64,000 nucleotides of DNA from Neolewinella persica DSM 23188. Lineage in GTDB: Bacteria > Bacteroidota > Bacteroidia > Chitinophagales > Saprospiraceae. Numbering within the stretch: the stretch's first letter is position 1; each line of letters starts with the position of its first letter. Where the stretch lies: contig NZ_KB890434.1 in NCBI RefSeq assembly GCF_000373105.1, positions 183 through 64,182 of the forward strand, read 5' to 3'. Position numbers and translations under genes: made by a program. This document shows positions 1 to 64,000 of the stretch, piece by piece. The notes under the pieces were generated by a model. That model saw only the letters and a list, made by a program, of their open reading frames with translations, was not told where the DNA came from and did not search any database.

Positions 1-2
1 GC

Positions 3-530
3 AGCTCGCGCCGGTTGGCGCGGGAATGTCGGCTTAACGTGGAGATGATGTGGCTCACCGGGCATTTGCAACCGAATCAGAAAACGATTGCGGAGTTCCG
101 GAGAATTCATCCAAAGCATTTAAAGCAAGTATTTCGCGAATACGTCCCCGTTATTGAAGGAGTGGGATTTGATTGGCGGTAAGCGGATCGCCGTTGACGG
201 CACGAAAGTCCATGCGCAGAATGCCGCACCGCCGTAGGCAGCAGCGCAGCTCACAAGAACTTCAACGACGCCAAGCTGAAGCGACATCTGGACCGGATTG
301 ATATGCGGCCTGGAAAAGTCAATGGGGAGTTCAGTTTGCTGGCTTGCTGCAACAACATCAGGAGAACGATGTCTAATTTTGGCGCACTAGAGTTGTTTGA
401 GCGGCTAAAGGGGCGTTTTTCTGGGCTCCTGGCCCTTTTGGTCATACAATGTACCTTAAGGACAGAGAGATTTAGCGTATTTTGTGAGTGGCCACAAAGG
501 GTGGTCTTGAAAATTCACAAAAAAGCTAAT
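3..530 (+). pseudogene. decayed IS1182-family transposase
   Basis: Fragments of one transposase lie in order but in different frames. The frame from base 3 reads RLNVEMMWLTGHLQPNQKT and EFRRIHPKHLKQVFREYV, then stops at 180-182. The next frame continues with [15 protein letters not shown] (about 180-230) and stops. Bases 257-305 read [16 protein letters not shown]. From about 320 the frame reads [20 protein letters not shown], typical of the C-terminal part of IS1182-like DDE transposases, and ends with SVFCEWPQ. Most of the catalytic middle is missing, so this is an internally deleted and frameshifted copy that also runs off the left edge. A sister remnant lies at 9466-9830. Family assignment rests on recognised motifs, not on a search. 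Confidence 0.75.
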
Positions 531-544
531 CTAAAATTTCAACA

Positions 545-2857
545 ATGAAACAAGTTTTTCTTTTACTATTTCTTTTTGTTAGCACATTCGGGTTCTCTCA
601 AGCCCCTACGGTAGATGCGCCAACACCACCAGTTCGGAATGCAGTAGATGTAATTTCAATTTTTAGTGATACGTATGACAACATTACTGGTGCTAATTAC
701 AATCCAAATTGGAACCAAAGTGGCTTTGCTTCTGCAAGCTCATCCTTCGAACCTACCGGAGCAGGAGGTTCAGGAAACGTAGTACTGGCCTATCCAAATT
801 TCAACTATCAGGGGATTGAATTTAACAGTGTTCAAGATATCACTGCAATGGAATTTTTGCACTTAGATATTTGGACGGTTGGTGGTGTAGCTCCCAATAT
901 AGTTGTCATAAGTTCCGGAGCAGAAATTCCTCATGCCATTTCGAATGGAGATGGCGCATGGCAGAGTATAGAAATTCCTGTTACAGGCATTACGGGTGAC
1001 CTGACCAAAGCCATTCAATTTAAGTTTGATGGAGGTAATGGTTCTTCAACGGCTATTTATGTAGACAATCTATACTTCTGGAAAACTGAAGCTGCAACGG
1101 GAACAGATGCGACTTTAAGTGCTTTGGAAGTAGATGGAGCTGCAGTTGCAGGTTTTACACCTAACTCTCAATCTTACTCCATTGAGTTGCCTGGAGGTAC
1201 AACAGTAGTACCTCAAATTACTTTAGCCACAACTTCAGATGCATCAGCTTCGGCAGTTATCACACAGGCTATAGCAATTCCTGGCGATGCTACCGTAGTG
1301 GTAACTTCACAGGATGGTACGTCTACCAAAACTTATACGGTATCTTATTATATTGGAGGGCCTAATGTAGATGCACCAACGCCACCAGTTCGAAATGCAG
1401 TAGATGTTATTTCAGTTTTCAGTGATGCCTATAACAACATAACTGGTGCTAATTACAATCCAAATTGGAACCAAAGTGGCTTTGCTTCTGCAAGCTCATC
1501 CTTCGAACCTACCGGAGCAGGAGGTTCAGGTAATGTAGTACTGGCCTATCCAAATTTCAACTATCAGGGGATTGAATTTAACAGTGTGCAGGATATCACT
1601 GCAATGGAATTTTTGCACTTAGATATTTGGACGGTTGATGGGGTAGCACCTAATATCACTGTCTTAAGTTCCGGGGCAGAGATTCCACATCCCATTCCGA
1701 ATGGAGATGGCGAATGGCAGAGTATAGAAATTCCTGTTGCAGGGATTACGGGCGATCTGACCAAAGCCATTCAATTTAAGTTTGATGGCGGTAATGGTTC
1801 TTCAACGGCTATTTATGTAGATAATCTATATTTCTGGAAATCTGAGGCTGCAACGGGAACAGATGCGACTTTAAGTGCTTTGGAAGTAGACGGAACTGCA
1901 GTTGCAGGTTTTACCCCTAATTCTGAATCTTACTCCATTGAATTGCCTGGAGGAACAACAGTAGTACCTCAGGTTACTTTAGCCACAACTTCAGATGCAT
2001 CAGCTTCAGCAGTTATCACACAGGCTACGGCAATTCCCGGGGATGCTACCGTAGTGGTCACTTCACAGGATGGTACCACTACTAAAACGTATACGGTGTC
2101 TTATTACATTGGAGCACCTAACATAGATGCACCAACACCGCCAGTTCGAAATGCGGGAGATGTGATTTCAATTTTTAGCGAGGCATATGACAATATAACT
2201 GGTGCTAATTACAATCCAAATTGGAACCAAAGTGGCTTTGCTTCTGCCAGCTCATCCTTCGAACCTACCGGAGCAGGAGGTTCAGGAAATGTAGTACTGG
2301 CCTATCCAAATTTCAACTATCAGGGAATTGAGCTTAATAGTGTTCAGGATATAACTGCAATGGAGTTTTTACATTTAGATATTTGGACAGTAGACGGGGT
2401 AGCTCCTAATGTAACTGTCATAAGTTCTGGAACAGAAATTCCACACGCCATTCCAAATGGAGATGGCGGATGGCAAAGTGTAGAAATTCCTGTTGAAGGC
2501 ATTACGGGTGACCTTACCAATACTATTCAATTTAAGTTTGATGGCGGTAATGGTTCTACAACGGCTATTTATATAGATAATCTTTATTTCTATAAAGGAG
2601 TGGCTGTTGGAGTAGATGACTTTGATCGTGCTGATTTTAATGTTTTCCCTAATCCAACCAATAATTTTTGGAATATAGAAAGCAAGCAAAAAATTGACCT
2701 AATTCAAGTATTTGATGTTCAAGGGAAACTGGTAACTGCTCTAAGTCCAAATTCAACGACAGCGTCAATTAATGCTAATGGATTAACAAAGGGCATTTAT
2801 TTTGTAAAATTAAAATCTGCGAAAGGCACAAAATCAGTGAAGCTGATAAAGGAGTAA
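545..2857 (+). CDS. T9SS-sorted protein made of tandem 252-residue repeats
   Basis: 770 residues. The N-terminus ([20 protein letters not shown]) is a signal peptide. Two full 252-residue repeats and one partial repeat follow. Each begins [16 protein letters not shown], a module often attached to secreted Bacteroidota polysaccharide-binding proteins, and contains [20 protein letters not shown] and a jelly-roll-like carbohydrate-binding region of about 165 residues. It then has an 85-residue cadherin-like beta-sandwich ([12 protein letters not shown]... [11 protein letters not shown]) that the third copy lacks. The last 75 residues are a T9SS type A sorting domain ([12 protein letters not shown], then [12 protein letters not shown]). 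No catalytic domain is visible, so a surface binding role is inferred. The gene is clearly richer in A+T than its neighbours and follows a transposase remnant, which suggests transfer. Confidence 0.8.
611..2612 (+). repeat. three 756-bp in-frame tandem DNA repeats
   Basis: Copies start at 611, 1367 and 2123, a spacing of exactly 756 bp (252 codons). The third copy is cut short at about 2612, before the cadherin-like part. Long stretches are identical between copies at the DNA level, including third codon positions, which indicates recent amplification or gene conversion. Confidence 0.9.
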
Positions 2858-2893
2858 CTTTATCAGCAACGCTTACTGGCCATTGCTCATTTA

Positions 2894-2976
2894 AGAGCGT
2901 GTCTGAATTTTAGCTTCCTGATTCCCAGAACCACAAATCGCTGAAAATCAGTTTGCTAAAATTTCAGACACGCTCT
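2894..2976. repeat. 83-bp inverted-repeat element (MITE-like)
   Basis: Left arm 2894-2914 (AGAGCGTGTCTGAATTTTAG and one more base) is the reverse complement of right arm 2955-2976 apart from one extra T. The 40-base centre encodes nothing. Short elements with such ends are often non-autonomous transposon derivatives; a strong mRNA 3' hairpin is the alternative. Confidence 0.55.
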
Positions 2977-2977
2977 A

Positions 2978-3012
2978 AGCCATATTGAATCACATTCAAT
3001 ATGGCTTTTTTA
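2978..3012 (+). terminator. rho-independent terminator after the repeat protein
   Basis: AGCCATATTGAA pairs with TTCAATATGGCT across a short TCACA-type loop, followed by TTTTTTAA. It lies 120 bases past the stop codon at 2857, on the same strand. Confidence 0.75.
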
Positions 3013-3512
3013 ATTGTGCCTTCCTGTCAATACCTCAATAGTTTGGGCGCAAGCGCTTACGTCCCTGAGGTAAATGGCGCGAAAACCCTGCTCATGGCTT
3101 TGACGGGCAAGCGGAAGCCAGCCTTTCCGTTGATTTTGTCGGATTTGCTCAGTTGCCAGCCCGATCAAGCCCCCCGCAAAGAACAATGGCATAGGCCCGA
3201 AAATAAAGCATCAGGTTTTGTCCCCAGGCAGGTAAAACTGTCCTTGCACCTGCGGCCCCGCCCAAATTCTTCTTATTCTTAACGAAAAGTCTATTCTTTT
3301 CCGTGCAGCCCGAAATAAGTGGAACGTAGCAGCATCGGGGTACAGGGGCAGAATAGGCTCTATTGAAACGCGCGAAAACCAACTTGTCGCACTTGCCCGG
3401 CGTAAGCGCTCCAGTGCTACCGGTTAGCGCGACAAGTTGGTTTTTGTACCCAATAAAACCACGGACAAAAGCTAGCTGGGAACACTTACGGCAAAAAGTA
3501 AGTTATACCTCC
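3013..3512. other. 500-bp spacer upstream of the repair operon
   Basis: No convincing gene. Short open frames on both strands (3001-3282, 3149-3382, 3010-3192) have no recognisable domains. The stretch holds CGTAAGCGCT on the minus strand near 3055-3064, a copy of the 18-bp dispersed motif at 3245-3262, a 16-bp stem (3375-3390 with 3429-3444) around a 38-base loop followed by T residues, and CGGCGTAAGCGCTC at 3398-3411. Confidence 0.6.
3245..3262 (+). repeat. 18-bp dispersed motif, module A
   Basis: TGCACCTGCGGCCCCGCC, a perfect match to the window consensus TGCACCTGCGRCCNCGCC. It is preceded by CT and followed by CAAAT, flanks shared with several other copies. Confidence 0.85.
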
Positions 3513-4559
3513 ATGAAGCATAAAAGCTCCACTGATCTCCTGCAATTCACCCCAAAAGGCATCTGGTGCCCGCCGGCAGATGTATACATCGACCCGTGGC
3601 GACCGGTGAAAAAAGCAATGATCACCCACGGGCACGCCGACCATAGCCGGTATGGCCATCGGTCTTACCTGGCCAGTACGACTGCGGGGCCAGCCATAAA
3701 ATACCGTCTTGGGGACATTAATTTACAGACCATCAACTTCGGCGAAAAGATAAACGTCAACGGGGTGCAATTCTCCTTTCATCCGGCGGGTCATATACTC
3801 GGTTCTGCACAAATAAGAGTGGAGCATAAGGGAGAAGTTTGGGTGGCTTCCGGCGATTATAAACTGGAAGACGACGGACTTGCGGAGGCCTTCGAACCGG
3901 TCAAATGCCACACCTTCATCACGGAGTCGACGTTTGGGTTACCGGTGTATGACTGGCAACCCCAGGAAGCTGTTTTTGCAGACATCAATGACTGGTGGAG
4001 AAAAAATGCAGCAGAAGGTAAGGTCAGTTTTATTACCGGTTACTCGCTCGGCAAAGCACAGCGCATCCTGCAGGGACTGGATAGTTCCATTGGTAAAATT
4101 TATACCCACGGAGCGGTAGAGAATATTAATGAAGTGATGCGTTTGCAGGGGATTCCACTTCCCGATACTATTCGTGTGACCGGCGACATCTCATCAAAAG
4201 ATTATCCCACTAACCTGGTGTTGGCACCTCCTTCTGCACTCAATAGCGCGTGGATGAAAAAATTTAAACCCATATCCATTGCGATTGCCTCGGGCTGGAT
4301 GACCTTACGTGGCGCCCGGCGAAGAAAAGCGGTGGAGCGTGGCTTCGTTTTATCCGATCATGTCGACTGGAAAGACCTCAATAAAGCCATTGAAGCAACG
4401 GAAGCCAGTCGGGTAATTGTTACGCATGGCTATACTTCCATTTACACTAAATATCTGCTTGAGCTCGGACTGGACGCAGAGGCCGCTCAAACAGAATTCA
4501 CCGGAGAAAGTATTGATGAGGACGATACACCCAGTGATGAAAAAGACACTACGCTGTGA
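3513..4559 (+). CDS. ligase-associated exonuclease, metallo-beta-lactamase/beta-CASP fold
   Basis: 348 residues from ATG 3513. An upstream TTG at 3363 would add 50 residues with no family likeness, so I prefer the ATG. The protein has HGHADHSRYGH (metallo-beta-lactamase metal site), HPAGHILGSAQ, DYKLEDDG and the beta-CASP-like TGYSLGKAQRIL. The family is the putative 3' exonuclease that accompanies ATP-dependent DNA ligases in bacterial damage-response clusters, and its likely role is trimming DNA ends before ligation. The stop codon overlaps the GTG start of the ligase by four bases (GTGA), which implies translational coupling. Confidence 0.9.
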   Translation: MKHKSSTDLLQFTPKGIWCPPADVYIDPWRPVKKAMITHGHADHSRYGHRSYLASTTAGPAIKYRLGDINLQTINFGEKINVNGVQFSFHPAGHILGSAQIRVEHKGEVWVASGDYKLEDDGLAEAFEPVKCHTFITESTFGLPVYDWQPQEAVFADINDWWRKNAAEGKVSFITGYSLGKAQRILQGLDSSIGKIYTHGAVENINEVMRLQGIPLPDTIRVTGDISSKDYPTNLVLAPPSALNSAWMKKFKPISIAIASGWMTLRGARRRKAVERGFVLSDHVDWKDLNKAIEATEASRVIVTHGYTSIYTKYLLELGLDAEAAQTEFTGESIDEDDTPSDEKDTTL

Positions 4560-6145
4560 AAAATTTCGCTGAATTATTCACCCAACTTGATCAAACTACC
4601 AAGACTTTAAAAAAAGTAGCTGCCCTGGTAGACTTCTTTGAACGCGCGAATGATGAGGATCGCCTTTGGGCCATTGCCATCCTCTCTCACCGTCGGCCCA
4701 AACGAACGGTAAAAACCAGCCTGATGCGGGTTTGGGCAGCAGAATTGGCGGGCGTTCCACTGTGGTTGTTTGAAGAAAGTTATCATGTTGTGGGTGACCT
4801 GGCCGAAACGATTGCGCTCGTATTGCCTCCGCCTACAACACGACACGACGCTTCTCTTTCCGATTGGATAGCAGTCATCAAGAGCCTTGAAAAACAAGAG
4901 GATGCGCTCAAGAAAGAAGTTGTCGTAAAAGCATGGGAGGGGATGGCCTATCCGGAAAGATTTGTTTTTAATAAACTAATTACCGGTGGGTTTCGGGTAG
5001 GGGTCTCCCAAAAATTAATGATGCGTGCTCTGGCTCAATTTGAGGGCCAGGAAGAAAACAGTATTGCGCATCGCCTGATGGGGAATTGGACGCCTGACAA
5101 CACAACCTACGAGGAATTGATCAGGAGCGAAAACCCCCTGGATGATGTATCGAGGCCCTATCCGTTTTATCTGGCCTACGCTCTTGAAAGTGAACCTGCC
5201 ACACTGGGAGATCCTGCTAATTGGCAGGTAGAACGAAAATGGGATGGCATTCGGGGACAGGTCATTGTCAGAGAAGGCAATTTATTTGTGTGGTCGAGGG
5301 GAGAAGAGCTGGTCACTGACAAGTTCCCTGAGTATCATCACTTAGCTGATTTGCTGCCCGACGGCACGGTTATTGACGGCGAGATACTCCCGTATAAAGC
5401 TGGCCAACCACTAACCTTCAATGTTTTGCAAACCAGAATCGGTCGTAAAAATGTGACCAAAAAAATCCTGGAATCTGCTCCCGTCGTGCTGATGTGTTAT
5501 GACCTGTTGGAGTTGGAAGGAGAAGACCTGCGGACTCGCCCCTTGCAGCAAAGAAGAAAACTATTAGAGAAGGTCGTCAAAGAAAACCCCAGTGAAGTGC
5601 TTTTACTTTCAGAGGTTATTCAATTTTCTGAATGGGAACAGACCGCTGAGGAAAGGGCCAATTCCCGGCAACACCTGAGCGAAGGACTGATGATCAAAAA
5701 ACTGGATTCGTCATATCGATCCGGGCGCAAAAAGGGCGATTGGTGGAAATGGAAAATAGACCCGCTCACTATTGATGCCGTCATGATTTACGCACAACAG
5801 GGCCACGGTCGGCGGGCCAACCTTTATACCGATTATACTTTCGCCGTATGGAACGATGAAGAGTTGGTTCCATTTACAAAAGCCTATTCCGGACTGACGG
5901 ATAAGGAGTTTAACAAGATAACCGCATGGGTTCGCAAAAACACAAAAGAGCGTTTCGGTCCGGTAAGAAGTGTAAAGCCGGAGTTGGTTTTTGAAATTGC
6001 CTTTGAAGGCATTAATGCATCGAGCCGGCACAAGTCTGGGGTCGCCCTGCGCTTTCCCAGAATGTTGCGCTGGCGTACCGACAAAAAGATAGAGGAAGCG
6101 AATACCTTAGCCGACTTAAAAAGTATGTTGGAACTATATGGCTAA
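4556..6145 (+). CDS. ATP-dependent DNA ligase, damage-response type
   Basis: 529 residues, starting with GTG inside the stop codon of the exonuclease gene. Residues 1-200 form the alpha-helical DNA-binding domain. The adenylation motif VERKWDGIRGQ places the AMP-accepting lysine at about residue 228. Further nucleotidyltransferase motifs are visible (DGEILPYKAG, GLMIKK, WWKWKIDP), and an OB-fold ends with FEIAFEGINASSRHKSG and ALRFPRM. The ligase seals nicks in duplex DNA with ATP. Bacteria use NAD-dependent LigA for replication, so this enzyme is probably a repair ligase working with the adjacent exonuclease, helicase and PdeM. Confidence 0.93.
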   Translation: MKNFAELFTQLDQTTKTLKKVAALVDFFERANDEDRLWAIAILSHRRPKRTVKTSLMRVWAAELAGVPLWLFEESYHVVGDLAETIALVLPPPTTRHDASLSDWIAVIKSLEKQEDALKKEVVVKAWEGMAYPERFVFNKLITGGFRVGVSQKLMMRALAQFEGQEENSIAHRLMGNWTPDNTTYEELIRSENPLDDVSRPYPFYLAYALESEPATLGDPANWQVERKWDGIRGQVIVREGNLFVWSRGEELVTDKFPEYHHLADLLPDGTVIDGEILPYKAGQPLTFNVLQTRIGRKNVTKKILESAPVVLMCYDLLELEGEDLRTRPLQQRRKLLEKVVKENPSEVLLLSEVIQFSEWEQTAEERANSRQHLSEGLMIKKLDSSYRSGRKKGDWWKWKIDPLTIDAVMIYAQQGHGRRANLYTDYTFAVWNDEELVPFTKAYSGLTDKEFNKITAWVRKNTKERFGPVRSVKPELVFEIAFEGINASSRHKSGVALRFPRMLRWRTDKKIEEANTLADLKSMLELYG

Positions 6146-6340
6146 CCATCGAACACAGTGATGGCTCGGCGTAAGCGCTCATTGGGTTTAAATAAATGAA
6201 CTAGCCTTATGATTGTGGTTCGTCCGCCGGCCCTGGCTTTAGGGCTTATTCATTTTTTAAAATCAATAAATGTTACGAGTTATTGCAACAAATTGGTTTG
6301 CGCCCAATTGACCCGTTAATTACTAACAATAAAAAAACAC
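6146..6340. other. 195-bp spacer inside the repair gene set
   Basis: Contains CGGCGTAAGCGCTC at 6167-6180, identical to 3398-3411 upstream of the exonuclease gene. It is A+T-rich towards the helicase start. No clear promoter hexamers or terminator were seen. Confidence 0.4.
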
Positions 6341-8797
6341 ATGACCCGAAAGGAGCAAATCGAAATTGGAAGCCGGTGGTTTCAACAAAAAGGTTGGACC
6401 CCTTTCCCATTTCAGGTCCAAACCTGGAAAGCTTATTTGCAGGGGAAAAACGGTGTTGTGAACGCAGCAACGGGTAGTGGAAAGACCTACGCATTACTTG
6501 TTCCCATCCTTTTAGAATTTATTGCTAAACACCAGAAGAAAAAAAAAATACCCGCTCAAAACGGCCTCCAGGCCATCTGGATCTCTCCCATCAAAGCTCT
6601 GACCAAGGAGATTAAACTTTCTGCTGAACAAGCCATCGAAGCTTTAGGGCTCAACTGGAAAGTCGCAATTCGAAGCGGCGATACCTCCAGTGCTGAGCGA
6701 GCTAAAATCAAAAAACGGCCTCCGGAAATTTTAATTACCACGCCTGAAAGTCTGCACCTGCTGCTGGCTACGGCTGGCTACGAAGACTTTTTTAATAACC
6801 TCAAGGTATTCGTAGCCGATGAATGGCATGAACTGCTTGGTTCTAAACGGGGGGTACAGGTAGAATTGGCTTTGTCGAGACTGAAAGCGCTTTTGCCAAA
6901 CTTGAAAGTTTGGGGTATATCTGCCACCATTGGGAATATGGAGGATGCGGCAGCTGTTTTGTTTGGGGCGGATTATAAAAAGGACAACTGGAAACTCATC
7001 CGTTCCAAGATCGAAAAGAAGATTGACATTCAACCGGTGCTGCCGGATGACATCGAGCGATTCCCCTGGGCGGGTCACCTGGGTATCTTTCTGGCAGAAA
7101 AAGTGCTGGATATTGTCAACGACAGTACCACCACCTTACTCTTCACTAATACCAGGAATCAATGTGAACGCTGGTATCAGGAGTTATTGGCGCTTCAGCC
7201 TGACCTGGCCGGACTAATCGCTATGCACCACAGCGCTATTGCCCGCACCCAGCGAGACTGGGTGGAGGAAGCACTGCATGAAGGAAAACTAAAACTGGTC
7301 GTCTGTACTTCCAGCCTGGATCTGGGCGTGGATTTTCGTCCGGTCAAAACGGTCATCCAGATCGGGAGTCCGAAAGGAGTTGCCCGCTTTTTGCAGCGGG
7401 CCGGGCGGAGTGGCCATCAACCGGGAGCGACCAGCGTTGTGCATTTTGTTCCCACTCACGCATTGGAACTGGTGGAGTCAGCGGCGTTGCGCCGGGCAGT
7501 AGCCCGCAAAAACCTGGAAAGCAGAATACCTTACATTCGATCTTTTGATGTGTTGGTGCAGTACCTGGTGACCCTTTCCGTTTCAGGTGGTTTTGATGCG
7601 CTTCAAATCTATGAAGAAGTAAAGAAAACGTATAGTTACGAAAGCGTCACCCCTGAAGAATGGGACTGGTGCCTGGCTTTCATCTGTACGGGTGGCACCT
7701 CTCTGGATGCCTACGATGAGTATAATAGGGTAGGCTTGTACAAGGGCAAATATTATATCGTCAATAAAGCAATGGCCACACGTCACCGACTTTCCATTGG
7801 TACGATAGTAAGTGATACAATGGTGGAAGTGAAGTATAGAAACGGATCGAAAATTGGCCGGGTAGAAGAGCGGTTTATTTCCGGCTTACGACCGGGTGAT
7901 GTGTTCATGTTTAGTGGAAAGGTATTGGAATTGGTCCGTTTCAGGGGAATAGAAGCCCGGGTGAAAGCGAGTAAGAAAAAAAGAGGGATTACCCCCTCCT
8001 GGGCGGGCGGGCGGATGCCTTTTTCTTCTCAACTTTCGGAAGAACTGCGGCACCAAATGACCCTGATACAACGGGACGATCTGTCATCGCAGGAATTAAA
8101 AAAACTTCGACCGCTTACGGATATTCAAAAAAAACGATCCGGCATACCTGCCGAAAATGAATTGTTGATTGAGTATTTCAAAGACAGGGAAGGTTACCAT
8201 TTGCTGTTTTATCCGTTTGAGGGGAGGTTTATACATGAAGGCCTGAGCACCCTGATCGCCTGGCGGATTTCACAACAGATCAAAATTACGTTTACCATTG
8301 CCGTAAATGACTATGGTTTTGAACTGCTCAGCGATCAGTCGATCGATCTGGAAACTGTCCTTAAGCCGGGCTTATTCACGACCGAAAATCTTAAGGAAGA
8401 CATTCTGGAAAGTGTCAACGCGGTAGAAATGGCCAAACGCAGATTCCGGGATATTGCCAGTATCGCGGGGTTGATTTACAAAGGTTACCCGGGGATGCAA
8501 AAGAGTACCCGGCACCTGCAGTCCTCTTCCCAGTTATTCTTTGAGGTCTTCCAGCAACATGAACCCGACAACTTATTGGTTAAGCAAGCCAACGAAGAAG
8601 TCATGCGTTTTCAGTTAGAAGAAAACCGGCTACGTAGTACACTGGATCGATTAACCGAACTGGAATTGATGATCAAATCAATCAATCGACCTGCTCCGTT
8701 GACCTTCCCGATCATAGTTGACCGGTTGCGAGAAAAAGTCTCCAGCGAAACCTTGCGGGAAAGAATCAGCAAAATGAAATTAAAAATAATTAGATAA
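6341..8797 (+). CDS. ligase-associated DEXH helicase (Lhr-like)
   Basis: 818 residues. Superfamily 2 motifs are clear: Q-motif region TPFPFQVQTWKAYL, Walker A NAATGSGKTYAL, motif Ia WISPIKAL, DEWH box, SAT motif (WGISATIG), HHSAIART, CTSSLDLGVDF and QRAGRSGHQ. The remaining ~400 residues correspond to the winged-helix and Lhr-specific core. The length matches the short Lhr-core proteins found beside ATP-dependent ligases. It probably loads on single-stranded DNA or DNA:RNA hybrids and moves 3' to 5', as known for Lhr. It is separated from the ligase by 195 bp and from pdeM by 28 bp. Confidence 0.92.
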   Translation: MTRKEQIEIGSRWFQQKGWTPFPFQVQTWKAYLQGKNGVVNAATGSGKTYALLVPILLEFIAKHQKKKKIPAQNGLQAIWISPIKALTKEIKLSAEQAIEALGLNWKVAIRSGDTSSAERAKIKKRPPEILITTPESLHLLLATAGYEDFFNNLKVFVADEWHELLGSKRGVQVELALSRLKALLPNLKVWGISATIGNMEDAAAVLFGADYKKDNWKLIRSKIEKKIDIQPVLPDDIERFPWAGHLGIFLAEKVLDIVNDSTTTLLFTNTRNQCERWYQELLALQPDLAGLIAMHHSAIARTQRDWVEEALHEGKLKLVVCTSSLDLGVDFRPVKTVIQIGSPKGVARFLQRAGRSGHQPGATSVVHFVPTHALELVESAALRRAVARKNLESRIPYIRSFDVLVQYLVTLSVSGGFDALQIYEEVKKTYSYESVTPEEWDWCLAFICTGGTSLDAYDEYNRVGLYKGKYYIVNKAMATRHRLSIGTIVSDTMVEVKYRNGSKIGRVEERFISGLRPGDVFMFSGKVLELVRFRGIEARVKASKKKRGITPSWAGGRMPFSSQLSEELRHQMTLIQRDDLSSQELKKLRPLTDIQKKRSGIPAENELLIEYFKDREGYHLLFYPFEGRFIHEGLSTLIAWRISQQIKITFTIAVNDYGFELLSDQSIDLETVLKPGLFTTENLKEDILESVNAVEMAKRRFRDIASIAGLIYKGYPGMQKSTRHLQSSSQLFFEVFQQHEPDNLLVKQANEEVMRFQLEENRLRSTLDRLTELELMIKSINRPAPLTFPIIVDRLREKVSSETLRERISKMKLKIIR

Positions 8798-8825
8798 GCC
8801 CTGAAAATAGGTGGCAATACCCAAT

Positions 8826-9464
8826 ATGACCATTTTACTGAAAAACCAAACGTTACATTTACATCCAAATAAGGCAATCTTTTGGGAGAATAAAAAAATA
8901 CTGTTCATTGCAGATCTTCATCTCGGTAAAGCTGCTCATTTTCGAAAGAAAGGTATCGCTGCTCCACCTGCCCTATTCGAGCAAAACATACAAAACCTGC
9001 GCCAGCTGATTACGCATTTCCACCCCGTCAGGGTCCTTATTCTGGGCGACCTGTTTCACAGTACCCTGAATATAATCTGGAATAAATTCGAAGCATTCCT
9101 GTTACAATTTTCTGAAGTCAGTTTCGAATTAGTCAAGGGAAATCATGACATTTTACCTGAACAGGTTTATGCAGATTCGATATTGACCCTGCATCAGCCA
9201 CCGATCATTATTGAACCGTTTATTCTTTCGCACTATCCGCTGGAAACCGTTCCCGAAGGCCTGTATAATTTATATGGTCATTTGCACCCCGGCGTTTTAT
9301 TGGAAGGAATGGGCAAACAACTATTGAAACTACCTTGCTTTTATTTGGAACCTACCCAGGCAGTGCTCCCTGCATTTGGTGCCTTCACCGGTCTCGCGTT
9401 GGTACAACCCCAAAAAGGCGACCGGGTCTTTGTGGTTTTGGAGGACGAGGTGTTGGAAATGTAA
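8826..9464 (+). CDS. pdeM: ligase-associated calcineurin-like phosphoesterase/endonuclease
   Basis: 212 residues from ATG 8826. A GTG at 8811 is possible but adds only VAIPN. The metallophosphoesterase signatures DLHLGK, GDLFHS, KGNHD and GHLHPG are all present and in order, so the two-metal site looks intact. This family (PdeM) is the fourth member of the ligase-associated damage-response set. The stop codon is followed within a few bases by transposase-derived sequence. Confidence 0.88.
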   Translation: MTILLKNQTLHLHPNKAIFWENKKILFIADLHLGKAAHFRKKGIAAPPALFEQNIQNLRQLITHFHPVRVLILGDLFHSTLNIIWNKFEAFLLQFSEVSFELVKGNHDILPEQVYADSILTLHQPPIIIEPFILSHYPLETVPEGLYNLYGHLHPGVLLEGMGKQLLKLPCFYLEPTQAVLPAFGAFTGLALVQPQKGDRVFVVLEDEVLEM

Positions 9465-9465
9465 A

Positions 9466-9830
9466 GGCGAAGAAAAGCTTCAACAATGCCAAACTCAAAC
9501 GTCATCTGGACCGGACCTATAGGCGGATCAACGAAGCACCGGATGCGTTTTCCCGCCAGGACAAGCACGGAGACAGCGAGAATATGTCGGATTTGGTGGC
9601 GCGGCCGCAGGATGCTATGCAAGTTTTAAAAGCAAGGAGGACCAACTACGTATCCCAGCGAAAAAAAAACTACTAGAAAACGACGACATCCAAATCTGCC
9701 TGACGGAACCTGACGCTCGATCTCTGATTAAGCATGGCCTGAAGCTACTGCGTTCTTCCGGTAGGGTGGACTAACGAAGCTGATGTTTTTGTGTATTTTG
9801 TGAGGGGTCACGGAGGACGGTGAGCTGATC
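9466..9830 (+). pseudogene. second decayed IS1182-family transposase
   Basis: Directly after the pdeM stop the frame reads [18 protein letters not shown], matching the [14 protein letters not shown] stretch at 257-305. It continues through a lysine-rich coil to a stop at about 9676. The next frame gives NDDIQICLTEPDARSLI, typical of the transposase core, and the end reads VFCEGSRR, parallel to SVFCEWPQ near 475. The N-terminal third and most of the DDE domain are missing. Together with 3-530 it brackets the T9SS gene and the repair genes. Confidence 0.7.
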
Positions 9831-9898
9831 GAAGCCTGAAAATTGGGTTTTGGGTGGGGACTTATCATACAGACTCGCATTATGGGTAATTAGAAAAA

Positions 9899-10699
9899 AT
9901 GAATCATACAAATCTGATAATACTATTGATGTTGTTTGTAGTGACAACTTTTATCTCTCGAAGAGATAAAAACCAATATGATGTCTTCAAGTCGATACAA
10001 AAGACTGGTGATCGTCAAAAATTTTTCAAAAGATGGGCGATAGAGTCCTTCATTATTTATGGATTGTTGTCAATGATAATTTTGTCGATTATAGGGCAAA
10101 TTTATTCATTGAAAGTAATGCCAGATTTTCTTGTTGATTTTTCAAAGTCCGTAAAGTCTATTGGTGAAATGAATGAGAGTGATTTTATCTCCGGATTTTT
10201 TAAAGGAATTATGATAAGTATTGTCCCCGTTCTATTATTTGGAGGAACAATTGGTGCATTCTTGAAAGAATATAAGGATTATAAAGATAGAAAATCGAAG
10301 AACAACATTGAATCGGAAGAAATTAACTTCAGGAACCTTGATGCTTTAATACCTAAGAATTATAAAGAAAGAATTTGGGGGGCGATTCTATCCATTAATG
10401 CAGGTTTTTCTGAAGAAATATTCTTTCGAGTATTGGCTCCCATATTAATTTATAGTGTAACTAGTTCCGTCTTAATTGCAATTATCGGTTCAACAATTTG
10501 GTTCGGATTAGTACACTATTATCAAGGAATGGCAGGGGTTTTTGTTACTTTTTTTGTAGGATTATTAATGTTTATTGTGTACATGATTACCGAAAATATT
10601 TGGATAACAATGCTGGTTCATGCGGTTCTTGACTTGAACGGATTAGTTTTTAGCCCTTGGCTAAAGGCAATATTTGCAAATCGAGAAAATTCAGCATGA
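9899..10699 (+). CDS. CPBP-family intramembrane metalloprotease
   Basis: 266 residues with about six hydrophobic segments. The conserved motifs of the CPBP/Abi family are present: SEEIFFR (EExxxR) near residue 175, FGLVHYYQG near 203, and a final HAVLDLNG. Relatives are membrane proteases of the Rce1/type II CAAX-like group. The substrate here cannot be told. Base composition is strongly A+T-rich, unlike the repair genes upstream, and the gene sits beside a transposase remnant, so recent acquisition is likely. Confidence 0.85.
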   Translation: MNHTNLIILLMLFVVTTFISRRDKNQYDVFKSIQKTGDRQKFFKRWAIESFIIYGLLSMIILSIIGQIYSLKVMPDFLVDFSKSVKSIGEMNESDFISGFFKGIMISIVPVLLFGGTIGAFLKEYKDYKDRKSKNNIESEEINFRNLDALIPKNYKERIWGAILSINAGFSEEIFFRVLAPILIYSVTSSVLIAIIGSTIWFGLVHYYQGMAGVFVTFFVGLLMFIVYMITENIWITMLVHAVLDLNGLVFSPWLKAIFANRENSA

Positions 10700-11024
10700 A
10701 TTATTTAATGAAAGGAAAAAAGCTCATAATCCTTAAAACCCCAAAAACATCCCCGACAAAACGAACCCAAACGTTGCACCTGCGGCCCCGCCCAGCTACT
10801 TTTGCCCTTTGCGAAGTTGGCCACAGGATTCCAGGCAATGGAATCAGAGAGGGAATAGCAAAGCTGGTGTTGGAGCGGCGCAAGTCGTTTGTAACGCAAG
10901 CACCAAATTAGCATATATTGGTCAGCCGCAGAGTTGGTGTTGCGAATGTTGGAGACATTTCGAGTTGTCCATCTAAGAAGTATTCGTTTACTGAAAAACA
11001 CGCTCCCTTTTAACTGGAATTTCT
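10700..11024. other. 325-bp spacer with a dispersed motif
   Basis: No supported gene; open frames on both strands lack domain signals. A copy of the 18-bp motif lies at 10775-10792. Confidence 0.5.
10775..10792 (+). repeat. 18-bp dispersed motif, module A
   Basis: TGCACCTGCGGCCCCGCC, identical to the copy at 3245-3262. Confidence 0.85.
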
Positions 11025-13601
11025 ATGAAAAATATACTGACTACGAAGTGGTTTAGGACATACCATGGCGCTGAACGCCCGCAAACGCTGCTGCTCTCAG
11101 GTCAACCTTATCCGAAACCTTTACGGTTTGGGTCCCTACTCGTGCTAATTTTTTGCCTCGCTGGTTTGACGACGACCCAGGCGCAGACCGATTGGAAAAA
11201 GTGGTATGGCGAACCCAATCAACAAGAAATACTCATCGCTGCCGAGCCGGGAGCCGATAGTACCAATTTTTGGGCAGCCGGGACGATTGCCAACGGATTT
11301 CACGATGATTTTTGGCTCGTCCGGTTCAACCCGCAGGGCGAAATCATCTGGTCAGATACGCTAGGTAACCCCGACCGGAACGAACGGCTCTCTGATTTTT
11401 CGCGTAATACCACGACGGGCGAAATGTGGCTCGCCGGCGACAGCCGCCCGGGGAGCGACTGGAAAAACAGGCAGGTTTTTCTTCAAAAACTGGATGCCAA
11501 CGGACAGTTGATCTTTGAAAGAACGGGCTTGTTTGGCTTCATCGGAAATGGCGAAATCCACCTGAACATTAAAGCCGTGGGCAACGGCGTACTGATTTTT
11601 CACCAGGAAACGGGCATCCTCAGGCGGCTCGACGCGCTGGGCGAAGTAGTGTGGGAGCGCACCTTTTCGACTTCGGCCAACCCCGTTAACCGACAAAACG
11701 TAGAAGCACTACCCGATGGTGGTTGCTTTTTTATCGAAAACCTTAATAATCCGGATAGGTGTGTTTTGTACCGACTCGATGCAGAAGGGCAAACCAATTG
11801 GCAGACGACGCTTGAATTCCCGACAGATTTGACGAGCGGCAGCCACGGAACTTCTTTAGCGGTGGATGCTGCCGATACGTCGGTTTACGTAGCGGCGCGA
11901 AGTGGAAGTTACGACGGCATGCAAAAGTTTGCCGCCGACGGGCAGCTGGTTTGGGAAACGGTCCTGCCCTTTCCGGCAGTTCAAAATGGCTTTTTGGATT
12001 CCTGGCTCTTGCAAATCCCTGCAAACAACCAAATCGCCTTGTTTTCCAACCACGCCTACCAGGTTTTGGATAACCAAACAGGGGCGTTCATCACCGGGGA
12101 AGACAATTTCTCCCCATCCCAAAGCTCGCAATTTGTTTTGCTGAACGACGGCGTTTTATTTCCCGATGGCACGTTCACGGTGGTAGGTACGACCAGCGAG
12201 AATTGGTACAGCTACGATGGCTACTCGGCACAAAGGAGTGCCGACGACTTCCAGATTTTACAGGAAAATACTTTCGGAAGCCCTTCGCCCAATGATACCG
12301 ACTACCTGGCATGGGTTGAAACTGCCGCTGATGGCGACAGCTACTTGGCGAACATCACCTATTTTGAAGGAAGAAAAACGGGCATCGTACTCCGAAAAAT
12401 CAGCCCCGACGGCGCGGAGATCTGGAAAAAAGCATTCACCGGCACGCGCGGATACTGGAATTTAGAGATGCGTAGCGCCGACGACGGTAACCTGTTTTTA
12501 ATGGGGCACAGTAGCGACAGCATCAGTGTAAAAAAACTGAACCCTGATGGCGACTTGCTTTGGCAACGGGATTTCAGATGTATCGGGAACATTGCTACCC
12601 AATCACTCAGCGCACCACTGCAAAATGGCGGCGTCGTCGTTTTTTCCCCGTTTGCAACCTTTCGGCCAATCGTACGGTACTGGGAAGTGCGGGGTTTTGC
12701 TGCCGATGGCAACGAAATGTGGAAAAGGCGCATTTTCGAAGACCAGATCAACGATTCGGGTTTGCAGTGGAGGCCGTTAAGCACCGTGGATTTGGGTGAT
12801 GGGACGGTAGCAGCAGTGGGCAGGAAGGATGCCACTGAGGGTTTACTCGTTCGGCTTGATTTACTGACGGGGGCACCGGTTTTCGAAAAAATCATTTCGG
12901 ATAGTGGCAGTCTTACCGATGTGCTCCCATCCAGCGACGGAGGCTTTTTGGCCCTGAGGGCAAAATATGTAGGCGACGGGCTGGACGAATTTGAGCTGTA
13001 TAAAATCAGTGAGCAAGGCGCTATCCTGGCAGTGCAAAACCTGCCACTTACTCCTAAGGATTATTCGATTCATTCAGGGTTGTACCGCGATGCCGAAGGC
13101 AATGTCGTACTCTCTGCACTCTCCGACGACAATCTTTTGGAGGTTTTGAAATTGAACGACAACCTCGATTTACTCGACCAAAAAACGATCAGCCTGCAAC
13201 CTAACATGGACCGGATAAGCGGTCAAAGAATGCTGCCCGATGGCTCACTTTTGCTCACCGGCCAGGGCCCAAACGCAAACAGCGCCGATGTTTTCATCAT
13301 AAAAACTGATAAATCAGGCATCGTTTCAAACCGTTTTTTACTCGATGAAAGCGATTTTCGGATTTTTCCAAACCCGGTTGCTGCGGGCCAGCCGCTCCAC
13401 ATTGTGCTGGAGAATGATTTTCGAGGGACAGTGAAGTTTGAAATTTTGAGCATGGACGGACGCGTTATTTCTGTTTTTAAAGCGGAAAAAACAGACCGGA
13501 ATCAAGTTTTTAAAACGTTGAATTTGCCCGTAAGGGGCTCCTTCCTCGTCCGTTTTTCGGACAAGGAACGATCAGCAGTTCGGCTTGTCTTTAAATTTTG
13601 A
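11025..13601 (+). CDS. T9SS-sorted beta-propeller protein
   Basis: 858 residues. The hydrophobic signal core (LLVLIFCLAG, cleavage near TTQAQ) starts only at about residue 37, giving an unusually long n-region that is encoded by an interspersed repeat (11042-11132). The body consists of repeated propeller blades with turns such as GEIIWSDTLGN, DANGQLIFERTG and DGQLVWETVLPF, as in PQQ/WD40-like secreted proteins. The last ~85 residues are a T9SS type A domain (FRIFPNPVAAGQ, then FEILSMDGR). It should be exported and anchored to or released from the surface; the ligand is unknown. A shorter protein starting at a downstream codon cannot be excluded. Confidence 0.8.
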   Translation: MKNILTTKWFRTYHGAERPQTLLLSGQPYPKPLRFGSLLVLIFCLAGLTTTQAQTDWKKWYGEPNQQEILIAAEPGADSTNFWAAGTIANGFHDDFWLVRFNPQGEIIWSDTLGNPDRNERLSDFSRNTTTGEMWLAGDSRPGSDWKNRQVFLQKLDANGQLIFERTGLFGFIGNGEIHLNIKAVGNGVLIFHQETGILRRLDALGEVVWERTFSTSANPVNRQNVEALPDGGCFFIENLNNPDRCVLYRLDAEGQTNWQTTLEFPTDLTSGSHGTSLAVDAADTSVYVAARSGSYDGMQKFAADGQLVWETVLPFPAVQNGFLDSWLLQIPANNQIALFSNHAYQVLDNQTGAFITGEDNFSPSQSSQFVLLNDGVLFPDGTFTVVGTTSENWYSYDGYSAQRSADDFQILQENTFGSPSPNDTDYLAWVETAADGDSYLANITYFEGRKTGIVLRKISPDGAEIWKKAFTGTRGYWNLEMRSADDGNLFLMGHSSDSISVKKLNPDGDLLWQRDFRCIGNIATQSLSAPLQNGGVVVFSPFATFRPIVRYWEVRGFAADGNEMWKRRIFEDQINDSGLQWRPLSTVDLGDGTVAAVGRKDATEGLLVRLDLLTGAPVFEKIISDSGSLTDVLPSSDGGFLALRAKYVGDGLDEFELYKISEQGAILAVQNLPLTPKDYSIHSGLYRDAEGNVVLSALSDDNLLEVLKLNDNLDLLDQKTISLQPNMDRISGQRMLPDGSLLLTGQGPNANSADVFIIKTDKSGIVSNRFLLDESDFRIFPNPVAAGQPLHIVLENDFRGTVKFEILSMDGRVISVFKAEKTDRNQVFKTLNLPVRGSFLVRFSDKERSAVRLVFKF
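11042..11132 (+). repeat. ~90-bp interspersed repeat, module C (coding copy)
   Basis: Runs from TACGAAGTGGTTTAGG to TTTACGGTTTGGG. About four in five bases match 62238-62327 in the same orientation, including an exact CGCTGCTGCTCTCA. Here it encodes residues ~7-36 of the propeller protein, ahead of its signal-peptide core. Confidence 0.75.
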
Positions 13602-13720
13602 AAATAGTAGAACATTAATGACTGTTGGTGAACATCAATTTGTAATATGAAAGCAGCCAATAGAGTAGGGTAGGAACGTCTGGTACCCGTCGTAGGTAAT
13701 AAATAATAAAAAAATATCCA

Positions 13721-14737
13721 ATGAAAGTAAGATTCCTTTTGCTAACTTTAATTGTACTGATGTCGAATTGTGCTGAAAATAAGCCAAAATCGACCAATAC
13801 AGATACAGCGAATACGTCAGATATCTCAATCTATAAGGGAACCGCAAGTGTTACTCAGGGATTGGCAAAAATTACAGCCGAAAACATCTATAAATGTAAC
13901 AGAGGAAGAAAAACAGATTTGGGTGAAATTGGCTCCTCGGATGGGAAGAAATGGATAGTTCCTGCCAATACGAATTTTCAGAACGACGATTTTCCTTTCT
14001 CAACTGATTTACATAACTCTTGTGCTGGAAATACTTATTCAAACGCACAAGATGCATTGTCCAAATTGGACGGTTCGGATATTATCGAGATTGATTCGGA
14101 CGGAGCACTTTTTACTACTTATATTTTTGCTGATAATTATTTTGAAATGTATGTCAATGGTGTAGCAGTCGGTAAAGATCAGGTACCATTCACGGAATTT
14201 AATTCCAGTTTAGTGAGATTTAAGGCTGAAAAACCGTTTACTATTGCTATGAAATTAGTGGATTGGGAGGAACATCTTGGCGTGGGTTGCGAAGAAAACA
14301 GGGGGAAAGCCTACCATGCTGGAGATGGTGGAGTGGTAGTAGTAATGAAAGATGAACAAAACAATATTATCGCCACTACGAATGAGAATTGGAAAGCACA
14401 AACCTTTTATACTGCCCCTGTCAAGGATTTAAGCTGCGTGGAGGAAAGAGATAACGTTAGATATTCTAAAGACTGTGATGACAGTGGTGGTCAGGATGGA
14501 AGTGCATTTTTTGCCTTGCATTGGGAAATTCCTTTAGGCTGGACAATGCCTGGTTTTGATGATACCAATTGGCCTGACGCAACTACTTTTTCTAACGAAA
14601 CAATCGGGGTAGATAACAAATCATCATACACCAACTTTACCAATATTTTTGATGATCCAACTAACGATGCAAATTTTATTTGGTCCACAAATGTTGTTTT
14701 AGATAATGAAGTTCTAGTACGATATACCGTAAAATAA
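13721..14737 (+). CDS. putative lipoprotein of unknown function
   Basis: 338 residues. The N-terminus (MKVRFLLLTLIVLMSNC) ends in a plausible lipobox, with Cys17 as the lipidation site. The mature part is rich in Asp, Asn and aromatic residues and contains beta-sandwich-like stretches (FADNYFEMYVNGVAVGKDQ and WTMPGFDDTNWPDAT). Such stretches are common in galactose-binding-like folds. I do not recognise a family. The stop is 10 bases before the start of the YHYH gene, so the two are probably one operon. The segment 13600-16080 is A+T-rich compared with both sides. Confidence 0.7.
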   Translation: MKVRFLLLTLIVLMSNCAENKPKSTNTDTANTSDISIYKGTASVTQGLAKITAENIYKCNRGRKTDLGEIGSSDGKKWIVPANTNFQNDDFPFSTDLHNSCAGNTYSNAQDALSKLDGSDIIEIDSDGALFTTYIFADNYFEMYVNGVAVGKDQVPFTEFNSSLVRFKAEKPFTIAMKLVDWEEHLGVGCEENRGKAYHAGDGGVVVVMKDEQNNIIATTNENWKAQTFYTAPVKDLSCVEERDNVRYSKDCDDSGGQDGSAFFALHWEIPLGWTMPGFDDTNWPDATTFSNETIGVDNKSSYTNFTNIFDDPTNDANFIWSTNVVLDNEVLVRYTVK

Positions 14738-14747
14738 ACTACCAATT

Positions 14748-16073
14748 ATGACTCGAATTATATTTATCATACTCATCCAGGGGTTAGCTTTTGGCTTGTT
14801 TGCTCATGATGGTGGGCACGGTACTGAAAGTCAAATTTGGAAATTAAAGAAAGGAGAAGAAATACTTCGGGCCGATTTCGTAAAGCACGAAGAGGGAACG
14901 GTTTATTTGAGAAGTGATAACCATACAATTATTACACTGGATATCTCTGAACTTTCTGATCGAGACCAGCAGTATGTTTTGAATAAGTCTAATTGGATAG
15001 GAGCGGCAAATCAATCAATAAGTACAAGTTCCTATACTGCTTTTCTATCTTTCTTAAGTTGGCTAATGCAGCTTGCTGTTGTGCTGTTTTTGTTTTACGT
15101 TTTTGGAATTAAAAAACAGGGGCAGTATTTCAAAATTGCTTACGGGGCATTAGCTTTTGTTTTAATAATGGTCGCTTGCGACAATACAAATTCTGCAAAA
15201 GGAACTTCAGAAGTTTTAAACTCCAAGGTGCCCGCCAATGGCCTTGCATTTTTGAAGTCTGTTTTTGGGGCTTTTGATAACGTCAATACCCGCCACGATG
15301 AGCAATATTTTTACATCGAATCTAACGGCATACCCGAACATGAAATGATGACAGGTATCACGAATTGGCAACAACAAGTCCCGATTCCTCATGATTACTC
15401 TGGAAACAATAGCTGGGCCATTCCCATTCAACCAAGATTATCCGCCAATCCACTTTCTACCAAAGAGAACTTTATGAAGGGGGCTATTGCGATAGCAGCC
15501 AATGGCATCCCTATTTTTAATCCTTTGAACAACCGTGGAGAAGATGCCAATGCCATCGGGGAACTCGATAATTGGGGCGGGCATTGTGGAAGAGCAGATG
15601 ATTATCACTACCACTTACCGCCAACGCACCTTCAGGCACGTGTTGGAGAAGGAAAACCAATTGCCTATGCTTTGGATGGTTTTCCACTTTATGGAGAAAC
15701 AACTCAGCAACTAGATGAATATTTAGGCAGATTCAACGCTGATAGTTCTTATCAATATCATACGGTCAAGGAGTACCCTTATTTGTTAGCGGGGATGCGG
15801 GGAATGGTAGAGATAAATCCAAGAACAAAAGCTCCTGAAAATGAGATTTCACCACAAGCAAAAACAAAAGAGGTCAGGCCTGCGCTACGTCCATTACGAG
15901 GTGCAGTAATTACGAATTTTAAAAAAATACAGTTTAATCAGTACGAATTGACTTATACGATAGATAACCAAACCCATATTATTATCTATGGATGGGACGA
16001 TAATGGGCTGTACAGTTTTGAATTTGTTAGCCCTGACGGCACAAGTGACTTGTTGAACTTTCAAAGAAAATAA
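14748..16073 (+). CDS. YHYH-domain membrane protein with N-terminal SHD1-like region
   Basis: 441 residues. A signal peptide leads into AHDGGHGTESQIW and an SHD1-like segment (RADFVKHEEGTVYLRSDN). Two hydrophobic segments follow (about residues 97-117 and 127-143). The second ends LIMVAC, with Cys144 looking exactly like a lipobox followed by the low-complexity DNTNSAKG. From about residue 160 comes a YHYH domain with NGIPIFNP, GGHCGRADDYHYHLPP and YALDGFPLYG. YHYH proteins are usually lipoproteins or secreted proteins. This looks like a membrane protein fused in front of a former YHYH lipoprotein. Function is unknown; metal binding by the His/Cys cluster is a guess. Confidence 0.75.
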   Translation: MTRIIFIILIQGLAFGLFAHDGGHGTESQIWKLKKGEEILRADFVKHEEGTVYLRSDNHTIITLDISELSDRDQQYVLNKSNWIGAANQSISTSSYTAFLSFLSWLMQLAVVLFLFYVFGIKKQGQYFKIAYGALAFVLIMVACDNTNSAKGTSEVLNSKVPANGLAFLKSVFGAFDNVNTRHDEQYFYIESNGIPEHEMMTGITNWQQQVPIPHDYSGNNSWAIPIQPRLSANPLSTKENFMKGAIAIAANGIPIFNPLNNRGEDANAIGELDNWGGHCGRADDYHYHLPPTHLQARVGEGKPIAYALDGFPLYGETTQQLDEYLGRFNADSSYQYHTVKEYPYLLAGMRGMVEINPRTKAPENEISPQAKTKEVRPALRPLRGAVITNFKKIQFNQYELTYTIDNQTHIIIYGWDDNGLYSFEFVSPDGTSDLLNFQRK

Positions 16074-16437
16074 ATACTACCGACAGCATCCTGGAGAACG
16101 ACAATGGCTCCCCAATACCGCCACTGCGTTTCTATACACACCGTCAAACGGTGTAAAAGTCTTGCGTCCCAGCAAAACCTTAGCATCTTAGCAACAGTTA
16201 CTGATGCCTAACTAAATAGCTGTAAAAACCGGGCACGACCAAGCTCAATTCGGCCTTTTGCGACGGGGACGCCTATGGAGTTGATGATGCCCAGTACGCT
16301 TCCCATTAGGCGCGGCTCTCGATAGTTCGTTTCCCCTCGTGTAGCCCTCAATGTACCTAGTGCCTTTGTGGTTATTCCACCCCCCGTGCCCCCCCGCCTC
16401 AAAACCCCTACCTTAGCGTTAGCCATCCCCCTTACTT
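16074..16437. other. 364-bp spacer before the CHAT gene
   Basis: Contains an ACACCGT-CAA-ACGGTGT hairpin at 16138-16154 and a low-complexity ACCTTAGCATCTTAGCAAC stretch near 16180. A minus-strand frame at 16208-16426 has no recognisable domain. TACCTTAG at 16410-16417, 28 bases before the ATG, is one base off the Bacteroidota -7 element. Confidence 0.4.
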
Positions 16438-19416
16438 ATGTACACGCTCTCACGTCTACTACATCTGATCATTTGGCCGGTCCTCTGTTGTATTGCCTCA
16501 CCCCTGGTTGCTCAACAATCCGGTACGGAAAACCTCAGTAACGAACCTGCCGACAAGCTGGCCGCCACCGCCAGGAAAACCGACGACCTGCGCGCCCAAC
16601 AGTTCCAACGCGCCCTCAACTGGTACGGCCAGGAGAACTACGCCATGTGCCGCCAGACCATCGACTCCCTGGCCCATCGTGCGTCCGGTGAATTGATTGT
16701 GGACAGCCTTTCCGGCCTGGCTTACCACATGGCTGGCATGACCTTCTACCAGACTTACGACGATGTAAACGCCGTTCCGCAATACCTTCGGGCGATCAGC
16801 ATCCGGGACCGCTGCTATCCCGGAATTCACAACGATCAGGCCCATACCCGCTACAACCTGGCCAACTCGATGCATTGGCTCGGCCGCCCCGATACGGCCA
16901 CGTATTTGCTCCGCGAAGCCGTCGAACTCTATGACCAGCTGGAACGAAAGGACAGCACCAACTGGCTGCGCAGCCTCAAACTCCTGGGCATAATTGCTAA
17001 AGAAAGTAATGACCCTGACCTTGTTCGTAGCGCGACCGTCGCCATGGTCAATCTGCTCGAAACGATGAGTAAGCCTACACCGATCGACAAATACCAGGTG
17101 TACTACGATGCGGCCGATAATTTTCAATTCCTCGGGGAATTCAGCGCCTCCAACCGTACCGGAAAGGCCGCAATCGCCGCAGGCTACGCCCTGCAGGCAG
17201 TAATACCGGCAAAAGACGCGGTTTCGATGGCTGCCGATGCCGTAAACATCGTCGCTTCTAACTACCGCCTGCAGGGAGAAACGCAACGCGCTGCGGCGTA
17301 TTACCGGCGTTCGATTGCCCTGCTCGACAGTATTTCCGGAAATCCGACGTCCATCAACATCGCTTATGCCAACCTCGCTACGCTTGCCTTTGATGAAAAG
17401 GACTTCCCCGAAGCTCTGAGGCTCATCGAAATAACGGAGACGTATCCATTCAATCCGGACTATCCCGCTACGGAAGCTTCCACTTATAGAGACCATGCCC
17501 GAATACTGAATCAACTAGGGAGGACCGAGGAGGCGCTGGTTTATTTTGAAAAGGCGATGGTCCGGCTTTCGGGGGAAGGAGGCGTCACTTATTCCGGGAG
17601 GTACCCGATGATGGTCACCGACAGCATCATCGATTTGCGGGAAGGATTTTCTCTTTACGCGTCTCGAGCAACGATGTTGCTCGAGGCTGGAGAACCCGAA
17701 GACGCCCTGGCGGATCTGCGGAAAATTTTCGAATTGCAGGATCGTCAACGTGAACGGGTCAATTCCGACGGGAGCCGCTATGCGCTAAGTTCAGAAGTAC
17801 GCAAGTATTATGACCAGGCCATCGACTTGCTCTACCACCTGCACCAGACTAAAGGTGACGAGCAGTACCTCTGGGATGCCTTTTCTCTCAGCGAAGAGGC
17901 CAAGGCCTACAGCCAGTTGGTGGCCCTGCGCCGCAACCGGACACTGAGCAACCGCCGGGAACAGGACCTGCGCAGGAAGATCGCCGTACTCGAAAGAGAA
18001 GTGGTGGGTGATCCGGAACAACAAGTTGCGCTGGCGGACGCAAAATTGCGCCTGTCTTTGATCCTGCGGAGTGAGCCGAACCGAAAAATAGAAAAGGTTT
18101 CCACCCTTGATCGTAGTGAAGTACAAGCATTTCTTGCCGCCGGGGAAATCGAACTACTGGAGTTTCACCTGAACGAAGCGGGTGATGCCCGGACGGGACC
18201 CGAAAGTTTTCTTTTTCACCTGTTGCCCGATGGCTCAATCAGAATGTTAAAACTAAAGGTGACCTCCGGCCTGCAAGCATCCATCGATACCTGGAGAAAG
18301 GCCATTCAGGAAAGCGCTTACCGTCAGAAAAGCCTGCGGGGTAATCAGGGGGAGCTGGACAAGTCGTTCGTGGACAAAGGGGCAGCCCTTAGAGATATAT
18401 TGTTTCCCGGGCTAATGGCCGGTGACCTTTCGCTGGGCAACCGGCTGTGCATCATCCCCGATGGCTCCCTCAATTACCTCCCATTTGCTGCACTGCCACT
18501 GTCCGGTAACGGGCAAGACGTTAATTACGCCACCCTGCCTTACCTGCAAACCGGCCGCTCTCTTCAGTTGGCCTACTCCATTCACTACTTATTGGAGTTA
18601 AAGCAGCGTGAAACTTCGCTGTTTACTGAAGACCTGCTGGCTTTTGCCCCTTCCTTCAGTGGAGAGGCTACTCCGGGAGAAGTAAGCCGGCTGCGGAGCC
18701 TGCGCTCTACTAAATCGCTCAGTCTTGATGCGTACGGTGCCTTGCCGGGCTTGCTCCCGCTAAGCCATAACCGTTCCGAGGTCGCAGCCATTGCGGGTTT
18801 GGTGCCAAAAAATGAAGTGTACTACGACGAAGCAGCTACCCGGAATGCTTTTTTGATGGCCCTGGGAGGTAGCCGTATCCTGCACCTGTCCAGCCATGGA
18901 ATGGTTGACCCCGATGACGCGAACCTCAGCTTTGTCGCTTTCGCCCAGGGAGGAAATAAACTGGAGGAAGATGAATTATTATACTTCAACGATCTTTCCA
19001 CCCTGCCGATTGAGGCGGAATTAGTGGTGCTTTCTGCCTGTGAGACCAGCCTGGGAAAGGTGGCCCCGGGAGAAAGTGTCCTCAGCCTCGGCAGTGCCTT
19101 TGCCGCAGCTGGTGCTCAAAGCACCCTCACTTCCCTTTGGAAGGTAGATGATGCCGCGACCGAAAACTTAATGGTCAGCTTTTATCAGCATTTGGCCGCA
19201 GGTAAAACAAGAGCCGAAGCCCTGGCGGAGGCCCAGCAGCGACAGCGATCCGAAGGGGAGTTTGCCCATCCTTACTATTGGTCGGCGATGACGCTGAACG
19301 GGGAAGCAGGAACCATTGAGATCAAAGGTGCAAGCAACTGGCCGCTCTGGATTGGTGGACTATTGGTGTTAATTGGTGGAATTTGGGCGGGGACGCGGGT
19401 GCAGGGGAAGGGATAG
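16438..19416 (+). CDS. TPR-CHAT domain protein with C-terminal membrane anchor
   Basis: 992 residues. A signal-like N-terminus (LIIWPVLCCIASPLVAQQ) precedes about ten TPR-like helical repeats (residues ~50-480) and a linker. A C-terminal CHAT domain (caspase/separase-like protease fold) follows from about residue 560 to 955. The caspase-type dyad is visible: His820 in LHLSSHGMVDPDD and Cys868 in VVLSACETSLG, followed by GAQSTLTSLWKVDD. A single membrane helix (WPLWIGGLLVLIGGIWAG) ends the protein. CHAT proteases can be activated by partners bound through their TPRs, and some act in defence or programmed death. No gasdermin-like or nuclease partner lies next to it, so the role here is open. 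A module A copy forms its last codons. Confidence 0.85.
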   Translation: MYTLSRLLHLIIWPVLCCIASPLVAQQSGTENLSNEPADKLAATARKTDDLRAQQFQRALNWYGQENYAMCRQTIDSLAHRASGELIVDSLSGLAYHMAGMTFYQTYDDVNAVPQYLRAISIRDRCYPGIHNDQAHTRYNLANSMHWLGRPDTATYLLREAVELYDQLERKDSTNWLRSLKLLGIIAKESNDPDLVRSATVAMVNLLETMSKPTPIDKYQVYYDAADNFQFLGEFSASNRTGKAAIAAGYALQAVIPAKDAVSMAADAVNIVASNYRLQGETQRAAAYYRRSIALLDSISGNPTSINIAYANLATLAFDEKDFPEALRLIEITETYPFNPDYPATEASTYRDHARILNQLGRTEEALVYFEKAMVRLSGEGGVTYSGRYPMMVTDSIIDLREGFSLYASRATMLLEAGEPEDALADLRKIFELQDRQRERVNSDGSRYALSSEVRKYYDQAIDLLYHLHQTKGDEQYLWDAFSLSEEAKAYSQLVALRRNRTLSNRREQDLRRKIAVLEREVVGDPEQQVALADAKLRLSLILRSEPNRKIEKVSTLDRSEVQAFLAAGEIELLEFHLNEAGDARTGPESFLFHLLPDGSIRMLKLKVTSGLQASIDTWRKAIQESAYRQKSLRGNQGELDKSFVDKGAALRDILFPGLMAGDLSLGNRLCIIPDGSLNYLPFAALPLSGNGQDVNYATLPYLQTGRSLQLAYSIHYLLELKQRETSLFTEDLLAFAPSFSGEATPGEVSRLRSLRSTKSLSLDAYGALPGLLPLSHNRSEVAAIAGLVPKNEVYYDEAATRNAFLMALGGSRILHLSSHGMVDPDDANLSFVAFAQGGNKLEEDELLYFNDLSTLPIEAELVVLSACETSLGKVAPGESVLSLGSAFAAAGAQSTLTSLWKVDDAATENLMVSFYQHLAAGKTRAEALAEAQQRQRSEGEFAHPYYWSAMTLNGEAGTIEIKGASNWPLWIGGLLVLIGGIWAGTRVQGKG
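19386..19403 (-). repeat. 18-bp motif at the 3' end of the CHAT gene
   Basis: The minus strand reads TGCACCCGCGTCCCCGCC. On the plus strand it encodes part of the last residues (WAGTRVQ) of the CHAT protein. Confidence 0.7.
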
Positions 19417-19637
19417 AGGAGCAGTAGAACCAACTCCCAGACAGGTGGTAAGCTCCTGTAATACCTTATGGCTCTAATGATCCCTTAGGGATCGAACTGT
19501 AATTGCCCCGGGTGAGGCGGTACGCCGAAACCCGGGGTAATGGAGGAACCGCCAATGAGGCGGCGCGCAGCGCCGCAACGGTTCTAGGGCTACAATGTCC
19601 CCGGGTAAAATTAGACACCTTCGGAGTCAAAGAGTGA
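19417..19637. repeat. G+C-rich spacer with nested hairpins
   Basis: CCCCGGGT (about 19507-19514) pairs with ACCCGGGG (about 19530-19537) around GAGGCGGTACGCCGAA, which itself contains a GGCGGTACGCC stem. A second GGCGGCGCGCAGCGCCGC hairpin follows, then another CCCCGGGT. Frames through it are not protein-like. A broadly similar G+C-rich palindromic block lies at 45290-45370. Confidence 0.45.
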
Positions 19638-20096
19638 TTATCCAACGGCATCTAAATGCCACTCAGCCAGCTTCCATTCCTTATCGTCATCAATTCGATA
19701 GTCAAACGGGTGGGTATAGTTTTCGTCCTTCAGAATGCCCGAAAGCTTAACATGAATCTCTTCAGGGGAATATACCCGCCAAATTAATTCTGCCGTATTA
19801 TTCCAAAAGATTCGGGCTAAAAACAAACCATTCGGTTTCTTCTTACTAGGACCAATCACGAGGTTGTGGTATTCGTCTTCAATCTTGTCTAAAACTTTAA
19901 TCTCCTTGTCAGTAGGTAGCTTCGCTGCATTAGTATTTTGTAAGTCAAATAAGATAGATAAATGCCAGCGGAAAACTTCCTTAGAATTGAAGCCTACAAG
20001 GCTGGTGTTTATTGACGCAATTCCTAAAAATTGATCTTGTATAAATTCAACCCCAGTGTAGGCTTCTTCAGGTAAGATTACTCGAAGTTTTCTCAT
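19638..20096 (-). CDS. DUF695-like small protein
   Basis: 152 residues, soluble, with no signal peptide. The C-terminal half (EDEYHNLVIGPSKKK, then PFDYRIDDDKEWKLAEW) resembles the DUF695 family, in which an FdYr.e.D.eW motif ends the domain. The function of DUF695 is unknown. The gene is A+T-rich compared with its neighbours. A possible 45-codon gene (20110-20247) ends 13 bases upstream on the same strand. Confidence 0.6.
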   Translation of the reverse strand: MRKLRVILPEEAYTGVEFIQDQFLGIASINTSLVGFNSKEVFRWHLSILFDLQNTNAAKLPTDKEIKVLDKIEDEYHNLVIGPSKKKPNGLFLARIFWNNTAELIWRVYSPEEIHVKLSGILKDENYTHPFDYRIDDDKEWKLAEWHLDAVG

Positions 20097-20109
20097 AACA
20101 CTATGTTTT

Positions 20110-20247
20110 TTACCTAGCGTAAAGTTTTATCCAGAAGACTAGTGCTAAGGAAATGCTGTAACCCAGGGGATTTAATTGCCTCCCAACCTCCACTGCACCC
20201 GCGACCGCGCCCAAAAGAAAAAGAGCAGTATCCATTATTACTTCCAT
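20110..20247 (-). CDS. possible 45-residue membrane peptide
   Basis: The minus strand encodes MEVIMDTALFLLGAVAGAVE, a short polar turn, and a second hydrophobic stretch (SISLALVFWIKLY). AAGGGGAG lies a few bases before the ATG, a good ribosome-binding site although this phylum rarely needs one. The stop is 13 bases from the DUF695-like gene. Codons 13-18 (GAVAGA) are a copy of the 18-bp dispersed motif, so chance coding through a repeat is a real alternative. Confidence 0.35.
   Translation of the reverse strand: MEVIMDTALFLLGAVAGAVEVGRQLNPLGYSISLALVFWIKLYAR
20194..20211 (+). repeat. 18-bp dispersed motif, module A
   Basis: TGCACCCGCGACCGCGCC, one base (C for T) from consensus. It lies inside the possible small gene at 20110-20247. 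Confidence 0.75.
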
Positions 20248-20345
20248 TAACTCCCCTTCTTAATGAAAATATTAATGCCTAAATGTCCTTAATGGTTACG
20301 CTCACGTCCTTCTCCTGAGGGCCTTAATGGTTCCTCCAGCGCACC

Positions 20346-23300
20346 CTAAGGCTTCCGCACCTTAGCCCCCGGATCCGCCGGCAATATCAACGCCGGTAGC
20401 CCCATCTCCTTATACTTAGCATTAAACCCAGCCACCTCCTCGGAGATGATTTTTTGCAGGGCGACCTGATGCAGGCTCCAAACGGACCTTAAATCTGCCA
20501 AACGCACTTTAGCGCCGGCGGTAGCCGCCGGCACCGGCCCGTCAACCCGGCTCTTCAGGTTCATCAGCTCCGCGTTGAGCTGGTTGGGGAAGTTGATGAC
20601 GTCCTGGAAGGTCTTCTGGTCCGGCTGGATCAGGTTTTCTTCCCAGGCAGTAATCTGATCGATGATGGATTTTCCGGAGGCAATCAGCTCCGCAGTATCA
20701 TCAAATTCCTTCATCAGCACATTCAAACTTTCTAACTGCCCTTTCACCTTCCGCATCCGGTTGACCGAACCGTGGATGTCTTTAACGATTGCTTCGATGG
20801 GCTGAAGGATGGCCTGCTGGGCAGCATAATCTGCCGGAGTAGCCTCCAGTGTCGGATCGGCCAGGAGTTCGGCCTTCACCTCCATAGTGTCGGAGGGCGC
20901 AGTAAGCCGGACGGTGTAGGTGCCGGGCGGGACGATCCCTCCCCGGTAATCGCCAAGAATGAAAACGCCCTCAACTGCGGGCATTTGCTCCCGCCGCAAG
21001 TCCCAGTTGAAACGGTTAACACCCGCTTTGGCCGGGATGACCTGCGGGGCCGGTGGCCCGCCGGGCCAGCTTTTGAAACCCTTCTTCTTTTGGTTGGAGT
21101 AGCTGCGAAGTACCGTACCATCCGCCGCCAGTACCTCGACTTTCAGGTTACTTGTGTCCATCTCTTCCGGCAGGTAATAATCGAAGATGATGCCAGCAGC
21201 GGGATCATCACCGTTGAATTCTCCGCCACCGCCACCGGAGAGGTTGTACCGGTAAGTCGGTTTAGGCTGAAATAGGATCGGCGCATCTGACAACTTACCT
21301 TCACTTTGCTGGATGGCACTGAGGTCATCCAATACCCAGAAGGCACGACCGGAAGTAGCCACTACCAGGTCGTTATCCCGGATTGTCAGGTCAAGGATTG
21401 GGCTGACGGGAAGGTTGAGCTGGAAGGCTTCCCAGTTGAGGCCCGTGTCAAAAGAAACGTAGAGACCGCGCTCGGTACCTGCATACAGCAACCCTTTACG
21501 CAGGTGGTCTTCACGTACGACCCGAACGAAGGACTCGTCCTCGATGCCGCTCACCCGGTTCACCCACGTCTTTCCGCCGTCGGTGGTCACGTACATCCCC
21601 GGCCGGAAGTCATTGGATTTGTATGCGGTAACGGCCAGGTAAGCAGTATTCGCGTCGTGCGGAGATACCTCGATAGAATTGATGAGTACCTCGCCAATGT
21701 TGGGAGGAGTGACGTTTTCCCAACTGGTGCCCTCATTGGTCGTTCGCCACACAAGACCATCGTCGGTGCCTACCCAGATTTCCCCTGCCTGATGCGGAGA
21801 AGCGACCATATAACTGATGGTGTTGTAATTCTCTCCACCAGCACCTTCATTGGTGAAGGGGTAGCCTCCGGCTTCCTGTTTGGTGGTGTCGTTGCGGGTC
21901 AGGTCCTGGCTGATCTCTTTCCAGCTGTCTCCGCCGTCGGCGGAGCGCAGTACGACGTTACCACCGTGATAAAGGATGGAAGGGTCCTGTACCTGGGCCA
22001 CAATCGGTGCGTTCCAGTTGAACCGGTAGCGCATCTCTTTGGCCAACGTACCCAGGCCGGCTACGGGATAAGCCATGATGTCTTTTTCCGTCCCCGTCTC
22101 ATTATCGTACACCGAGATGTTGCCCTGGTAGCTGCCACCGTAGACGTAACGCGGATTTTTTGGATCGTCAAAAGCGATGAAAGCGCTTTCTCCACCAGCT
22201 GTCGAGCGCCAGTCTTTCCAGGTGATGCCGCCCCCCCGGGTGCGGGAGGAAATCTCGATGGCGGAGTTGTCTTGCTGGCCACCATAGATCTTATACGGGA
22301 ACTGTTCGTCCGTGATCACCCGGTAAAACTGGGCAGTAGGCTGGTTTTGCTGGGTACTCCAGCTGGCGCCACCGTTGAAGGAAATACATGCCCCGCCGTC
22401 GTTGGCCAGGATCATGTTCTGGTTATTGTCCGGGTTGATCCACAGGTGGTGTTGATCGCCGTGCGGGTTCGGAATGGTCCGGAAGCTTTTGCCACCGTCG
22501 ATGGATTTTAGCACGGGCGCATTAAGGACATACACGGTGTTTTCATCCTTCGGGTCGGCAAAGATTTCGATGTAGTACCAGGCCCGGGCTACGGTGACCC
22601 GGTCGCTGGAGACCTGTGACCACGTTTCTCCGGCATCGTCGGAGCGGTACACGCCACCTTTTTTACCTTCGGCTTCGATGTTGGCGAAGACCCGCTCGGG
22701 GTTGGCGGGACTGACGTCGATCGCCACTTTGCCCAGGGTGTCGGGCAGGCCTTCGGTCAGCCGTTCCCAGTTGTCGCCGCCGTCGGTAGATTTATAGAGG
22801 CCACTACCGGGACCACCACTCTTAACGGCCCAGGGAAAACGCCGGTGTTCCCACATGCCAGCGTAAAGAATGCGTGGATTGGAGGCGTCAATGCTGAGGT
22901 CGGCTGCGCCGGTGGTATTGTCGACGTAGAGGACTTTCTCCCAGCTGCCGCCTCCGTCTTTGCTGCGGTAAATTCCGCGGGTTTCACTGTCTCCGTGGAG
23001 TGCACCCTGAACGGCGACGTACACCAAATCCGGATTATTGGGGTGTACCCGGATTTCGGCGATGTGCCGGCTGTCATCCAGTCCCAAATGGGTCCAGGTT
23101 TTGCCTGCGTCGGTGGATTTGTACACGCCGTCTCCGGCGGAGGTCATGACGCCGCGCACGGCGTGCTCTCCGGTGCCGACGTAGATCACGTTGATGTCGC
23201 TGGGCGCTACGGAAATGGCGCCGATAGAACTGGTGTTGAACTGCCCGTCGGTGATGTTACGCCAGCTTTGACCGGCATCATCCGTTTGCCACACGCCACC

Positions 23301-23495
23301 GCCTACACCACCGAAGTAGTAGCGTAGTGGGTTGCCGGGAACACCAGTTGCGGCGTTACTGCGCCCGCCCCGGAAGGGGCCGATGTTGCGGAATTCCAGA
23401 CCGGCGTAAGCATCCGCAAAAGTCGGCGGTTCTTCAGGCTGAGCGGAAAGGGGGATGAAACAACAGGAAAGAAGGAGTAACAGTACTAGTCTCAT
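20346..23495 (-). CDS. secreted BNR/sortilin-like beta-propeller protein
   Basis: 1049 residues with signal peptide MRLVLLLLLSCCFIPLSAQ. Residues ~30-700 hold repeated propeller blades with Asp-box turns such as STDAGKTW, SKDGGGSWEK, SDDAGETW, TTDGGKTW and SADGGDSW. These fit the VPS10/sortilin-like or BNR 'glycosyl hydrolase' group widespread in this phylum. A beta-sandwich and a helical tail rich in charged residues follow. The FRNIGPFRGGRSNAATG start is typical of this group. No catalytic residues of a defined glycosidase family are obvious, so enzymatic activity is not claimed. There is no T9SS sorting domain, so a periplasmic location is likely. Confidence 0.8.
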   Translation of the reverse strand: MRLVLLLLLSCCFIPLSAQPEEPPTFADAYAGLEFRNIGPFRGGRSNAATGVPGNPLRYYFGGVGGGVWQTDDAGQSWRNITDGQFNTSSIGAISVAPSDINVIYVGTGEHAVRGVMTSAGDGVYKSTDAGKTWTHLGLDDSRHIAEIRVHPNNPDLVYVAVQGALHGDSETRGIYRSKDGGGSWEKVLYVDNTTGAADLSIDASNPRILYAGMWEHRRFPWAVKSGGPGSGLYKSTDGGDNWERLTEGLPDTLGKVAIDVSPANPERVFANIEAEGKKGGVYRSDDAGETWSQVSSDRVTVARAWYYIEIFADPKDENTVYVLNAPVLKSIDGGKSFRTIPNPHGDQHHLWINPDNNQNMILANDGGACISFNGGASWSTQQNQPTAQFYRVITDEQFPYKIYGGQQDNSAIEISSRTRGGGITWKDWRSTAGGESAFIAFDDPKNPRYVYGGSYQGNISVYDNETGTEKDIMAYPVAGLGTLAKEMRYRFNWNAPIVAQVQDPSILYHGGNVVLRSADGGDSWKEISQDLTRNDTTKQEAGGYPFTNEGAGGENYNTISYMVASPHQAGEIWVGTDDGLVWRTTNEGTSWENVTPPNIGEVLINSIEVSPHDANTAYLAVTAYKSNDFRPGMYVTTDGGKTWVNRVSGIEDESFVRVVREDHLRKGLLYAGTERGLYVSFDTGLNWEAFQLNLPVSPILDLTIRDNDLVVATSGRAFWVLDDLSAIQQSEGKLSDAPILFQPKPTYRYNLSGGGGGEFNGDDPAAGIIFDYYLPEEMDTSNLKVEVLAADGTVLRSYSNQKKKGFKSWPGGPPAPQVIPAKAGVNRFNWDLRREQMPAVEGVFILGDYRGGIVPPGTYTVRLTAPSDTMEVKAELLADPTLEATPADYAAQQAILQPIEAIVKDIHGSVNRMRKVKGQLESLNVLMKEFDDTAELIASGKSIIDQITAWEENLIQPDQKTFQDVINFPNQLNAELMNLKSRVDGPVPAATAGAKVRLADLRSVWSLHQVALQKIISEEVAGFNAKYKEMGLPALILPADPGAKVRKP

Positions 23496-23746
23496 GGCAA
23501 AGCAATTTGCTGGGAAGATAGGAAGTGAATGGGAGAATCAGAGAATGAGTGAATGTTGGCACTGCTTTGCCTAATCCTTTCCTTGCACCTGCGACCTCGC
23601 CCAATTAGTGAGTGGAAAAAAGGGAGAAGGGGCGAATACTGAACGAGCGAAGCGAGCCCCCCATGCGGCAGCCCCAACACACCAATAGCTCCAACCAACC
23701 AACTGATCCATTAGTCACTATATTTAATACGACCAACCCACTAAAG
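23496..23746. repeat. repeat-filled divergent spacer
   Basis: Holds module A at 23584-23601 and an inverted module B at 23641-23676 (GAGCGAAGCGAGC, then ATGCGGCAGCC). A frame open from 23612 reads through both into the peptidase gene, but these 45 codons encode repeat sequence and are excluded from the gene. Confidence 0.65.
23584..23601 (+). repeat. 18-bp dispersed motif, module A
   Basis: TGCACCTGCGACCTCGCC, a perfect consensus match, followed by CAATTAG. Confidence 0.85.
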
Positions 23747-25996
23747 ATGATACGATTTCACCTACCCCTTTTTCTATTGTTTACCCTCAGCCTGAACCTG
23801 GCCGGACAGCAACTGACTACGGCCGACTACGAAAAAGCAACCGCCTTTCTTCGGGAAAACGTCAACAACAAAAAGCTGTTCAATGCGTACGTAGAACCGC
23901 ATTGGTTTGCCGACAGCACCGGCCTCTGGTTTGAAACAAACGGACCGGGCGAAAAACGGTTCCGCAAAATCAGCCTGGCCGACGGTGCTGCTGAAGACCT
24001 GTTCAATCACGGGGAGCTGGCCCGCTTACTCAGCGACTCCCTGGGGAAAACAGTGGGTGCTGACACCCTGCCCCTGAAGGCCATTGAATACCAAACGGAC
24101 AGCAAGATCAACTTCCAGGCGGAGGAGCGGAAGTTTACCTACGACCCTACCAACGGCACTTTAGCAACAACACCGGAGGAAGAACCCTCGGCTCTAACCC
24201 CCGGCACTTCACCCGACAAAAGCCGGTTCGCCCACGTGAAAGACCATAATCTCTACCTCACTACAATTGCCGACAGCAGCGAACAGCAACTCACCACCGA
24301 CGGCCGCGAGTTGCTGGAATATGCGACCTACTATGGATGGGGCGACATCATGGAAGGAGAGAACGGAAAACGCCCCGAACACTTCTACGTTAATTGGTCG
24401 GAAAATGGCAAATGGCTGCAAGCCAATTTGGTCGATATGCGGAGCGCTAATAAAATGTACCTGCTGGACTGGAGCGTCGATACCCTCTACCGGCCCCGCC
24501 TGCTGTCCTACTACCGTGGCTCGCCGGGCGACACCGGGATGGTGTACGTGAACCCGGTGTTTTTTAACGTAGCAACGGGCAAATCCGTCCGCCCCTCGCT
24601 GCCCCGAGGTACCCACATTAATAATACCTATGGGGAATGGTCCAAGCACCCTGACCAGTTTTACCTGATATGGACGAAACGCGGCTACCAGGAAATGGCG
24701 ATCTTTCGCTTCGACCTGGCAAAGGAACAACTGGATACCCTCCTTGTGGAAACCAGCGTTACTAACATCGACGACTTCCGTTACTGGCTGGCGGAAGACA
24801 GCGACCGGATATTCTTCCTCTCCGAGCGTTCCGGGTGGCGACAGCTCTACGCCCTAAATCTGAAGACCAAAGCGATTACCGCACTGACCAGGGGGGGCTA
24901 CTACCTCAACGACATCAAGCAAATTGACGAGGATAGTCAGACAATTTACTTCACTGCTTCCGGAAAAGAAGCCAGGCGTAACCCTTACTTCCAACACCTT
25001 TACCGCATTTCATTTGACGGAAGCGACCTGCGCTTACTGACGCCGGAAGACCGCCACCACGAAGTCAGTCTTTCGCCCGATGGGAATTATTTTGTTGATA
25101 ATTTTTCAACGATCACAACGCCAACTATTACTGTGCTGCGCTCCACTGCAGACGGGAGCATCGTGACGGAGTTAGCTACAGCTAGCGTCGTGGGCGTTCC
25201 GGGCTGGGTCGGCCCCGAAGTATTTACCGCTCTGGCGGACGATGGGAAAACGACAATTTATGGTCAGGCGTGGAAGCCCCGTAATTTCGACCCCGCCAAA
25301 AAGTATCCGGTCATCGACGCAAGCTATACCGGGCCGCATACCCAGTTGTTCCAAACGCGTTTCGACCGCACATTCGGCCATCAGGCCTATGCGGAGATGG
25401 GTTTCGTAGTAGTGATGGTCGACGGACGGGGATCCTCTGGACGTTCAAAGGCCTTTCATGACTACAGCTACAAAAATTTGGGTGGTGGCCTGACGGATCA
25501 CGTTACGGCCATCCGCCAGTTTGGGCGTAAAAACCCTTGGGTAGATACTACGCGGGTAGGCATTTACGGCCACTCTGCCGGTGGTTACGACGCAGGGCGG
25601 GGACTGCTGGCTTATCCGGAGTTTTATAAAGTCGGGGTGGCGAGTTCGGCCGACCACGACCACCGCATGGAGAAAGCCTGGTGGCCGGAGATGTATATGG
25701 GTTGGCCGGTTGATGAGGCGTATGAGGAGCAGTCAAACATCACGATGGCCCCTAACTTGCGCGGCAAACTCCTGATTACCCACGGGGGCATCGATGAGAA
25801 CGTGAACCCTTCGGCAACTTTTAAGCTGGCCGAGGCGCTGATTAAGGCCGATAAGGAATTCGATATGCTCATCCTGCCCAGCCAACGGCACGGATACCAG
25901 GGGACGGCCTCGAAATACTTTGCCAAGCGACGGATCAATTACTTTCTGGAGCACCTGCGCGGGGTTACGCCTACCTGGGACTTTACGTGGGAGTGA
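23747..25996 (+). CDS. dipeptidyl-peptidase IV-like serine peptidase (S9)
   Basis: 749 residues from ATG 23747, where a proper signal peptide begins (MIRFHLPLFLLFTLSLNLAG). The N-terminal DPP-IV beta-propeller (residues ~40-490) is followed by an alpha/beta-hydrolase domain. The nucleophile motif YGHSAGGYD places Ser610, HGGIDENVNP carries the acidic residue, and SQRHGYQG carries the His. This family removes dipeptides, often X-Pro, from peptides outside the cytoplasm. In the classic motif the serine is followed by YGG; here it is AGG, as in some bacterial relatives. The gene is divergent from the propeller gene. Confidence 0.88.
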   Translation: MIRFHLPLFLLFTLSLNLAGQQLTTADYEKATAFLRENVNNKKLFNAYVEPHWFADSTGLWFETNGPGEKRFRKISLADGAAEDLFNHGELARLLSDSLGKTVGADTLPLKAIEYQTDSKINFQAEERKFTYDPTNGTLATTPEEEPSALTPGTSPDKSRFAHVKDHNLYLTTIADSSEQQLTTDGRELLEYATYYGWGDIMEGENGKRPEHFYVNWSENGKWLQANLVDMRSANKMYLLDWSVDTLYRPRLLSYYRGSPGDTGMVYVNPVFFNVATGKSVRPSLPRGTHINNTYGEWSKHPDQFYLIWTKRGYQEMAIFRFDLAKEQLDTLLVETSVTNIDDFRYWLAEDSDRIFFLSERSGWRQLYALNLKTKAITALTRGGYYLNDIKQIDEDSQTIYFTASGKEARRNPYFQHLYRISFDGSDLRLLTPEDRHHEVSLSPDGNYFVDNFSTITTPTITVLRSTADGSIVTELATASVVGVPGWVGPEVFTALADDGKTTIYGQAWKPRNFDPAKKYPVIDASYTGPHTQLFQTRFDRTFGHQAYAEMGFVVVMVDGRGSSGRSKAFHDYSYKNLGGGLTDHVTAIRQFGRKNPWVDTTRVGIYGHSAGGYDAGRGLLAYPEFYKVGVASSADHDHRMEKAWWPEMYMGWPVDEAYEEQSNITMAPNLRGKLLITHGGIDENVNPSATFKLAEALIKADKEFDMLILPSQRHGYQGTASKYFAKRRINYFLEHLRGVTPTWDFTWE

Positions 25997-26008
25997 AGCT
26001 TTACTTCA

Positions 26009-26135
26009 GGCGGGGCCGCAGGTGCAGCGCAATGGGTAAGGAGCAAGGAAACAAAATGGCCTCAATGGCATACGAGCGAAGCGAGCATCTACTTGCTGTA
26101 GCCCTATCAATCTACCAAGGCCGTAGGCCGTCTAC
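26009..26135 (-). repeat. module A + module B + GTAGAC hairpin cluster
   Basis: Read on the minus strand from the ribA stop: GTAGAC-GGCC-TAC-GGCC-TT (26111-26135), then a degenerate module B (GGGCTACAGCAAGTA, GCTCGCTTCGCTCGT; 26072-26104), then a perfect 18-bp motif TGCACCTGCGGCCCCGCC (26009-26026). The TAG of the first GTAGAC is the stop codon of ribA. Confidence 0.75.
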
Positions 26136-26872
26136 TTCAGCCAATGCCCCATACTAAACTCCTTAGTATGCAGGTACCCCATATTCTCCTTCACCGGATC
26201 GATGATGATGGGTAATCTGCGGACGACCTCGACCGGTCCTTCCCCAAAGGCTTCCATCTTCTCCGGGTTATTGGTCAGCAATTGAATCTTGCTGACACCA
26301 AGATCCTGCAGCATCCCCTGAGCCACTTCGTAATGCCGGTCGTCTATCTCGAGACCCAAGTGGAGGTTAGCTTCGATGGTGTCCAGCCCTTGGTCTTGCA
26401 ATTGGTAGGCTTTCAGCTTGTTGATGATGCCGATGCCCCTGCCTTCCTGACGGAGATAAATCACGATCCCTTTGCCAGCGGAAGCAATGCGCATCGCGCG
26501 GTTGAGTTGTTCGCCACAATCACATCGTTTGGAACCAAACAGATCTCCGGTGATGCATTCGGAATGAATGCGGACAATGACTTCACTTTCCGGATCCATG
26601 TCAGGATGAACCAGCGCGATGTGGGGTGCGTAAGCTTCGGGATCATCAGAATAGGCGATCATCCGGAAATTACCGTAGGGTGTTGGGATCAGTGCTTCGG
26701 CGCGTCGGTGCGCCGCGCTGGCCAATGTGGAAGGAAGCAGGATGGGGTCGCCGTGTTCGACCATGAAGGGATATTCAAGTTGCTGAAAGCAGGTTGCTGC
26801 AATTGGAACACCCGAAGGGGCCAGCGGTTGCGTAGAATCGATTTTATGCGAAGCGGTGACGTTAGAAGACAT
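26132..26872 (-). CDS. ribA: GTP cyclohydrolase II
   Basis: 246 residues. It catalyses the first committed step of riboflavin synthesis (GTP to 2,5-diamino-6-ribosylamino-pyrimidinone phosphate, formate and pyrophosphate). RIHSECITGDLFGSKRCDCG carries the three Zn-binding cysteines, QEGRGIGIINK the catalytic region, and LLTNNPEKM the C-terminal signature. It is the stand-alone form: the DHBP-synthase half found in RibBA fusions is absent. The first ~45 residues are an unconserved extension, so a later start is possible. No FMN riboswitch was recognised in the 430 bases upstream. Confidence 0.93.
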   Translation of the reverse strand: MSSNVTASHKIDSTQPLAPSGVPIAATCFQQLEYPFMVEHGDPILLPSTLASAAHRRAEALIPTPYGNFRMIAYSDDPEAYAPHIALVHPDMDPESEVIVRIHSECITGDLFGSKRCDCGEQLNRAMRIASAGKGIVIYLRQEGRGIGIINKLKAYQLQDQGLDTIEANLHLGLEIDDRHYEVAQGMLQDLGVSKIQLLTNNPEKMEAFGEGPVEVVRRLPIIIDPVKENMGYLHTKEFSMGHWLK

Positions 26873-26938
26873 TCCTGGGCCAGTTGCCGGCTTCCATTAG
26901 GATAAGGGAAACACCGTTGATCGTTTTACCTGATTAAG

Positions 26939-26959
26939 CAAAAAGGTGCTCTGCACCTT
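26939..26959 (-). terminator. small hairpin with T run upstream of ribA
   Basis: On the minus strand AAGGTGC-AGA-GCACCTT is followed by TTT. It lies about 70 bases before the ribA start, so it would stop transcripts arriving from the metalloprotease gene or act as an attenuator. Confidence 0.35.
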
Positions 26960-27092
26960 GGAGACGTTCGGTAAGGCCACCAGCTTGCCAGCATTGCCCG
27001 TAGCCGAATTGTACCACCGTTGGTCTTGGAAGAAGTGTAACCGCCTGATAGGAAAATATCCGTGAATGGGCTGGCGATTAACAACCTTTCAT

Positions 27093-27110
27093 TGCACCCG
27101 CGCCCGCGCC
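27093..27110 (+). repeat. 18-bp dispersed motif, module A
   Basis: TGCACCCGCGCCCGCGCC, two bases from consensus, followed by AAAAAAG. Confidence 0.65.
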
Positions 27111-27127
27111 AAAAAAGACCCGGCGGT

Positions 27128-27177
27128 AAAATAATACTGCCGGCACTGGATCATCCAGCACCGGCAGTTATTATTTA
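27128..27177 (-). terminator. long hairpin after the DUF5117 metalloprotease gene
   Basis: ACTGCCGGTGCTGGA and TCCAGTGCCGGCAGT pair with one mismatch around a 3-base loop. A+T-rich flanks extend the stem and give TATTATTTTA after it on the minus strand. It lies 140 bases past the stop at 27315. Confidence 0.6.
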
Positions 27178-27220
27178 TCAGGAGGGTAAGCGGAGATCAA
27201 GGAGTGCATAAGGTTTGTAA

Positions 27221-27314
27221 CCCTGCAACCCTTGCAACAGGAGCGAAGCGACGCTGCACCCCCTGCAACCGGAGCGAAGCGACCCTGCACCCCCTGCAAC
27301 CGGAGCGAAGCGAC
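27221..27314. repeat. 31-bp tandem repeat, three copies
   Basis: GAGCGAAGCGAC recurs at 27241, 27272 and 27303, a spacing of exactly 31 bp, separated by CTGCACCCCCTGCAACCG. The array touches the stop codon (27315-27317) of the minus-strand metalloprotease gene. Confidence 0.85.
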
Positions 27315-29744
27315 TTACTTCCCCTTTCCCATCATCGACTCAATCCCCTTCAGGGCAACGTCGATTTTGTGCGACAATTCCATTTGGTGGCCACTGACCA
27401 GGCTCTGCCCGGCAGCTCCGGAACGAACCATGGACCGAACCATCGTCTGCAAACCAGTGAGCGTGGCACGAGCCGCCGCCTTCACATCAGCATCCGCCTT
27501 GTCATTGCTGAGCAAGCTAGCCACACCGTCGACGTAATTGGCTTGCAGTGTACGACCGAAGGCCGAGTTCGTATTCGCTTCGGTGAAGACGCCAGCTTTG
27601 GTCTCGTTCATCAGGTCCATCAGGCCATAGGCATTCATGTTCAAAGCCTGCTGCTCTGCCAACCGGTTGAGGCGATCGGTGTTCATCAGGTTGCGAAGAG
27701 CGGAAGCCTGGAGGCCTTCGATCTTGTCGGCAACTCCGCTAGCGGAGATCCGGCTAAGAATTGCTTGATCGAGCAACCACTCCGGCGTAGTGAAGATCTG
27801 GCGGTTGACGAAGTCAACGGCGGCCTTCTGCTTCGCGGCAGGTACCGTTTCGTACACCACCTTGTTCTCGTCACTCGTTCGCTGCCAGCCGTAAACACCG
27901 CCTACGTTGCTGGACACATGGCCGGTGTACCGACGCAGCTGACCGATAACGTTGTCGTAGACTTCTTCGAGGTTGTCGAAATCTTCCCCTTCCTCGGCCA
28001 TCCATTCGTTCAGCTTCGGTACGATGCGCTGCAGATTCTTAATGCCCAGGTCAGAGGCCAAAACGGCATCGTCGCTAAGGTCTTCCGTCTGGGCACTGGG
28101 GTCGATGCGGTCGGCAACGCCGAAGCGGAAACGCGGGTCATTCGCCTTCTCCTTGATCATCTTGTTCAGCATCGGCCGTTCTGCCGCCCAGCTGCTGGCT
28201 TCGGGCATTGGCTTGTAACCGTAGGCGATGGCGTGGTAATCGTACGGACCGATCTTGGGGTGCAGGCCAGCGTCTTTGTCTTCGGGCTGCGCCACGTAGT
28301 TGAAGCGGGCGTAATCCATGATACTCGGTGCCGTTCCGTTTTCCTGAACGAAGCCGGGGCTACGCAGCTGAGCAACGGTGTAAGCGGGAGAGCTCCCCAT
28401 ATTGTGGGGCAGGCCAAGGGTGTGACCCACTTCGTGAGCAGATACGAAGCGGATGAGCTCGCCCATCACTTCTTTTTTGAACTGAGGAGTACGGGCTTTC
28501 GGGTTCACCGCTGCGGTCTGGATCAGGTACCAGTTGCGCAGCAGGTTCATCACGTTGTGGTACCAGATGATGTCTGATTCCAGGATCTCGCCAGTGCGGG
28601 GGTCGTGTACGTGTGGGCCCTGGGCATTCTGGATGTCGGTAGTTACGTAGCGGATGACGCTGTAGCGAACGTCTTCCGGACTCCAATCAGGATCTTCGGC
28701 TTTGGTCGGCGCGCGTTTGCTCATGATGGCGTTCTTCAGGCCGATCGATTCGAAGACCTTGGCCCAGTCGTCAACGCCCTGGGCGATGTAGGGGGCCCAA
28801 TCTTCTGGTGTTGCGGGGTCAATGTAGTAGACAATGGGCTTCTTCACGTCGACCAGTTCTCCGCGTTTCCACGCTTCCATATCAACGGGTTCGAGACGCC
28901 AGCGGGTAATGAACCGTTGCTGCTCGGCGCGCTGAGCGTCGGCACTGTAGTTGGTCTGGCGAATGCTGAAGTAGTTGACGCGGGCGTCGAAGGCGCGCGG
29001 GCGCATCGGCTCCGCGGGCAGGAGGATGAAACTTTGGTTCATTTCTACCGACAACGTCCCCGTCACCTGGTTGTCCGGCAGTTTACTACCGTTATAGGTG
29101 AGTACGTGGCGAACCTCCACATTGCTGGGGAAAGCCTTGGTAGACATGATCATGCTCCGGGACTTGTCGAGTCCTTTAATACCGAAGTTCTTCCGCTGGG
29201 AGTCGCCCATCGCACCGATCATTTCTACGTCGGTGGTGAAGAAAGAGGTGACGTCGGCAACAACGGACATACTGTCCTTACCGTAGGCCTTGATGTCGAA
29301 AGCGGCGACGATTGGCTCGAAATTGTTGTTTCGAACGGACTCGTAAACTGGTTCATCGGCGTTGGCAACACTGTTGTAACTAACGCTGCGCAGCAGAATT
29401 TTTTTACCGTGTTTTTGCCAGCGGACGACTTGTTGCGGCCGGCTTTTGGTACCGGCACCGCCAAAGTTCAGCCCCTTAACGAAGCCTTTGATCCGGCTTA
29501 CGATCAGGATCTCTTCGTCGAGCAGCGCGATCGGAAGCTCGAACATCAGCTTACCGTCTTTACTGATAACGTCGAAAAGACCTTCCTGGACCTCAGCGTC
29601 CTTGAGGAGCTCTTTGTAGGGGTCTTTCTTTTCTTTTTTCTCTTCTTTTTCTTCGGCTTCTTCTTCCGTCGGAGCGTCGTTTTCCTGGGCGTAGACCAGG
29701 GGAGAGCTGGCGAAGAGGGCCAGCAGGAGGAGTAATCTTAACAT
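27315..29744 (-). CDS. zinc-dependent metalloprotease, DUF5117/DUF5118 type
   Basis: 809 residues. Signal peptide MLRLLLLLALFASSPLVYAQ precedes a very acidic and basic low-complexity stretch (EEEAEEKEEKKEKKD). A DUF5118-like and a DUF5117-like region (about residues 60-400) follow. The catalytic domain has AHEVGHTLGLPHNMGSS, with Zn ligands His437 and His441, catalytic Glu438 and a third ligand in LPH. The following SIMDY is compatible with a metzincin Met-turn. Members are large periplasmic or surface proteases common in this phylum, and substrates are not known. Repeat arrays begin at its stop codon. Confidence 0.87.
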   Translation of the reverse strand: MLRLLLLLALFASSPLVYAQENDAPTEEEAEEKEEKKEKKDPYKELLKDAEVQEGLFDVISKDGKLMFELPIALLDEEILIVSRIKGFVKGLNFGGAGTKSRPQQVVRWQKHGKKILLRSVSYNSVANADEPVYESVRNNNFEPIVAAFDIKAYGKDSMSVVADVTSFFTTDVEMIGAMGDSQRKNFGIKGLDKSRSMIMSTKAFPSNVEVRHVLTYNGSKLPDNQVTGTLSVEMNQSFILLPAEPMRPRAFDARVNYFSIRQTNYSADAQRAEQQRFITRWRLEPVDMEAWKRGELVDVKKPIVYYIDPATPEDWAPYIAQGVDDWAKVFESIGLKNAIMSKRAPTKAEDPDWSPEDVRYSVIRYVTTDIQNAQGPHVHDPRTGEILESDIIWYHNVMNLLRNWYLIQTAAVNPKARTPQFKKEVMGELIRFVSAHEVGHTLGLPHNMGSSPAYTVAQLRSPGFVQENGTAPSIMDYARFNYVAQPEDKDAGLHPKIGPYDYHAIAYGYKPMPEASSWAAERPMLNKMIKEKANDPRFRFGVADRIDPSAQTEDLSDDAVLASDLGIKNLQRIVPKLNEWMAEEGEDFDNLEEVYDNVIGQLRRYTGHVSSNVGGVYGWQRTSDENKVVYETVPAAKQKAAVDFVNRQIFTTPEWLLDQAILSRISASGVADKIEGLQASALRNLMNTDRLNRLAEQQALNMNAYGLMDLMNETKAGVFTEANTNSAFGRTLQANYVDGVASLLSNDKADADVKAAARATLTGLQTMVRSMVRSGAAGQSLVSGHQMELSHKIDVALKGIESMMGKGK

Positions 29745-29973
29745 TTGTGCTATTTGGTTAGGTTAATCGAATGTATGACAATTGTAGGAGTAGACATCTC
29801 TTAATCGCAACTAAGGGGTAATTGTTGGTAAGAGCCGGCATTTTTTTTTGCGTGGTCGCAGGTGCAGGGGAAGGTTAGCGGAGCAAAGGACTAACTTTAA
29901 CTGCGCTCAATCCCCTAATGAGTGTTTTCAACGTTATTGATTTAATCACCTTTCAGCACCAAAACATACCGAA
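29745..29973. other. divergent spacer with a dispersed motif
   Basis: Module A copy on the minus strand at 29849-29866 (TGCACCTGCGACCACGC, then A instead of C), preceded by a run of nine T on the plus strand. No clear promoter element found for either flanking gene. Confidence 0.55.
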
Positions 29974-31404
29974 ATGAAACAGCTGCTTTTATTCGTCCTA
30001 TGTGCTGCCTGCGGGACTTTGTCCGCCCAACCCTGGGTCGATACCACTTACCAAATTCAGTCGGAGTTTGACGTTACCTACGGCACAGCGACAACCTTCG
30101 CGGGCTACGAGGACACCCTTAAATTGGATGTTTCCTATCCGATAGATGATGTTCCTCCGGGATGCGGACGGCCATTAATGGTCATTGTTCACGGAGGTGG
30201 CTGGTTTGCCGGTGACAAGAACGAAGGGTATCCAAAAAGGCTACGGCAGGATTTTGCCAAGCGGGGTTACGTAACCGCCTCGGTGAATTACCGGTTAGGG
30301 CAGTTTCATACTGACCGGGATATTAACTGTAATGTTGATGGCTGGAATTGCTTCAATATGACCGATTCCAGTGAATTCTATCGGGCCAATCACCGTGGAG
30401 TCCAGGATGTAAACGGCGCAATTCGCTACCTGATCAATAATGCAGGACAATACCAGATCGCCCCGAGTAACGTCTTCGTAGTGGGGGAGAGCGCTGGCGG
30501 TTTCGTGGCTATGGGGGTCGGTTTCATCGATGATGAGTCGGAAGTGCTGACGGACCTTGTGGCAGCCTACCCGGATGCGCCCAAGCCCAACGTTCGTTAC
30601 GAAAATACTTGTATCAGAAGATATGAACTGGCAGAAAGTATCGACAGTATGGATCTGAGCCGGCCGGCACTGGGTAGTTACTCCGGAGACCTGAACCTTC
30701 CACTTATCCAGGATTATGAGGTTCGTGGTGTAGGGAACATCTACGGCGGCGTTTTCAATAATATCCTGAAGACACATAAAACATCAGCACCTGCACTCTA
30801 TATGTACCATCAGCCTTGTGACCTGGTGGTGCCGATCGGCCATACCCGGCTGCTGAGCGGTTTCGTAAATTGCTTCCTGGGGTTTCCTTTTAACTGCGGA
30901 TACATCATCAACCGCCCCCTAACGTACGGTTCGCTTGGCGTTAAACGGCTGATTGATACGATGGAAGTCCGTGGCGTATCAACGACTGAGTACTTCTACG
31001 ACCAAAGCAGTAACAATTTCAATTGCATTCAACAGGCAGATCCTAATTTAGGCTGCCACGCATTGGACCGGTACTGGTTCCGGATGACCAATATGGCCAC
31101 TTACTTCGCCAGTCAAATGGGTGCTTGTATTCCGGATGGCGTACGGGGAGCTGAATGGAGGGGACGCATTGTAAAATCTGCTTTTCCGAACCCCGTCAAT
31201 GATGAGTTGACCCTGACACTTAACCAGGAATACAACCTGGTTCGGGTGAGAATATTCAGTATGCTGGGCGTTGAGATGGCAAGTACTGAAATTTACCGGC
31301 AATCTGAGGTGAAAATCAATTTATCTGCTTTGCCCCCGGGGGCTTACGCGGGAGTGGTGTCTGGAAAATTTGGTAGTGAGGTCGTTTCTTTTGTGAAGCG
31401 TTAG
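29974..31404 (+). CDS. secreted alpha/beta-hydrolase (esterase) with T9SS domain
   Basis: 476 residues. Signal peptide MKQLLLFVLCAACGTLSAQ. The hydrolase domain has the oxyanion-hole motif VHGGGWFAGDK, SVNYRLG, and the nucleophile elbow VVGESAGGFV with Ser173. This fits the carboxylesterase/BD-FAE-like group, although two cysteine-containing insertions make it longer. The last ~75 residues form a T9SS type A domain (SAFPNPVNDELTL, then FSMLGVEM and LPPGAYAG). It probably cleaves ester bonds in extracellular polymers or lipids; the substrate is unknown. Confidence 0.85.
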   Translation: MKQLLLFVLCAACGTLSAQPWVDTTYQIQSEFDVTYGTATTFAGYEDTLKLDVSYPIDDVPPGCGRPLMVIVHGGGWFAGDKNEGYPKRLRQDFAKRGYVTASVNYRLGQFHTDRDINCNVDGWNCFNMTDSSEFYRANHRGVQDVNGAIRYLINNAGQYQIAPSNVFVVGESAGGFVAMGVGFIDDESEVLTDLVAAYPDAPKPNVRYENTCIRRYELAESIDSMDLSRPALGSYSGDLNLPLIQDYEVRGVGNIYGGVFNNILKTHKTSAPALYMYHQPCDLVVPIGHTRLLSGFVNCFLGFPFNCGYIINRPLTYGSLGVKRLIDTMEVRGVSTTEYFYDQSSNNFNCIQQADPNLGCHALDRYWFRMTNMATYFASQMGACIPDGVRGAEWRGRIVKSAFPNPVNDELTLTLNQEYNLVRVRIFSMLGVEMASTEIYRQSEVKINLSALPPGAYAGVVSGKFGSEVVSFVKR

Positions 31405-31452
31405 CGTAAGCTGGCTGCCTGACGGGCACGAAGTACTGTCAAGCATATTCTT

Positions 31453-31484
31453 TTGAAAGCAGTCGCGCAGCGACAGTTTTCAAA
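31453..31484 (+). terminator. hairpin after the esterase gene
   Basis: TTGAAA and TTTCAA enclose GTCGC-GCA-GCGAC, followed by T residues. It lies 50 bases past the stop. Confidence 0.5.
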
Positions 31485-31545
31485 TGTTCGTCCGACAGCT
31501 TTGAGGAAAAGGGGACAGCCGGCCGCGCATCCCCCATAAAAAGCG

Positions 31546-31553
31546 TAATTTTG
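31546..31553 (+). promoter_or_regulatory. Bacteroidota -7 element upstream of the E2 gene
   Basis: TAATTTTG fits TAnnTTTG, 58 bases before the ATG. No TTTG-like -33 element at the usual distance, so the call is tentative. Confidence 0.4.
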
Positions 31554-31610
31554 CGTACCCAACCAAATCAGGCCTAACCAGCCCCGAACCAAGACAAAAA
31601 CCAACAACAC

Positions 31611-32990
31611 ATGGCTCAAGTAGAGCTCATCATGCCCAAAATGGGCGAGAGTATTATCGAAGCAACGATCCTTAACTGGGTGAAGCAGGTAGGTGATACC
31701 GTGGAAGTAGACGATACGATCCTGGAGATCGCGACGGACAAGGTCGACAGTGAAGTACCCTCTCCAGTAGACGGAACGATCAGCAAGATTCTGTTCCAGG
31801 TAGATGCTACCGTGGCCGTAGGTGAAGTGATTGCGATCATTGAAACCGAGGCTGGCGCCACGGTTGCTGACAGCCCCGCGACCGGCGCTGCCGTCAGCGA
31901 TGCACCAGCTGCCGCCCCGGCTCCCGCTGCTCCTACACCTCCGCCTGCACCTGCGACCGCGCCCCTTGCTAGTCAAACAGTCAGGGAGTCAGGGAGCCAG
32001 GGAGTCAGGGAGTCTGTAGGGCAAGTAAATACTTCTTCCTCCGATCGTTTTTACTCCCCATTGGTGCGAACGATGGCCAAAGCCGAACACATCAGCCAAG
32101 CCGAATTGGACCAGATTCCCGGTTCCGGCATGAACGGACGGGTCAACAAATCGGATATGCTGGCCTACCTGAAACGGCGGGACAACAGCTTCATCAACGG
32201 TACGGCAAAGAACGCAACGACTTCGCCTCCTGCCACGCCCGCAACAATTGCAACCCCTGCAACTTCCGCCGCCAGCGGAGCCGACGAGATCATCGAAATG
32301 GGCCGCATGCGTAAGCTCATCGCTGACCACATGGTGATGTCGAAGCAGACCAGCCCCCACGTGACCAGTTTTATCGAAGTGGACGTGACGGACATTGTCG
32401 ATTGGCGCAACGCAACAAAGGATCGCTTCCAGAAGCAGTACGGTGAGAAGATCACCTTTACCCCGATCTTCATCGAAGCCGTCGCCAAGGCCATCCGGGA
32501 CTTTCCGATGATCAACGTTTCTGTCGAGGGAACCAACATCATCAGAAAGCAGAACATCAACATCGGCATGGCTGCCGCCCTGCCAACCGGCGCACTCATC
32601 GTACCCGTGATCAAGAACGCCGACCAACTCAACCTCACCGGGCTCGCCAAGTCAGTAAACGACCTAGCCAACCGCGCCCGCGCAAACAAGCTGAAACCGG
32701 AAGATATTCAGGGAGGCACCTTTACGCTGACCAACGTCGGTACCTTCGGTAACGTGATGGGCACCCCCATTATCAACCAGCCACAGGTCGCCATTATGGC
32801 CGTCGGGGCCATCCGTAAGAAGCCCGCCGTGGTAGAGACGGAATACGGCGACCTGATCGCCATTCGCCAACTGATGTTTATGTCCCTCAGCTATGATCAC
32901 CGGGTGGTCGACGGTATGCTGGGTGGTAGCTTCCTGCGCAGGGTAGGGGATTACCTGGAAGCTTTTGATAAGAACAGGACGGACGTTTAA
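31611..32990 (+). CDS. dihydrolipoamide acyltransferase, E2 of a 2-oxoacid dehydrogenase
   Basis: 459 residues. One lipoyl domain comes first (MPKMGESIIEATILNW; lipoylated Lys44 in TDKVDSEV). An Ala/Pro linker, a peripheral subunit-binding domain (SPLVRTMAKAEHISQAELDQ) and a C-terminal acyltransferase domain follow, with catalytic His430 in SYDHRVVDG. The enzyme moves acyl groups from E1 to CoA. The GRMRKLIADHMVMSKQTSPH motif fits branched-chain or 2-oxoglutarate type E2; which substrate cannot be fixed, because no E1 or E3 gene is nearby. The linker (about residues 113-140) is encoded by a module A copy followed by a CAGGGAGT word array. Confidence 0.9.
   Translation: MAQVELIMPKMGESIIEATILNWVKQVGDTVEVDDTILEIATDKVDSEVPSPVDGTISKILFQVDATVAVGEVIAIIETEAGATVADSPATGAAVSDAPAAAPAPAAPTPPPAPATAPLASQTVRESGSQGVRESVGQVNTSSSDRFYSPLVRTMAKAEHISQAELDQIPGSGMNGRVNKSDMLAYLKRRDNSFINGTAKNATTSPPATPATIATPATSAASGADEIIEMGRMRKLIADHMVMSKQTSPHVTSFIEVDVTDIVDWRNATKDRFQKQYGEKITFTPIFIEAVAKAIRDFPMINVSVEGTNIIRKQNINIGMAAALPTGALIVPVIKNADQLNLTGLAKSVNDLANRARANKLKPEDIQGGTFTLTNVGTFGNVMGTPIINQPQVAIMAVGAIRKKPAVVETEYGDLIAIRQLMFMSLSYDHRVVDGMLGGSFLRRVGDYLEAFDKNRTDV
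31946..32013 (+). repeat. module A plus 8-base word array inside the E2 linker
   Basis: TGCACCTGCGACCGCGCC at 31946-31963 is a perfect consensus copy. It is followed by AGTCAAACAGT and four copies of (T/C)CAGGGAG up to about 32010. All of it is in frame and encodes the flexible linker. Confidence 0.85.
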
Positions 32991-33000
32991 AGGTAAAAGG

Positions 33001-33140
33001 ATGAAAGGAGAAAAGGAAATCGTAAGTACTAAGACCTTAGGTAAAAGGCGAATTGCCGGTTACGTTTGTGATGATGTAATACGTCTCCTTTTTCCCTTAC
33101 TCCTCTTAACCTTTCTCCCCTTTCTCCTAACCGCCCAGCG
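33001..33140. repeat. inverted purine/pyrimidine word arrays inside a signal-peptide region
   Basis: Left array (32990-33030) repeats AAAGGTAAAAGGATGAAAGG-like words. Right array (33086-33134) is their complement (CTCCTTTTTCCC, CCTTTCTCCCCTTTCTCCT). The two could pair in the mRNA over the start codon region. The right array supplies the Leu/Pro/Phe-rich signal core. Confidence 0.6.
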
Positions 33141-34353
33141 CAAGGACAAACTAGACCGCGCCAACCGCGAGTTCACCACCGGAGACTACACCGGCGCTGT
33201 CCGAACGCTACAAACCATCAAAGGCATCGAAGGGGACACGGAAGCCTCCCTGTTATTGAGCGTAAGCCAGTTTCATGCCAACGACCTGCTGGCGGCCGAA
33301 GCCGGCTTGCTGGCACTGGCGGAACGGGAGAAAGATGATTTTCCCCTGATCTGGTTTTACCTGGGTAGGATTTACCATACACAGCACCAGTTTACCAGGG
33401 CCGCAACGGAGTACAAACGTTACCTCCGCAGCCTGAATTCTGATGGGCCGGAGCGGAGAACCGTGGTCAATCTGTTGCGTAACGTCGACAACGGCATTCG
33501 TGCAGGATTCGTAACGGACGAGATGGTGACGGAGAACATGGGCCCACGCGTGAATACCGAAAATGATGAATTCGGGCCGGTGCCCAGCCCTCAGGGATCC
33601 GGACGATTGTACTTCAGCCTGGTGCGTCCCGAGATCGCCACCGGAAGGGTACAAAGTGATATCGTGGTGAGCACCAACGCAGCTTCGGGCTGGGCGACAC
33701 CGACTTCGTTGAATCCTTTCATTAATACTACGGCACAAGAAAGCCTGGTGGACATCAGCCCTGATGGACAGAAGCTGTTCTACTACCGGGGCAATTCGGC
33801 TACTGAAGGCCGGTACCTCGTGGATACCTTCCGGGCTAACGGTAATAACGAACTGGTGACCCTGGACGCCGGTGTACCCATCGACAGTCGGCAGGGGGAT
33901 ATGACGCCCTTCTTCGGAGCAGCCGATGGGGTTTACTTTGCCAGTAGTCGCCCGGGTGGCTATGGCGGACAGGACCTGTACCGGATGGCTCGCCTGCCCG
34001 GCGGGCGCTTCGGCCCGCCCGTTAACCTGGGCCCCAACGTCAACGGCCCCTACGACGAAATCTGCCCCTTCATCGCACGTGACGGCCGGACCGTTTACTT
34101 CAGCAGCAATGATCCCGAGCACAGTGTCGGTGGTTTCGATGTTGTCCGGACCTTCCGGGTCCTCGGTACAGAGAACCAGTTTACCATTCCCGAAAATGCC
34201 GGTATGCCCCTCAATTCAGCGGGCGACGATACGCACTTCCGGCTAGCTGGCGATACTTTCACCGGCTTTCTGGCCAGTGATCGTAAGGACGGGCTGGGTA
34301 AGCGGGATATTTACATTGTTTACTATGTGGAGCCCAGGGAGGAGATGCAGTAA
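33001..34353 (+). CDS. TPR and PD40 beta-propeller protein
   Basis: 450 residues from ATG 33001, 10 bases after the E2 stop; an earlier start at 32965 would overlap E2. The signal core (VIRLLFPLLLLTFLPFLLTA) begins only at residue ~21. TPR-like helices occupy residues ~45-165 (SQFHANDLLAAEAGLLALAE). A propeller with PD40-type turns follows (LVDISPDGQKLFYYRG, GVYFASSRPGGYGGQDLYRM, VYFSSNDPEHSVGGFDV, GFLASDRKDGLGKRDIY). The order TPR then PD40 is that of PorE and related proteins, but the peptidoglycan-binding OmpA domain is missing. A periplasmic or surface scaffold role is inferred. Confidence 0.78.
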   Translation: MKGEKEIVSTKTLGKRRIAGYVCDDVIRLLFPLLLLTFLPFLLTAQRKDKLDRANREFTTGDYTGAVRTLQTIKGIEGDTEASLLLSVSQFHANDLLAAEAGLLALAEREKDDFPLIWFYLGRIYHTQHQFTRAATEYKRYLRSLNSDGPERRTVVNLLRNVDNGIRAGFVTDEMVTENMGPRVNTENDEFGPVPSPQGSGRLYFSLVRPEIATGRVQSDIVVSTNAASGWATPTSLNPFINTTAQESLVDISPDGQKLFYYRGNSATEGRYLVDTFRANGNNELVTLDAGVPIDSRQGDMTPFFGAADGVYFASSRPGGYGGQDLYRMARLPGGRFGPPVNLGPNVNGPYDEICPFIARDGRTVYFSSNDPEHSVGGFDVVRTFRVLGTENQFTIPENAGMPLNSAGDDTHFRLAGDTFTGFLASDRKDGLGKRDIYIVYYVEPREEMQ

Positions 34354-34362
34354 CTTTAGCCC

Positions 34363-35415
34363 ATGTACCTGGACCTCCTGAAATCCCTAATCTCGACCCC
34401 CTCGCTGTCCCGCCAGGAAAGCGACACGGCTGACCTGATCGAAGCCTTCCTTAAGGACCGTGGACTTATCCCAACCCGACACCTCAACAACGTATGGCTC
34501 CGCAGCAGAAACTGGCGGGAAGGTCAGCCGGTGATCTTACTGAATTCTCACCACGATACGGTCAAGCCCGCTGCCGGCTATACCCGGGACCCGCACCACG
34601 CGGAAGTCGTTGACGGTAAGTTGTACGGCTTGGGGAGTAACGATGCCGGCGGTGCCCTCGTATCCCTGATCTCCACCTTCGTTGCCTTGGAAAACGACCA
34701 GAAGTTTGGTTGCAATCTTATTCTTGCGGCCACGGCGGAAGAAGAAATTTCCGGTCCCAATGGTATTGCTGCATTGTTACCGCTTCTCGGTCACATTGAT
34801 GCGGGCATTGTTGGTGAGCCAACCTTGCTGGATCTGGCCGTAGCTGAACGTGGTCTGGTTGTCATCGACGGGGAATGTCAGGGTGTCAGCGGGCACGCTG
34901 CCCGCAAAGAAGGGGTGAATGCGCTGTACCTGGCCCTCGACGATATTCAAGCCATCCGTAACCATGTCTTTACCCGGCCGAGTGATTTGCTGGGACCAAC
35001 CAGCGCCAATGTAACCGTGCTGAATTCGGGGACACAGCACAACGTGGTGCCCGACCGGGCTACCTTCCTGATTGACCTGCGGGTCAACGAGGCTTACCGT
35101 AATGAAGAAGCGGTGGCGGAACTGCAGGCGGTTTGCTCGTCTGCGGATCTCAAAGCCCGCAGCCTGCGGCTGCAGTCCAGCGGAATTCCACTTAATCATT
35201 CGTTAGTTCGGGCCGGGCAAAAGGTCCGCCCGGAAGCGAAAATCTACGGTTCTCCCACCCTGAGTGACCAGGCGTTGATGCCTTTTCCCACCCTGAAACT
35301 GGGACCGGGGGATAGTGCGCGGAGCCACACGGCTGATGAGTTCATCTACGTTGAAGAGATCGAGGCGGCACGGCGGATGTACGTGGCGTTATTGCGTGCG
35401 GCGTTCTCCGCTTAG
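34363..35415 (+). CDS. M20-family metallo-hydrolase, acetylornithine deacetylase-like
   Basis: 350 residues, cytoplasmic. Metal-site motifs are in order: LLNSHHDTVKP (first ligand His and Asp), GLGSNDAGGALVS (bridging Asp), ATAEEEISG (catalytic Glu pair) and a late SLSDQALMPF-like segment where a His would be usual. The dimerisation-domain motif VSGHAARKEGVNAL is present. The size and motifs match the enzyme that many Bacteroidota use to deacylate N-acetyl- or N-succinyl-ornithine in arginine synthesis. No other arg genes are nearby, so the substrate is not certain. Confidence 0.8.
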   Translation: MYLDLLKSLISTPSLSRQESDTADLIEAFLKDRGLIPTRHLNNVWLRSRNWREGQPVILLNSHHDTVKPAAGYTRDPHHAEVVDGKLYGLGSNDAGGALVSLISTFVALENDQKFGCNLILAATAEEEISGPNGIAALLPLLGHIDAGIVGEPTLLDLAVAERGLVVIDGECQGVSGHAARKEGVNALYLALDDIQAIRNHVFTRPSDLLGPTSANVTVLNSGTQHNVVPDRATFLIDLRVNEAYRNEEAVAELQAVCSSADLKARSLRLQSSGIPLNHSLVRAGQKVRPEAKIYGSPTLSDQALMPFPTLKLGPGDSARSHTADEFIYVEEIEAARRMYVALLRAAFSA

Positions 35416-35776
35416 CGCGTAGTATTAGACTATAATCCATTAGGTTTTTCGTAAGACTAAAGTCAAATTTCGCACGGGCAAAAAACTTTTTTTAACTCAA
35501 AGCAGCGTTCTTGTCCCCCCTGCCGTTTTAACTTCAGTTTTGATGATGAAAGATTCTACAGCCTCACTTTATTCTCACTAGTAGTTTTGTTTTATAGGCT
35601 GTTTACGAAAATGGGGAAAACGGACTTAATCCGTTTTCCCCATTCTTTTTGCACCTGATTACCAGATGCTTTAGTGACTTTGTCCGTACGATTTCTGCCG
35701 GGGCACGACAATTTTGTGTGAATCACAGTAGAACAAGCAACAATGGAGTTACCTTATTGTGGTATAACTCCGGACT
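35416..35776. other. 361-bp spacer with strong terminator
   Basis: Apart from the terminator at 35610-35650, only A+T-rich sequence. No clear promoter element was identified for the next gene. Confidence 0.5.
35610..35650 (+). terminator. rho-independent terminator
   Basis: AATGGGGAAAACGGA pairs perfectly with TCCGTTTTCCCCATT around CTTAA, followed by CTTTTT. A 15-bp perfect stem. Confidence 0.88.
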
Positions 35777-37012
35777 ATGCTGCGTTCCCTTCTTCTGACC
35801 ATTTTTTTTCTACCCGGGCTGGCGTTTTTGTCCGGCCAGACCGATAGCCTCGGTTATGGTATTACTTGCGCTATGCGGGATACTGCAGCCAATGCCTACT
35901 GGGCCGCACCCGTAGCCTTTCTCAATGGAAGTGCGGAGGTGAAAACGCAATTTGATCTTATTTTCAGCGAAGACGTGCCGGCAGTAGCCCAGGCTGCGAT
36001 GCGTTTCGCTGCCAATGTATGGGGGAGTTACCTCGACTCTGACGTTAACGTTCGGGTGAACATTGATTGGCAGGATCGCGACGATGATCGCCTGCTGGCC
36101 AGTGCGGGGCCGGCAACACTTTTTCGTGGATTCGAAGGGGCAGAAACAAATACCTGGTATCCCGTTGCGCTGGCAGAAGCGATTTCTGGTGTGGATTTAA
36201 ATGATCCGCAAGATGCAGACATCAATGTAAATGCCAACTCAACGGCTAACTGGTATTTCGGGATAGATGGTAATACGCCCAGAAGGCAGATCGATCTGGT
36301 GTCGGTAATGCTGCACGAGCTGGGCCATGGGCTCGGTTTCCTTTCCAGTGTAGACACCATCAACGAAAATCAGCTATCCATTGGTTTCGGTGGCAGATTC
36401 ATTATTTACGATCTGTTTCTGGAAACCGAATCGGGCCTGCCACTTACGGACCCTGGCCTTTTTACGAATCCTTCTGATGAGCTCCTGATGGCCGTTGCAA
36501 ATAATGATCTGGTTTTCAATGGACCTTTGGCGGTACGAGAAAACAATGGTAGTGTTGTACCACTTTTTGCACCAGGTACTTTTGACGTAGGAAGCAGCGT
36601 TAGCCACCTCAACGAAGCTACTTACCGGGCCGGTGACGAAAATGCCCTCATGACACCATTTTTATCGGCCGGAGAGGCCGTACATGATCCCGGACCAGTA
36701 ACGCTGGGTATTTTTGCCGATATGGGCTGGCCCTTAGAATTTAATTTGACGGGCACGCAGGATGCAAGGCGAGTTGAATTAGCCGTATTTCCTAACCCTG
36801 CCAGCGATAGAGTAACCGTCAAGATACCGATCTCCGCAGAAAATAAAACCCTGTTATTACATGCGGTTAACGGACAGCAGTTAATCTCCCAGCAAATTCC
36901 CGGAGGCCAGGGACAATTTGATGTAGAACTCGCTGATGTGCCGGCGGGCATGTACCACCTTACAGTGGTAGCTGATGCGGTACTGTTCGGAAGCAGGATT
37001 GTAGTAAGGTAA
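35777..37012 (+). CDS. secreted matrixin-like zinc protease with T9SS domain
   Basis: 411 residues. Signal peptide MLRSLLLTIFFLPGLAFLSG. The zincin motif VMLHELGHGLGFLSS gives Zn ligands His180 and His184 and catalytic Glu181. NEATYRAGDENALMTPFLSA occupies the Met-turn position, as in secreted metzincins of this phylum. The last ~80 residues are a T9SS type A domain (LAVFPNPASDRVTV, then LLHAVNGQQ and VPAGMYHLTV). A secreted protease is well supported; its substrate is not known. Confidence 0.87.
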   Translation: MLRSLLLTIFFLPGLAFLSGQTDSLGYGITCAMRDTAANAYWAAPVAFLNGSAEVKTQFDLIFSEDVPAVAQAAMRFAANVWGSYLDSDVNVRVNIDWQDRDDDRLLASAGPATLFRGFEGAETNTWYPVALAEAISGVDLNDPQDADINVNANSTANWYFGIDGNTPRRQIDLVSVMLHELGHGLGFLSSVDTINENQLSIGFGGRFIIYDLFLETESGLPLTDPGLFTNPSDELLMAVANNDLVFNGPLAVRENNGSVVPLFAPGTFDVGSSVSHLNEATYRAGDENALMTPFLSAGEAVHDPGPVTLGIFADMGWPLEFNLTGTQDARRVELAVFPNPASDRVTVKIPISAENKTLLLHAVNGQQLISQQIPGGQGQFDVELADVPAGMYHLTVVADAVLFGSRIVVR

Positions 37013-37098
37013 ATGTCGCTGCCTTTGTCTGTAATGAACCAGTCTCCAGCTTCCTCCGATGGCCTCAGGCTCAAGGGCGTGCTCTTTAACCAAATTCG

Positions 37099-38649
37099 TT
37101 AGTACGCCCCTAACCTACGCAGCTGATTTTTAGCGTTTTCATTTCCAGGAAATAACGCTAAAGATTTTTTGAAATGATAAATGGCCCGGTCTTTCAGCCC
37201 CTGGTATTGGCATAAAGTAGCTAAGCTATCATGGAGATTCGCAGAATCAGGATAGCGCTGGACGGCAAAATCAAGTACCTCGATACCAGCCTTTCGTAAG
37301 TCATCTTTATCACTCAGGCCGAGTTGTAAACCAATCTTATTCAGGGGTAATTGGGGAATGGTGAATGTCGGGTCCAATTCTAAAAAAGTATTGTAGACGC
37401 TGTCCATTTTTCCAAAACCGGCAGTGCGTACTGCGTCAAAGAAATAATTGACGGTAACAGATGGAAGCTTTTGGCCATCAGTTTTTCTAAGCAACGGGTG
37501 GTTGGTATTAAATATTAAGTTTTCATATGCTTCGGCATCCCAGACACCGGTAGCTTTGTAGGATTCCATAGCGTGTAAAGTGTGCAGCACTGCCTCACAC
37601 AGCCTGGCGTAGGAACTAAGGATGAGGGGTGCGGGGCGGTCCTGTCGATCATCCCGAGGCTCAAACAGTATGCCGTAGCTCGCAAAATGTCCATGGGTAA
37701 GGTTAGGCGAATTGAACTCGTAGGCCGGTACCCCGCGAAGAGAATCAAGGAAAGCGAATTGTTCGGCGGTTGAATCATCGATGCCATCTTCCTGAATGAC
37801 CTTTTCGGGTATGGTCTTCTGTCGAAAGTGGACAAAGGGCACTCGCATACGCAGCAGGTCAAACTGTGGAAGAGCAGTGGCAGCTGGTAGGTTGTACTTG
37901 ATACTTCCGTCCAGGCTAATGACTCCATCGATAAATCGGTTGTTCATGGCGAACGGGATATTAGCGAGTCCTCCGAAGCTGAATCCGATGGTGTATACAC
38001 GATCCAAATCTGCCTGCGCGAGCCTTCCTGCATAGCCAAACAGGTATTCAAGGTCGCGTTGTTGTGCACCAGCGAACTCCGCCGTTCCCCCCGTTGGCAT
38101 TATACTGCCAGGTCCTCGGGAAGGGATAGAGAGTACCAGGTAGCCGTGGCTGGCCAGGTATTCACAAAGCATAAAATTCTCGCTGGAGGAGGCTCGGAAA
38201 CTGGGGGCATAGAGCACTACTGGATAATTTCCCGCCTTGGGGACCGCATCGGCAAACGCCTGAGTGGCGTAAGTACTGTTTTTTTCAGTAACCGCGTTCC
38301 GTGGATAGTTGAACCAGTCAAGCACGAAAGCATTTGGTAAATTTTCCCATTCCTCTTCCTCCTTAAGCACTTGCAGGTAGTCACCAATTTGCATGCGCTT
38401 TGCCGCCTCCGCCTGGGCGGGGTACCAGCGGCTGACGGGTAGTTCCCGGTACTGCAGCCGTTCTGTATAGTCCTGGACGCGGCGGTAAACCCGGCTACTA
38501 TCGACTTGCAGATGATGGGAAAATCCGACGGGGAGATTACCGTAGGCTAGTTTACTATCGGCATAATCCGCCTGAGCGTAAAGACAGACAAGGGGACTCA
38601 ACACAAGAAATGTGAGCATTAGAAGCTGGCGGAAGTAACCTGATGACAT
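37099..38649 (-). CDS. periplasmic alpha/beta-hydrolase with TPR-like C-terminus
   Basis: 516 residues. N-terminal signal peptide (LLMLTFLVLSPLVCLYAQ). The hydrolase region resembles the dienelactone hydrolase or PAF-acetylhydrolase group: YPVVLYAPSF, LASHGYLVLSIPSRG, and nucleophile elbow YTIGFSFGGLAN. Candidate acid and His lie around VISLDGS and NLTHGHFASYG. The last 100 residues read as TPR-like helices (GIEVLDFAVQRYPDSANLHD and DRAIYHFKKSLALFPGNENA). Substrate unknown. The gene is convergent with the protease gene; the 86-bp spacer holds nothing notable. Confidence 0.75.
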   Translation of the reverse strand: MSSGYFRQLLMLTFLVLSPLVCLYAQADYADSKLAYGNLPVGFSHHLQVDSSRVYRRVQDYTERLQYRELPVSRWYPAQAEAAKRMQIGDYLQVLKEEEEWENLPNAFVLDWFNYPRNAVTEKNSTYATQAFADAVPKAGNYPVVLYAPSFRASSSENFMLCEYLASHGYLVLSIPSRGPGSIMPTGGTAEFAGAQQRDLEYLFGYAGRLAQADLDRVYTIGFSFGGLANIPFAMNNRFIDGVISLDGSIKYNLPAATALPQFDLLRMRVPFVHFRQKTIPEKVIQEDGIDDSTAEQFAFLDSLRGVPAYEFNSPNLTHGHFASYGILFEPRDDRQDRPAPLILSSYARLCEAVLHTLHAMESYKATGVWDAEAYENLIFNTNHPLLRKTDGQKLPSVTVNYFFDAVRTAGFGKMDSVYNTFLELDPTFTIPQLPLNKIGLQLGLSDKDDLRKAGIEVLDFAVQRYPDSANLHDSLATLCQYQGLKDRAIYHFKKSLALFPGNENAKNQLRRLGAY

Positions 38650-38925
38650 GGAAGATAAATGTATAGTGAAGTTGATAAATCAGACTACTTACAAGATACT
38701 ACTTCACCGACAGGTCCACTAGGTTATCCCACGAGCGCAGCGAGCAGAACCGTGCGGCAGCCAATCTAAAATCGAGACTCCAAAATCGAGAATCGAGATT
38801 CAGACGAGCGCAGCGAACAGAACCGTGCGGTAGCCTACAAGCGAAGCGTCTACAAGCCGCAGGCGTCTACCAGGTTGCGAAGCAACCGTCTACAAGCGAG
38901 CGCAGCGAGCGTCTAAACCGCGCGC
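38650..38925 (-). repeat. repeat island: two module B copies and a GTAGAC hairpin array
   Basis: Read on the minus strand from the rny stop: GTTTAGAC unit, GTAGAC-GGTTGC-TTC-GCAACC, GTAGAC-GCC-TGC-GGC, GTAGAC-GC-TTC-GC (38834-38915), then module B at 38803-38835, an AAATCGAGA word array (38765-38800), and a second module B at 38731-38762. The island fills the whole spacer between rny and the hydrolase gene; no gene is present. Confidence 0.8.
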
Positions 38926-40614
38926 TTAGCGAGCGAAATTAACCGCTCGCGTCTCCCGAATCACCATCACCTTAATCTGGCCAGGGTACTGCATAGATTC
39001 CTGAATCTCCTGGCTGATTTTGAAGCTCAGTTCGTTCGCGTGCTGATCGGATACCTTGTCGGCTTCCACCATAACGCGAAGTTCCCGACCGGCCTGCATG
39101 GCAAAAGCAGATTCGACGCCGGGGTTCTTCTTGGCAATCTCTTCCAGTTCTTTGATCCGGTTGATGTAGCCGTCCAGCACTTCCCGCCGGGCGCCCGGCC
39201 GGGCGCCGCTGATGGCGTCACACGCCTGTACGATGCAGGAGATGATGTTGTTCATCTCGATCTCGTCGTGGTGAGCACCTACCGCGTTGACCACGATGGC
39301 ATCTTCCTTAAGCTTCTCACACAAGGCCATGCCGTACAGGGCGTGGCTCAGTTCGCTGTCTTCCTCCGCTACTTTGCCGATGTCGTGCAGCAAACCGGCG
39401 CGCTTGGCCAGCTTGATCTGCTTTTTGTTGAGGCCCATCTCGGCCGCCATGGTGGCACAGAGGTGAGCAGTTTCCACAGAGTGCTTCAATAGGTTCTGAC
39501 CGTAGCTGCTCCGGAAGCGCATACGGCCGACGTAGCGGACGAGTTCAGTTGGCAAGCCATGAATGTCCAACTCCACCACCGTCTTCTTACCGATTTCCAT
39601 GATCTGCTGCGTCAGCTCTTTGCGGGTCTTATTCACCACTTCCTCTACACGAGCTGGGTGGATACGACCGTCGGTGACCAAACGCTTCAGCGACAAGCGG
39701 GCAATCTCCCGGCGGATCGGATCAAAACTGGAGATAATGATCGTCTCCGGTGTGTCGTCTACCACAAGTTCTGCACCGGTTGCTGCTTCGATGGCCCGGA
39801 TGTTCCGGCCTTCCCGACCGATGATCTGGCCTTTAACGTTGTCGTTGTCAAGCGCAAATACGGAAACGGTGTTTTCAATGGTCATCTCAGCACACATCCG
39901 TTGGATGGTGTTGATGACAATCTTACGGGCATCCTTAGCCGCTTCTTCCCGCGCTTCTTCCAGGAGTTCCCGTTTGAGGTTCAGGGCTTCGTTGGCCGTC
40001 TTGTTCTTTACGTCTTCCAGCAGTCGGGTCTTGGCGTCAGCCTGGCTGAGGCCGGCAATTTTTTCCAACTCGTTGGTGAAGCGCTCGTGCTGGCTTTCCA
40101 GCTCTTCTTGCTTTTGCTTGGCGAGGGCCAGTTCCTGATCGAGTAGCTTAGTCCGTTCATTAAGTTTCTGCTCCTCCTGAACCAGGGCTTTCTGCTCTCG
40201 GGCAATGTCTGCGCGCTCGGAATTGAATCCGGCCCGCTCTTCCTTCATGGCCGTAGCTTCTTCCCGCAGGGCTTCCCGCTTTTCTTTCAGCTCAACCAGT
40301 TCGTCCGCTTTTTCTTGCTTGAACTCGTCCTTGAATTTTTGGAACTTATCCCGGCTTTCCTTGATCTTCTCTTTCTTGAAAGCCTCTTGCTTCTCCTTAA
40401 ATTCCGCAAAGGTTTTTTCAGCTTTCAGCTTGGCTTCGGAAACCGTTTTTTCAGCTTTTAATTTAGCATCGGCAATAGCCTTCTCCGCTACCAGCTTATA
40501 ACTTTGGTCTTGCTTGGTGTTGCCATCCTGCAATTTTTTGCGCTGGCCAGCTCCGACAAAGTACATGACGACAACGCCCAGTACCAAACCGACAAGTCCT
40601 AAAATGTATTCCAT
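38926..40614 (-). CDS. rny: ribonuclease Y
   Basis: 562 residues. An N-terminal membrane helix ([19 protein letters not shown]) anchors the protein. A long charged coiled coil (residues ~30-200) follows, then a KH domain ([20 protein letters not shown]). The HD phosphohydrolase domain has [12 protein letters not shown] and [11 protein letters not shown], with the metal-binding His-Asp pair. RNase Y starts mRNA decay by endonucleolytic cuts at the inner membrane. Order pheT, coiled-coil gene, zapA, rny on one strand is common in this phylum. The repeat island begins right at its stop codon. Confidence 0.96.
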
Positions 40615-40753
40615 TGTAGTTGTGATTGTGTAGATGAAAGAAATTGCACTGTCGGTTATTGCCGCAGTACAGATAAGGTGCCGACAGCATCGGCGCTACA
40701 AACAATCAACAATCAGTGGGGCTGCAGAAACGGCCCACGAGGATAAATTTTCT

Positions 40754-41056
40754 CTACAGCATACCGTCCACCAGCGTATTCAACGCCTGCAGACGGTGGG
40801 CCAGCTCTCCCTCGAGGCTGGTATCAGCCATTTTACGGGCACTGCGGAGCTCATCAGCATAAGTTAACAGCGTCATAACCAGGCAGTCCTGTTTGTCGCG
40901 GTCTGAGTACTTGACTTGAAAATCATTGAATCGTTCGTTGATTTCCTTGACGAGTGCACGCAGGCCCTCCTCTTCCCGAGCGGCGATGCGCAATGGGTAA
41001 GGTCGGCCGGCGATGACCAAGATGATGGGATTGCTATCCTGGGCGGATTCTGCCAT
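40754..41056 (-). CDS. zapA: cell division protein ZapA
   Basis: 100 residues. The compact N-terminal domain (ILVIAGRPYPLRIAAREEEG, then LVKEINERFNDFQVKYSDRD) and the C-terminal coiled coil with LVMTLLTYADEL are typical of ZapA. ZapA binds and bundles FtsZ filaments at the division site. It starts five bases after the stop of the upstream coiled-coil gene, so the two are probably co-translated. A 139-bp spacer to rny holds a GCCGA-TGCTG-TCGGC hairpin. Confidence 0.88.
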   Translation of the reverse strand: MAESAQDSNPIILVIAGRPYPLRIAAREEEGLRALVKEINERFNDFQVKYSDRDKQDCLVMTLLTYADELRSARKMADTSLEGELAHRLQALNTLVDGML

Positions 41057-41060
41057 AATG

Positions 41061-41372
41061 CTAATTCCGTTGCAGCCAGTCCAGGCATCGGTCTACCTCA
41101 CGGAGGCAGAATTCGATGGTCTCCCGCTGCTGTTTACTGATGGCGGCACCACCAGAAGGGGTATCCGTATCCGTTTCAGCTTTAGCTGCGGGCTGACTGC
41201 GTTCTAATTTATCCTTCAGCGAGTTCACGATGCCGGTTTGGCGATCGAGCACTTGCTTGAGTTGTTGATTTTCGGCAAGCACGCGCTCGTAGTCCGCCCG
41301 TTGGCGATCAGCGGAGGCGTTCAATTGCCGGAGTTTTATTTCCAGACCATCTAGTAAGGCTAGAGGTTCCAT
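41061..41372 (-). CDS. small coiled-coil protein upstream of zapA
   Basis: 103 residues from ATG 41372 (MEPLALLDGLEIKL). An earlier possible start would add 14 residues encoded by a TTGCAAC word array. Residues ~5-60 are a strongly predicted coiled coil (RADYERVLAENQQLKQVLDR), followed by a short disordered stretch and an amphipathic end (REVDRCLDWLQRN). I do not recognise a named family. Position and shape suggest a ZapB-like or ZapA-partner role in division, which is inference. Confidence 0.65.
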   Translation of the reverse strand: MEPLALLDGLEIKLRQLNASADRQRADYERVLAENQQLKQVLDRQTGIVNSLKDKLERSQPAAKAETDTDTPSGGAAISKQQRETIEFCLREVDRCLDWLQRN

Positions 41373-41380
41373 ATCATGTT

Positions 41381-41565
41381 GAAGGTTACAGGTTGCAAAT
41401 TGCATGTAATACAAATGGTGAATCGCAGATTACAAGTTGCAGGTCGCAAGATACTACAAGGTTTCCTAACGTCCATGGCCGTCTTTAGCGTATGCTAACT
41501 TGCAACTTGCAACTTGCAACTTGCAACCTGCAACTTGCAACCTGTAACGTGCAACCTGTAACGTG
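41381..41565. repeat. inverted TTGCAAC word arrays between pheT and the coiled-coil gene
   Basis: Right array 41496-41565 is a near-regular run of the heptamer TTGCAAC with variants (CCTGCAA, CCTGTAACG), ending exactly at the pheT stop codon. Left array 41381-41460 carries the complementary words (GGTTACAGGTTGC, TTACAAGTTGCAGG). A 35-base unique centre separates them. Confidence 0.85.
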
Positions 41566-44013
41566 TTATCGGCGTACTTCAGCTCCCAATTGTTTACTGA
41601 GGCTGCCTTCTATGGAAGACATGACTTTGTCTACCTGTTTGTCCTTGAGGGTTTGTTCGTCGCTTTCCAGCTGGAAGCTGACGGCGTAACTTTTCTTACC
41701 CGCACCGAGTTGTTCTTCGTTTTCATAAACGTCGAACAGATTGATGTCGGTAAGGAGTTTTTTCTCGGCTTTCCGGGCGAGCCGTTCGATATCGGCAAAG
41801 CTGACTTGCTTATCGAGGATAAGCGCGAGGTCACGGCGGACCGAGGGGTATTTACCCGGCGTGGAAACCTGAACGGGCTTTTTAGGAAGCACCTTCAGGA
41901 CGTTGTCCCAGTTGATGTCGGCGTAGAAGACATCAGATTTTATTTGGCGGGCACGCAGGTGCAGGGGAAGGACCTGGCCAAAGTCAGCTAAAACCATTGG
42001 CCCTTTGTGGTAACGCAGACCGTAGCTGAATTCATCAGCCGGTGCCTCGTCGGTCCGGTAACCGGTAATGCCAAGCCGCCGGAAGACGAGCTCAACGGCT
42101 GCCTTCACGGTGTAAAACCCAACTTCGTTCTTCCCCTTCGGGGTAGGGTGCCAGGTCTCCGCTTTCTGCTGACCGGTTAGGGTCAGGGTCAGGTGGTTAA
42201 CTTCTTTGTACTGCTCGCCTTCTAAATGATAGCTTCTGCCAAATTCGAAGAGCCGCAGGTCATTTTGCTGGCGGTTCAGGTTGTGGGCTACGGTGCCGAG
42301 GGCGCTTTGTAGCATTCCCGGGCGCATGACGTTGAGGTGAACGTTGGAGGTGTTGTTGATGTACACCAACCCTTCCATTTGCTTGTCTTTTTCCACTTCG
42401 CCGTAGAACCGGCTTTCGTCGAGGGACAGCGCCATCATTTCGTAGTAACCATTGGTGGCCAGGAGGTCGCCAATTAGTTCGCGGATGTAGTTGGGATCCG
42501 GGTTCGGAGCAACGATCATCGCCGTGGTAATCATCTGCGGAATCGGAACATTGTCGAAACCGTAGATGCGGAGAATTTCTTCAATTATGTCGATCTCCCG
42601 GAGGACTTCGGACTTGTTGGTCGGGACTGCCACGACGAAGCCGTCGTCATCGTTGCTAACGATGTTCATTCCCATGCTTTTCAAGATGCTTTGCACCTGC
42701 GGCCGCGCCAAATCAGCACCAATTACATCCACCACCCGTTGATCACGGACCTTAATCTCCAGCGGTTTAACCGGGTTAGGGTACAGGTCGAGCAACTCGC
42801 TGGTTACTTCACCACCGGCCAGTTCTTCCAGCAGGAGTGCGGCCCGCTTAAGGGCGTAGACCGTGATGTTGGGGTCGCTGCCCTTTTCGAATACTCGCGC
42901 GGCATCGGTCCGCAGGGTGTGGCGCATGCTGCTGCGCCGGGTAGTTCCCGCTTCGAAATGTGCCGCTTCGAGGAAAATTTTTGTGGTGCCCTCACTCACG
43001 CCACTATTCGCACCGCCGAATACTCCGGCGATACACATTGGCTGATGGTTGGCATCGCAGATCATCAGGTCGTCAGCGCTGAGGGAGCGCTCGACGTCGT
43101 CGAGGCTGAGGAATTTTGTTCCTTCCGGAAGCTTTTCCACAACGATCTCACCGCCACCGATTTTGTCCAAATCGAAGGCGTGCAGTGGTTGGCCAAGTTC
43201 GTGCAGAACGAAGTTGGTAACGTCTACTACATTATTGATCGGCCGCACGCCGATGGCCTGTAGCCGGGTCCGGAGCCACTTAGGGCTGGGGGCCACGGTC
43301 AGGTTCTCAATGGTCAGGCCCGCGTAGCGTGGTGCCTGGGTTGGGTCCTTTACGGTGACTTTTACCGGTGTACGACTACCTGCATTGAAGGCACTGATGT
43401 CGGGCCGTTGAACCGCCACACTTTTATCGTGATTAACGTTGAGCGCCGCCGCCAGGTCAAAGGCCACACCCAGGTGGTTGGTCGCGTCGGAGCGATTGGG
43501 GGTCAGGCCAATATCGTAAACGTAGTCTTCTTCAAGCTCGTAAACTTCAGCGGCGGGAGTGCCGGGCTTAAATGGTTTGTCCAAAACGATGATGCCGTCG
43601 TGGCTTTCGCCCAACCCGAGTTCGTCTTCCGCACAAAGCATTCCTTCAGAAACTTCTCCCCGGATCTTGCCTTTTTTGATTTTGAAGGGATCGCCGCTCA
43701 TTGGGTGCAACATAGCACCGACGGTAGCTACTACTACGTGTTGGCCGGCGGCAACGTTTGGTGCTCCACAGACGATGGAGACGGGCTCGCCCGCTCCGGT
43801 ATCGACCTTTGTTAAGGACAGGCGATCTGCCCCGGGATGCTTTCCACACTCCAGTACATGGCCAACGACCACACCTGCAAGACCGCCGGGAACGGACTCA
43901 ACTTTTTCCATGCCTTCTACCTCCAGCCCAGTGCCGGTAAGTACTTTGCCGATGGCTGTTGGTTCGATATCAATTGCTAAATACTGGCGGAGCCAGTTGA
44001 GGGACACTTTCAT
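41566..44013 (-). CDS. pheT: phenylalanyl-tRNA synthetase beta subunit
   Basis: 815 residues from ATG 44013; a TTG nine bases earlier is less likely. N-terminal start MKVSLNWLRQYLAIDI; tRNA-binding EMAP-like domain (residues ~40-150, VSIVCGAPNVAAGQHVVVA); B3/B4 editing region (NVVDVTNFVLHELGQPLHAF); B5 domain; catalytic-like core with EEILRIYGFDNVPIP; C-terminal anticodon-binding ferredoxin fold (FPSVRRDLAL-type, here YPSVRRDLALILDK). It pairs with PheS, which is not in the window. Two codon stretches coincide with the dispersed 18-bp motif (42692-42709 and 41946-41963). Confidence 0.96.
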   Translation of the reverse strand: MKVSLNWLRQYLAIDIEPTAIGKVLTGTGLEVEGMEKVESVPGGLAGVVVGHVLECGKHPGADRLSLTKVDTGAGEPVSIVCGAPNVAAGQHVVVATVGAMLHPMSGDPFKIKKGKIRGEVSEGMLCAEDELGLGESHDGIIVLDKPFKPGTPAAEVYELEEDYVYDIGLTPNRSDATNHLGVAFDLAAALNVNHDKSVAVQRPDISAFNAGSRTPVKVTVKDPTQAPRYAGLTIENLTVAPSPKWLRTRLQAIGVRPINNVVDVTNFVLHELGQPLHAFDLDKIGGGEIVVEKLPEGTKFLSLDDVERSLSADDLMICDANHQPMCIAGVFGGANSGVSEGTTKIFLEAAHFEAGTTRRSSMRHTLRTDAARVFEKGSDPNITVYALKRAALLLEELAGGEVTSELLDLYPNPVKPLEIKVRDQRVVDVIGADLARPQVQSILKSMGMNIVSNDDDGFVVAVPTNKSEVLREIDIIEEILRIYGFDNVPIPQMITTAMIVAPNPDPNYIRELIGDLLATNGYYEMMALSLDESRFYGEVEKDKQMEGLVYINNTSNVHLNVMRPGMLQSALGTVAHNLNRQQNDLRLFEFGRSYHLEGEQYKEVNHLTLTLTGQQKAETWHPTPKGKNEVGFYTVKAAVELVFRRLGITGYRTDEAPADEFSYGLRYHKGPMVLADFGQVLPLHLRARQIKSDVFYADINWDNVLKVLPKKPVQVSTPGKYPSVRRDLALILDKQVSFADIERLARKAEKKLLTDINLFDVYENEEQLGAGKKSYAVSFQLESDEQTLKDKQVDKVMSSIEGSLSKQLGAEVRR
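41946..41963 (-). repeat. 18-bp motif variant inside pheT
   Basis: The minus strand reads TGCACCTGCGTGCCCGCC, two bases off consensus, flanked by CC and AAAT like other copies. It encodes LHLRARQ in the C-terminal third of PheT. Confidence 0.55.
42692..42709 (+). repeat. 18-bp motif inside pheT (perfect copy)
   Basis: TGCACCTGCGGCCGCGCC, identical over 18 bases to the intergenic copy at 62359-62376 and followed by AAATCAG. On the coding strand it gives ARPQVQ in the B5 region. Confidence 0.8.
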
Positions 44014-44019
44014 AGGCGG

Positions 44020-44027
44020 CAAAGGTA
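44020..44027 (-). promoter_or_regulatory. -7 element directly before pheT
   Basis: TACCTTTG on the minus strand, separated from the ATG by only six bases. The -33 element is not obvious. If used, the transcript would have almost no leader. Confidence 0.45.
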
Positions 44028-44258
44028 AAAAAGGTTTGGCGGGTTTTTAAATACCCGCGCCAGAGGAACCCTCACAGGCATGATCGCCTTTCAGCGAAAT
44101 ATCCTGCCATAACCACTTTTTTAGGGTAGGACATGACTGAAGTTACCTGGTAACTAAGCACCGAAATGGAGAAGTTGCGCCCGGATGGCTTAATTTAATG
44201 GCCTTCAAAGGTTAAATTTTTTCATATGTCGTGACTTTTTTTCTCTATACCTCATATT

Positions 44259-44288
44259 ATTGTGCCATCTTTGTTAACCTTACCTTTG
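44259..44288 (+). promoter_or_regulatory. Bacteroidota-type promoter
   Basis: ATTG at 44259-44262, 18 bases, then TACCTTTG at 44281-44288. This fits the TTG ... TAnnTTTG consensus of the primary sigma factor in this phylum. The ATG of the secreted protein follows 41 bases later. Confidence 0.65.
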
Positions 44289-44329
44289 TTCTCCGGTTAC
44301 AAGTAAAACGGTCTCCCAGAAACTTTACT

Positions 44330-45106
44330 ATGAAAGTACATCTACTCTTACTACTTATGGCCCTGAGTATTTGCAGCTTCGCTCAGCGTAGTGCTTTACG
44401 TGTGGAACCAGCCACGGTGGTAAAGGATGTAGTTGTGGATGATCTCGACGATGGTTACCAGGACATCACCACGATAACGGTGACCAATGATTCCCCACGA
44501 TCGATGCTGCTCACCGGCAAGCAGGTCATAATTGGTAAGCCTTCCGAATGGAAGTATGGCACGTTTAACAGTCAGAGACGTAGTAACCCTTACGTTATAT
44601 CTGATACGAATACAGCGGATAATACAATAAACCTTGATCCTGGTGCCTCGGCTACGTTTCAAGTAGTATTACAACCATTTGGTATTGCCGGAGACGGGAG
44701 GGTAGAGGTTCAGTTCTCAGACCTTAACGATCCCCGACAGCTTCTCGGAAAGGCTATTGTTACTTCCGAAATCGTAAAGCGGTCCGCTTCCACTTCCGGG
44801 ATTCACGGCTCAAATGTCTCCGGAGGTAACGATGATGCGCGACCGACACCAACCTCCGTCCGCCTTTTTCCCAATCCAACCCAGGAGAGCCGCTTCTTCG
44901 TCGAAGCTCCTCCAGGTACTAAGCTTGGGCGGATTGAAGTCTCTAATACCCTCGGCAACCGCCTCCGTAAATTTGATCGTCCTGACGGTAAAAATGGCTA
45001 TGACGTGGAAGGGCTACCGGATGGTTTATACCTGATCTCTATTTACGACGATAAGGGTAAAAAGCTGAAAACGCTGCGGTTGTTACACCGTCAGTACGGA
45101 GCTTAA
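44330..45106 (+). CDS. small secreted protein with T9SS domain
   Basis: 258 residues from ATG 44330 (MKVHLLLLLMALSICSFAQ signal peptide); in-frame codons upstream to 44231 are excluded because they precede the signal peptide and overlap the promoter. Residues ~20-165 form an immunoglobulin-like beta domain (DDGYQDITTITVTNDSPRSM and DPGASATFQVVLQPFG). A Ser/Gly-rich linker and a T9SS type A domain (VRLFPNPTQESRFFV, then GLPDGLYLISIYDD) complete it. No known enzymatic motif. The shape suggests a surface or adhesin-type protein. Confidence 0.75.
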   Translation: MKVHLLLLLMALSICSFAQRSALRVEPATVVKDVVVDDLDDGYQDITTITVTNDSPRSMLLTGKQVIIGKPSEWKYGTFNSQRRSNPYVISDTNTADNTINLDPGASATFQVVLQPFGIAGDGRVEVQFSDLNDPRQLLGKAIVTSEIVKRSASTSGIHGSNVSGGNDDARPTPTSVRLFPNPTQESRFFVEAPPGTKLGRIEVSNTLGNRLRKFDRPDGKNGYDVEGLPDGLYLISIYDDKGKKLKTLRLLHRQYGA

Positions 45107-45490
45107 TGTAGACGAAATTTTACTTCGTTCAATTTCCGGTAGATGCGCTTCGCGCTTGTAATAAGTAGAGGGTAGGCTACCGCACGGCTGTACTCGCCTC
45201 GCTCGTACATCACGGCTAGTAAAGCGTAATTTAAGTTTTTAGAAATTTAGCGGACCCAAACTTTGCGTAGCGAATACACAATGGTTACCCTGGACGAAGT
45301 CCGGGGTAGCGGACTAGCCGCTAGCGGTACGACGCTTAGCGCCGTCAGACCATAGGGGCACCGCTGTGACCTGGGACTGCGTTGTCCTTCCTTATTCCAG
45401 GCAACGAAAGTTTAGTCAGTCTACCTTCTACAAGCGCGAAGCGCGTCTACAAGGCCGAAGGCCGTCTACCGAGCGAAGCGTTTTCAACCT
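45107..45490. repeat. repeat island with inverted GTAGAC hairpin arrays
   Basis: Left array, plus orientation, starts two bases after the stop: GTAGACGAAATTTTACTTCG, then GTAGAT-GCGC-TTC-GCGC-TT (45108-45160), followed by module B at 45175-45207. A G+C-rich palindromic block lies at 45290-45370. Right array, minus orientation (45421-45479): GTAGAC-GGCC-TTC-GGCC-TT-GTAGAC-GCGC-TTC-GCGC-TT. The island has no gene. Confidence 0.8.
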
Positions 45491-45540
45491 CACGCAGCGA
45501 GTGTCTGCCCCTATAAACCGTAAAACGATAAAGACCTGAT

Positions 45541-45571
45541 ATTGTCCGGACCGACCAGGCCGCTAACTTTG
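45541..45571 (+). promoter_or_regulatory. Bacteroidota-type promoter of proA
   Basis: ATTG at 45541-45544, a 19-base spacer, and TAACTTTG at 45564-45571. The ATG is 30 bases downstream. Confidence 0.7.
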
Positions 45572-45600
45572 TTGTTCCTACTACAGCAATTAAACATTCG

Positions 45601-46863
45601 ATGACTTCTACTGACGCTTCCTCCCAAATTCTTAAAGAACTTGCCAACCTGCGGCTTGCAGCCGCAGGGCTAAATCGCGTATCTCCGTCGAGTTTGAACA
45701 GCTGCCTTTTAAAGTTGGCGGAATTGACCGAAGCGAACATGGGGCGTATTCTGCAGGCCAATGCACTTGACTTAGCCCGGATGGACCCGGAAAATCCAAA
45801 ATACGATCGCCTGTTGCTGAATGAAGATCGGCTGTGGGCCATTGCGGCAGATCTGCGGCGGGTGGCTGCTTTACCCTCTCCCCTCGGCGTTGTACACGAG
45901 GCTAATACGCTGGCAAATGGCTTGGAACTAAGCCGGGTCAGCGTACCAATTGGCGTAGTAGGTATTGTCTTTGAATCCCGGCCGAACGTTACGTTCGATG
46001 TCTTCGCACTTAACCTCAAGGCTGGTAATGCTTCGGTGCTGAAGGGGAGTCGGGACGCCCGCGACAGTAACCAAGCCATCAAGTTAATTATAGATGAGGC
46101 GTTAGCGTCTACGGGGTTGCCACCTGCCTGCTACCTCGCTCCGGCGGAGCGCGAAGCGCTCGTTCCCATTCTCAAGGCTGACGGGCTGGTTGATGTTATC
46201 ATTCCCCGGGGTAGTCAGGGTCTGATCGATTTCGTGCGGGCCAATTCCTCGGTTCCGGTCATTGAAACAGGAGCCGGTATTTGCCATGTTTACGTCGACG
46301 CCGACGCCAATCTGGAATGGGCAAAGGCCATCATTACCAATGCTAAGAGCCGGCGGGTCAGTGTCTGCAATGCGCTGGACTGCTTGCTGGTACATCGGGA
46401 CCACCTCGGTGTACTTCATGACTTGATCTATGAGCTGGGGCAAGACCATAACTGTGTGGTTTACGCCGATCCGGAAGCGTTTGCCGTTACCATCGGCCTG
46501 TATCCGGGAGAACTACTGGAGGCTACGGAAGAAAGCTTTGGCACCGAATTTCTGAGCATGAAGATGTCTGTCAAATGCGTTGACGACATCAGCGAAGCCA
46601 TTGCTCACGTTGAACGCTACGGCAGTAGGCACAGTGAAACCATAGTGAGCAATAACACTGAAAATATTCAACGTTACCTCAAAGAGGTGGATGCAGCAGT
46701 CGTTTACGCCAACGCCAGTACGGCCTTTACCGACGGCGGGCAGTTTGAACTAGGCGCAGAAATCGGGATCAGTACGCAAAAGCTTCACGCCCGTGGGCCG
46801 ATGGGGCTGGCAGCACTGACCAGCTATAAGTGGTTGGTTAGGGGGGAAGGGCAGGTTAGGTAG
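45601..46863 (+). CDS. proA: gamma-glutamyl phosphate reductase
   Basis: 420 residues. It reduces gamma-glutamyl phosphate to the semialdehyde in proline synthesis, with NADPH. Family marks: VPIGVVGIVFESRPNVTFDV, LKGSRDARDSNQA, IIPRGSQGLI, and RVSVCNALDCLL with the catalytic cysteine, then FGTEFLSMKMSVK and GGQFELGAEIGISTQKLHAR. No proB is beside it. Its TAG stop codon is the first triplet of a TAGTCTTATAGTC word array. Confidence 0.95.
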   Translation: MTSTDASSQILKELANLRLAAAGLNRVSPSSLNSCLLKLAELTEANMGRILQANALDLARMDPENPKYDRLLLNEDRLWAIAADLRRVAALPSPLGVVHEANTLANGLELSRVSVPIGVVGIVFESRPNVTFDVFALNLKAGNASVLKGSRDARDSNQAIKLIIDEALASTGLPPACYLAPAEREALVPILKADGLVDVIIPRGSQGLIDFVRANSSVPVIETGAGICHVYVDADANLEWAKAIITNAKSRRVSVCNALDCLLVHRDHLGVLHDLIYELGQDHNCVVYADPEAFAVTIGLYPGELLEATEESFGTEFLSMKMSVKCVDDISEAIAHVERYGSRHSETIVSNNTENIQRYLKEVDAAVVYANASTAFTDGGQFELGAEIGISTQKLHARGPMGLAALTSYKWLVRGEGQVR

Positions 46864-47062
46864 TCTTATAGTCGGGTGCTCTAGTAAGCTACCGCATTAG
46901 GCTGCTCGCTTCGATCGTTTTGGGGTTTAAGAATCCACAAGCTCATTTTAAGTGAGAAGATTAATGGTCTGGGTATTACCCAAATAAACCACGGGCTCAT
47001 GAGCAGTAGCGAGCATCCCCCTGCGGCAGCTTACAAGACTATAAAACTATCGAACTACAAGA
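46861..47062. repeat. stop-to-stop inverted repeat element between proA and the glycosyltransferase
   Basis: Left end 46861 TAGTCTTATAGTCGG, then module B (46888-46917). Right end, minus strand, from 47057: TAGTTCGATAGTTTTATAGT, then CTTGTAAG and module B (47001-47030). Both TAG stop codons are the first words of the arrays. The centre carries no gene. Confidence 0.8.
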
Positions 47063-48155
47063 CTTTCTCATAAGCTTCATGTAACTCCCGCACCGTCCGG
47101 TCTGCCTGGTAATGCTTTGTAATGTAGGCTTTGCCGGCGGGGCCCAATCGGTTTCGGAGCGTTTCGTCTTCGGCGATCCGGGTCATGGCAGTGGTGAGGG
47201 GCTCATCGTCCCGAGCGGGAATGATCAAGGCGGTTTCACCATTGATGCCCAGTCCTTTATTACCACCAATGTCGGTCATGATGGTGGGGCGGCCCAGGAA
47301 CATGCTTTCCAGGAGGACCTTGCTAAGGCCTTCACCTTTGACACTGGGGAGTAGACTTACGTCGGCGGCGGCGAGAATCCGGAGTACATCGGTCCTGAAT
47401 CCGGCGAAGGTAAACTGATGGCCATAATAGCTATCGGCCAGGTCGGATTTAATCTCGGGTGTTTCGAGGCCGCGACCAACGAAGAGGAAATGAATGCCCA
47501 ACTCCGGCGGGAGCCGCCGGATAGCAGTGCCGAGATAATCCATTCCCTTCATCCGGCGGGCGTTGGCAACGATAATGATGGTGATCCGTTCTGGCGGAAT
47601 GTTGAACTCGGCTTCGAGGTTAATGGGTATAATGTCCGTGTACCATTCAGGGTCATGCCCTTTGCCAGCGACGAGGGTTTTACTTTTGTCGAAGAAGGGT
47701 AGTCGGTCAAAACTGTCTTTTACGGCTTGGCTGACGCAGATGATACCATCAACCCGGGAGTTTAAGTGCTGAAAGTAAGCGCCTGGATCCCACCAGTGGA
47801 TGTTGCCAGTGTAACCACGGTAGGTCAGCACTTTACCCGGCCAGCCTTTGGCGGCGCGAATGCCAGCAACAATACTTTTGTTGTTGAACAGGTGGAGCAG
47901 GTCATAATGGTTGGCTTGTAGCTCGGCCCGGATGCCATCGCGGTCTGCTGCACCGAATTTCGACTCGGGGTGCCAGTCGATCACCCGGACGCCCCCGGCT
48001 TCCAGTTCCCCGATGTAGTTGGCGCCTTTCCGTCGGGTCATTACTGTGACGGAATAACCATAATCGCGGACCAGGCCGATGAACCAGCGTCCCTCCGGAC
48101 GAACGGCGTTCAGGCTGTCCCGGTAATCACTGACGACTAGGAGGGATGTTGACAT
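47055..48155 (-). CDS. glycosyltransferase, GT4 type
   Basis: 366 residues, GT-B fold. The C-terminal donor-binding half is clear: ITIIIVANARRMKGMDYLGT, FLFVGRGLETPEI, FRTDVLRILAAADVSLLPSV, and GEGLSKVLLESMFLGRPTIM with the conserved acidic residues. The N-terminal half has a Rossmann start and the GxxxR-type acceptor region (FNNKSIVAGIRAAKGWPGKV). It likely adds a sugar to a lipid- or polysaccharide-linked acceptor; specificity cannot be read. It stands alone, away from a capsule or LPS cluster. Confidence 0.85.
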   Translation of the reverse strand: MSTSLLVVSDYRDSLNAVRPEGRWFIGLVRDYGYSVTVMTRRKGANYIGELEAGGVRVIDWHPESKFGAADRDGIRAELQANHYDLLHLFNNKSIVAGIRAAKGWPGKVLTYRGYTGNIHWWDPGAYFQHLNSRVDGIICVSQAVKDSFDRLPFFDKSKTLVAGKGHDPEWYTDIIPINLEAEFNIPPERITIIIVANARRMKGMDYLGTAIRRLPPELGIHFLFVGRGLETPEIKSDLADSYYGHQFTFAGFRTDVLRILAAADVSLLPSVKGEGLSKVLLESMFLGRPTIMTDIGGNKGLGINGETALIIPARDDEPLTTAMTRIAEDETLRNRLGPAGKAYITKHYQADRTVRELHEAYEKVL

Positions 48156-48445
48156 CGTTGATGGAAATTTGTCGGTACGGTACCGGATTGATGGAAATTA
48201 ACGACAGTGTTGGCGCGCGCGCACTTTGCTGCAAAACCTCTTTTTGCACCTGCGATCTCGCCTGATTAGTCAAATAGTCTACAGTCAAGTAGTCTTTAGT
48301 ACAGTCCTACTCTATCTGACTACAAACTTCTTAACTATCGGAATAATGAAGCGAGGCCGCAGGTGCAAAGAAGAGTTAAAGAGCAAAATTGGAATACATT
48401 GTCCAACTCCCCCGCTACTTGACTCTCTGACTGTAGACTACTTAA
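48156..48445. repeat. 290-bp repeat element with two inverted module A copies
   Basis: Module A at 48245-48262 (plus, one mismatch) and 48350-48367 (minus, one mismatch) face each other. Outside them are inverted word arrays: AGTCAAATAGTCTACAGTCA from 48269, and on the other side AGTTAAGTAGTCTACAGTCA (minus strand, from 48445). The right array begins at the TAG stop of guaB (48448-48446). No gene inside. Confidence 0.8.
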
Positions 48446-50077
<1,632 letters not shown>

Positions 50078-50142
50078 GTAAGCACGGGCTGGCCACTCCT
50101 GCATTCAGGAGTAAGTGTACAAATTCTATCCACTTAACCCGC

Positions 50143-50856
50143 TCACCCCGCAGTGATGGCCAAAGTAGCTATCCCAACCCGCAACTCCGGGTGGTGCTCC
50201 AACAGTATGTTACCGCAAAAATCAAGTGTAGCGCCGGTCGTCAGTACATCGTCAATCAACAGGAGATGCTTTCCGGTAAAATCACCGGTGCCGGTAATGA
50301 AAGAATCCCGGGTGTTTTCAACCCGTTCAAAACGACTCTTCTTCGTTTGGGAACCTTTGAAACTTCTTCTGCGTAACGCATCCGCATACATTGGTTTTCC
50401 GAGTGCCCTTGAAACGCCCCGGCCAATTTCTTCCGCCTGGTTGTACCCTCTTTGGTGGCGACGGTCAGGGTGTATTGGTACGGGGACGAGGCCGTCCAGG
50501 TCCTGAAGTGCCGGATGTTCTTTTAGCAAGGCTCCTAACCGCTGACCTAATTCTACGCCAATATCTGGTCGGTGATGGTATTTTAAGGCATGGATCAACT
50601 GCTGGCAGACGGTACCCGTATTAAAAAAGAGCAGGGCCGCTCCGAAGGTGAGGGGGAGGCGACCAGTCAGCCGATCCGTAAGTTCATTTTCGGGCAGCAG
50701 CCAGTGCTCGGTCAGCGCAAGGTCGCTTTGGCAGGAAAAGCAGAGTTGGGTGGGTTGGCCACGGGTGACCGTCTGCCGGCAATTGAGGCAGAGCCGGGGG
50801 TAAAGCAGACCGGAGAGCCCTTCGCCCAAGGTGCGAAATTGTTGCTTAATTGACAT
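50143..50856 (-). CDS. comF: ComF-family phosphoribosyltransferase-like protein
   Basis: 237 residues from ATG 50856 (MSIKQQFRTLGEGL); a longer frame reaching 50949 lies inside the upstream gene. An N-terminal CLNC ... CFSC zinc-finger-like cluster (residues ~22-48) and a C-terminal PRTase domain with the PRPP loop LLIDDVLTTGATLD match ComF. Relatives help in uptake or processing of transforming DNA. It overlaps the 3' end of the barrel gene by 11 bases, so they share a transcript. Confidence 0.88.
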   Translation of the reverse strand: MSIKQQFRTLGEGLSGLLYPRLCLNCRQTVTRGQPTQLCFSCQSDLALTEHWLLPENELTDRLTGRLPLTFGAALLFFNTGTVCQQLIHALKYHHRPDIGVELGQRLGALLKEHPALQDLDGLVPVPIHPDRRHQRGYNQAEEIGRGVSRALGKPMYADALRRRSFKGSQTKKSRFERVENTRDSFITGTGDFTGKHLLLIDDVLTTGATLDFCGNILLEHHPELRVGIATLAITAG

Positions 50857-51640
50857 ATTTCCACTTACGCATGAAGCGCAGCCCGAAGCTGATCTCGATG
50901 GTGAAGTTTCGGATTTGCCGGGCACCGATTGTTCGGGGTGCGCCGCCAAATGGATCGATCACGTTCTCGATTGGCCCTTGATTGTACTGAAAGGTAAAGT
51001 CGGGATTTGCGGTGATTTCGATAAATCCACTCGTTTTATCGGAGATGGGAATGAGTGCGCCGGCACCAAAAATTGCACCAGCCATGATTGGCCTGACGGA
51101 CCTGGTAGGCTCCTCGACCTCGATAGGGTAATTTAGCCTAAAGGCGGCACTTACGCTATTGCTGAGGTCATTGTACTCGCTCAAGTTGTTGCTGAGTGTG
51201 TAGTCTACTCTTAATCCTAAAACGTAGTAAATATCTGCAGCACGCGTATAGGCGAAAACAGATTTGCCACCAATTGCGGCCGAGACATTCTGGAAGCGAA
51301 AATCATCTGCTGGCAAGGTGACCTGCCCGCCATTAAAGGTGAAACCTCGCCGCCGACTGATTTTACTGCCTCTGACGTGATATCCCAGCTGGCCAAAGAA
51401 GCTAAATCTCCCTTGGGCAGGAATGGTTTCGTAGTATAATGCACCGTGGTAAGCGAGCAATAATTCCGTTTCTAACCCGGACCAATCCTGATTGCCAAGG
51501 CTCGGTCCGCCCTTGATGCCAAAGAGATAGCCACCCCAATCGACGCCATATTCACCTTCTTGTTCTAGGTCCTGAGCGATGAGCTGGTTACTGCCGAATG
51601 AAATCGTCAGTAACAGAAGTAAAGAGAGTTTTAGCCGCAC
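50846..51640 (-). CDS. outer-membrane beta-barrel protein (PorT-like size)
   Basis: 264 residues. Signal peptide MRLKLSLLLLLTISFGSNQL. Alternating hydrophobic strands with aromatic girdles (GGYLFGIKGGPSLGNQDW, FSFFGQLGYHVRGSKI, YYVLGLRVDYTLSNN) and a final FTIEISFGLRFMRKWKYVN typical of small Bacteroidota barrels. Function unknown. It is upstream of and overlaps comF. Confidence 0.75.
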   Translation of the reverse strand: MRLKLSLLLLLTISFGSNQLIAQDLEQEGEYGVDWGGYLFGIKGGPSLGNQDWSGLETELLLAYHGALYYETIPAQGRFSFFGQLGYHVRGSKISRRRGFTFNGGQVTLPADDFRFQNVSAAIGGKSVFAYTRAADIYYVLGLRVDYTLSNNLSEYNDLSNSVSAAFRLNYPIEVEEPTRSVRPIMAGAIFGAGALIPISDKTSGFIEITANPDFTFQYNQGPIENVIDPFGGAPRTIGARQIRNFTIEISFGLRFMRKWKYVN

Positions 51641-51713
51641 GGAAAATGGTTTGTTGTTGGGCTAAGGTAAGTCGTACCGTAGCCGCCAGACAAACTTTTA
51701 CCGGACTATAAAA

Positions 51714-53105
51714 CTACCGAACCCGCAGGCGCTGGCCGATGGAAATAGTGTTGCCCGTCAGGCGATTCAACTGCTTGAGCGCATCTACCGTCAGGCCATA
51801 CCGCCGGCTGATGGCATAAAGTGTTTCTCCGGCGGATACGCTGTGGAACTGCTCTGTGGTGTTTGTTGGAGTAGTTGTCGGCTGGCCAGGAGGGTTCGTT
51901 ACGGCTGGTGGCAATACAACCGGGGGAATCGGGCTTGGATTAGTCGTTGGTGGAGTCGTAGGCCGGGGAGTCGTAGTCGTAGGAACATTTGTACCGGGTC
52001 TTGGCACGGTTGGTTGGGTGTTGGTATCCGTCGGGTCGTCAATGAGGATACGGCCGTCGTCTCCGGTAGGAACATTGTTCGTTGGAGCGTTCGGATCACG
52101 CTCCCCTTCAAGGCGAACGAGCTCCTTAACCTTGCTGCCACGTAGTTTTATGCGTTCGCCGGTGGCGGGATCACTGTTTTCGCGCAGGCGGTTTCGCTTG
52201 GCGAGTTTCTCTAGTTTGAGGGCGTAGCGCTGTGCAATGTCGTAAAGATTCTCTCCCTCTTCCACTACGTGGTATTTCTCGTATCCGCGATAAGCGTTAC
52301 GTTTTTTCTGCAAGTAGACACGGTCACCAGAATCAACATTCTGATTTTGCTGGAGCAGGCCTTCATTGTAGTCGAGCAGGCGGCTCACACTTACGTCTAC
52401 CTGGCGGGCGATGTCCTGTACGCTGATGGGGGCATCGTTAACAAAGTAGCTGACATCGTTTGTCCGCAGAATACCGCGCTGCAATTCTGCAATTGGTTCG
52501 AGTACGACTTCAGGCGTTTCAACAACAACACTTGACTGGTCGTATTGATTGAGGTTGTACCGTTCAATCAAAGAAATGAGCAGTTTGGGGTAGTCAGGGT
52601 TAGTGGCATAGCCGGAACGACGAAGCCCTTCTGCCCATGCTTTGTAGTCAACAGGGTCAAGACGGAACAAAAACCCGTAACGGAAAGACTTTGCCGGATC
52701 TCGAAGAAATTCAGAATGAGCAACAAAACTGGCTTCTGCATTTCTGTATTGACGGAAGCAACTTTTGACCAGACGCCCTTGCTCATTATAGTCGTCGTCT
52801 TCCTTAAAATACGTGTCACCATTCCACTGGCTGCCACACTTGATCCCAAAATGGTTATTGGCGCTGCGGGCAAGTCTGCTCTTGCCGGAATCACTTTCTA
52901 ATAAGCCTTGGGCAAGTTTAATGCTGGCCGGAACACCGGTGCGTTCCATTTCCCGCATGGCTACTTCCTTGTAGCGTTTAATGTACTCAGCTTGGTCAAC
53001 AACGGATGAAGTCATCACTTCGTCAAGAAGAACTTCTGGTGTAGCGGCAGTGGCAATGCCAAGGGAGCTTAATAAAAGCAGGCTGGTGAATATGTACTTA
53101 ATCAT
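51714..53105 (-). CDS. LysM peptidoglycan hydrolase (glucosaminidase)
   Basis: 463 residues. Signal peptide (LLLLSSLGIATAA). The glucosaminidase domain spans residues ~35-200, with GVPASIKLAQGLLESDSGKS containing the catalytic Glu, then NNHFGIKCG and FRQYRNAEASFVAHSEFL. Three LysM-like modules follow: one degenerate near residue 220, VVEEGENLYDIAQRYALK, and at the end VSAGETLYAISRRYGLTVDA. A Thr/Pro-rich linker (residues ~355-415) precedes the last LysM. It probably cuts septal or lateral peptidoglycan. Its TAG stop begins a TAGTTTTATAGTCCGG word tract. Confidence 0.9.
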   Translation of the reverse strand: MIKYIFTSLLLLSSLGIATAATPEVLLDEVMTSSVVDQAEYIKRYKEVAMREMERTGVPASIKLAQGLLESDSGKSRLARSANNHFGIKCGSQWNGDTYFKEDDDYNEQGRLVKSCFRQYRNAEASFVAHSEFLRDPAKSFRYGFLFRLDPVDYKAWAEGLRRSGYATNPDYPKLLISLIERYNLNQYDQSSVVVETPEVVLEPIAELQRGILRTNDVSYFVNDAPISVQDIARQVDVSVSRLLDYNEGLLQQNQNVDSGDRVYLQKKRNAYRGYEKYHVVEEGENLYDIAQRYALKLEKLAKRNRLRENSDPATGERIKLRGSKVKELVRLEGERDPNAPTNNVPTGDDGRILIDDPTDTNTQPTVPRPGTNVPTTTTPRPTTPPTTNPSPIPPVVLPPAVTNPPGQPTTTPTNTTEQFHSVSAGETLYAISRRYGLTVDALKQLNRLTGNTISIGQRLRVR

Positions 53106-53247
53106 GTCTCTATGCTCTAAATGAATATCGGTGCGTGTTTAACGATAAAACAGGGTGTAATCGGTGCCTTACTTATTGAGTTTTTACATTTGTTTAAGGG
53201 AAAGAAATCGAGTTTAAGACTTTTTAAGCAAACGATGAGCTGAAATA

Positions 53248-56200
53248 CTACCTCAAGAGTAGTACGTCACCTGCCAATTCGACTGTCCGGCCATCGAGTA
53301 ATTGCACTTTTACCTTGTAAATATAAACGTCTTGCTCGTTGATGTCACCATTCGGTGCAAAGCCATCCCAGCCCCAGGAGGCATCTGTGGGGCTTACTGT
53401 ATCCTCAAGGTGATAGACCATTGCTCCCCAACGATTGAAAATGGTGAAATTGGAAAAATTCAGCACCGTCCTCGGTCTGGCATAGAGCCGGAAAAGATCA
53501 TTGACCCCATCCTCGTTAGGAGTGAAGACGTTTGGAACATAAACTGGAACAAAATCATCAATGATTACCTCCACCATAGTGGAAGCAAAGCAGCCGAACT
53601 CATCCATCACCGAAATCTGATAAGTTGTATTCTCGGTCGGGCCGACAAAAAAGTTGTCGTTGAAGATCATGGAGTCTGGCCATGGGCTAACCTGAAACCC
53701 CGTCACGTCCAGGTTAGTTAGTACCCTAATGTTGGCACTATCACCCTGTGCAATGATCGTGCGTGAAGGCGTAGCAAAAACCTCAGCAAGTGGAGGTGGG
53801 CCGAAAGTGAAGGTCTCTGAAAGCAGGCAACCATTGACGTCTTCTACCTCTAACAAAGACCGGCCAACGGGCAACAGCAAGGTGTCCGGTAAATTGTTTA
53901 TCGGCCTGAATCCACTGTTATTACCAATACGGAAAAGGTAAGGACTTACGCCGCCTTGTACGTCTCTTAAAATGATTGATGGCAAGGTGTCACGACAGTT
54001 GGCATCTACCTCCGAGAGTACGGAAACCAGAATTTCGGGGGCCGTTAGTCCTATCCTGGCTTCCGCCCGGCAACCCCGGGAGCTCGTTACCTGAACATTA
54101 TAATTCCCGGCCGGCAGGTTCCGTAGCTCCGCATTTTCTCCACCGTTATTCCATTGGAAGGTGTAAGGTGGTACTCCTCCGCTGGGTATGGCCAATACTT
54201 CTCCATCCGAACCATCGGCACAGCTTACGGCAAAAACGCCGTCTCCGCTCAGGATGTCAATATTTACCGCCAGGTCTGTTTCTCTGACGGTGATGCTTCC
54301 TGAACTGATGGCCGGGCAGGGACCTTCACCCGTCACGTCTATTATGGTTACCACGGAGCCCGCCGGAACCAGCCGGTTGATGGTGGTCGAACCCGCCACA
54401 AGGGTAATTCTTTCCGTAGGGTTTGAGCTGAGAATGACCGTTGCAATCCCTGGCCCATCATAAGAAAAGTTAATTTCCAGTTCTCCTCCCGGACAAATAA
54501 TCCCATCTCCTGAAATCCTCACTTCAGGAATAGGGATGGTACTAACGGTGACGAAAACAAGGCTGTCACAACCGTAACGATCCGGAATGTCGAGCTGGGT
54601 AAGCACATTATTCGCCGCGCCTTCGAACAGTACATCGCCGTACTGAAGGGTTGTGCCTTCGCAAATGGCCGTATCCAGCACACCAATTACCTCTGGGTGA
54701 AAATCGACGCTCACCATTACCGTACTGTCGCAGCCAGCAGCAGAAGGAATGGGAAGGCGGACCATACCGCGTGGACGGTTGATGTCGAAGTATTGCCCAA
54801 AATAAAACAGACGGGTGTAATTGCAGATCGTGGTATCCAATACGCCCATGGCTTCCGGGAAGAAGTTTACCGTCACCATCACCGTGCTGTCACATCCGTT
54901 TACTGATGGTGTTGGCACGACGACTTCTCCGGTAGTCCGGTTGGAGTGGAAAATTTGACCGAAGTAATTCAGTCGTTGGCCGGGGCAGAGGGTGGTGTCA
55001 AGTGTACTGATTGATGGCGCGAAGAAATCAACAGTCACCAGCACCGTACTGTCGCAACCACCTGCTGAAGGTGTGGGAACTATTACGCTTCCGGAACGAC
55101 GGTTGTTGTTAAATGTCTGGCCAAAGAAGTTTAATTGGGTGCCGATACAGAGGGTAGTGTCAAAGGCGCTGAACGCAGGTGCAAAGTATTGAACGTTGAC
55201 GAGCAAGGTACTGTCACAGCCGTTGACGGATGGAAACGGAAGGACGGTTTGTCCCATTAGCCGGTTTTCGTCAAAAACGTCACCGAAAATATTTAAACGT
55301 TGCCCCACACAAAGAACCGTGTCCAATCGGCCAATAGCTTGTGGGAATACCGCCACTGGAAGGCTACGGTCAATGGGCCGTAAACAGCCGTTTCCATCGG
55401 TAATGTCAAGTAGCCTGAGGGTGACGTCCTGAAGTGAAGTCAGTCCCAGGTCAGCAGGACAAATGGACTCCTGTCCGGAGGTCGAACGGTTAATGGTGCG
55501 TATTTGCTCGGGTTCGCCAGGTCTGCTGAAGGCATAGTTAATGGCAAACGGCGGAGTACCCGACAGGCCAAGCTGCAGGTTAGTGCAGCCGTCGTCACAC
55601 ACACCGGTAATTCCGGAAGTCGTGAGGCCAGGAGTATCGGTAAAGGGTGAGATGATTACGCGTCCGGTCGCTTCACATCCGGAAGCGTCAACGATGGTCA
55701 CCCGGTAGGAACCAGCGCGCAGGCTATCTGCTACCGCCAGCGTGTCACCGTTGCTCCATTGATAAGAGACGGGACCGAAGGGGTTAGTTGGTGTTGCGGT
55801 TGCGGAGCCCAGTGGGTTGTCGCAATCAGGCTGGACGGTAGACGTCATTAAACCGATCTGACATGGGCCAGGGTTGACAATGGCGGAACATTCCGTTGTA
55901 CACCCGTTCTGGTCCGTTATGATCAGGTCATATGTTCCTGGGTTCAGATCGGTAAAGGTTGTATCTGAGTTCGCGCTCAGCGAGAAGGAGCCCAGGTCCC
56001 CACTCAGCATTACAACACCTACTGCACCTGCGTTCCCGACTGATACTGTGCCGTCCATTACACCCGCAATGGTTTCCGCAGTAGCACTGCAATTCATGGT
56101 GAGCAAAGGTGGTTGTGTGATGATAATGTTGTCGGTAGCCTGGCACCCATTGGCGTCGGTTACCACTACAGAATAAGTGCCATTTATGAGGCCATCAACG

Positions 56201-58413
56201 GTCGCTGTGCCCGGCAAAGAATCTACCGACCAATCATAAACAACGGCTCCTGTGCCACCAACAACGGTTGCCAGTAAACTACCGGTACTGTCTCCAAAAC
56301 ATAGAATTGGATCCACCTGGCTAAGGTCTACGCTAAGCAACGCCGGTTCGGTAAGTATGATGGTGTCGGGCTCAAGCGGGCACTGCGTCTGGTCTGAAAT
56401 GTTGATGATGTAGGTCCCGGCAGGCAAATTATTGACGACCCAGCGACCATCATAAGCGTCTACGTTCCAATCAACGATTAACCCCGCTCCGGCCCCGTTA
56501 ATGTCAAGAGCTATGCGACCATCATCATTGGCAAAACAACGCGGTTGACTGAAGGAGGAGTTGAAGGACAAAGTACAAGGTGGAGGAACGATAGAAAAGG
56601 TACAGCTCCCCGTACAACCTTCTGTATTGTAGACGCTTACGACGTAGTTTCCCTGAGGCAAGTCGTCCAGGAAAACGTTAGGAGTTGAGCTAACAAAAGT
56701 TGTATCCTTCGGCCCGCTCAGCGTAATGAACCAGTCGGGCCCGCTGTCAAAGTTCAGGGTAACGCTTCCATTGCCACTCACGGATAATGGATCCTGAGGC
56801 GTACAATTGGGGAAAATATCACAATTCGCTTCTCCGATCGTTGCAACGCAGGTCCTGGTACAACCGGTCTGGTCCACGATTTCGAGGAAATAAGCACCGG
56901 CGGGAAGGTTACGAATCGTATCCCCATCGGTAACGATGAGGTTGTTTACGGGTGGCAGGCTATCACCTGCCTGGTCAATAGCCACGTAACTTAGTACGAA
57001 GGGGGGGCTTCCTCCTCCCGTCAGACTGAGCCCGATCAGTCCATCATCCAGAAAAGGCAACGTTTCGTCAACGCCACCACAATTGAAGTTGAAGGAGGGT
57101 TCGGAAATCAACATAATGCTACCTGTTTCGGAACAGTTCCGACTATCAACAACAGTGTAGGCGTAGGTGCCCGGCCCCAGGTCTTCCAGGGTTGTCAGGG
57201 AAGAACCATCTACCCCCGGGCCATTCCAGGTTAGAACAGGGTTAAAGCTGCCGGAGAAGGTGATTTCTATCCTGCCGTTAAGCCCACCATCACAATCACT
57301 GTTTTGTTGATCAACGATGTTTACGCTCAGGTCATCGCAGTCTGGGGGGGAGATGGTTACCTGACAATCTTCCGTACAAGTGCTTTCAAGGTCGACAACG
57401 GTGAATACGTAATCGCCGGCGGGGAGGTTGGGGATAACGACCTCACCGTCGGTGATGTTGAGCAGAGAATCTACCCTGGGCCCGGTCCAGTAAAGGTTAT
57501 AATCTCCAAGTCCGGCGATGATGTCAATGGTGATAGAACCATCCGTTCCGTTGACGGTGGTTGGTATGCTTCGGAGTGCGCAGGAGAAGGACACGTTGTC
57601 AAGTTCAACAATGTTAACGTCCCAGTAGGCCGTACAACCGTAATAGTCCATAATCTCCGCACTGTAAATGCCGGGTAAAAGATTGGTTATTTCCGGACCT
57701 GTGGCGGAAAATGTGCCCGGCCCGGTCCAATTGATCGTGGTCCCTCCTCCATCGTTGTCGATGCAATACATGTTTTCGGTGCGGAAATCATAGAGGCGCA
57801 CGGAGCCACCATTTTCACTACAACCAATGTTGCGTGCATCCACGGTAAAAAACGAAAGCGTGCTGCTGGCACAAGAAGGGCGGAACTCGAAAGAGCACTC
57901 CACAAAACAGCCGATGATGGCACCAGTAGCAGGATCTACGTCAGGGAGCAAATTACCGTCAAGGTCCTGAACGCTCCAGACCTGCACGGTGTAAATTCCT
58001 TCAGGGATACAGTCGTTTTGAATGTTATCACCTATGGCCAGGGAATTACTGTAAGAGATGCCGTCTGGCTCGTTTGGGAAGAAAACGGTACGGTCAACGA
58101 AGTCCGGCCGGAATACTTCAAAAGTATCCGTCAGGCTTAAAATTCTGGTGTAGTACAAGTTACTGCCAGTAGCCGACCATTCCATAAATGCACCGTTTTC
58201 AGGATTGTTGTCTCCATTAATTGGTGTTTCCCCGTCGCATTGGACAGAGAGTGTGGTATTAGTGGGATCACAAAGCATTTTGGTAGTAGATGGCCAGTAA
58301 GGCGTTCCGGTGATGCGGCGTAATTCCAGGTCGTTTTTGGGAGTCGAACTAGTCTGAGCGAGTAAAATACCCCCGACCAAACAGAGCGCGAGACAAAATA
58401 AATGCGCTTTCAT
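53248..58413 (-). CDS. 1721-residue adhesin-like protein with CHU_C (T9SS type B) domain
   Basis: Signal peptide MKAHLFCLALCLVGGILLAQ. The body is a chain of SprB-like and Ig-like units with recurring GTYSVVVTDANGCQATDNI- and GVPPYTFQWNNGGENAELRN-type turns. Between residues ~1025 and 1290 are five ~44-residue tandem units with LDTTLCPGQRLNYFGQIF, then NRTTG and GCDSTV. The C-terminus (VYVPNVFTPNEDGVNDLFRL, then FNRWGAMVYH and YIYKVKVQLLDGR) is the gliding-motility-associated CHU_C domain, a type B signal for T9SS. Cell-surface adhesion or gliding is the family role. It stands alone, without a PorP/SprF gene beside it. Confidence 0.9.
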   Translation of the reverse strand: MKAHLFCLALCLVGGILLAQTSSTPKNDLELRRITGTPYWPSTTKMLCDPTNTTLSVQCDGETPINGDNNPENGAFMEWSATGSNLYYTRILSLTDTFEVFRPDFVDRTVFFPNEPDGISYSNSLAIGDNIQNDCIPEGIYTVQVWSVQDLDGNLLPDVDPATGAIIGCFVECSFEFRPSCASSTLSFFTVDARNIGCSENGGSVRLYDFRTENMYCIDNDGGGTTINWTGPGTFSATGPEITNLLPGIYSAEIMDYYGCTAYWDVNIVELDNVSFSCALRSIPTTVNGTDGSITIDIIAGLGDYNLYWTGPRVDSLLNITDGEVVIPNLPAGDYVFTVVDLESTCTEDCQVTISPPDCDDLSVNIVDQQNSDCDGGLNGRIEITFSGSFNPVLTWNGPGVDGSSLTTLEDLGPGTYAYTVVDSRNCSETGSIMLISEPSFNFNCGGVDETLPFLDDGLIGLSLTGGGSPPFVLSYVAIDQAGDSLPPVNNLIVTDGDTIRNLPAGAYFLEIVDQTGCTRTCVATIGEANCDIFPNCTPQDPLSVSGNGSVTLNFDSGPDWFITLSGPKDTTFVSSTPNVFLDDLPQGNYVVSVYNTEGCTGSCTFSIVPPPCTLSFNSSFSQPRCFANDDGRIALDINGAGAGLIVDWNVDAYDGRWVVNNLPAGTYIINISDQTQCPLEPDTIILTEPALLSVDLSQVDPILCFGDSTGSLLATVVGGTGAVVYDWSVDSLPGTATVDGLINGTYSVVVTDANGCQATDNIIITQPPLLTMNCSATAETIAGVMDGTVSVGNAGAVGVVMLSGDLGSFSLSANSDTTFTDLNPGTYDLIITDQNGCTTECSAIVNPGPCQIGLMTSTVQPDCDNPLGSATATPTNPFGPVSYQWSNGDTLAVADSLRAGSYRVTIVDASGCEATGRVIISPFTDTPGLTTSGITGVCDDGCTNLQLGLSGTPPFAINYAFSRPGEPEQIRTINRSTSGQESICPADLGLTSLQDVTLRLLDITDGNGCLRPIDRSLPVAVFPQAIGRLDTVLCVGQRLNIFGDVFDENRLMGQTVLPFPSVNGCDSTLLVNVQYFAPAFSAFDTTLCIGTQLNFFGQTFNNNRRSGSVIVPTPSAGGCDSTVLVTVDFFAPSISTLDTTLCPGQRLNYFGQIFHSNRTTGEVVVPTPSVNGCDSTVMVTVNFFPEAMGVLDTTICNYTRLFYFGQYFDINRPRGMVRLPIPSAAGCDSTVMVSVDFHPEVIGVLDTAICEGTTLQYGDVLFEGAANNVLTQLDIPDRYGCDSLVFVTVSTIPIPEVRISGDGIICPGGELEINFSYDGPGIATVILSSNPTERITLVAGSTTINRLVPAGSVVTIIDVTGEGPCPAISSGSITVRETDLAVNIDILSGDGVFAVSCADGSDGEVLAIPSGGVPPYTFQWNNGGENAELRNLPAGNYNVQVTSSRGCRAEARIGLTAPEILVSVLSEVDANCRDTLPSIILRDVQGGVSPYLFRIGNNSGFRPINNLPDTLLLPVGRSLLEVEDVNGCLLSETFTFGPPPLAEVFATPSRTIIAQGDSANIRVLTNLDVTGFQVSPWPDSMIFNDNFFVGPTENTTYQISVMDEFGCFASTMVEVIIDDFVPVYVPNVFTPNEDGVNDLFRLYARPRTVLNFSNFTIFNRWGAMVYHLEDTVSPTDASWGWDGFAPNGDINEQDVYIYKVKVQLLDGRTVELAGDVLLLR

Positions 58414-58680
58414 AAATTGGGCGTAGTGTTCTGATCCAATCGGCGATGACTAAACAATAAAGAATTCAAAGATAATCAGCAATTTACCAAAAAGATGCCC
58501 ATTTTCTGCTTAAGGGGCTAATTGGCGACGGAATAGGCGCAAAAATGGCGTGAAACCTAGTCAAAATAAGGCTTTCGGGGGAAGTGTGGGTTTGCTGAGA
58601 TTACCCTTAAAACAAGGTGTCAAAAAAAAACTAAAGATTATTTGATGGGCTTGTCCACAAAATACTTATTAATCTTGTTG

Positions 58681-58688
58681 TAAGTTTG
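58681..58688 (+). promoter_or_regulatory. -7 element of the acpP promoter
   Basis: TAAGTTTG matches TAnnTTTG. No -33 TTTG at the ideal spacing; the leader to the ATG would be about 95 bases. Confidence 0.5.
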
Positions 58689-58701
58689 CACCGCGGTTTT
58701 G

Positions 58702-58717
58702 GATCACAGCTGTGATC
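58702..58717. promoter_or_regulatory. palindromic operator candidate GATCACAGCTGTGATC
   Basis: A perfect 16-bp palindrome starting 13 bases after the -7 element, where a bound repressor would block initiation or early elongation. Confidence 0.5.
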
Positions 58718-58733
58718 TGGATTTGCCTATAGG

Positions 58734-58753
58734 TGCCCCTTCGGGCATTTTTT
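58734..58753 (+). terminator. terminator-like hairpin in the acpP leader
   Basis: TGCCC-CTTC-GGGCA followed by six T. It lies between the promoter element and the acpP start, so it could act as an attenuator. Confidence 0.5.
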
Positions 58754-58786
58754 GCGCCGCAATTGTTCATTAAACGCCAATAAGTT

Positions 58787-59026
58787 ATGGCTAGCATTGA
58801 GGAAAAAGTAAAACAAATCATTGTCGACAAGCTCGGCGTAGACGAAGCTGAGGTCACCAAAGACGCCAGTTTCCAAAACGACCTGGGAGCAGACAGTCTC
58901 GACACTGTCGAATTGATCATGGAATTCGAAAAGGAATTCGATATCAGTATTCCAGACGAGCAGGCGGAAAACATCCAGACTGTCGGCCATGCTGTTACCT
59001 ACCTTGAAAGCAGCGTGGAGAAGTAA
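58787..59026 (+). CDS. acpP: acyl carrier protein
   Basis: 79 residues, strongly acidic four-helix protein. [18 protein letters not shown] carries the phosphopantetheine-accepting Ser37 in the DSL motif. It carries the growing acyl chain in fatty acid synthesis. The order acpP, fabF, rnc is widespread in bacteria. Confidence 0.97.
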
Positions 59027-59047
59027 TTGTTCCCGTTCCCTTTCTTT

Positions 59048-59093
59048 CCGCCGCCCGACGTGCCCACTTTGTGAGCCACGGGCGGCGGTTTTG
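59048..59093 (+). terminator. rho-independent terminator after acpP
   Basis: CCGCCGCCCG pairs with CGGGCGGCGG around a 21-base loop, followed by TTTTGT. It lies 20 bases past the acpP stop, so acpP is transcribed in excess of fabF. Confidence 0.8.
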
Positions 59094-59177
59094 TATGTAG
59101 CCCCGGCATGACTAATTAGCTCATCGCCCAGGGCATATCTTTAGGCGCCTGGCGCTACAAAAACAAAAAGCAAACCC

Positions 59178-60449
59178 ATGAATCGTGTTGTCGTTACCGG
59201 AATCGGAGCCCTGACCGCCATCGGGAACAGCGTTCCGGAATACCTTGAAGGACTAAAGACAGGCCGCAGTGGTGCTGGCCCAATCACTCAATTCGATCCG
59301 GAATTATTCAAAACACAGTTTGCCTGTGAGGTGAAGGACTGGGACCCGGCTACCAAGCTCGATGCCCGGGCCATTCGCCGTCAGGATCGTTATACCGTCA
59401 TGGCCCTTTACACCGCTTATGAAGCGTTGGAAATGTCAGGGCTCCTGACTATTGACGAAGAAGGGAAACCACAGGTCGCTGTTGACCCTGACCGTGCAGG
59501 TTGCATTTGGGCCAGCGGAATCGGTGGTCTGCGTTCCCTCGAAGAACAAATCGAAATTTTTGAAGGAGGTAACGGTACGCCCCGTTATAACCCCTTCATG
59601 ATCCCCCGGATGATCGCCAACATGGGGGCTGGCTACGTCAGCATGGAGTTCAACCTCCGCGGCCCTAGCTATGCCACCGTTTCCGCCTGTGCGTCGGGGG
59701 GGCATGCCCTTGCGGCCGCTGCGGACGATATCCGCCTCGGCCGTGCCGACATTATGGTGACCGGTGGCTCCGAAGCAGTTGTTACTAAAGTCGGTATCGG
59801 TGGCTTCAACTCCATGAAGGCCCTCAGTACACGTAACGATGACATGGCCACGGCCAGCCGTCCATACGACGCGGACCGCGACGGGTTCGTGCTCGGTGAA
59901 GGTGCCGGAGCCTTCGTACTTGAAAGCCTGGAGCACGCTCAGGCGCGTGGCGCGACCATCCTGGCTGAAGTTGCCGGCTACGCCGCCAGCTCAGATGCCT
60001 ACCACATCTCTGCCCCACATCCCGAAGGTGCCGGCGCAAAGATGGCCATGGTCAATGCACTTAAATATGCCAACCTAAGCCCTGCTGACGTTGATTACAT
60101 CAATACCCACGGCACCTCTACGCCACTGGGAGATACCGCAGAACTAAAAGCCATTCAGCTTGCCTTCGGAGAAGACGCGTACAACCTACACATCAGCTCC
60201 ACCAAGTCGATGACTGGCCACCTGCTGGGTGCTGCTGCTGCAATTGAATCAGTTGCTTGTGTCCTGGCGATTCAACATAATTTTGTTCCGCCGACCATCA
60301 ATCACTTCACCGACGACCCGAACATCGATCCTAAATTGAACCTGACGTTTAATAAATCGGTAGAAAAGACGATTGATGTTGCGCTGAGTAATACTTTTGG
60401 CTTTGGTGGTCATAATTCCGCTACCATTTTTAAGCGTTTTAATCCATAG
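59178..60449 (+). CDS. fabF: beta-ketoacyl-ACP synthase II
   Basis: 423 residues. It condenses malonyl-ACP with acyl-ACP. Thiolase-fold catalytic residues are visible: Cys171 in VSACASGGHALAAA, the first His in NTHGTSTPLGD and the second in KSMTGHLLGAA. NRVVVTGIGALTAIGNSV is the typical start. TATCTTTA at 59136-59143 is one base off a -7 element. It is followed after six bases by rnc. Confidence 0.96.
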   Translation: MNRVVVTGIGALTAIGNSVPEYLEGLKTGRSGAGPITQFDPELFKTQFACEVKDWDPATKLDARAIRRQDRYTVMALYTAYEALEMSGLLTIDEEGKPQVAVDPDRAGCIWASGIGGLRSLEEQIEIFEGGNGTPRYNPFMIPRMIANMGAGYVSMEFNLRGPSYATVSACASGGHALAAAADDIRLGRADIMVTGGSEAVVTKVGIGGFNSMKALSTRNDDMATASRPYDADRDGFVLGEGAGAFVLESLEHAQARGATILAEVAGYAASSDAYHISAPHPEGAGAKMAMVNALKYANLSPADVDYINTHGTSTPLGDTAELKAIQLAFGEDAYNLHISSTKSMTGHLLGAAAAIESVACVLAIQHNFVPPTINHFTDDPNIDPKLNLTFNKSVEKTIDVALSNTFGFGGHNSATIFKRFNP

Positions 60450-60455
60450 GTAACC

Positions 60456-61196
60456 GTGATCAAAGCGATCAGACGATTCTATAATTATTACTTGTCTCCG
60501 GAAAAGGATTTTGTCCGTCGGTTGCGCCGTCTGCTCGGCTTCACGCCCGCTTACCTGAAGCTTTTTAAGCTTGCTTTTCATCACAAAAGCAGTAACGACG
60601 GAAAGGTCTCCCCCTACGGAGGACAAAGTAACGAACGCCTGGAATACCTCGGTGATGCCGTATTGGGAACCATCGTGGCGGAGTACCTGTACAAGAAATA
60701 CCCAACGGAAGATGAAGGCTTCCTGACAAAAATGCGGTCCAAAATCGTAAAGCGTAAGAGCCTCAACGAGATTGGTTTCAACATGGGCCTTGACGAGATC
60801 CTCTCAACGTTCAATAATACCAGAATAGCCAAGTCCATGCTCGGAAATGCCGTAGAAGCATTAGTTGGCGCAGTGTACGTAGAGCAGGGATACAAACTCA
60901 CCACCCGGTTCGTACTCCGTAAAATGCTGCGCAGCTATGTTGACGTGGAAGGTCTGGAAACTTACGACGATAACTATAAAAGCCAGTTATTGGAGCATTG
61001 CCAGAAAAACGGACAACGGGTAGATTACGAAATCCTCCGCCGCTTCAAGCAAGATAAGCGAGACCGTTTCCGTGTCGCCGTGCTGGTAAATGGCGATCGC
61101 CTCGCCGTAGGCGAAGACTTCAATAAGAAGAGTGCCGAGCAAATTGCCAGCCGAAGAGCGCTGCAGGGGCTGGGGCTGCCGGTTACAACCGGGTAA
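60456..61196 (+). CDS. rnc: ribonuclease III
   Basis: 246 residues from GTG 60456, six bases after the fabF stop. The nuclease domain has the signature NERLEYLGDAVLGTIVAEYL with catalytic acidic residues, and a second conserved region NAVEALVGAVYVEQG. The C-terminal dsRNA-binding domain begins around residue 170 (YKSQLLEHCQKNGQRVDYEI) and ends GKKSAEQIASRRAL-like (NKKSAEQIASRRALQGLG). It processes rRNA precursors and structured mRNAs. Confidence 0.95.
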   Translation: MIKAIRRFYNYYLSPEKDFVRRLRRLLGFTPAYLKLFKLAFHHKSSNDGKVSPYGGQSNERLEYLGDAVLGTIVAEYLYKKYPTEDEGFLTKMRSKIVKRKSLNEIGFNMGLDEILSTFNNTRIAKSMLGNAVEALVGAVYVEQGYKLTTRFVLRKMLRSYVDVEGLETYDDNYKSQLLEHCQKNGQRVDYEILRRFKQDKRDRFRVAVLVNGDRLAVGEDFNKKSAEQIASRRALQGLGLPVTTG

Positions 61197-61517
61197 GAGA
61201 TCAGTGTTCAGGTTTCAGGAATCAGGCTAAGGAGTCAGTATTCAGTACCTCAGGTTGTCGGGCTATTGTTTTTCAGACTGAACTTCACGAGCATACCGAA
61301 CCTCCCTGTGCGGCAGCACTAGTAAGACCAATAGGACCACAATACTAAATTAGGCGCGCGATCGCAGGTGCAGTGGAATACGTTAAGAAGCAAGCTGATT
61401 TTGTGCCATTATCCTTACTGACAAGTTGGTTTTCCCACCCCTAAGCACTGATTGCCGTGCACTGAAAACTGAATACCGGGCACTGAACCCTAAGCACTGA
61501 ATACTAAAACCTAAGCC
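61197..61517. repeat. stop-to-stop element between rnc and the convergent glycosyltransferase
   Basis: Left words from 61201: CAGTGTTCAGGTTTCAGG, GTCAGTATTCAGTACC. Right words (minus strand from 61520): TAGGGCTTAGGTTTTAGTAT, TCAGTGCTTAGGGTTCAGTG. Between them are an inverted module B (61286-61317) and a module A variant (61355-61372, minus). The minus-strand array begins with the TAG stop of the next gene. No gene inside. Confidence 0.75.
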
Positions 61518-62123
61518 CTATTCCGGCATCGCCCACCCATACCCAAGCCAGTCTGCCAGGTAGTCTACGTCAGAGAGGGGTTTTAATTCATGCACGGTTT
61601 TACCGGCTGCTGCGGCCCTGGCGAGCGTAGTGGGGAATACTTCTTCGGTGCTCCAGGCCATGTCAGTAAATAACGAAGGGAGGAAGGAGCGCATTCCGAG
61701 CAGCGTATAGCCACCATCGAGTGCGGGGCCGATGACTACGTCGTCGTTGTCCAGGGCGGCGAAAGCCGCCTGAAGGTAGTCCGTGTCAATGCCCGGGCAA
61801 TCGCTGCCGATGATGACCACCCGCCGGTGCCCGGCGGCAAAAGCTGCCTGTATCCCCTCTGCCATTCGTTCGCCCAGGTCGCCGGGGTGCTGGAGCCGTT
61901 TGTGGAAGTGCTCGGCAGGCCAGGCATCCGGTTCCGTAATTTCGTTTGAATAATAGAGATACCGGTCAGCATCGGGCAGTCCCTGCGCCTGCTCCCGCGT
62001 CCAGTCGCAAAGAACGTGGTACATCCGTAGGGCCATTTCATTGCCTACGTCGGCGGCAAGACGGGTCTTGGTTTTACCCGGAATCGGGTTTTTGATGAAT
62101 AGAAGTAGGGCGTTTTCTGACAT
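61518..62123 (-). CDS. TIGR04282-type (arsenosugar biosynthesis-like) glycosyltransferase
   Basis: 201 residues. GT-A-like nucleotidyl/glycosyl transferase of the DUF2064 family: LLLFIKNPIPGKTKTRLAAD (start), VVIIGSDCPGIDTDYLQAAF and VIGPALDGGYTLLGMR with the metal-binding acidic residues. Some relatives sit in arsenosugar clusters, but no such neighbours are here, so the substrate is unknown. The gene is divergent from the ABC-F gene across an inverted-repeat element. Confidence 0.85.
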   Translation of the reverse strand: MSENALLLFIKNPIPGKTKTRLAADVGNEMALRMYHVLCDWTREQAQGLPDADRYLYYSNEITEPDAWPAEHFHKRLQHPGDLGERMAEGIQAAFAAGHRRVVIIGSDCPGIDTDYLQAAFAALDNDDVVIGPALDGGYTLLGMRSFLPSLFTDMAWSTEEVFPTTLARAAAAGKTVHELKPLSDVDYLADWLGYGWAMPE

Positions 62124-62237
62124 AGGCGGGAAGGTAGGTATTTAGTCTTGTAGTTCAGTAGTCTTGTGGTCTGGTGGGCTCCGCAAGTGGGTTGCTCGCT
62201 GCGCTCGTAAATATTCGCTTTTGGGGGTATATTCATC

Positions 62238-62327
62238 ACGAAGTGGTTTGGGAAATGCCGCAGCGCTGAGCGCCTGCAATCGCTGCTGCTCTCAAGTCAA
62301 CTGTATCCTAAGCCTTTACGGTTTGGG
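62238..62327 (+). repeat. ~90-bp interspersed repeat, module C (intergenic copy)
   Basis: CACGAAGTGGTTTGGG to TTTACGGTTTGGG. Same orientation and about four in five bases shared with 11042-11132, where it is coding. Confidence 0.75.
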
Positions 62328-62358
62328 TATAGGAACACTTGCTTATTTGTGCCTCCCT

Positions 62359-62376
62359 TGCACCTGCGGCCGCGCC
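62359..62376 (+). repeat. 18-bp dispersed motif, module A
   Basis: TGCACCTGCGGCCGCGCC, a perfect copy and identical to the one inside pheT. Confidence 0.85.
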
Positions 62377-62438
62377 CTTATTAGCCTTGTGGTAGCATTA
62401 CAAGACTACCGGACTACAAGACTACAAGACTAAATACC

Positions 62439-62446
62439 TACCTTTG
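62439..62446 (+). promoter_or_regulatory. -7 element at the edge of the inverted-repeat element
   Basis: TACCTTTG overlaps the right terminal inverted repeat and faces the ABC-F gene, 79 bases before its ATG. No clear -33 element, because that position is inside the word array. Confidence 0.5.
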
Positions 62447-62524
62447 CGCGCCCAAAATGATGACTTCTAGGGCTTTTACTTCAAAAGGCAATAGGACAAA
62501 TAGTACCAAAAGACCAATAAGACT

Positions 62525-64000
62525 ATGCTAAGCGCAACCGGTATATACCAACAGTACGGCGATCGGGTGCTGTTCAATCACATTTCTTTCGTCATTATGG
62601 CGAGAGATAAGGTCGGCCTGGTGGGCCGTAACGGGGCTGGCAAGTCTACTATTTTGAAAATTATTGCCGGAGACCAGGGGTGTGACGAAGGCACCGTAGT
62701 ACGCCCTACCGGAAGTACGCTCGGGTTCCTGCACCAGGAGATGGACCTGCCCACCGGCCGCACCGTAATGGAGGAAACGCTGACCGCCTTCGCCCATATT
62801 CTGGCCATGGAAGACCGCCTGGAAGAACTGAATAAGGAAATGGAAACGCGGACCGATTATACGTCCGACTCTTACGCCAGTATGTTGGAAGAGTTTACCT
62901 CACTGACGGAGCGCTTCGCCATTGTTGGCGGCATCACGATGGAGGCCGAAGCAGAGAAATTCCTGAAGGGCCTCGGCTTCGAACAAAAAGACTTCAACCG
63001 CCAAACGACCGAGTTCTCCGGCGGCTGGCAAATGCGCATCGAACTGGCCAAGATGCTTCTGATGCGTCCGGATTACCTCCTGCTCGATGAGCCTACGAAC
63101 CACCTTGATATCGAATCCATCATCTGGCTCGAAAACTGGCTGAGTAGCTACTCCGGTGCAGTCGTTACCATCAGTCACGATAAGCAGTTCCTCGACAACG
63201 TTACGAACCGTACCCTGGAAGTCGAATTGGGTAAGATCTACGACTACAAAGCCAACTACTCCAAGTACGTTGAACTGCAGGCCGAGCGTCGGGAGAAGGC
63301 CGAAGCGGCCTACGAAAACCAGCAGAAGGTGATTGCCGAAAAAGAGCGGACGATCACCCGCTTTATGGCCAAAGCCACCAAGACTAAGATGGCCCAGAGT
63401 ATGCAGAAGCAACTCGATAAGGTCGAACGCATTGAGCTGGACGTAACCAACAACGCGGTGATGAACCTCCGTTTCCCGAAAGCTCCCCGCTCGGGCGCCA
63501 TCACGCTTACCGCACGCAACATCACTAAAAGCTACGGCGACCTCAACGTTTTACGCGGCGTCGACCTGAAAATCGACAAAGGAGACCGTGTTTCCTTCGT
63601 AGGACAGAATGGCCAGGGGAAGACGACACTTGCCAAGATACTGATCGATGAGATTCCCGCCACTAGTGGTGAAGTCGAACTCGGTCACAACGTTACCGTC
63701 GGCTACTACGCGCAGAACCAGGCAGAGGAACTCAACGGTAAGATGACCCTGTTGGAAACCATGGAGGAAGTCAGCCCGCCCGAAATGCGGACTAAGTTGC
63801 GGGCTATGCTCGGATCCTTCCTGTTCAGCGGGGAAGATGTGGACAAGAAAGTATCCGTCCTCTCCGGTGGCGAACGCGCCCGGCTGGCCCTGGCCTGTAT
63901 GCTCCTGCGTCCGTTCTCGCTACTCGTACTGGACGAACCTACTAACCACCTCGACATGGCCAGTAAGGACATGCTGAAGCAGGCAGTACTCAACTACGAC
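62525..64000 (+). CDS. ABC-F family ATPase (partial, runs off the right edge)
   Basis: 492 codons present, frame open to base 64000. Two ABC domains without membrane segments: Walker A GRNGAGKST and GQNGQGKTT, signatures EFSGGWQMRIELAK and VLSGGERARLALA, Walker B LLLDEPTNHLD and LVLDEPTNHLD. The linker between them (residues ~240-320) is a charged coiled coil (ERREKAEAAYENQQ), the P-site tRNA-interacting region of ABC-F proteins. Such proteins act on stalled or starting ribosomes; some give antibiotic resistance. It resembles the Uup/YdiF group, but the subgroup needs the missing C-terminus. Confidence 0.93.
   Translation, partial: MLSATGIYQQYGDRVLFNHISFVIMARDKVGLVGRNGAGKSTILKIIAGDQGCDEGTVVRPTGSTLGFLHQEMDLPTGRTVMEETLTAFAHILAMEDRLEELNKEMETRTDYTSDSYASMLEEFTSLTERFAIVGGITMEAEAEKFLKGLGFEQKDFNRQTTEFSGGWQMRIELAKMLLMRPDYLLLDEPTNHLDIESIIWLENWLSSYSGAVVTISHDKQFLDNVTNRTLEVELGKIYDYKANYSKYVELQAERREKAEAAYENQQKVIAEKERTITRFMAKATKTKMAQSMQKQLDKVERIELDVTNNAVMNLRFPKAPRSGAITLTARNITKSYGDLNVLRGVDLKIDKGDRVSFVGQNGQGKTTLAKILIDEIPATSGEVELGHNVTVGYYAQNQAEELNGKMTLLETMEEVSPPEMRTKLRAMLGSFLFSGEDVDKKVSVLSGGERARLALACMLLRPFSLLVLDEPTNHLDMASKDMLKQAVLNYD

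What the first reader, a model, noticed from the sequence alone, without database searches (positions are those of the whole stretch)
3245..62376. An 18-bp motif, TGCACCTGCGRCCNCGCC, recurs at least 15 times, between and inside genes
Seen: copies at 3245, 10775, 19386(-), 20194, 23584, 26009(-), 27093, 29849(-), 31946, 41946(-), 42692, 48245, 48350(-), 61355(-) and 62359. Some are perfect, others 1-2 bases off, with shared flanks (often T or TT before, AAAT or AATTAG after). A motif with about 15 fixed bases should not occur even once by chance in 64 kb. Copies lie in spacers, at the end of the CHAT gene, in the E2 linker and twice in pheT. The density and the presence in conserved genes recall DNA uptake sequences; the intergenic pairs recall REP elements. 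A ComF gene is present. Neither idea is proven, and the motif is longer than known uptake sequences.
Basis: partly seen in the sequence, partly recalled or inferred. Interest (0 to 1): 0.85.

Follow-up and report, generated by a model that had tools for sequence, protein, structure and literature searches.

The report
Self-DNA watermark repeated across Neolewinella genomes
Marine bacteria of the genus Neolewinella carry up to about 1,700 copies of a species-specific 18-letter DNA tag that seems to arise by point mutation rather than by jumping, which looks like a third, independently evolved and perhaps pilus-free version of the tags some bacteria use to recognise and take up their own kind's DNA.

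Summary
All 15 copies exist. The whole genome holds 1,660 copies at <=2 mismatches, on both strands, against 9 for the reversed pattern. Among genomes sampled, the motif is confined to Neolewinella: 19 of 21 have 64-1,660 copies. The other two carry their own forms: TTGCTACTTTGnnAG (984) and TACCTGCGCTCCGCCGCC (609). So there are species dialects.

Copies in pheT and comEC arose in place: all 6 motif sites align without gap to at least one species lacking the motif. In pheT two clades carry the motif on opposite strands at one spot, with correspondingly different protein. Copies favour spaces between genes, linkers and N-terminal leaders.

RAYT genes exist without clear association; REP-type transposition is disfavoured. 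ComEC and DprA are present; pilus/T2SS assembly ATPases gave only marginal partial matches.

Best reading: an uptake-sequence-like self-DNA mark in Bacteroidota, probably read by a non-pilus receptor. Uptake itself is untested; the head-to-head pairing of close copies is unexplained.

The parts
3245..3262 (+). core copy, 0 mismatches, intergenic
10775..10792 (+). core copy, 0 mismatches, intergenic
19386..19403 (-). core copy, 2 mismatches, antisense in the last codons of the CHAT-domain gene
20194..20211 (+). core copy, 1 mismatch, intergenic
23584..23601 (+). core copy, 0 mismatches, intergenic
26009..26026 (-). core copy, 0 mismatches, intergenic
27093..27110 (+). core copy, 2 mismatches, intergenic
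29849..29866 (-). core copy, 1 mismatch, intergenic, with upstream TTGCTCC arm
31901..31918 (+). weak copy, 3 mismatches, in the E2 linker
31946..31963 (+). core copy, 0 mismatches, sense, in the Ala/Pro linker of the E2 acyltransferase gene (PAPATAP)
41946..41963 (-). core copy, 2 mismatches, sense in pheT (LHLRARQ); another clade has an antisense copy at the same spot
42692..42709 (+). core copy, 0 mismatches, antisense in pheT (LARPQVQ); eight species share the site, 11 lacking species align without gap
48245..48262 (+). core copy, 1 mismatch, intergenic; +- pair with the next
48350..48367 (-). core copy, 1 mismatch, intergenic
56023..56040 (+). weak copy, 3 mismatches, antisense in a large gene
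61355..61372 (-). core copy, 2 mismatches, intergenic
62359..62376 (+). core copy, 0 mismatches, intergenic
50143..50949 (-). ComF-like gene (phosphoribosyltransferase; double zinc ribbon below its cut-off); possible competence component, no evidence that it reads the motif

Best explanation
The motif is a self-DNA mark that works like a DNA uptake sequence. Shown: it is repeated 64-1,660 times in 19 of 21 Neolewinella genomes; species prefer different forms (dialects); copies in pheT and comEC arose in place without insertion; most copies lie between genes, in linkers or in N-terminal leaders. Inferred: competent Neolewinella cells carry a DNA receptor that prefers the local dialect, imported DNA passes through ComEC and DprA and is recombined, and repeated import of motif-bearing fragments drives motif-like sequences towards the consensus (molecular drive). 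When the receptor's specificity shifts, the genome moves to a new dialect. Because no convincing pilus assembly ATPase was detected, the receptor is probably not a minor pilin as in Neisseria (ComP) or, as predicted, Pasteurellaceae (PpdA/ComN). The bipartite layout (TTGCTCC, about 20 bp, TTGCACC) suggests a protein touching two similar half-sites two helical turns apart; this last point is speculation.
For: Genome-wide excess 1,660 vs 9 for the reversed pattern, 821 forward and 839 reverse; 49+/47- within one 360-kb stretch. Confined to the genus among 199 family and 395 phylum genomes, one weak exception G229. Dialects: de novo enrichment clear in 7 of 10 species tried; G205 form 984 times there vs 0-8 in each of the other 20 genomes; G207 form 609 there, 183 in its sister G215, 1-93 elsewhere; GCACCTGCGGCAGCGCC 861 in G193. 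In-place gain: 6 of 6 motif sites in pheT and comEC have at least one lacking species aligned without gap, including opposite-strand copies at one pheT spot in two clades. 79 of 124 copies intergenic though called CDS covers 75-82%. Spacing more even than random by CV (0.75, P=0.001), not significantly by 20-kb counts (P=0.11). ComEC in 21 of 21 and DprA in 20 of 21 genomes. Precedent in print: Riemerella columbina (Bacteroidota) prefers its own DNA, and no pilus homologues were found in its genome (PMC7965970 section 16; PMC8459023 passage).
Against: No uptake, binding or competence data for Neolewinella. ComEC and DprA also ring in 10 and 11 of the 14 control genomes, so their presence is weak evidence. 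The core is longer (18 bp plus arm) than known uptake sequences. Near-matches at 4 or more mismatches are hardly over-represented (43 vs 31.5 at 4), a steeper fall than molecular drive might give. Close copies prefer head-to-head (-+) pairs (18:4 in G000), which the model does not predict. Dialect and tree do not match throughout: G201 and G193 share high counts of one form (780, 861) without being sisters, and sisters G193 and G199 differ. In-place gain was tested in two genes only; at the comEC site near column 1892, 9 of 11 lacking species are gapped. Two of 19 RAYT genes are bracketed by copies. Similar intergenic arms are in moderate excess. No receptor candidate was sought or found.
Confidence: 0.6

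Rival explanations
1. Sites for a chromosome-organising or nucleoid-associated protein: selection keeps a bound site every ~4 kb; dialects follow the protein's DNA-binding domain.
For: Even spacing by CV, long bipartite motif with TGCT[CT] ~20 bp upstream, close head-to-head pairs that could be bridged, no strand bias.
Against: Hundreds of sites must be selected one by one, also inside pheT and comEC where the encoded protein differs with the motif; the large shift in G205 would need all sites to move together; no such protein was sought or found.
Confidence: 0.14
2. A recombination signal (Chi-like) that acts inside the cell: it favours integration of fragments that carry it, so it spreads by biased recombination without a surface receptor.
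For: Explains gain in place, genome-wide spread and dialects.
Against: No orientation bias (49+/47- in one 360-kb stretch), whereas Chi acts in one orientation (recalled); the core is far longer than Chi sites (recalled).
Confidence: 0.09
3. REP/RAYT-type non-autonomous elements mobilised by Y1 transposases.
For: Y1_Tnp genes in 20 of 21 genomes; inverted close pairs; two of 19 RAYT loci bracketed by - and + copies, a higher share than the 5 of 161 ordinary short genes, though few; moderately similar intergenic arms in excess (32 pairs with at least 20 of 32 identities vs 6.6 in shuffles); two of 8 copies fold better than shuffles (z -2.1, -2.7).
Against: 15 of 19 RAYT loci have no copy within 500 bp; any copy nearby in 4 of 19 vs 58 of 161 short genes of G000 within 400 bp (14 of the 19 loci are from other genomes, most with fewer copies). 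Y1_Tnp also in G205 and G207, which lack this motif. Most similar intergenic arm pair 22 of 32, shuffles' best averages 21.5. Coding copies without insertion.
Confidence: 0.08
4. Spread of a signal-peptide-coding or linker-coding segment (a protein-level cassette).
For: 8 of 10 sense frame-0 copies lie in N-terminal hydrophobic leaders ending in CTCGRAQ or similar; at least one copy called intergenic (contig 1, 240398) also reads as such a leader.
Against: Only 10 of 124 copies are in that frame; 79 are called intergenic and 18 antisense.
Confidence: 0.03

Closest known systems
Neisseriaceae DNA uptake sequences (DUS) and their dialects
   Same: One short motif in thousands of copies; part intragenic; species dialects (PMC3630211 passages); [quoted passage not shown]
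   Different: DUS run to about 13 nt, here 18 bp plus arm; DUS are read by the type IV minor pilin ComP, whereas no convincing pilus ATPase was found here; DUS dialects agree well with phylogeny, here only in part; function not shown here.
Pasteurellaceae uptake signal sequences (USS)
   Same: Core within a longer, less conserved extended motif, even spacing, preference for non-coding and tolerant regions, two dialects (PMC12616744 and PMC1939737 passages); density here ~234 per Mb (1,660 in 7.08 Mb) lies in the 200-500 per Mb quoted for Apl-USS.
   Different: Unrelated sequence; the arm is TGCT[CT] about 20 bp upstream; the predicted USS receptor is a minor pilin.
REP/REPIN elements with RAYT transposases
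   Same: Many copies, intergenic bias, inverted close pairs.
   Different: Not an extended palindrome, no clear association with RAYT genes, coding copies gained without insertion.
Self-preferring transformation in Riemerella columbina (Bacteroidota)
   Same: Same phylum, no pilus homologues reported, prefers own DNA; its relative R. anatipestifer needs ComEC, DprA and ComF.
   Different: Only A/T-rich k-mers were listed there as possible uptake sequences; no comparable motif was shown.

Membership tests
DNA uptake sequence (DUS/USS) | Strong genome-wide over-representation of one short motif on both strands | tested here: met
   1,660 vs 9 control; 821/839
DNA uptake sequence (DUS/USS) | Found inside coding sequence as well as between genes, favouring tolerant sites | tested here: met
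   79 intergenic, 45 in CDS of 124, by a simple gene caller
DNA uptake sequence (DUS/USS) | Accumulates by point mutation, not insertion | tested here: met
   coding copies only: 6 of 6 sites in two genes have an ungapped lacking species; one of these is mostly gapped. Intergenic copies could not be tested
DNA uptake sequence (DUS/USS) | Species dialects | tested here: met
   de novo enrichment clear in 7 of 10 species; whole-genome counts of three further forms in 21 genomes
DNA uptake sequence (DUS/USS) | Dialects congruent with phylogeny | tested here: inconclusive
   sisters G207 and G215 share a form; G201 and G193 share one without being sisters; G193 and G199 are sisters and differ; no formal test
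DNA uptake sequence (DUS/USS) | Competence machinery (ComEC, DprA) | tested here: met
   21 of 21 and 20 of 21 genomes; widespread genes, weak evidence
DNA uptake sequence (DUS/USS) | Type IV pilus with a motif-binding minor pilin | tested here: inconclusive
   PF00437 search of 21 genomes: weak partial matches in 20, over the 24.9-bit cut-off in 11 (at most 25.5 bits with neighbours), about 84 of 370 positions in frames of ~950 residues, which I take for other ATPases. Pilins and secretins were not searched
DNA uptake sequence (DUS/USS) | Motif raises DNA uptake or transformation | not testable with these tools
   needs a bench assay
REP/RAYT element | Palindromic 20-40 bp repeat (definition from the abstract of PMC3733652) | tested here: not met
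   of 8 copies folded, 6 have z between -1.21 and 1.40 and 2 have -2.1 and -2.7; only a 3-bp stem within the core recurs
REP/RAYT element | Repeats flank the cognate RAYT gene | tested here: inconclusive
   19 of 70 Y1_Tnp matches examined: 2 with copies within 500 bp on both sides, 2 on one side, 15 without; short genes of G000 within 400 bp: 5 both, 53 one, of 161. A single cognate RAYT cannot be excluded
REP/RAYT element | New copies arrive by insertion | tested here: not met
   coding copies only, two genes; intergenic copies could not be tested
Chi-type recombination site | Orientation bias relative to replication (recalled) | tested here: not met
   49+/47- over 360 kb; replication direction itself was not determined

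The most novel reading that the evidence does not exclude
Bacteroidota of the genus Neolewinella evolved, independently of Neisseriaceae and Pasteurellaceae, a pilus-free self-recognition system for DNA uptake with an unknown receptor that reads an 18-bp core plus a second half-site, and whose specificity has switched several times, rewriting hundreds of genomic sites and even essential protein sequences each time.
Probability: 0.48. Interest if true: 0.9.

Novelty: new variant of a known kind. Interest (0 to 1): 0.82.

Why it matters
In the papers seen here uptake sequences are described for Neisseriaceae and Pasteurellaceae, where the known or predicted receptors are type IV minor pilins. 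A third, phylogenetically remote case without a recognisable pilus machine would show that self-DNA marking evolves repeatedly, and would offer 21 genomes with several dialects in which to look for the receptor by co-variation. It would also tell which DNA to use for transforming these marine bacteria. In pheT the protein at one spot differs between two clades in step with a motif that lies on opposite strands, which would be a clear case of a DNA-level drive shaping an essential protein. A statement of novelty rests on these searches only.

Tried and rejected
Promoter or leader element: among intergenic copies between tandem genes, 19 have the genes' orientation and 23 the opposite; rejected. 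Larger transposable element or MITE: no conservation beyond about -25/+24 and unique sequence between paired copies (by eye); rejected. REP/RAYT: the two RAYT loci bracketed by copies looked suspicious and were held against 161 short genes of G000, which is not a matched control because 14 of the 19 RAYT loci are from other genomes; disfavoured, not excluded. Signal-peptide cassette: 8 of 124 copies by the gene caller, with at least one more that the caller missed. Viral spread: one exact form of the core in 16 viral stretches, 1-2 copies each; not a viral repeat.

Arm-identity test over all copies gave an excess of similar pairs, the top ones being signal-peptide copies and one internally duplicated gene; on 79 intergenic copies the best pair is no better than shuffles (22 vs mean 21.5), but pairs with at least 20 of 32 identities remain in excess (32 vs 6.6), which I attribute to the shifting spacing of the arm without proof. 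Van Passel's intragenic position bias was not clear here: sense 10,6,3,3,5 and antisense 5,1,4,3,5 per fifth of the gene. Other Saprospiraceae genera: 34-40-kb samples of 10 genomes and nine named loci of other Bacteroidota (14-22 kb) showed no comparable motif; the same test on 40 kb ranked fragments of the known motifs of G207 and G199 only 8th and 7th, so it is insensitive. G204, G206 and G215 gave no clear de novo motif in 66-100 kb; G214 only a modest one. The 22 exact G205 copies in 95 kb count one copy twice, because a pheT locus overlaps a fetched stretch. In one search four genes were aligned and two of them (W38926-, W44357+) held no motif site. No structure prediction was run.
Full report
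Observation. The window is part of a 7.08-Mb genome (G000). That genome holds 821 forward and 839 reverse copies at up to 2 mismatches, against 3 and 6 for the pattern read backwards. In 464 kb of it (window, 360 kb of contig 1, 40 kb of contig 2) I find 124 copies: 60 perfect, 35 with one and 29 with two mismatches, where an order-3 Markov simulation (4 runs) gives 0, 0 and 0.25; at 3 mismatches 18 vs 4.25, at 4 43 vs 31.5.

Who has it. Of 21 genomes of the genus, 19 have 64 to 1,660 copies and two (G205: 11, G207: 9) are at control level. Of 199 genomes sampled from the family, the 195 outside the genus have at most 11 copies. Of 395 sampled from the phylum, the 393 outside the genus have at most 19, with one exception (G229, 64 copies against 13 control; not followed up).

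Anatomy. The logo of 124 copies shows a core TGCACCTGCG-n-CC-n-CGCC, a pyrimidine-rich upstream arm to about -23 and an A-rich tail to about +23, and nothing further out. TGCT[CT] lies in the upstream arm in 41 of 79 intergenic and 28 of 45 coding copies, against 1.25 and 1.0 on average in four offset windows; in intergenic copies the distance peaks at 19-21 bp. The element is thus bipartite, TTGCTCC, about two helical turns, TTGCACC. The arm TTGCTCCTTTT resembles the core of the G205 dialect, TTGCTACTTTG (by eye, no test). The arm is weaker in the few copies seen from other species.

Where it sits. A simple gene caller that I wrote (82% coding in the window and contig 1, 75% in the contig-2 piece; no annotation was available, and its start sites are rough) puts 79 of 124 copies between genes and 45 inside: 27 sense, 18 antisense. 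Sense frame 2 (14 copies) mostly encodes Ala/Pro-rich stretches such as APAAAPK; sense frame 0 (10 copies) lies in N-terminal hydrophobic leaders in 8 cases (judged by eye, no predictor), and at least one copy called intergenic looks like another such leader; antisense copies encode stretches such as GAAAGA or ARPQVQ. In tandem gene contexts there is no orientation preference (19 same, 23 opposite). Spacing along 360 kb is more even than random by its CV (0.75, P=0.001), not significantly so by 20-kb counts (P=0.11).

Dialects. De novo 10-mer enrichment in ten species (clear in seven, modest in G214, not clear in G204 and G206) and logos show that the favoured motif differs: GGCACCTGCGGCAGCGCC in G193, TGCACCCGCGACCGCGCC in G199, a TACCTGCGCTCCGCCGCC form in G207, and the very different TTGCTACTTTGnnAG in G205. 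Whole-genome counts in all 21 genomes agree: the G205 form 984 times there and 0-8 times in each of the other 20; the G207 form 609 times there, 183 in G215, 1-93 elsewhere; GCACCTGCGGCAGCGCC at <=1 mismatch 861 in G193, 780 in G201, 420 in G000 (whose own motif lies one mismatch away), 0 in G207. On a pheT+comEC tree of 20 species G207 and G215 are sisters, and G205, which I set as the root, has the longest branch. The agreement of dialect and tree is partial: G201 is not sister to G193, and the sisters G193 and G199 differ. No formal test was made.

How copies arise. I codon-aligned pheT (19-20 species) and comEC (20-21); two further window genes aligned in 5 and 16 species held no site. Six motif sites were found, and for all six at least one species lacking the motif aligns without any gap. 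pheT (columns): 1484 (antisense, eight clade-A species), 2299 (sense, six clade-A species at <=1 mismatch, protein LHLRARQ or similar) and 2283 (antisense, eight clade-B species, protein VAGA), the last two overlapping the same stretch; and a G205-dialect copy at 1556. comEC: column 427 (seven clade-B species, mostly ALHLRPRP, with G207 showing TATACCTGCGCCCGTCGCC, like its own dialect) and column 1892 (nine clade-A species; G205 has its own dialect at 1893). At that last comEC site 9 of 11 lacking species are gapped, so it is weak evidence on its own. Which state is older was not worked out. No strain-level data were at hand, so the gain of intergenic copies could not be watched.

REP/RAYT test. 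Y1 transposases occur in 20 of 21 genomes, including G205 and G207, which lack the motif. Of 19 RAYT loci examined (of 70 matches listed), 2 have copies within 500 bp on both sides, 2 on one side and 15 none; for 161 ordinary genes of 240-800 nt in G000 the figures within 400 bp are 5, 53 and 103. The share bracketed on both sides is higher for RAYT genes, on tiny numbers, and both cases have the - + arrangement. Folds of 8 window copies give z-scores from +1.40 to -2.72, two of them below -2. Among 79 intergenic copies the most similar arm pair shares 22 of 32 bases, shuffles' best averages 21.5, although moderately similar pairs are in excess. Transposition is therefore disfavoured but not excluded for intergenic copies.

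Machinery. ComEC is found in 21 of 21 genomes, DprA in 20 of 21 (the miss is a 55% complete genome), and a ComF-like gene lies in the window. The type II/IV assembly ATPase family gives weak partial matches in 20 of 21 genomes, 11 of them marginally over the 24.9-bit cut-off (at most 25.5 with neighbours), covering about 84 of 370 positions in long open frames (about 950 residues; others about 650) that I take for other ATPases, from recall; 13 of 14 control genomes ring over the cut-off. Pilins and secretins were not searched. ComEC and DprA also ring in 10 and 11 of the 14 control genomes, so they permit competence but do not show it.

Literature. Seen as search listings and passages: DUS dialects follow Neisseriaceae phylogeny (PMC3630211); uptake-enhancing sequences are argued to accumulate by point mutation and molecular drive in tolerant regions (PMC1939737); the predicted USS receptor is a minor pilin (PMC12616744). 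Intragenic position bias of uptake sequences: first of three parts of the text read (PMC2346458). Riemerella columbina, a Bacteroidota, competes better with its own DNA, and only A/T-rich k-mers were listed as candidates (PMC7965970, section 16 read). R. anatipestifer needs ComEC, DprA, ComF, RecA and unknown proteins (PMC8459023, abstract), and no pilus homologues were found in either Riemerella (passage). None of the listings that I saw (some show only part of the papers found) pointed to a report of this motif or of a comparable one in Bacteroidota; the library holds open-licence papers only.

Unexplained. Copies closer than 300 bp prefer the head-to-head arrangement with 5' ends inward: 18 against 4 reversed and 2 in the same direction in G000 (up to 3 mismatches; P=0.004), and 9 against 1 below 600 bp in 18 other stretches from G000 and six relatives (P=0.02). 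With each species' own pattern the preference is weaker: G193 5 against 3, G199 3 against 1, G207 and G214 1 against 0, and in G205 the 4 close pairs are all the other way round. Interiors are unique and some pairs lie inside genes. A plain uptake model does not predict this; a receptor or looping protein that binds two sites might.

Verdict. A real, genus-wide, dialect-forming repeat that evolves like an uptake sequence.

Noticed in passing
window 605-904, 1361-1660, 2117-2416: Three direct repeats of 300 nt at 756-bp spacing (88-92% alike) inside one long ORF.
   Followed up: no
window 11033-11133 and 62228-62328: Two 101-nt stretches 82% alike, 51 kb apart.
   Followed up: no
window 41375-41566: AACTTGC/AACCTGC heptamer repeats, direct and inverted, just beside the end of pheT.
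   Followed up: no
window 26072, 38731, 38804, 61287, 45172: A second repeat family, ACGAGCG(A/C)AGCGA(G/A)C..., direct and inverted; perhaps a better candidate for a REP element than the motif studied here.
   Followed up: no
window 47031, 51698, 62414: Degenerate repeats of the type ACAAGACTACA / GACTAAA.
   Followed up: no
window 1-16000: The first 16 kb have lower GC (0.43-0.48) than the rest (0.51-0.55) and hold only 2 of the 15 copies.
   Followed up: no
G229 (phylum sample, family f20, genus g169): 64 copies against 13 for the reversed pattern in a distant Bacteroidota genome; chance by composition or a related mark.
   Followed up: no
G087 (L247-L248), G029 (L251-L252): Repeated GGCGAAAGCC (6 copies) and GCCGAAAGGC (5 copies) in 40 kb each, which read like short hairpins with a GAAA loop.
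   Followed up: no
L064 (G000:C28) and L074 (G214:C2): Two Y1-transposase loci, the first with only a partial domain, have a - copy on one side and a + copy on the other within 350 bp of the matched domain.
   Followed up: partly
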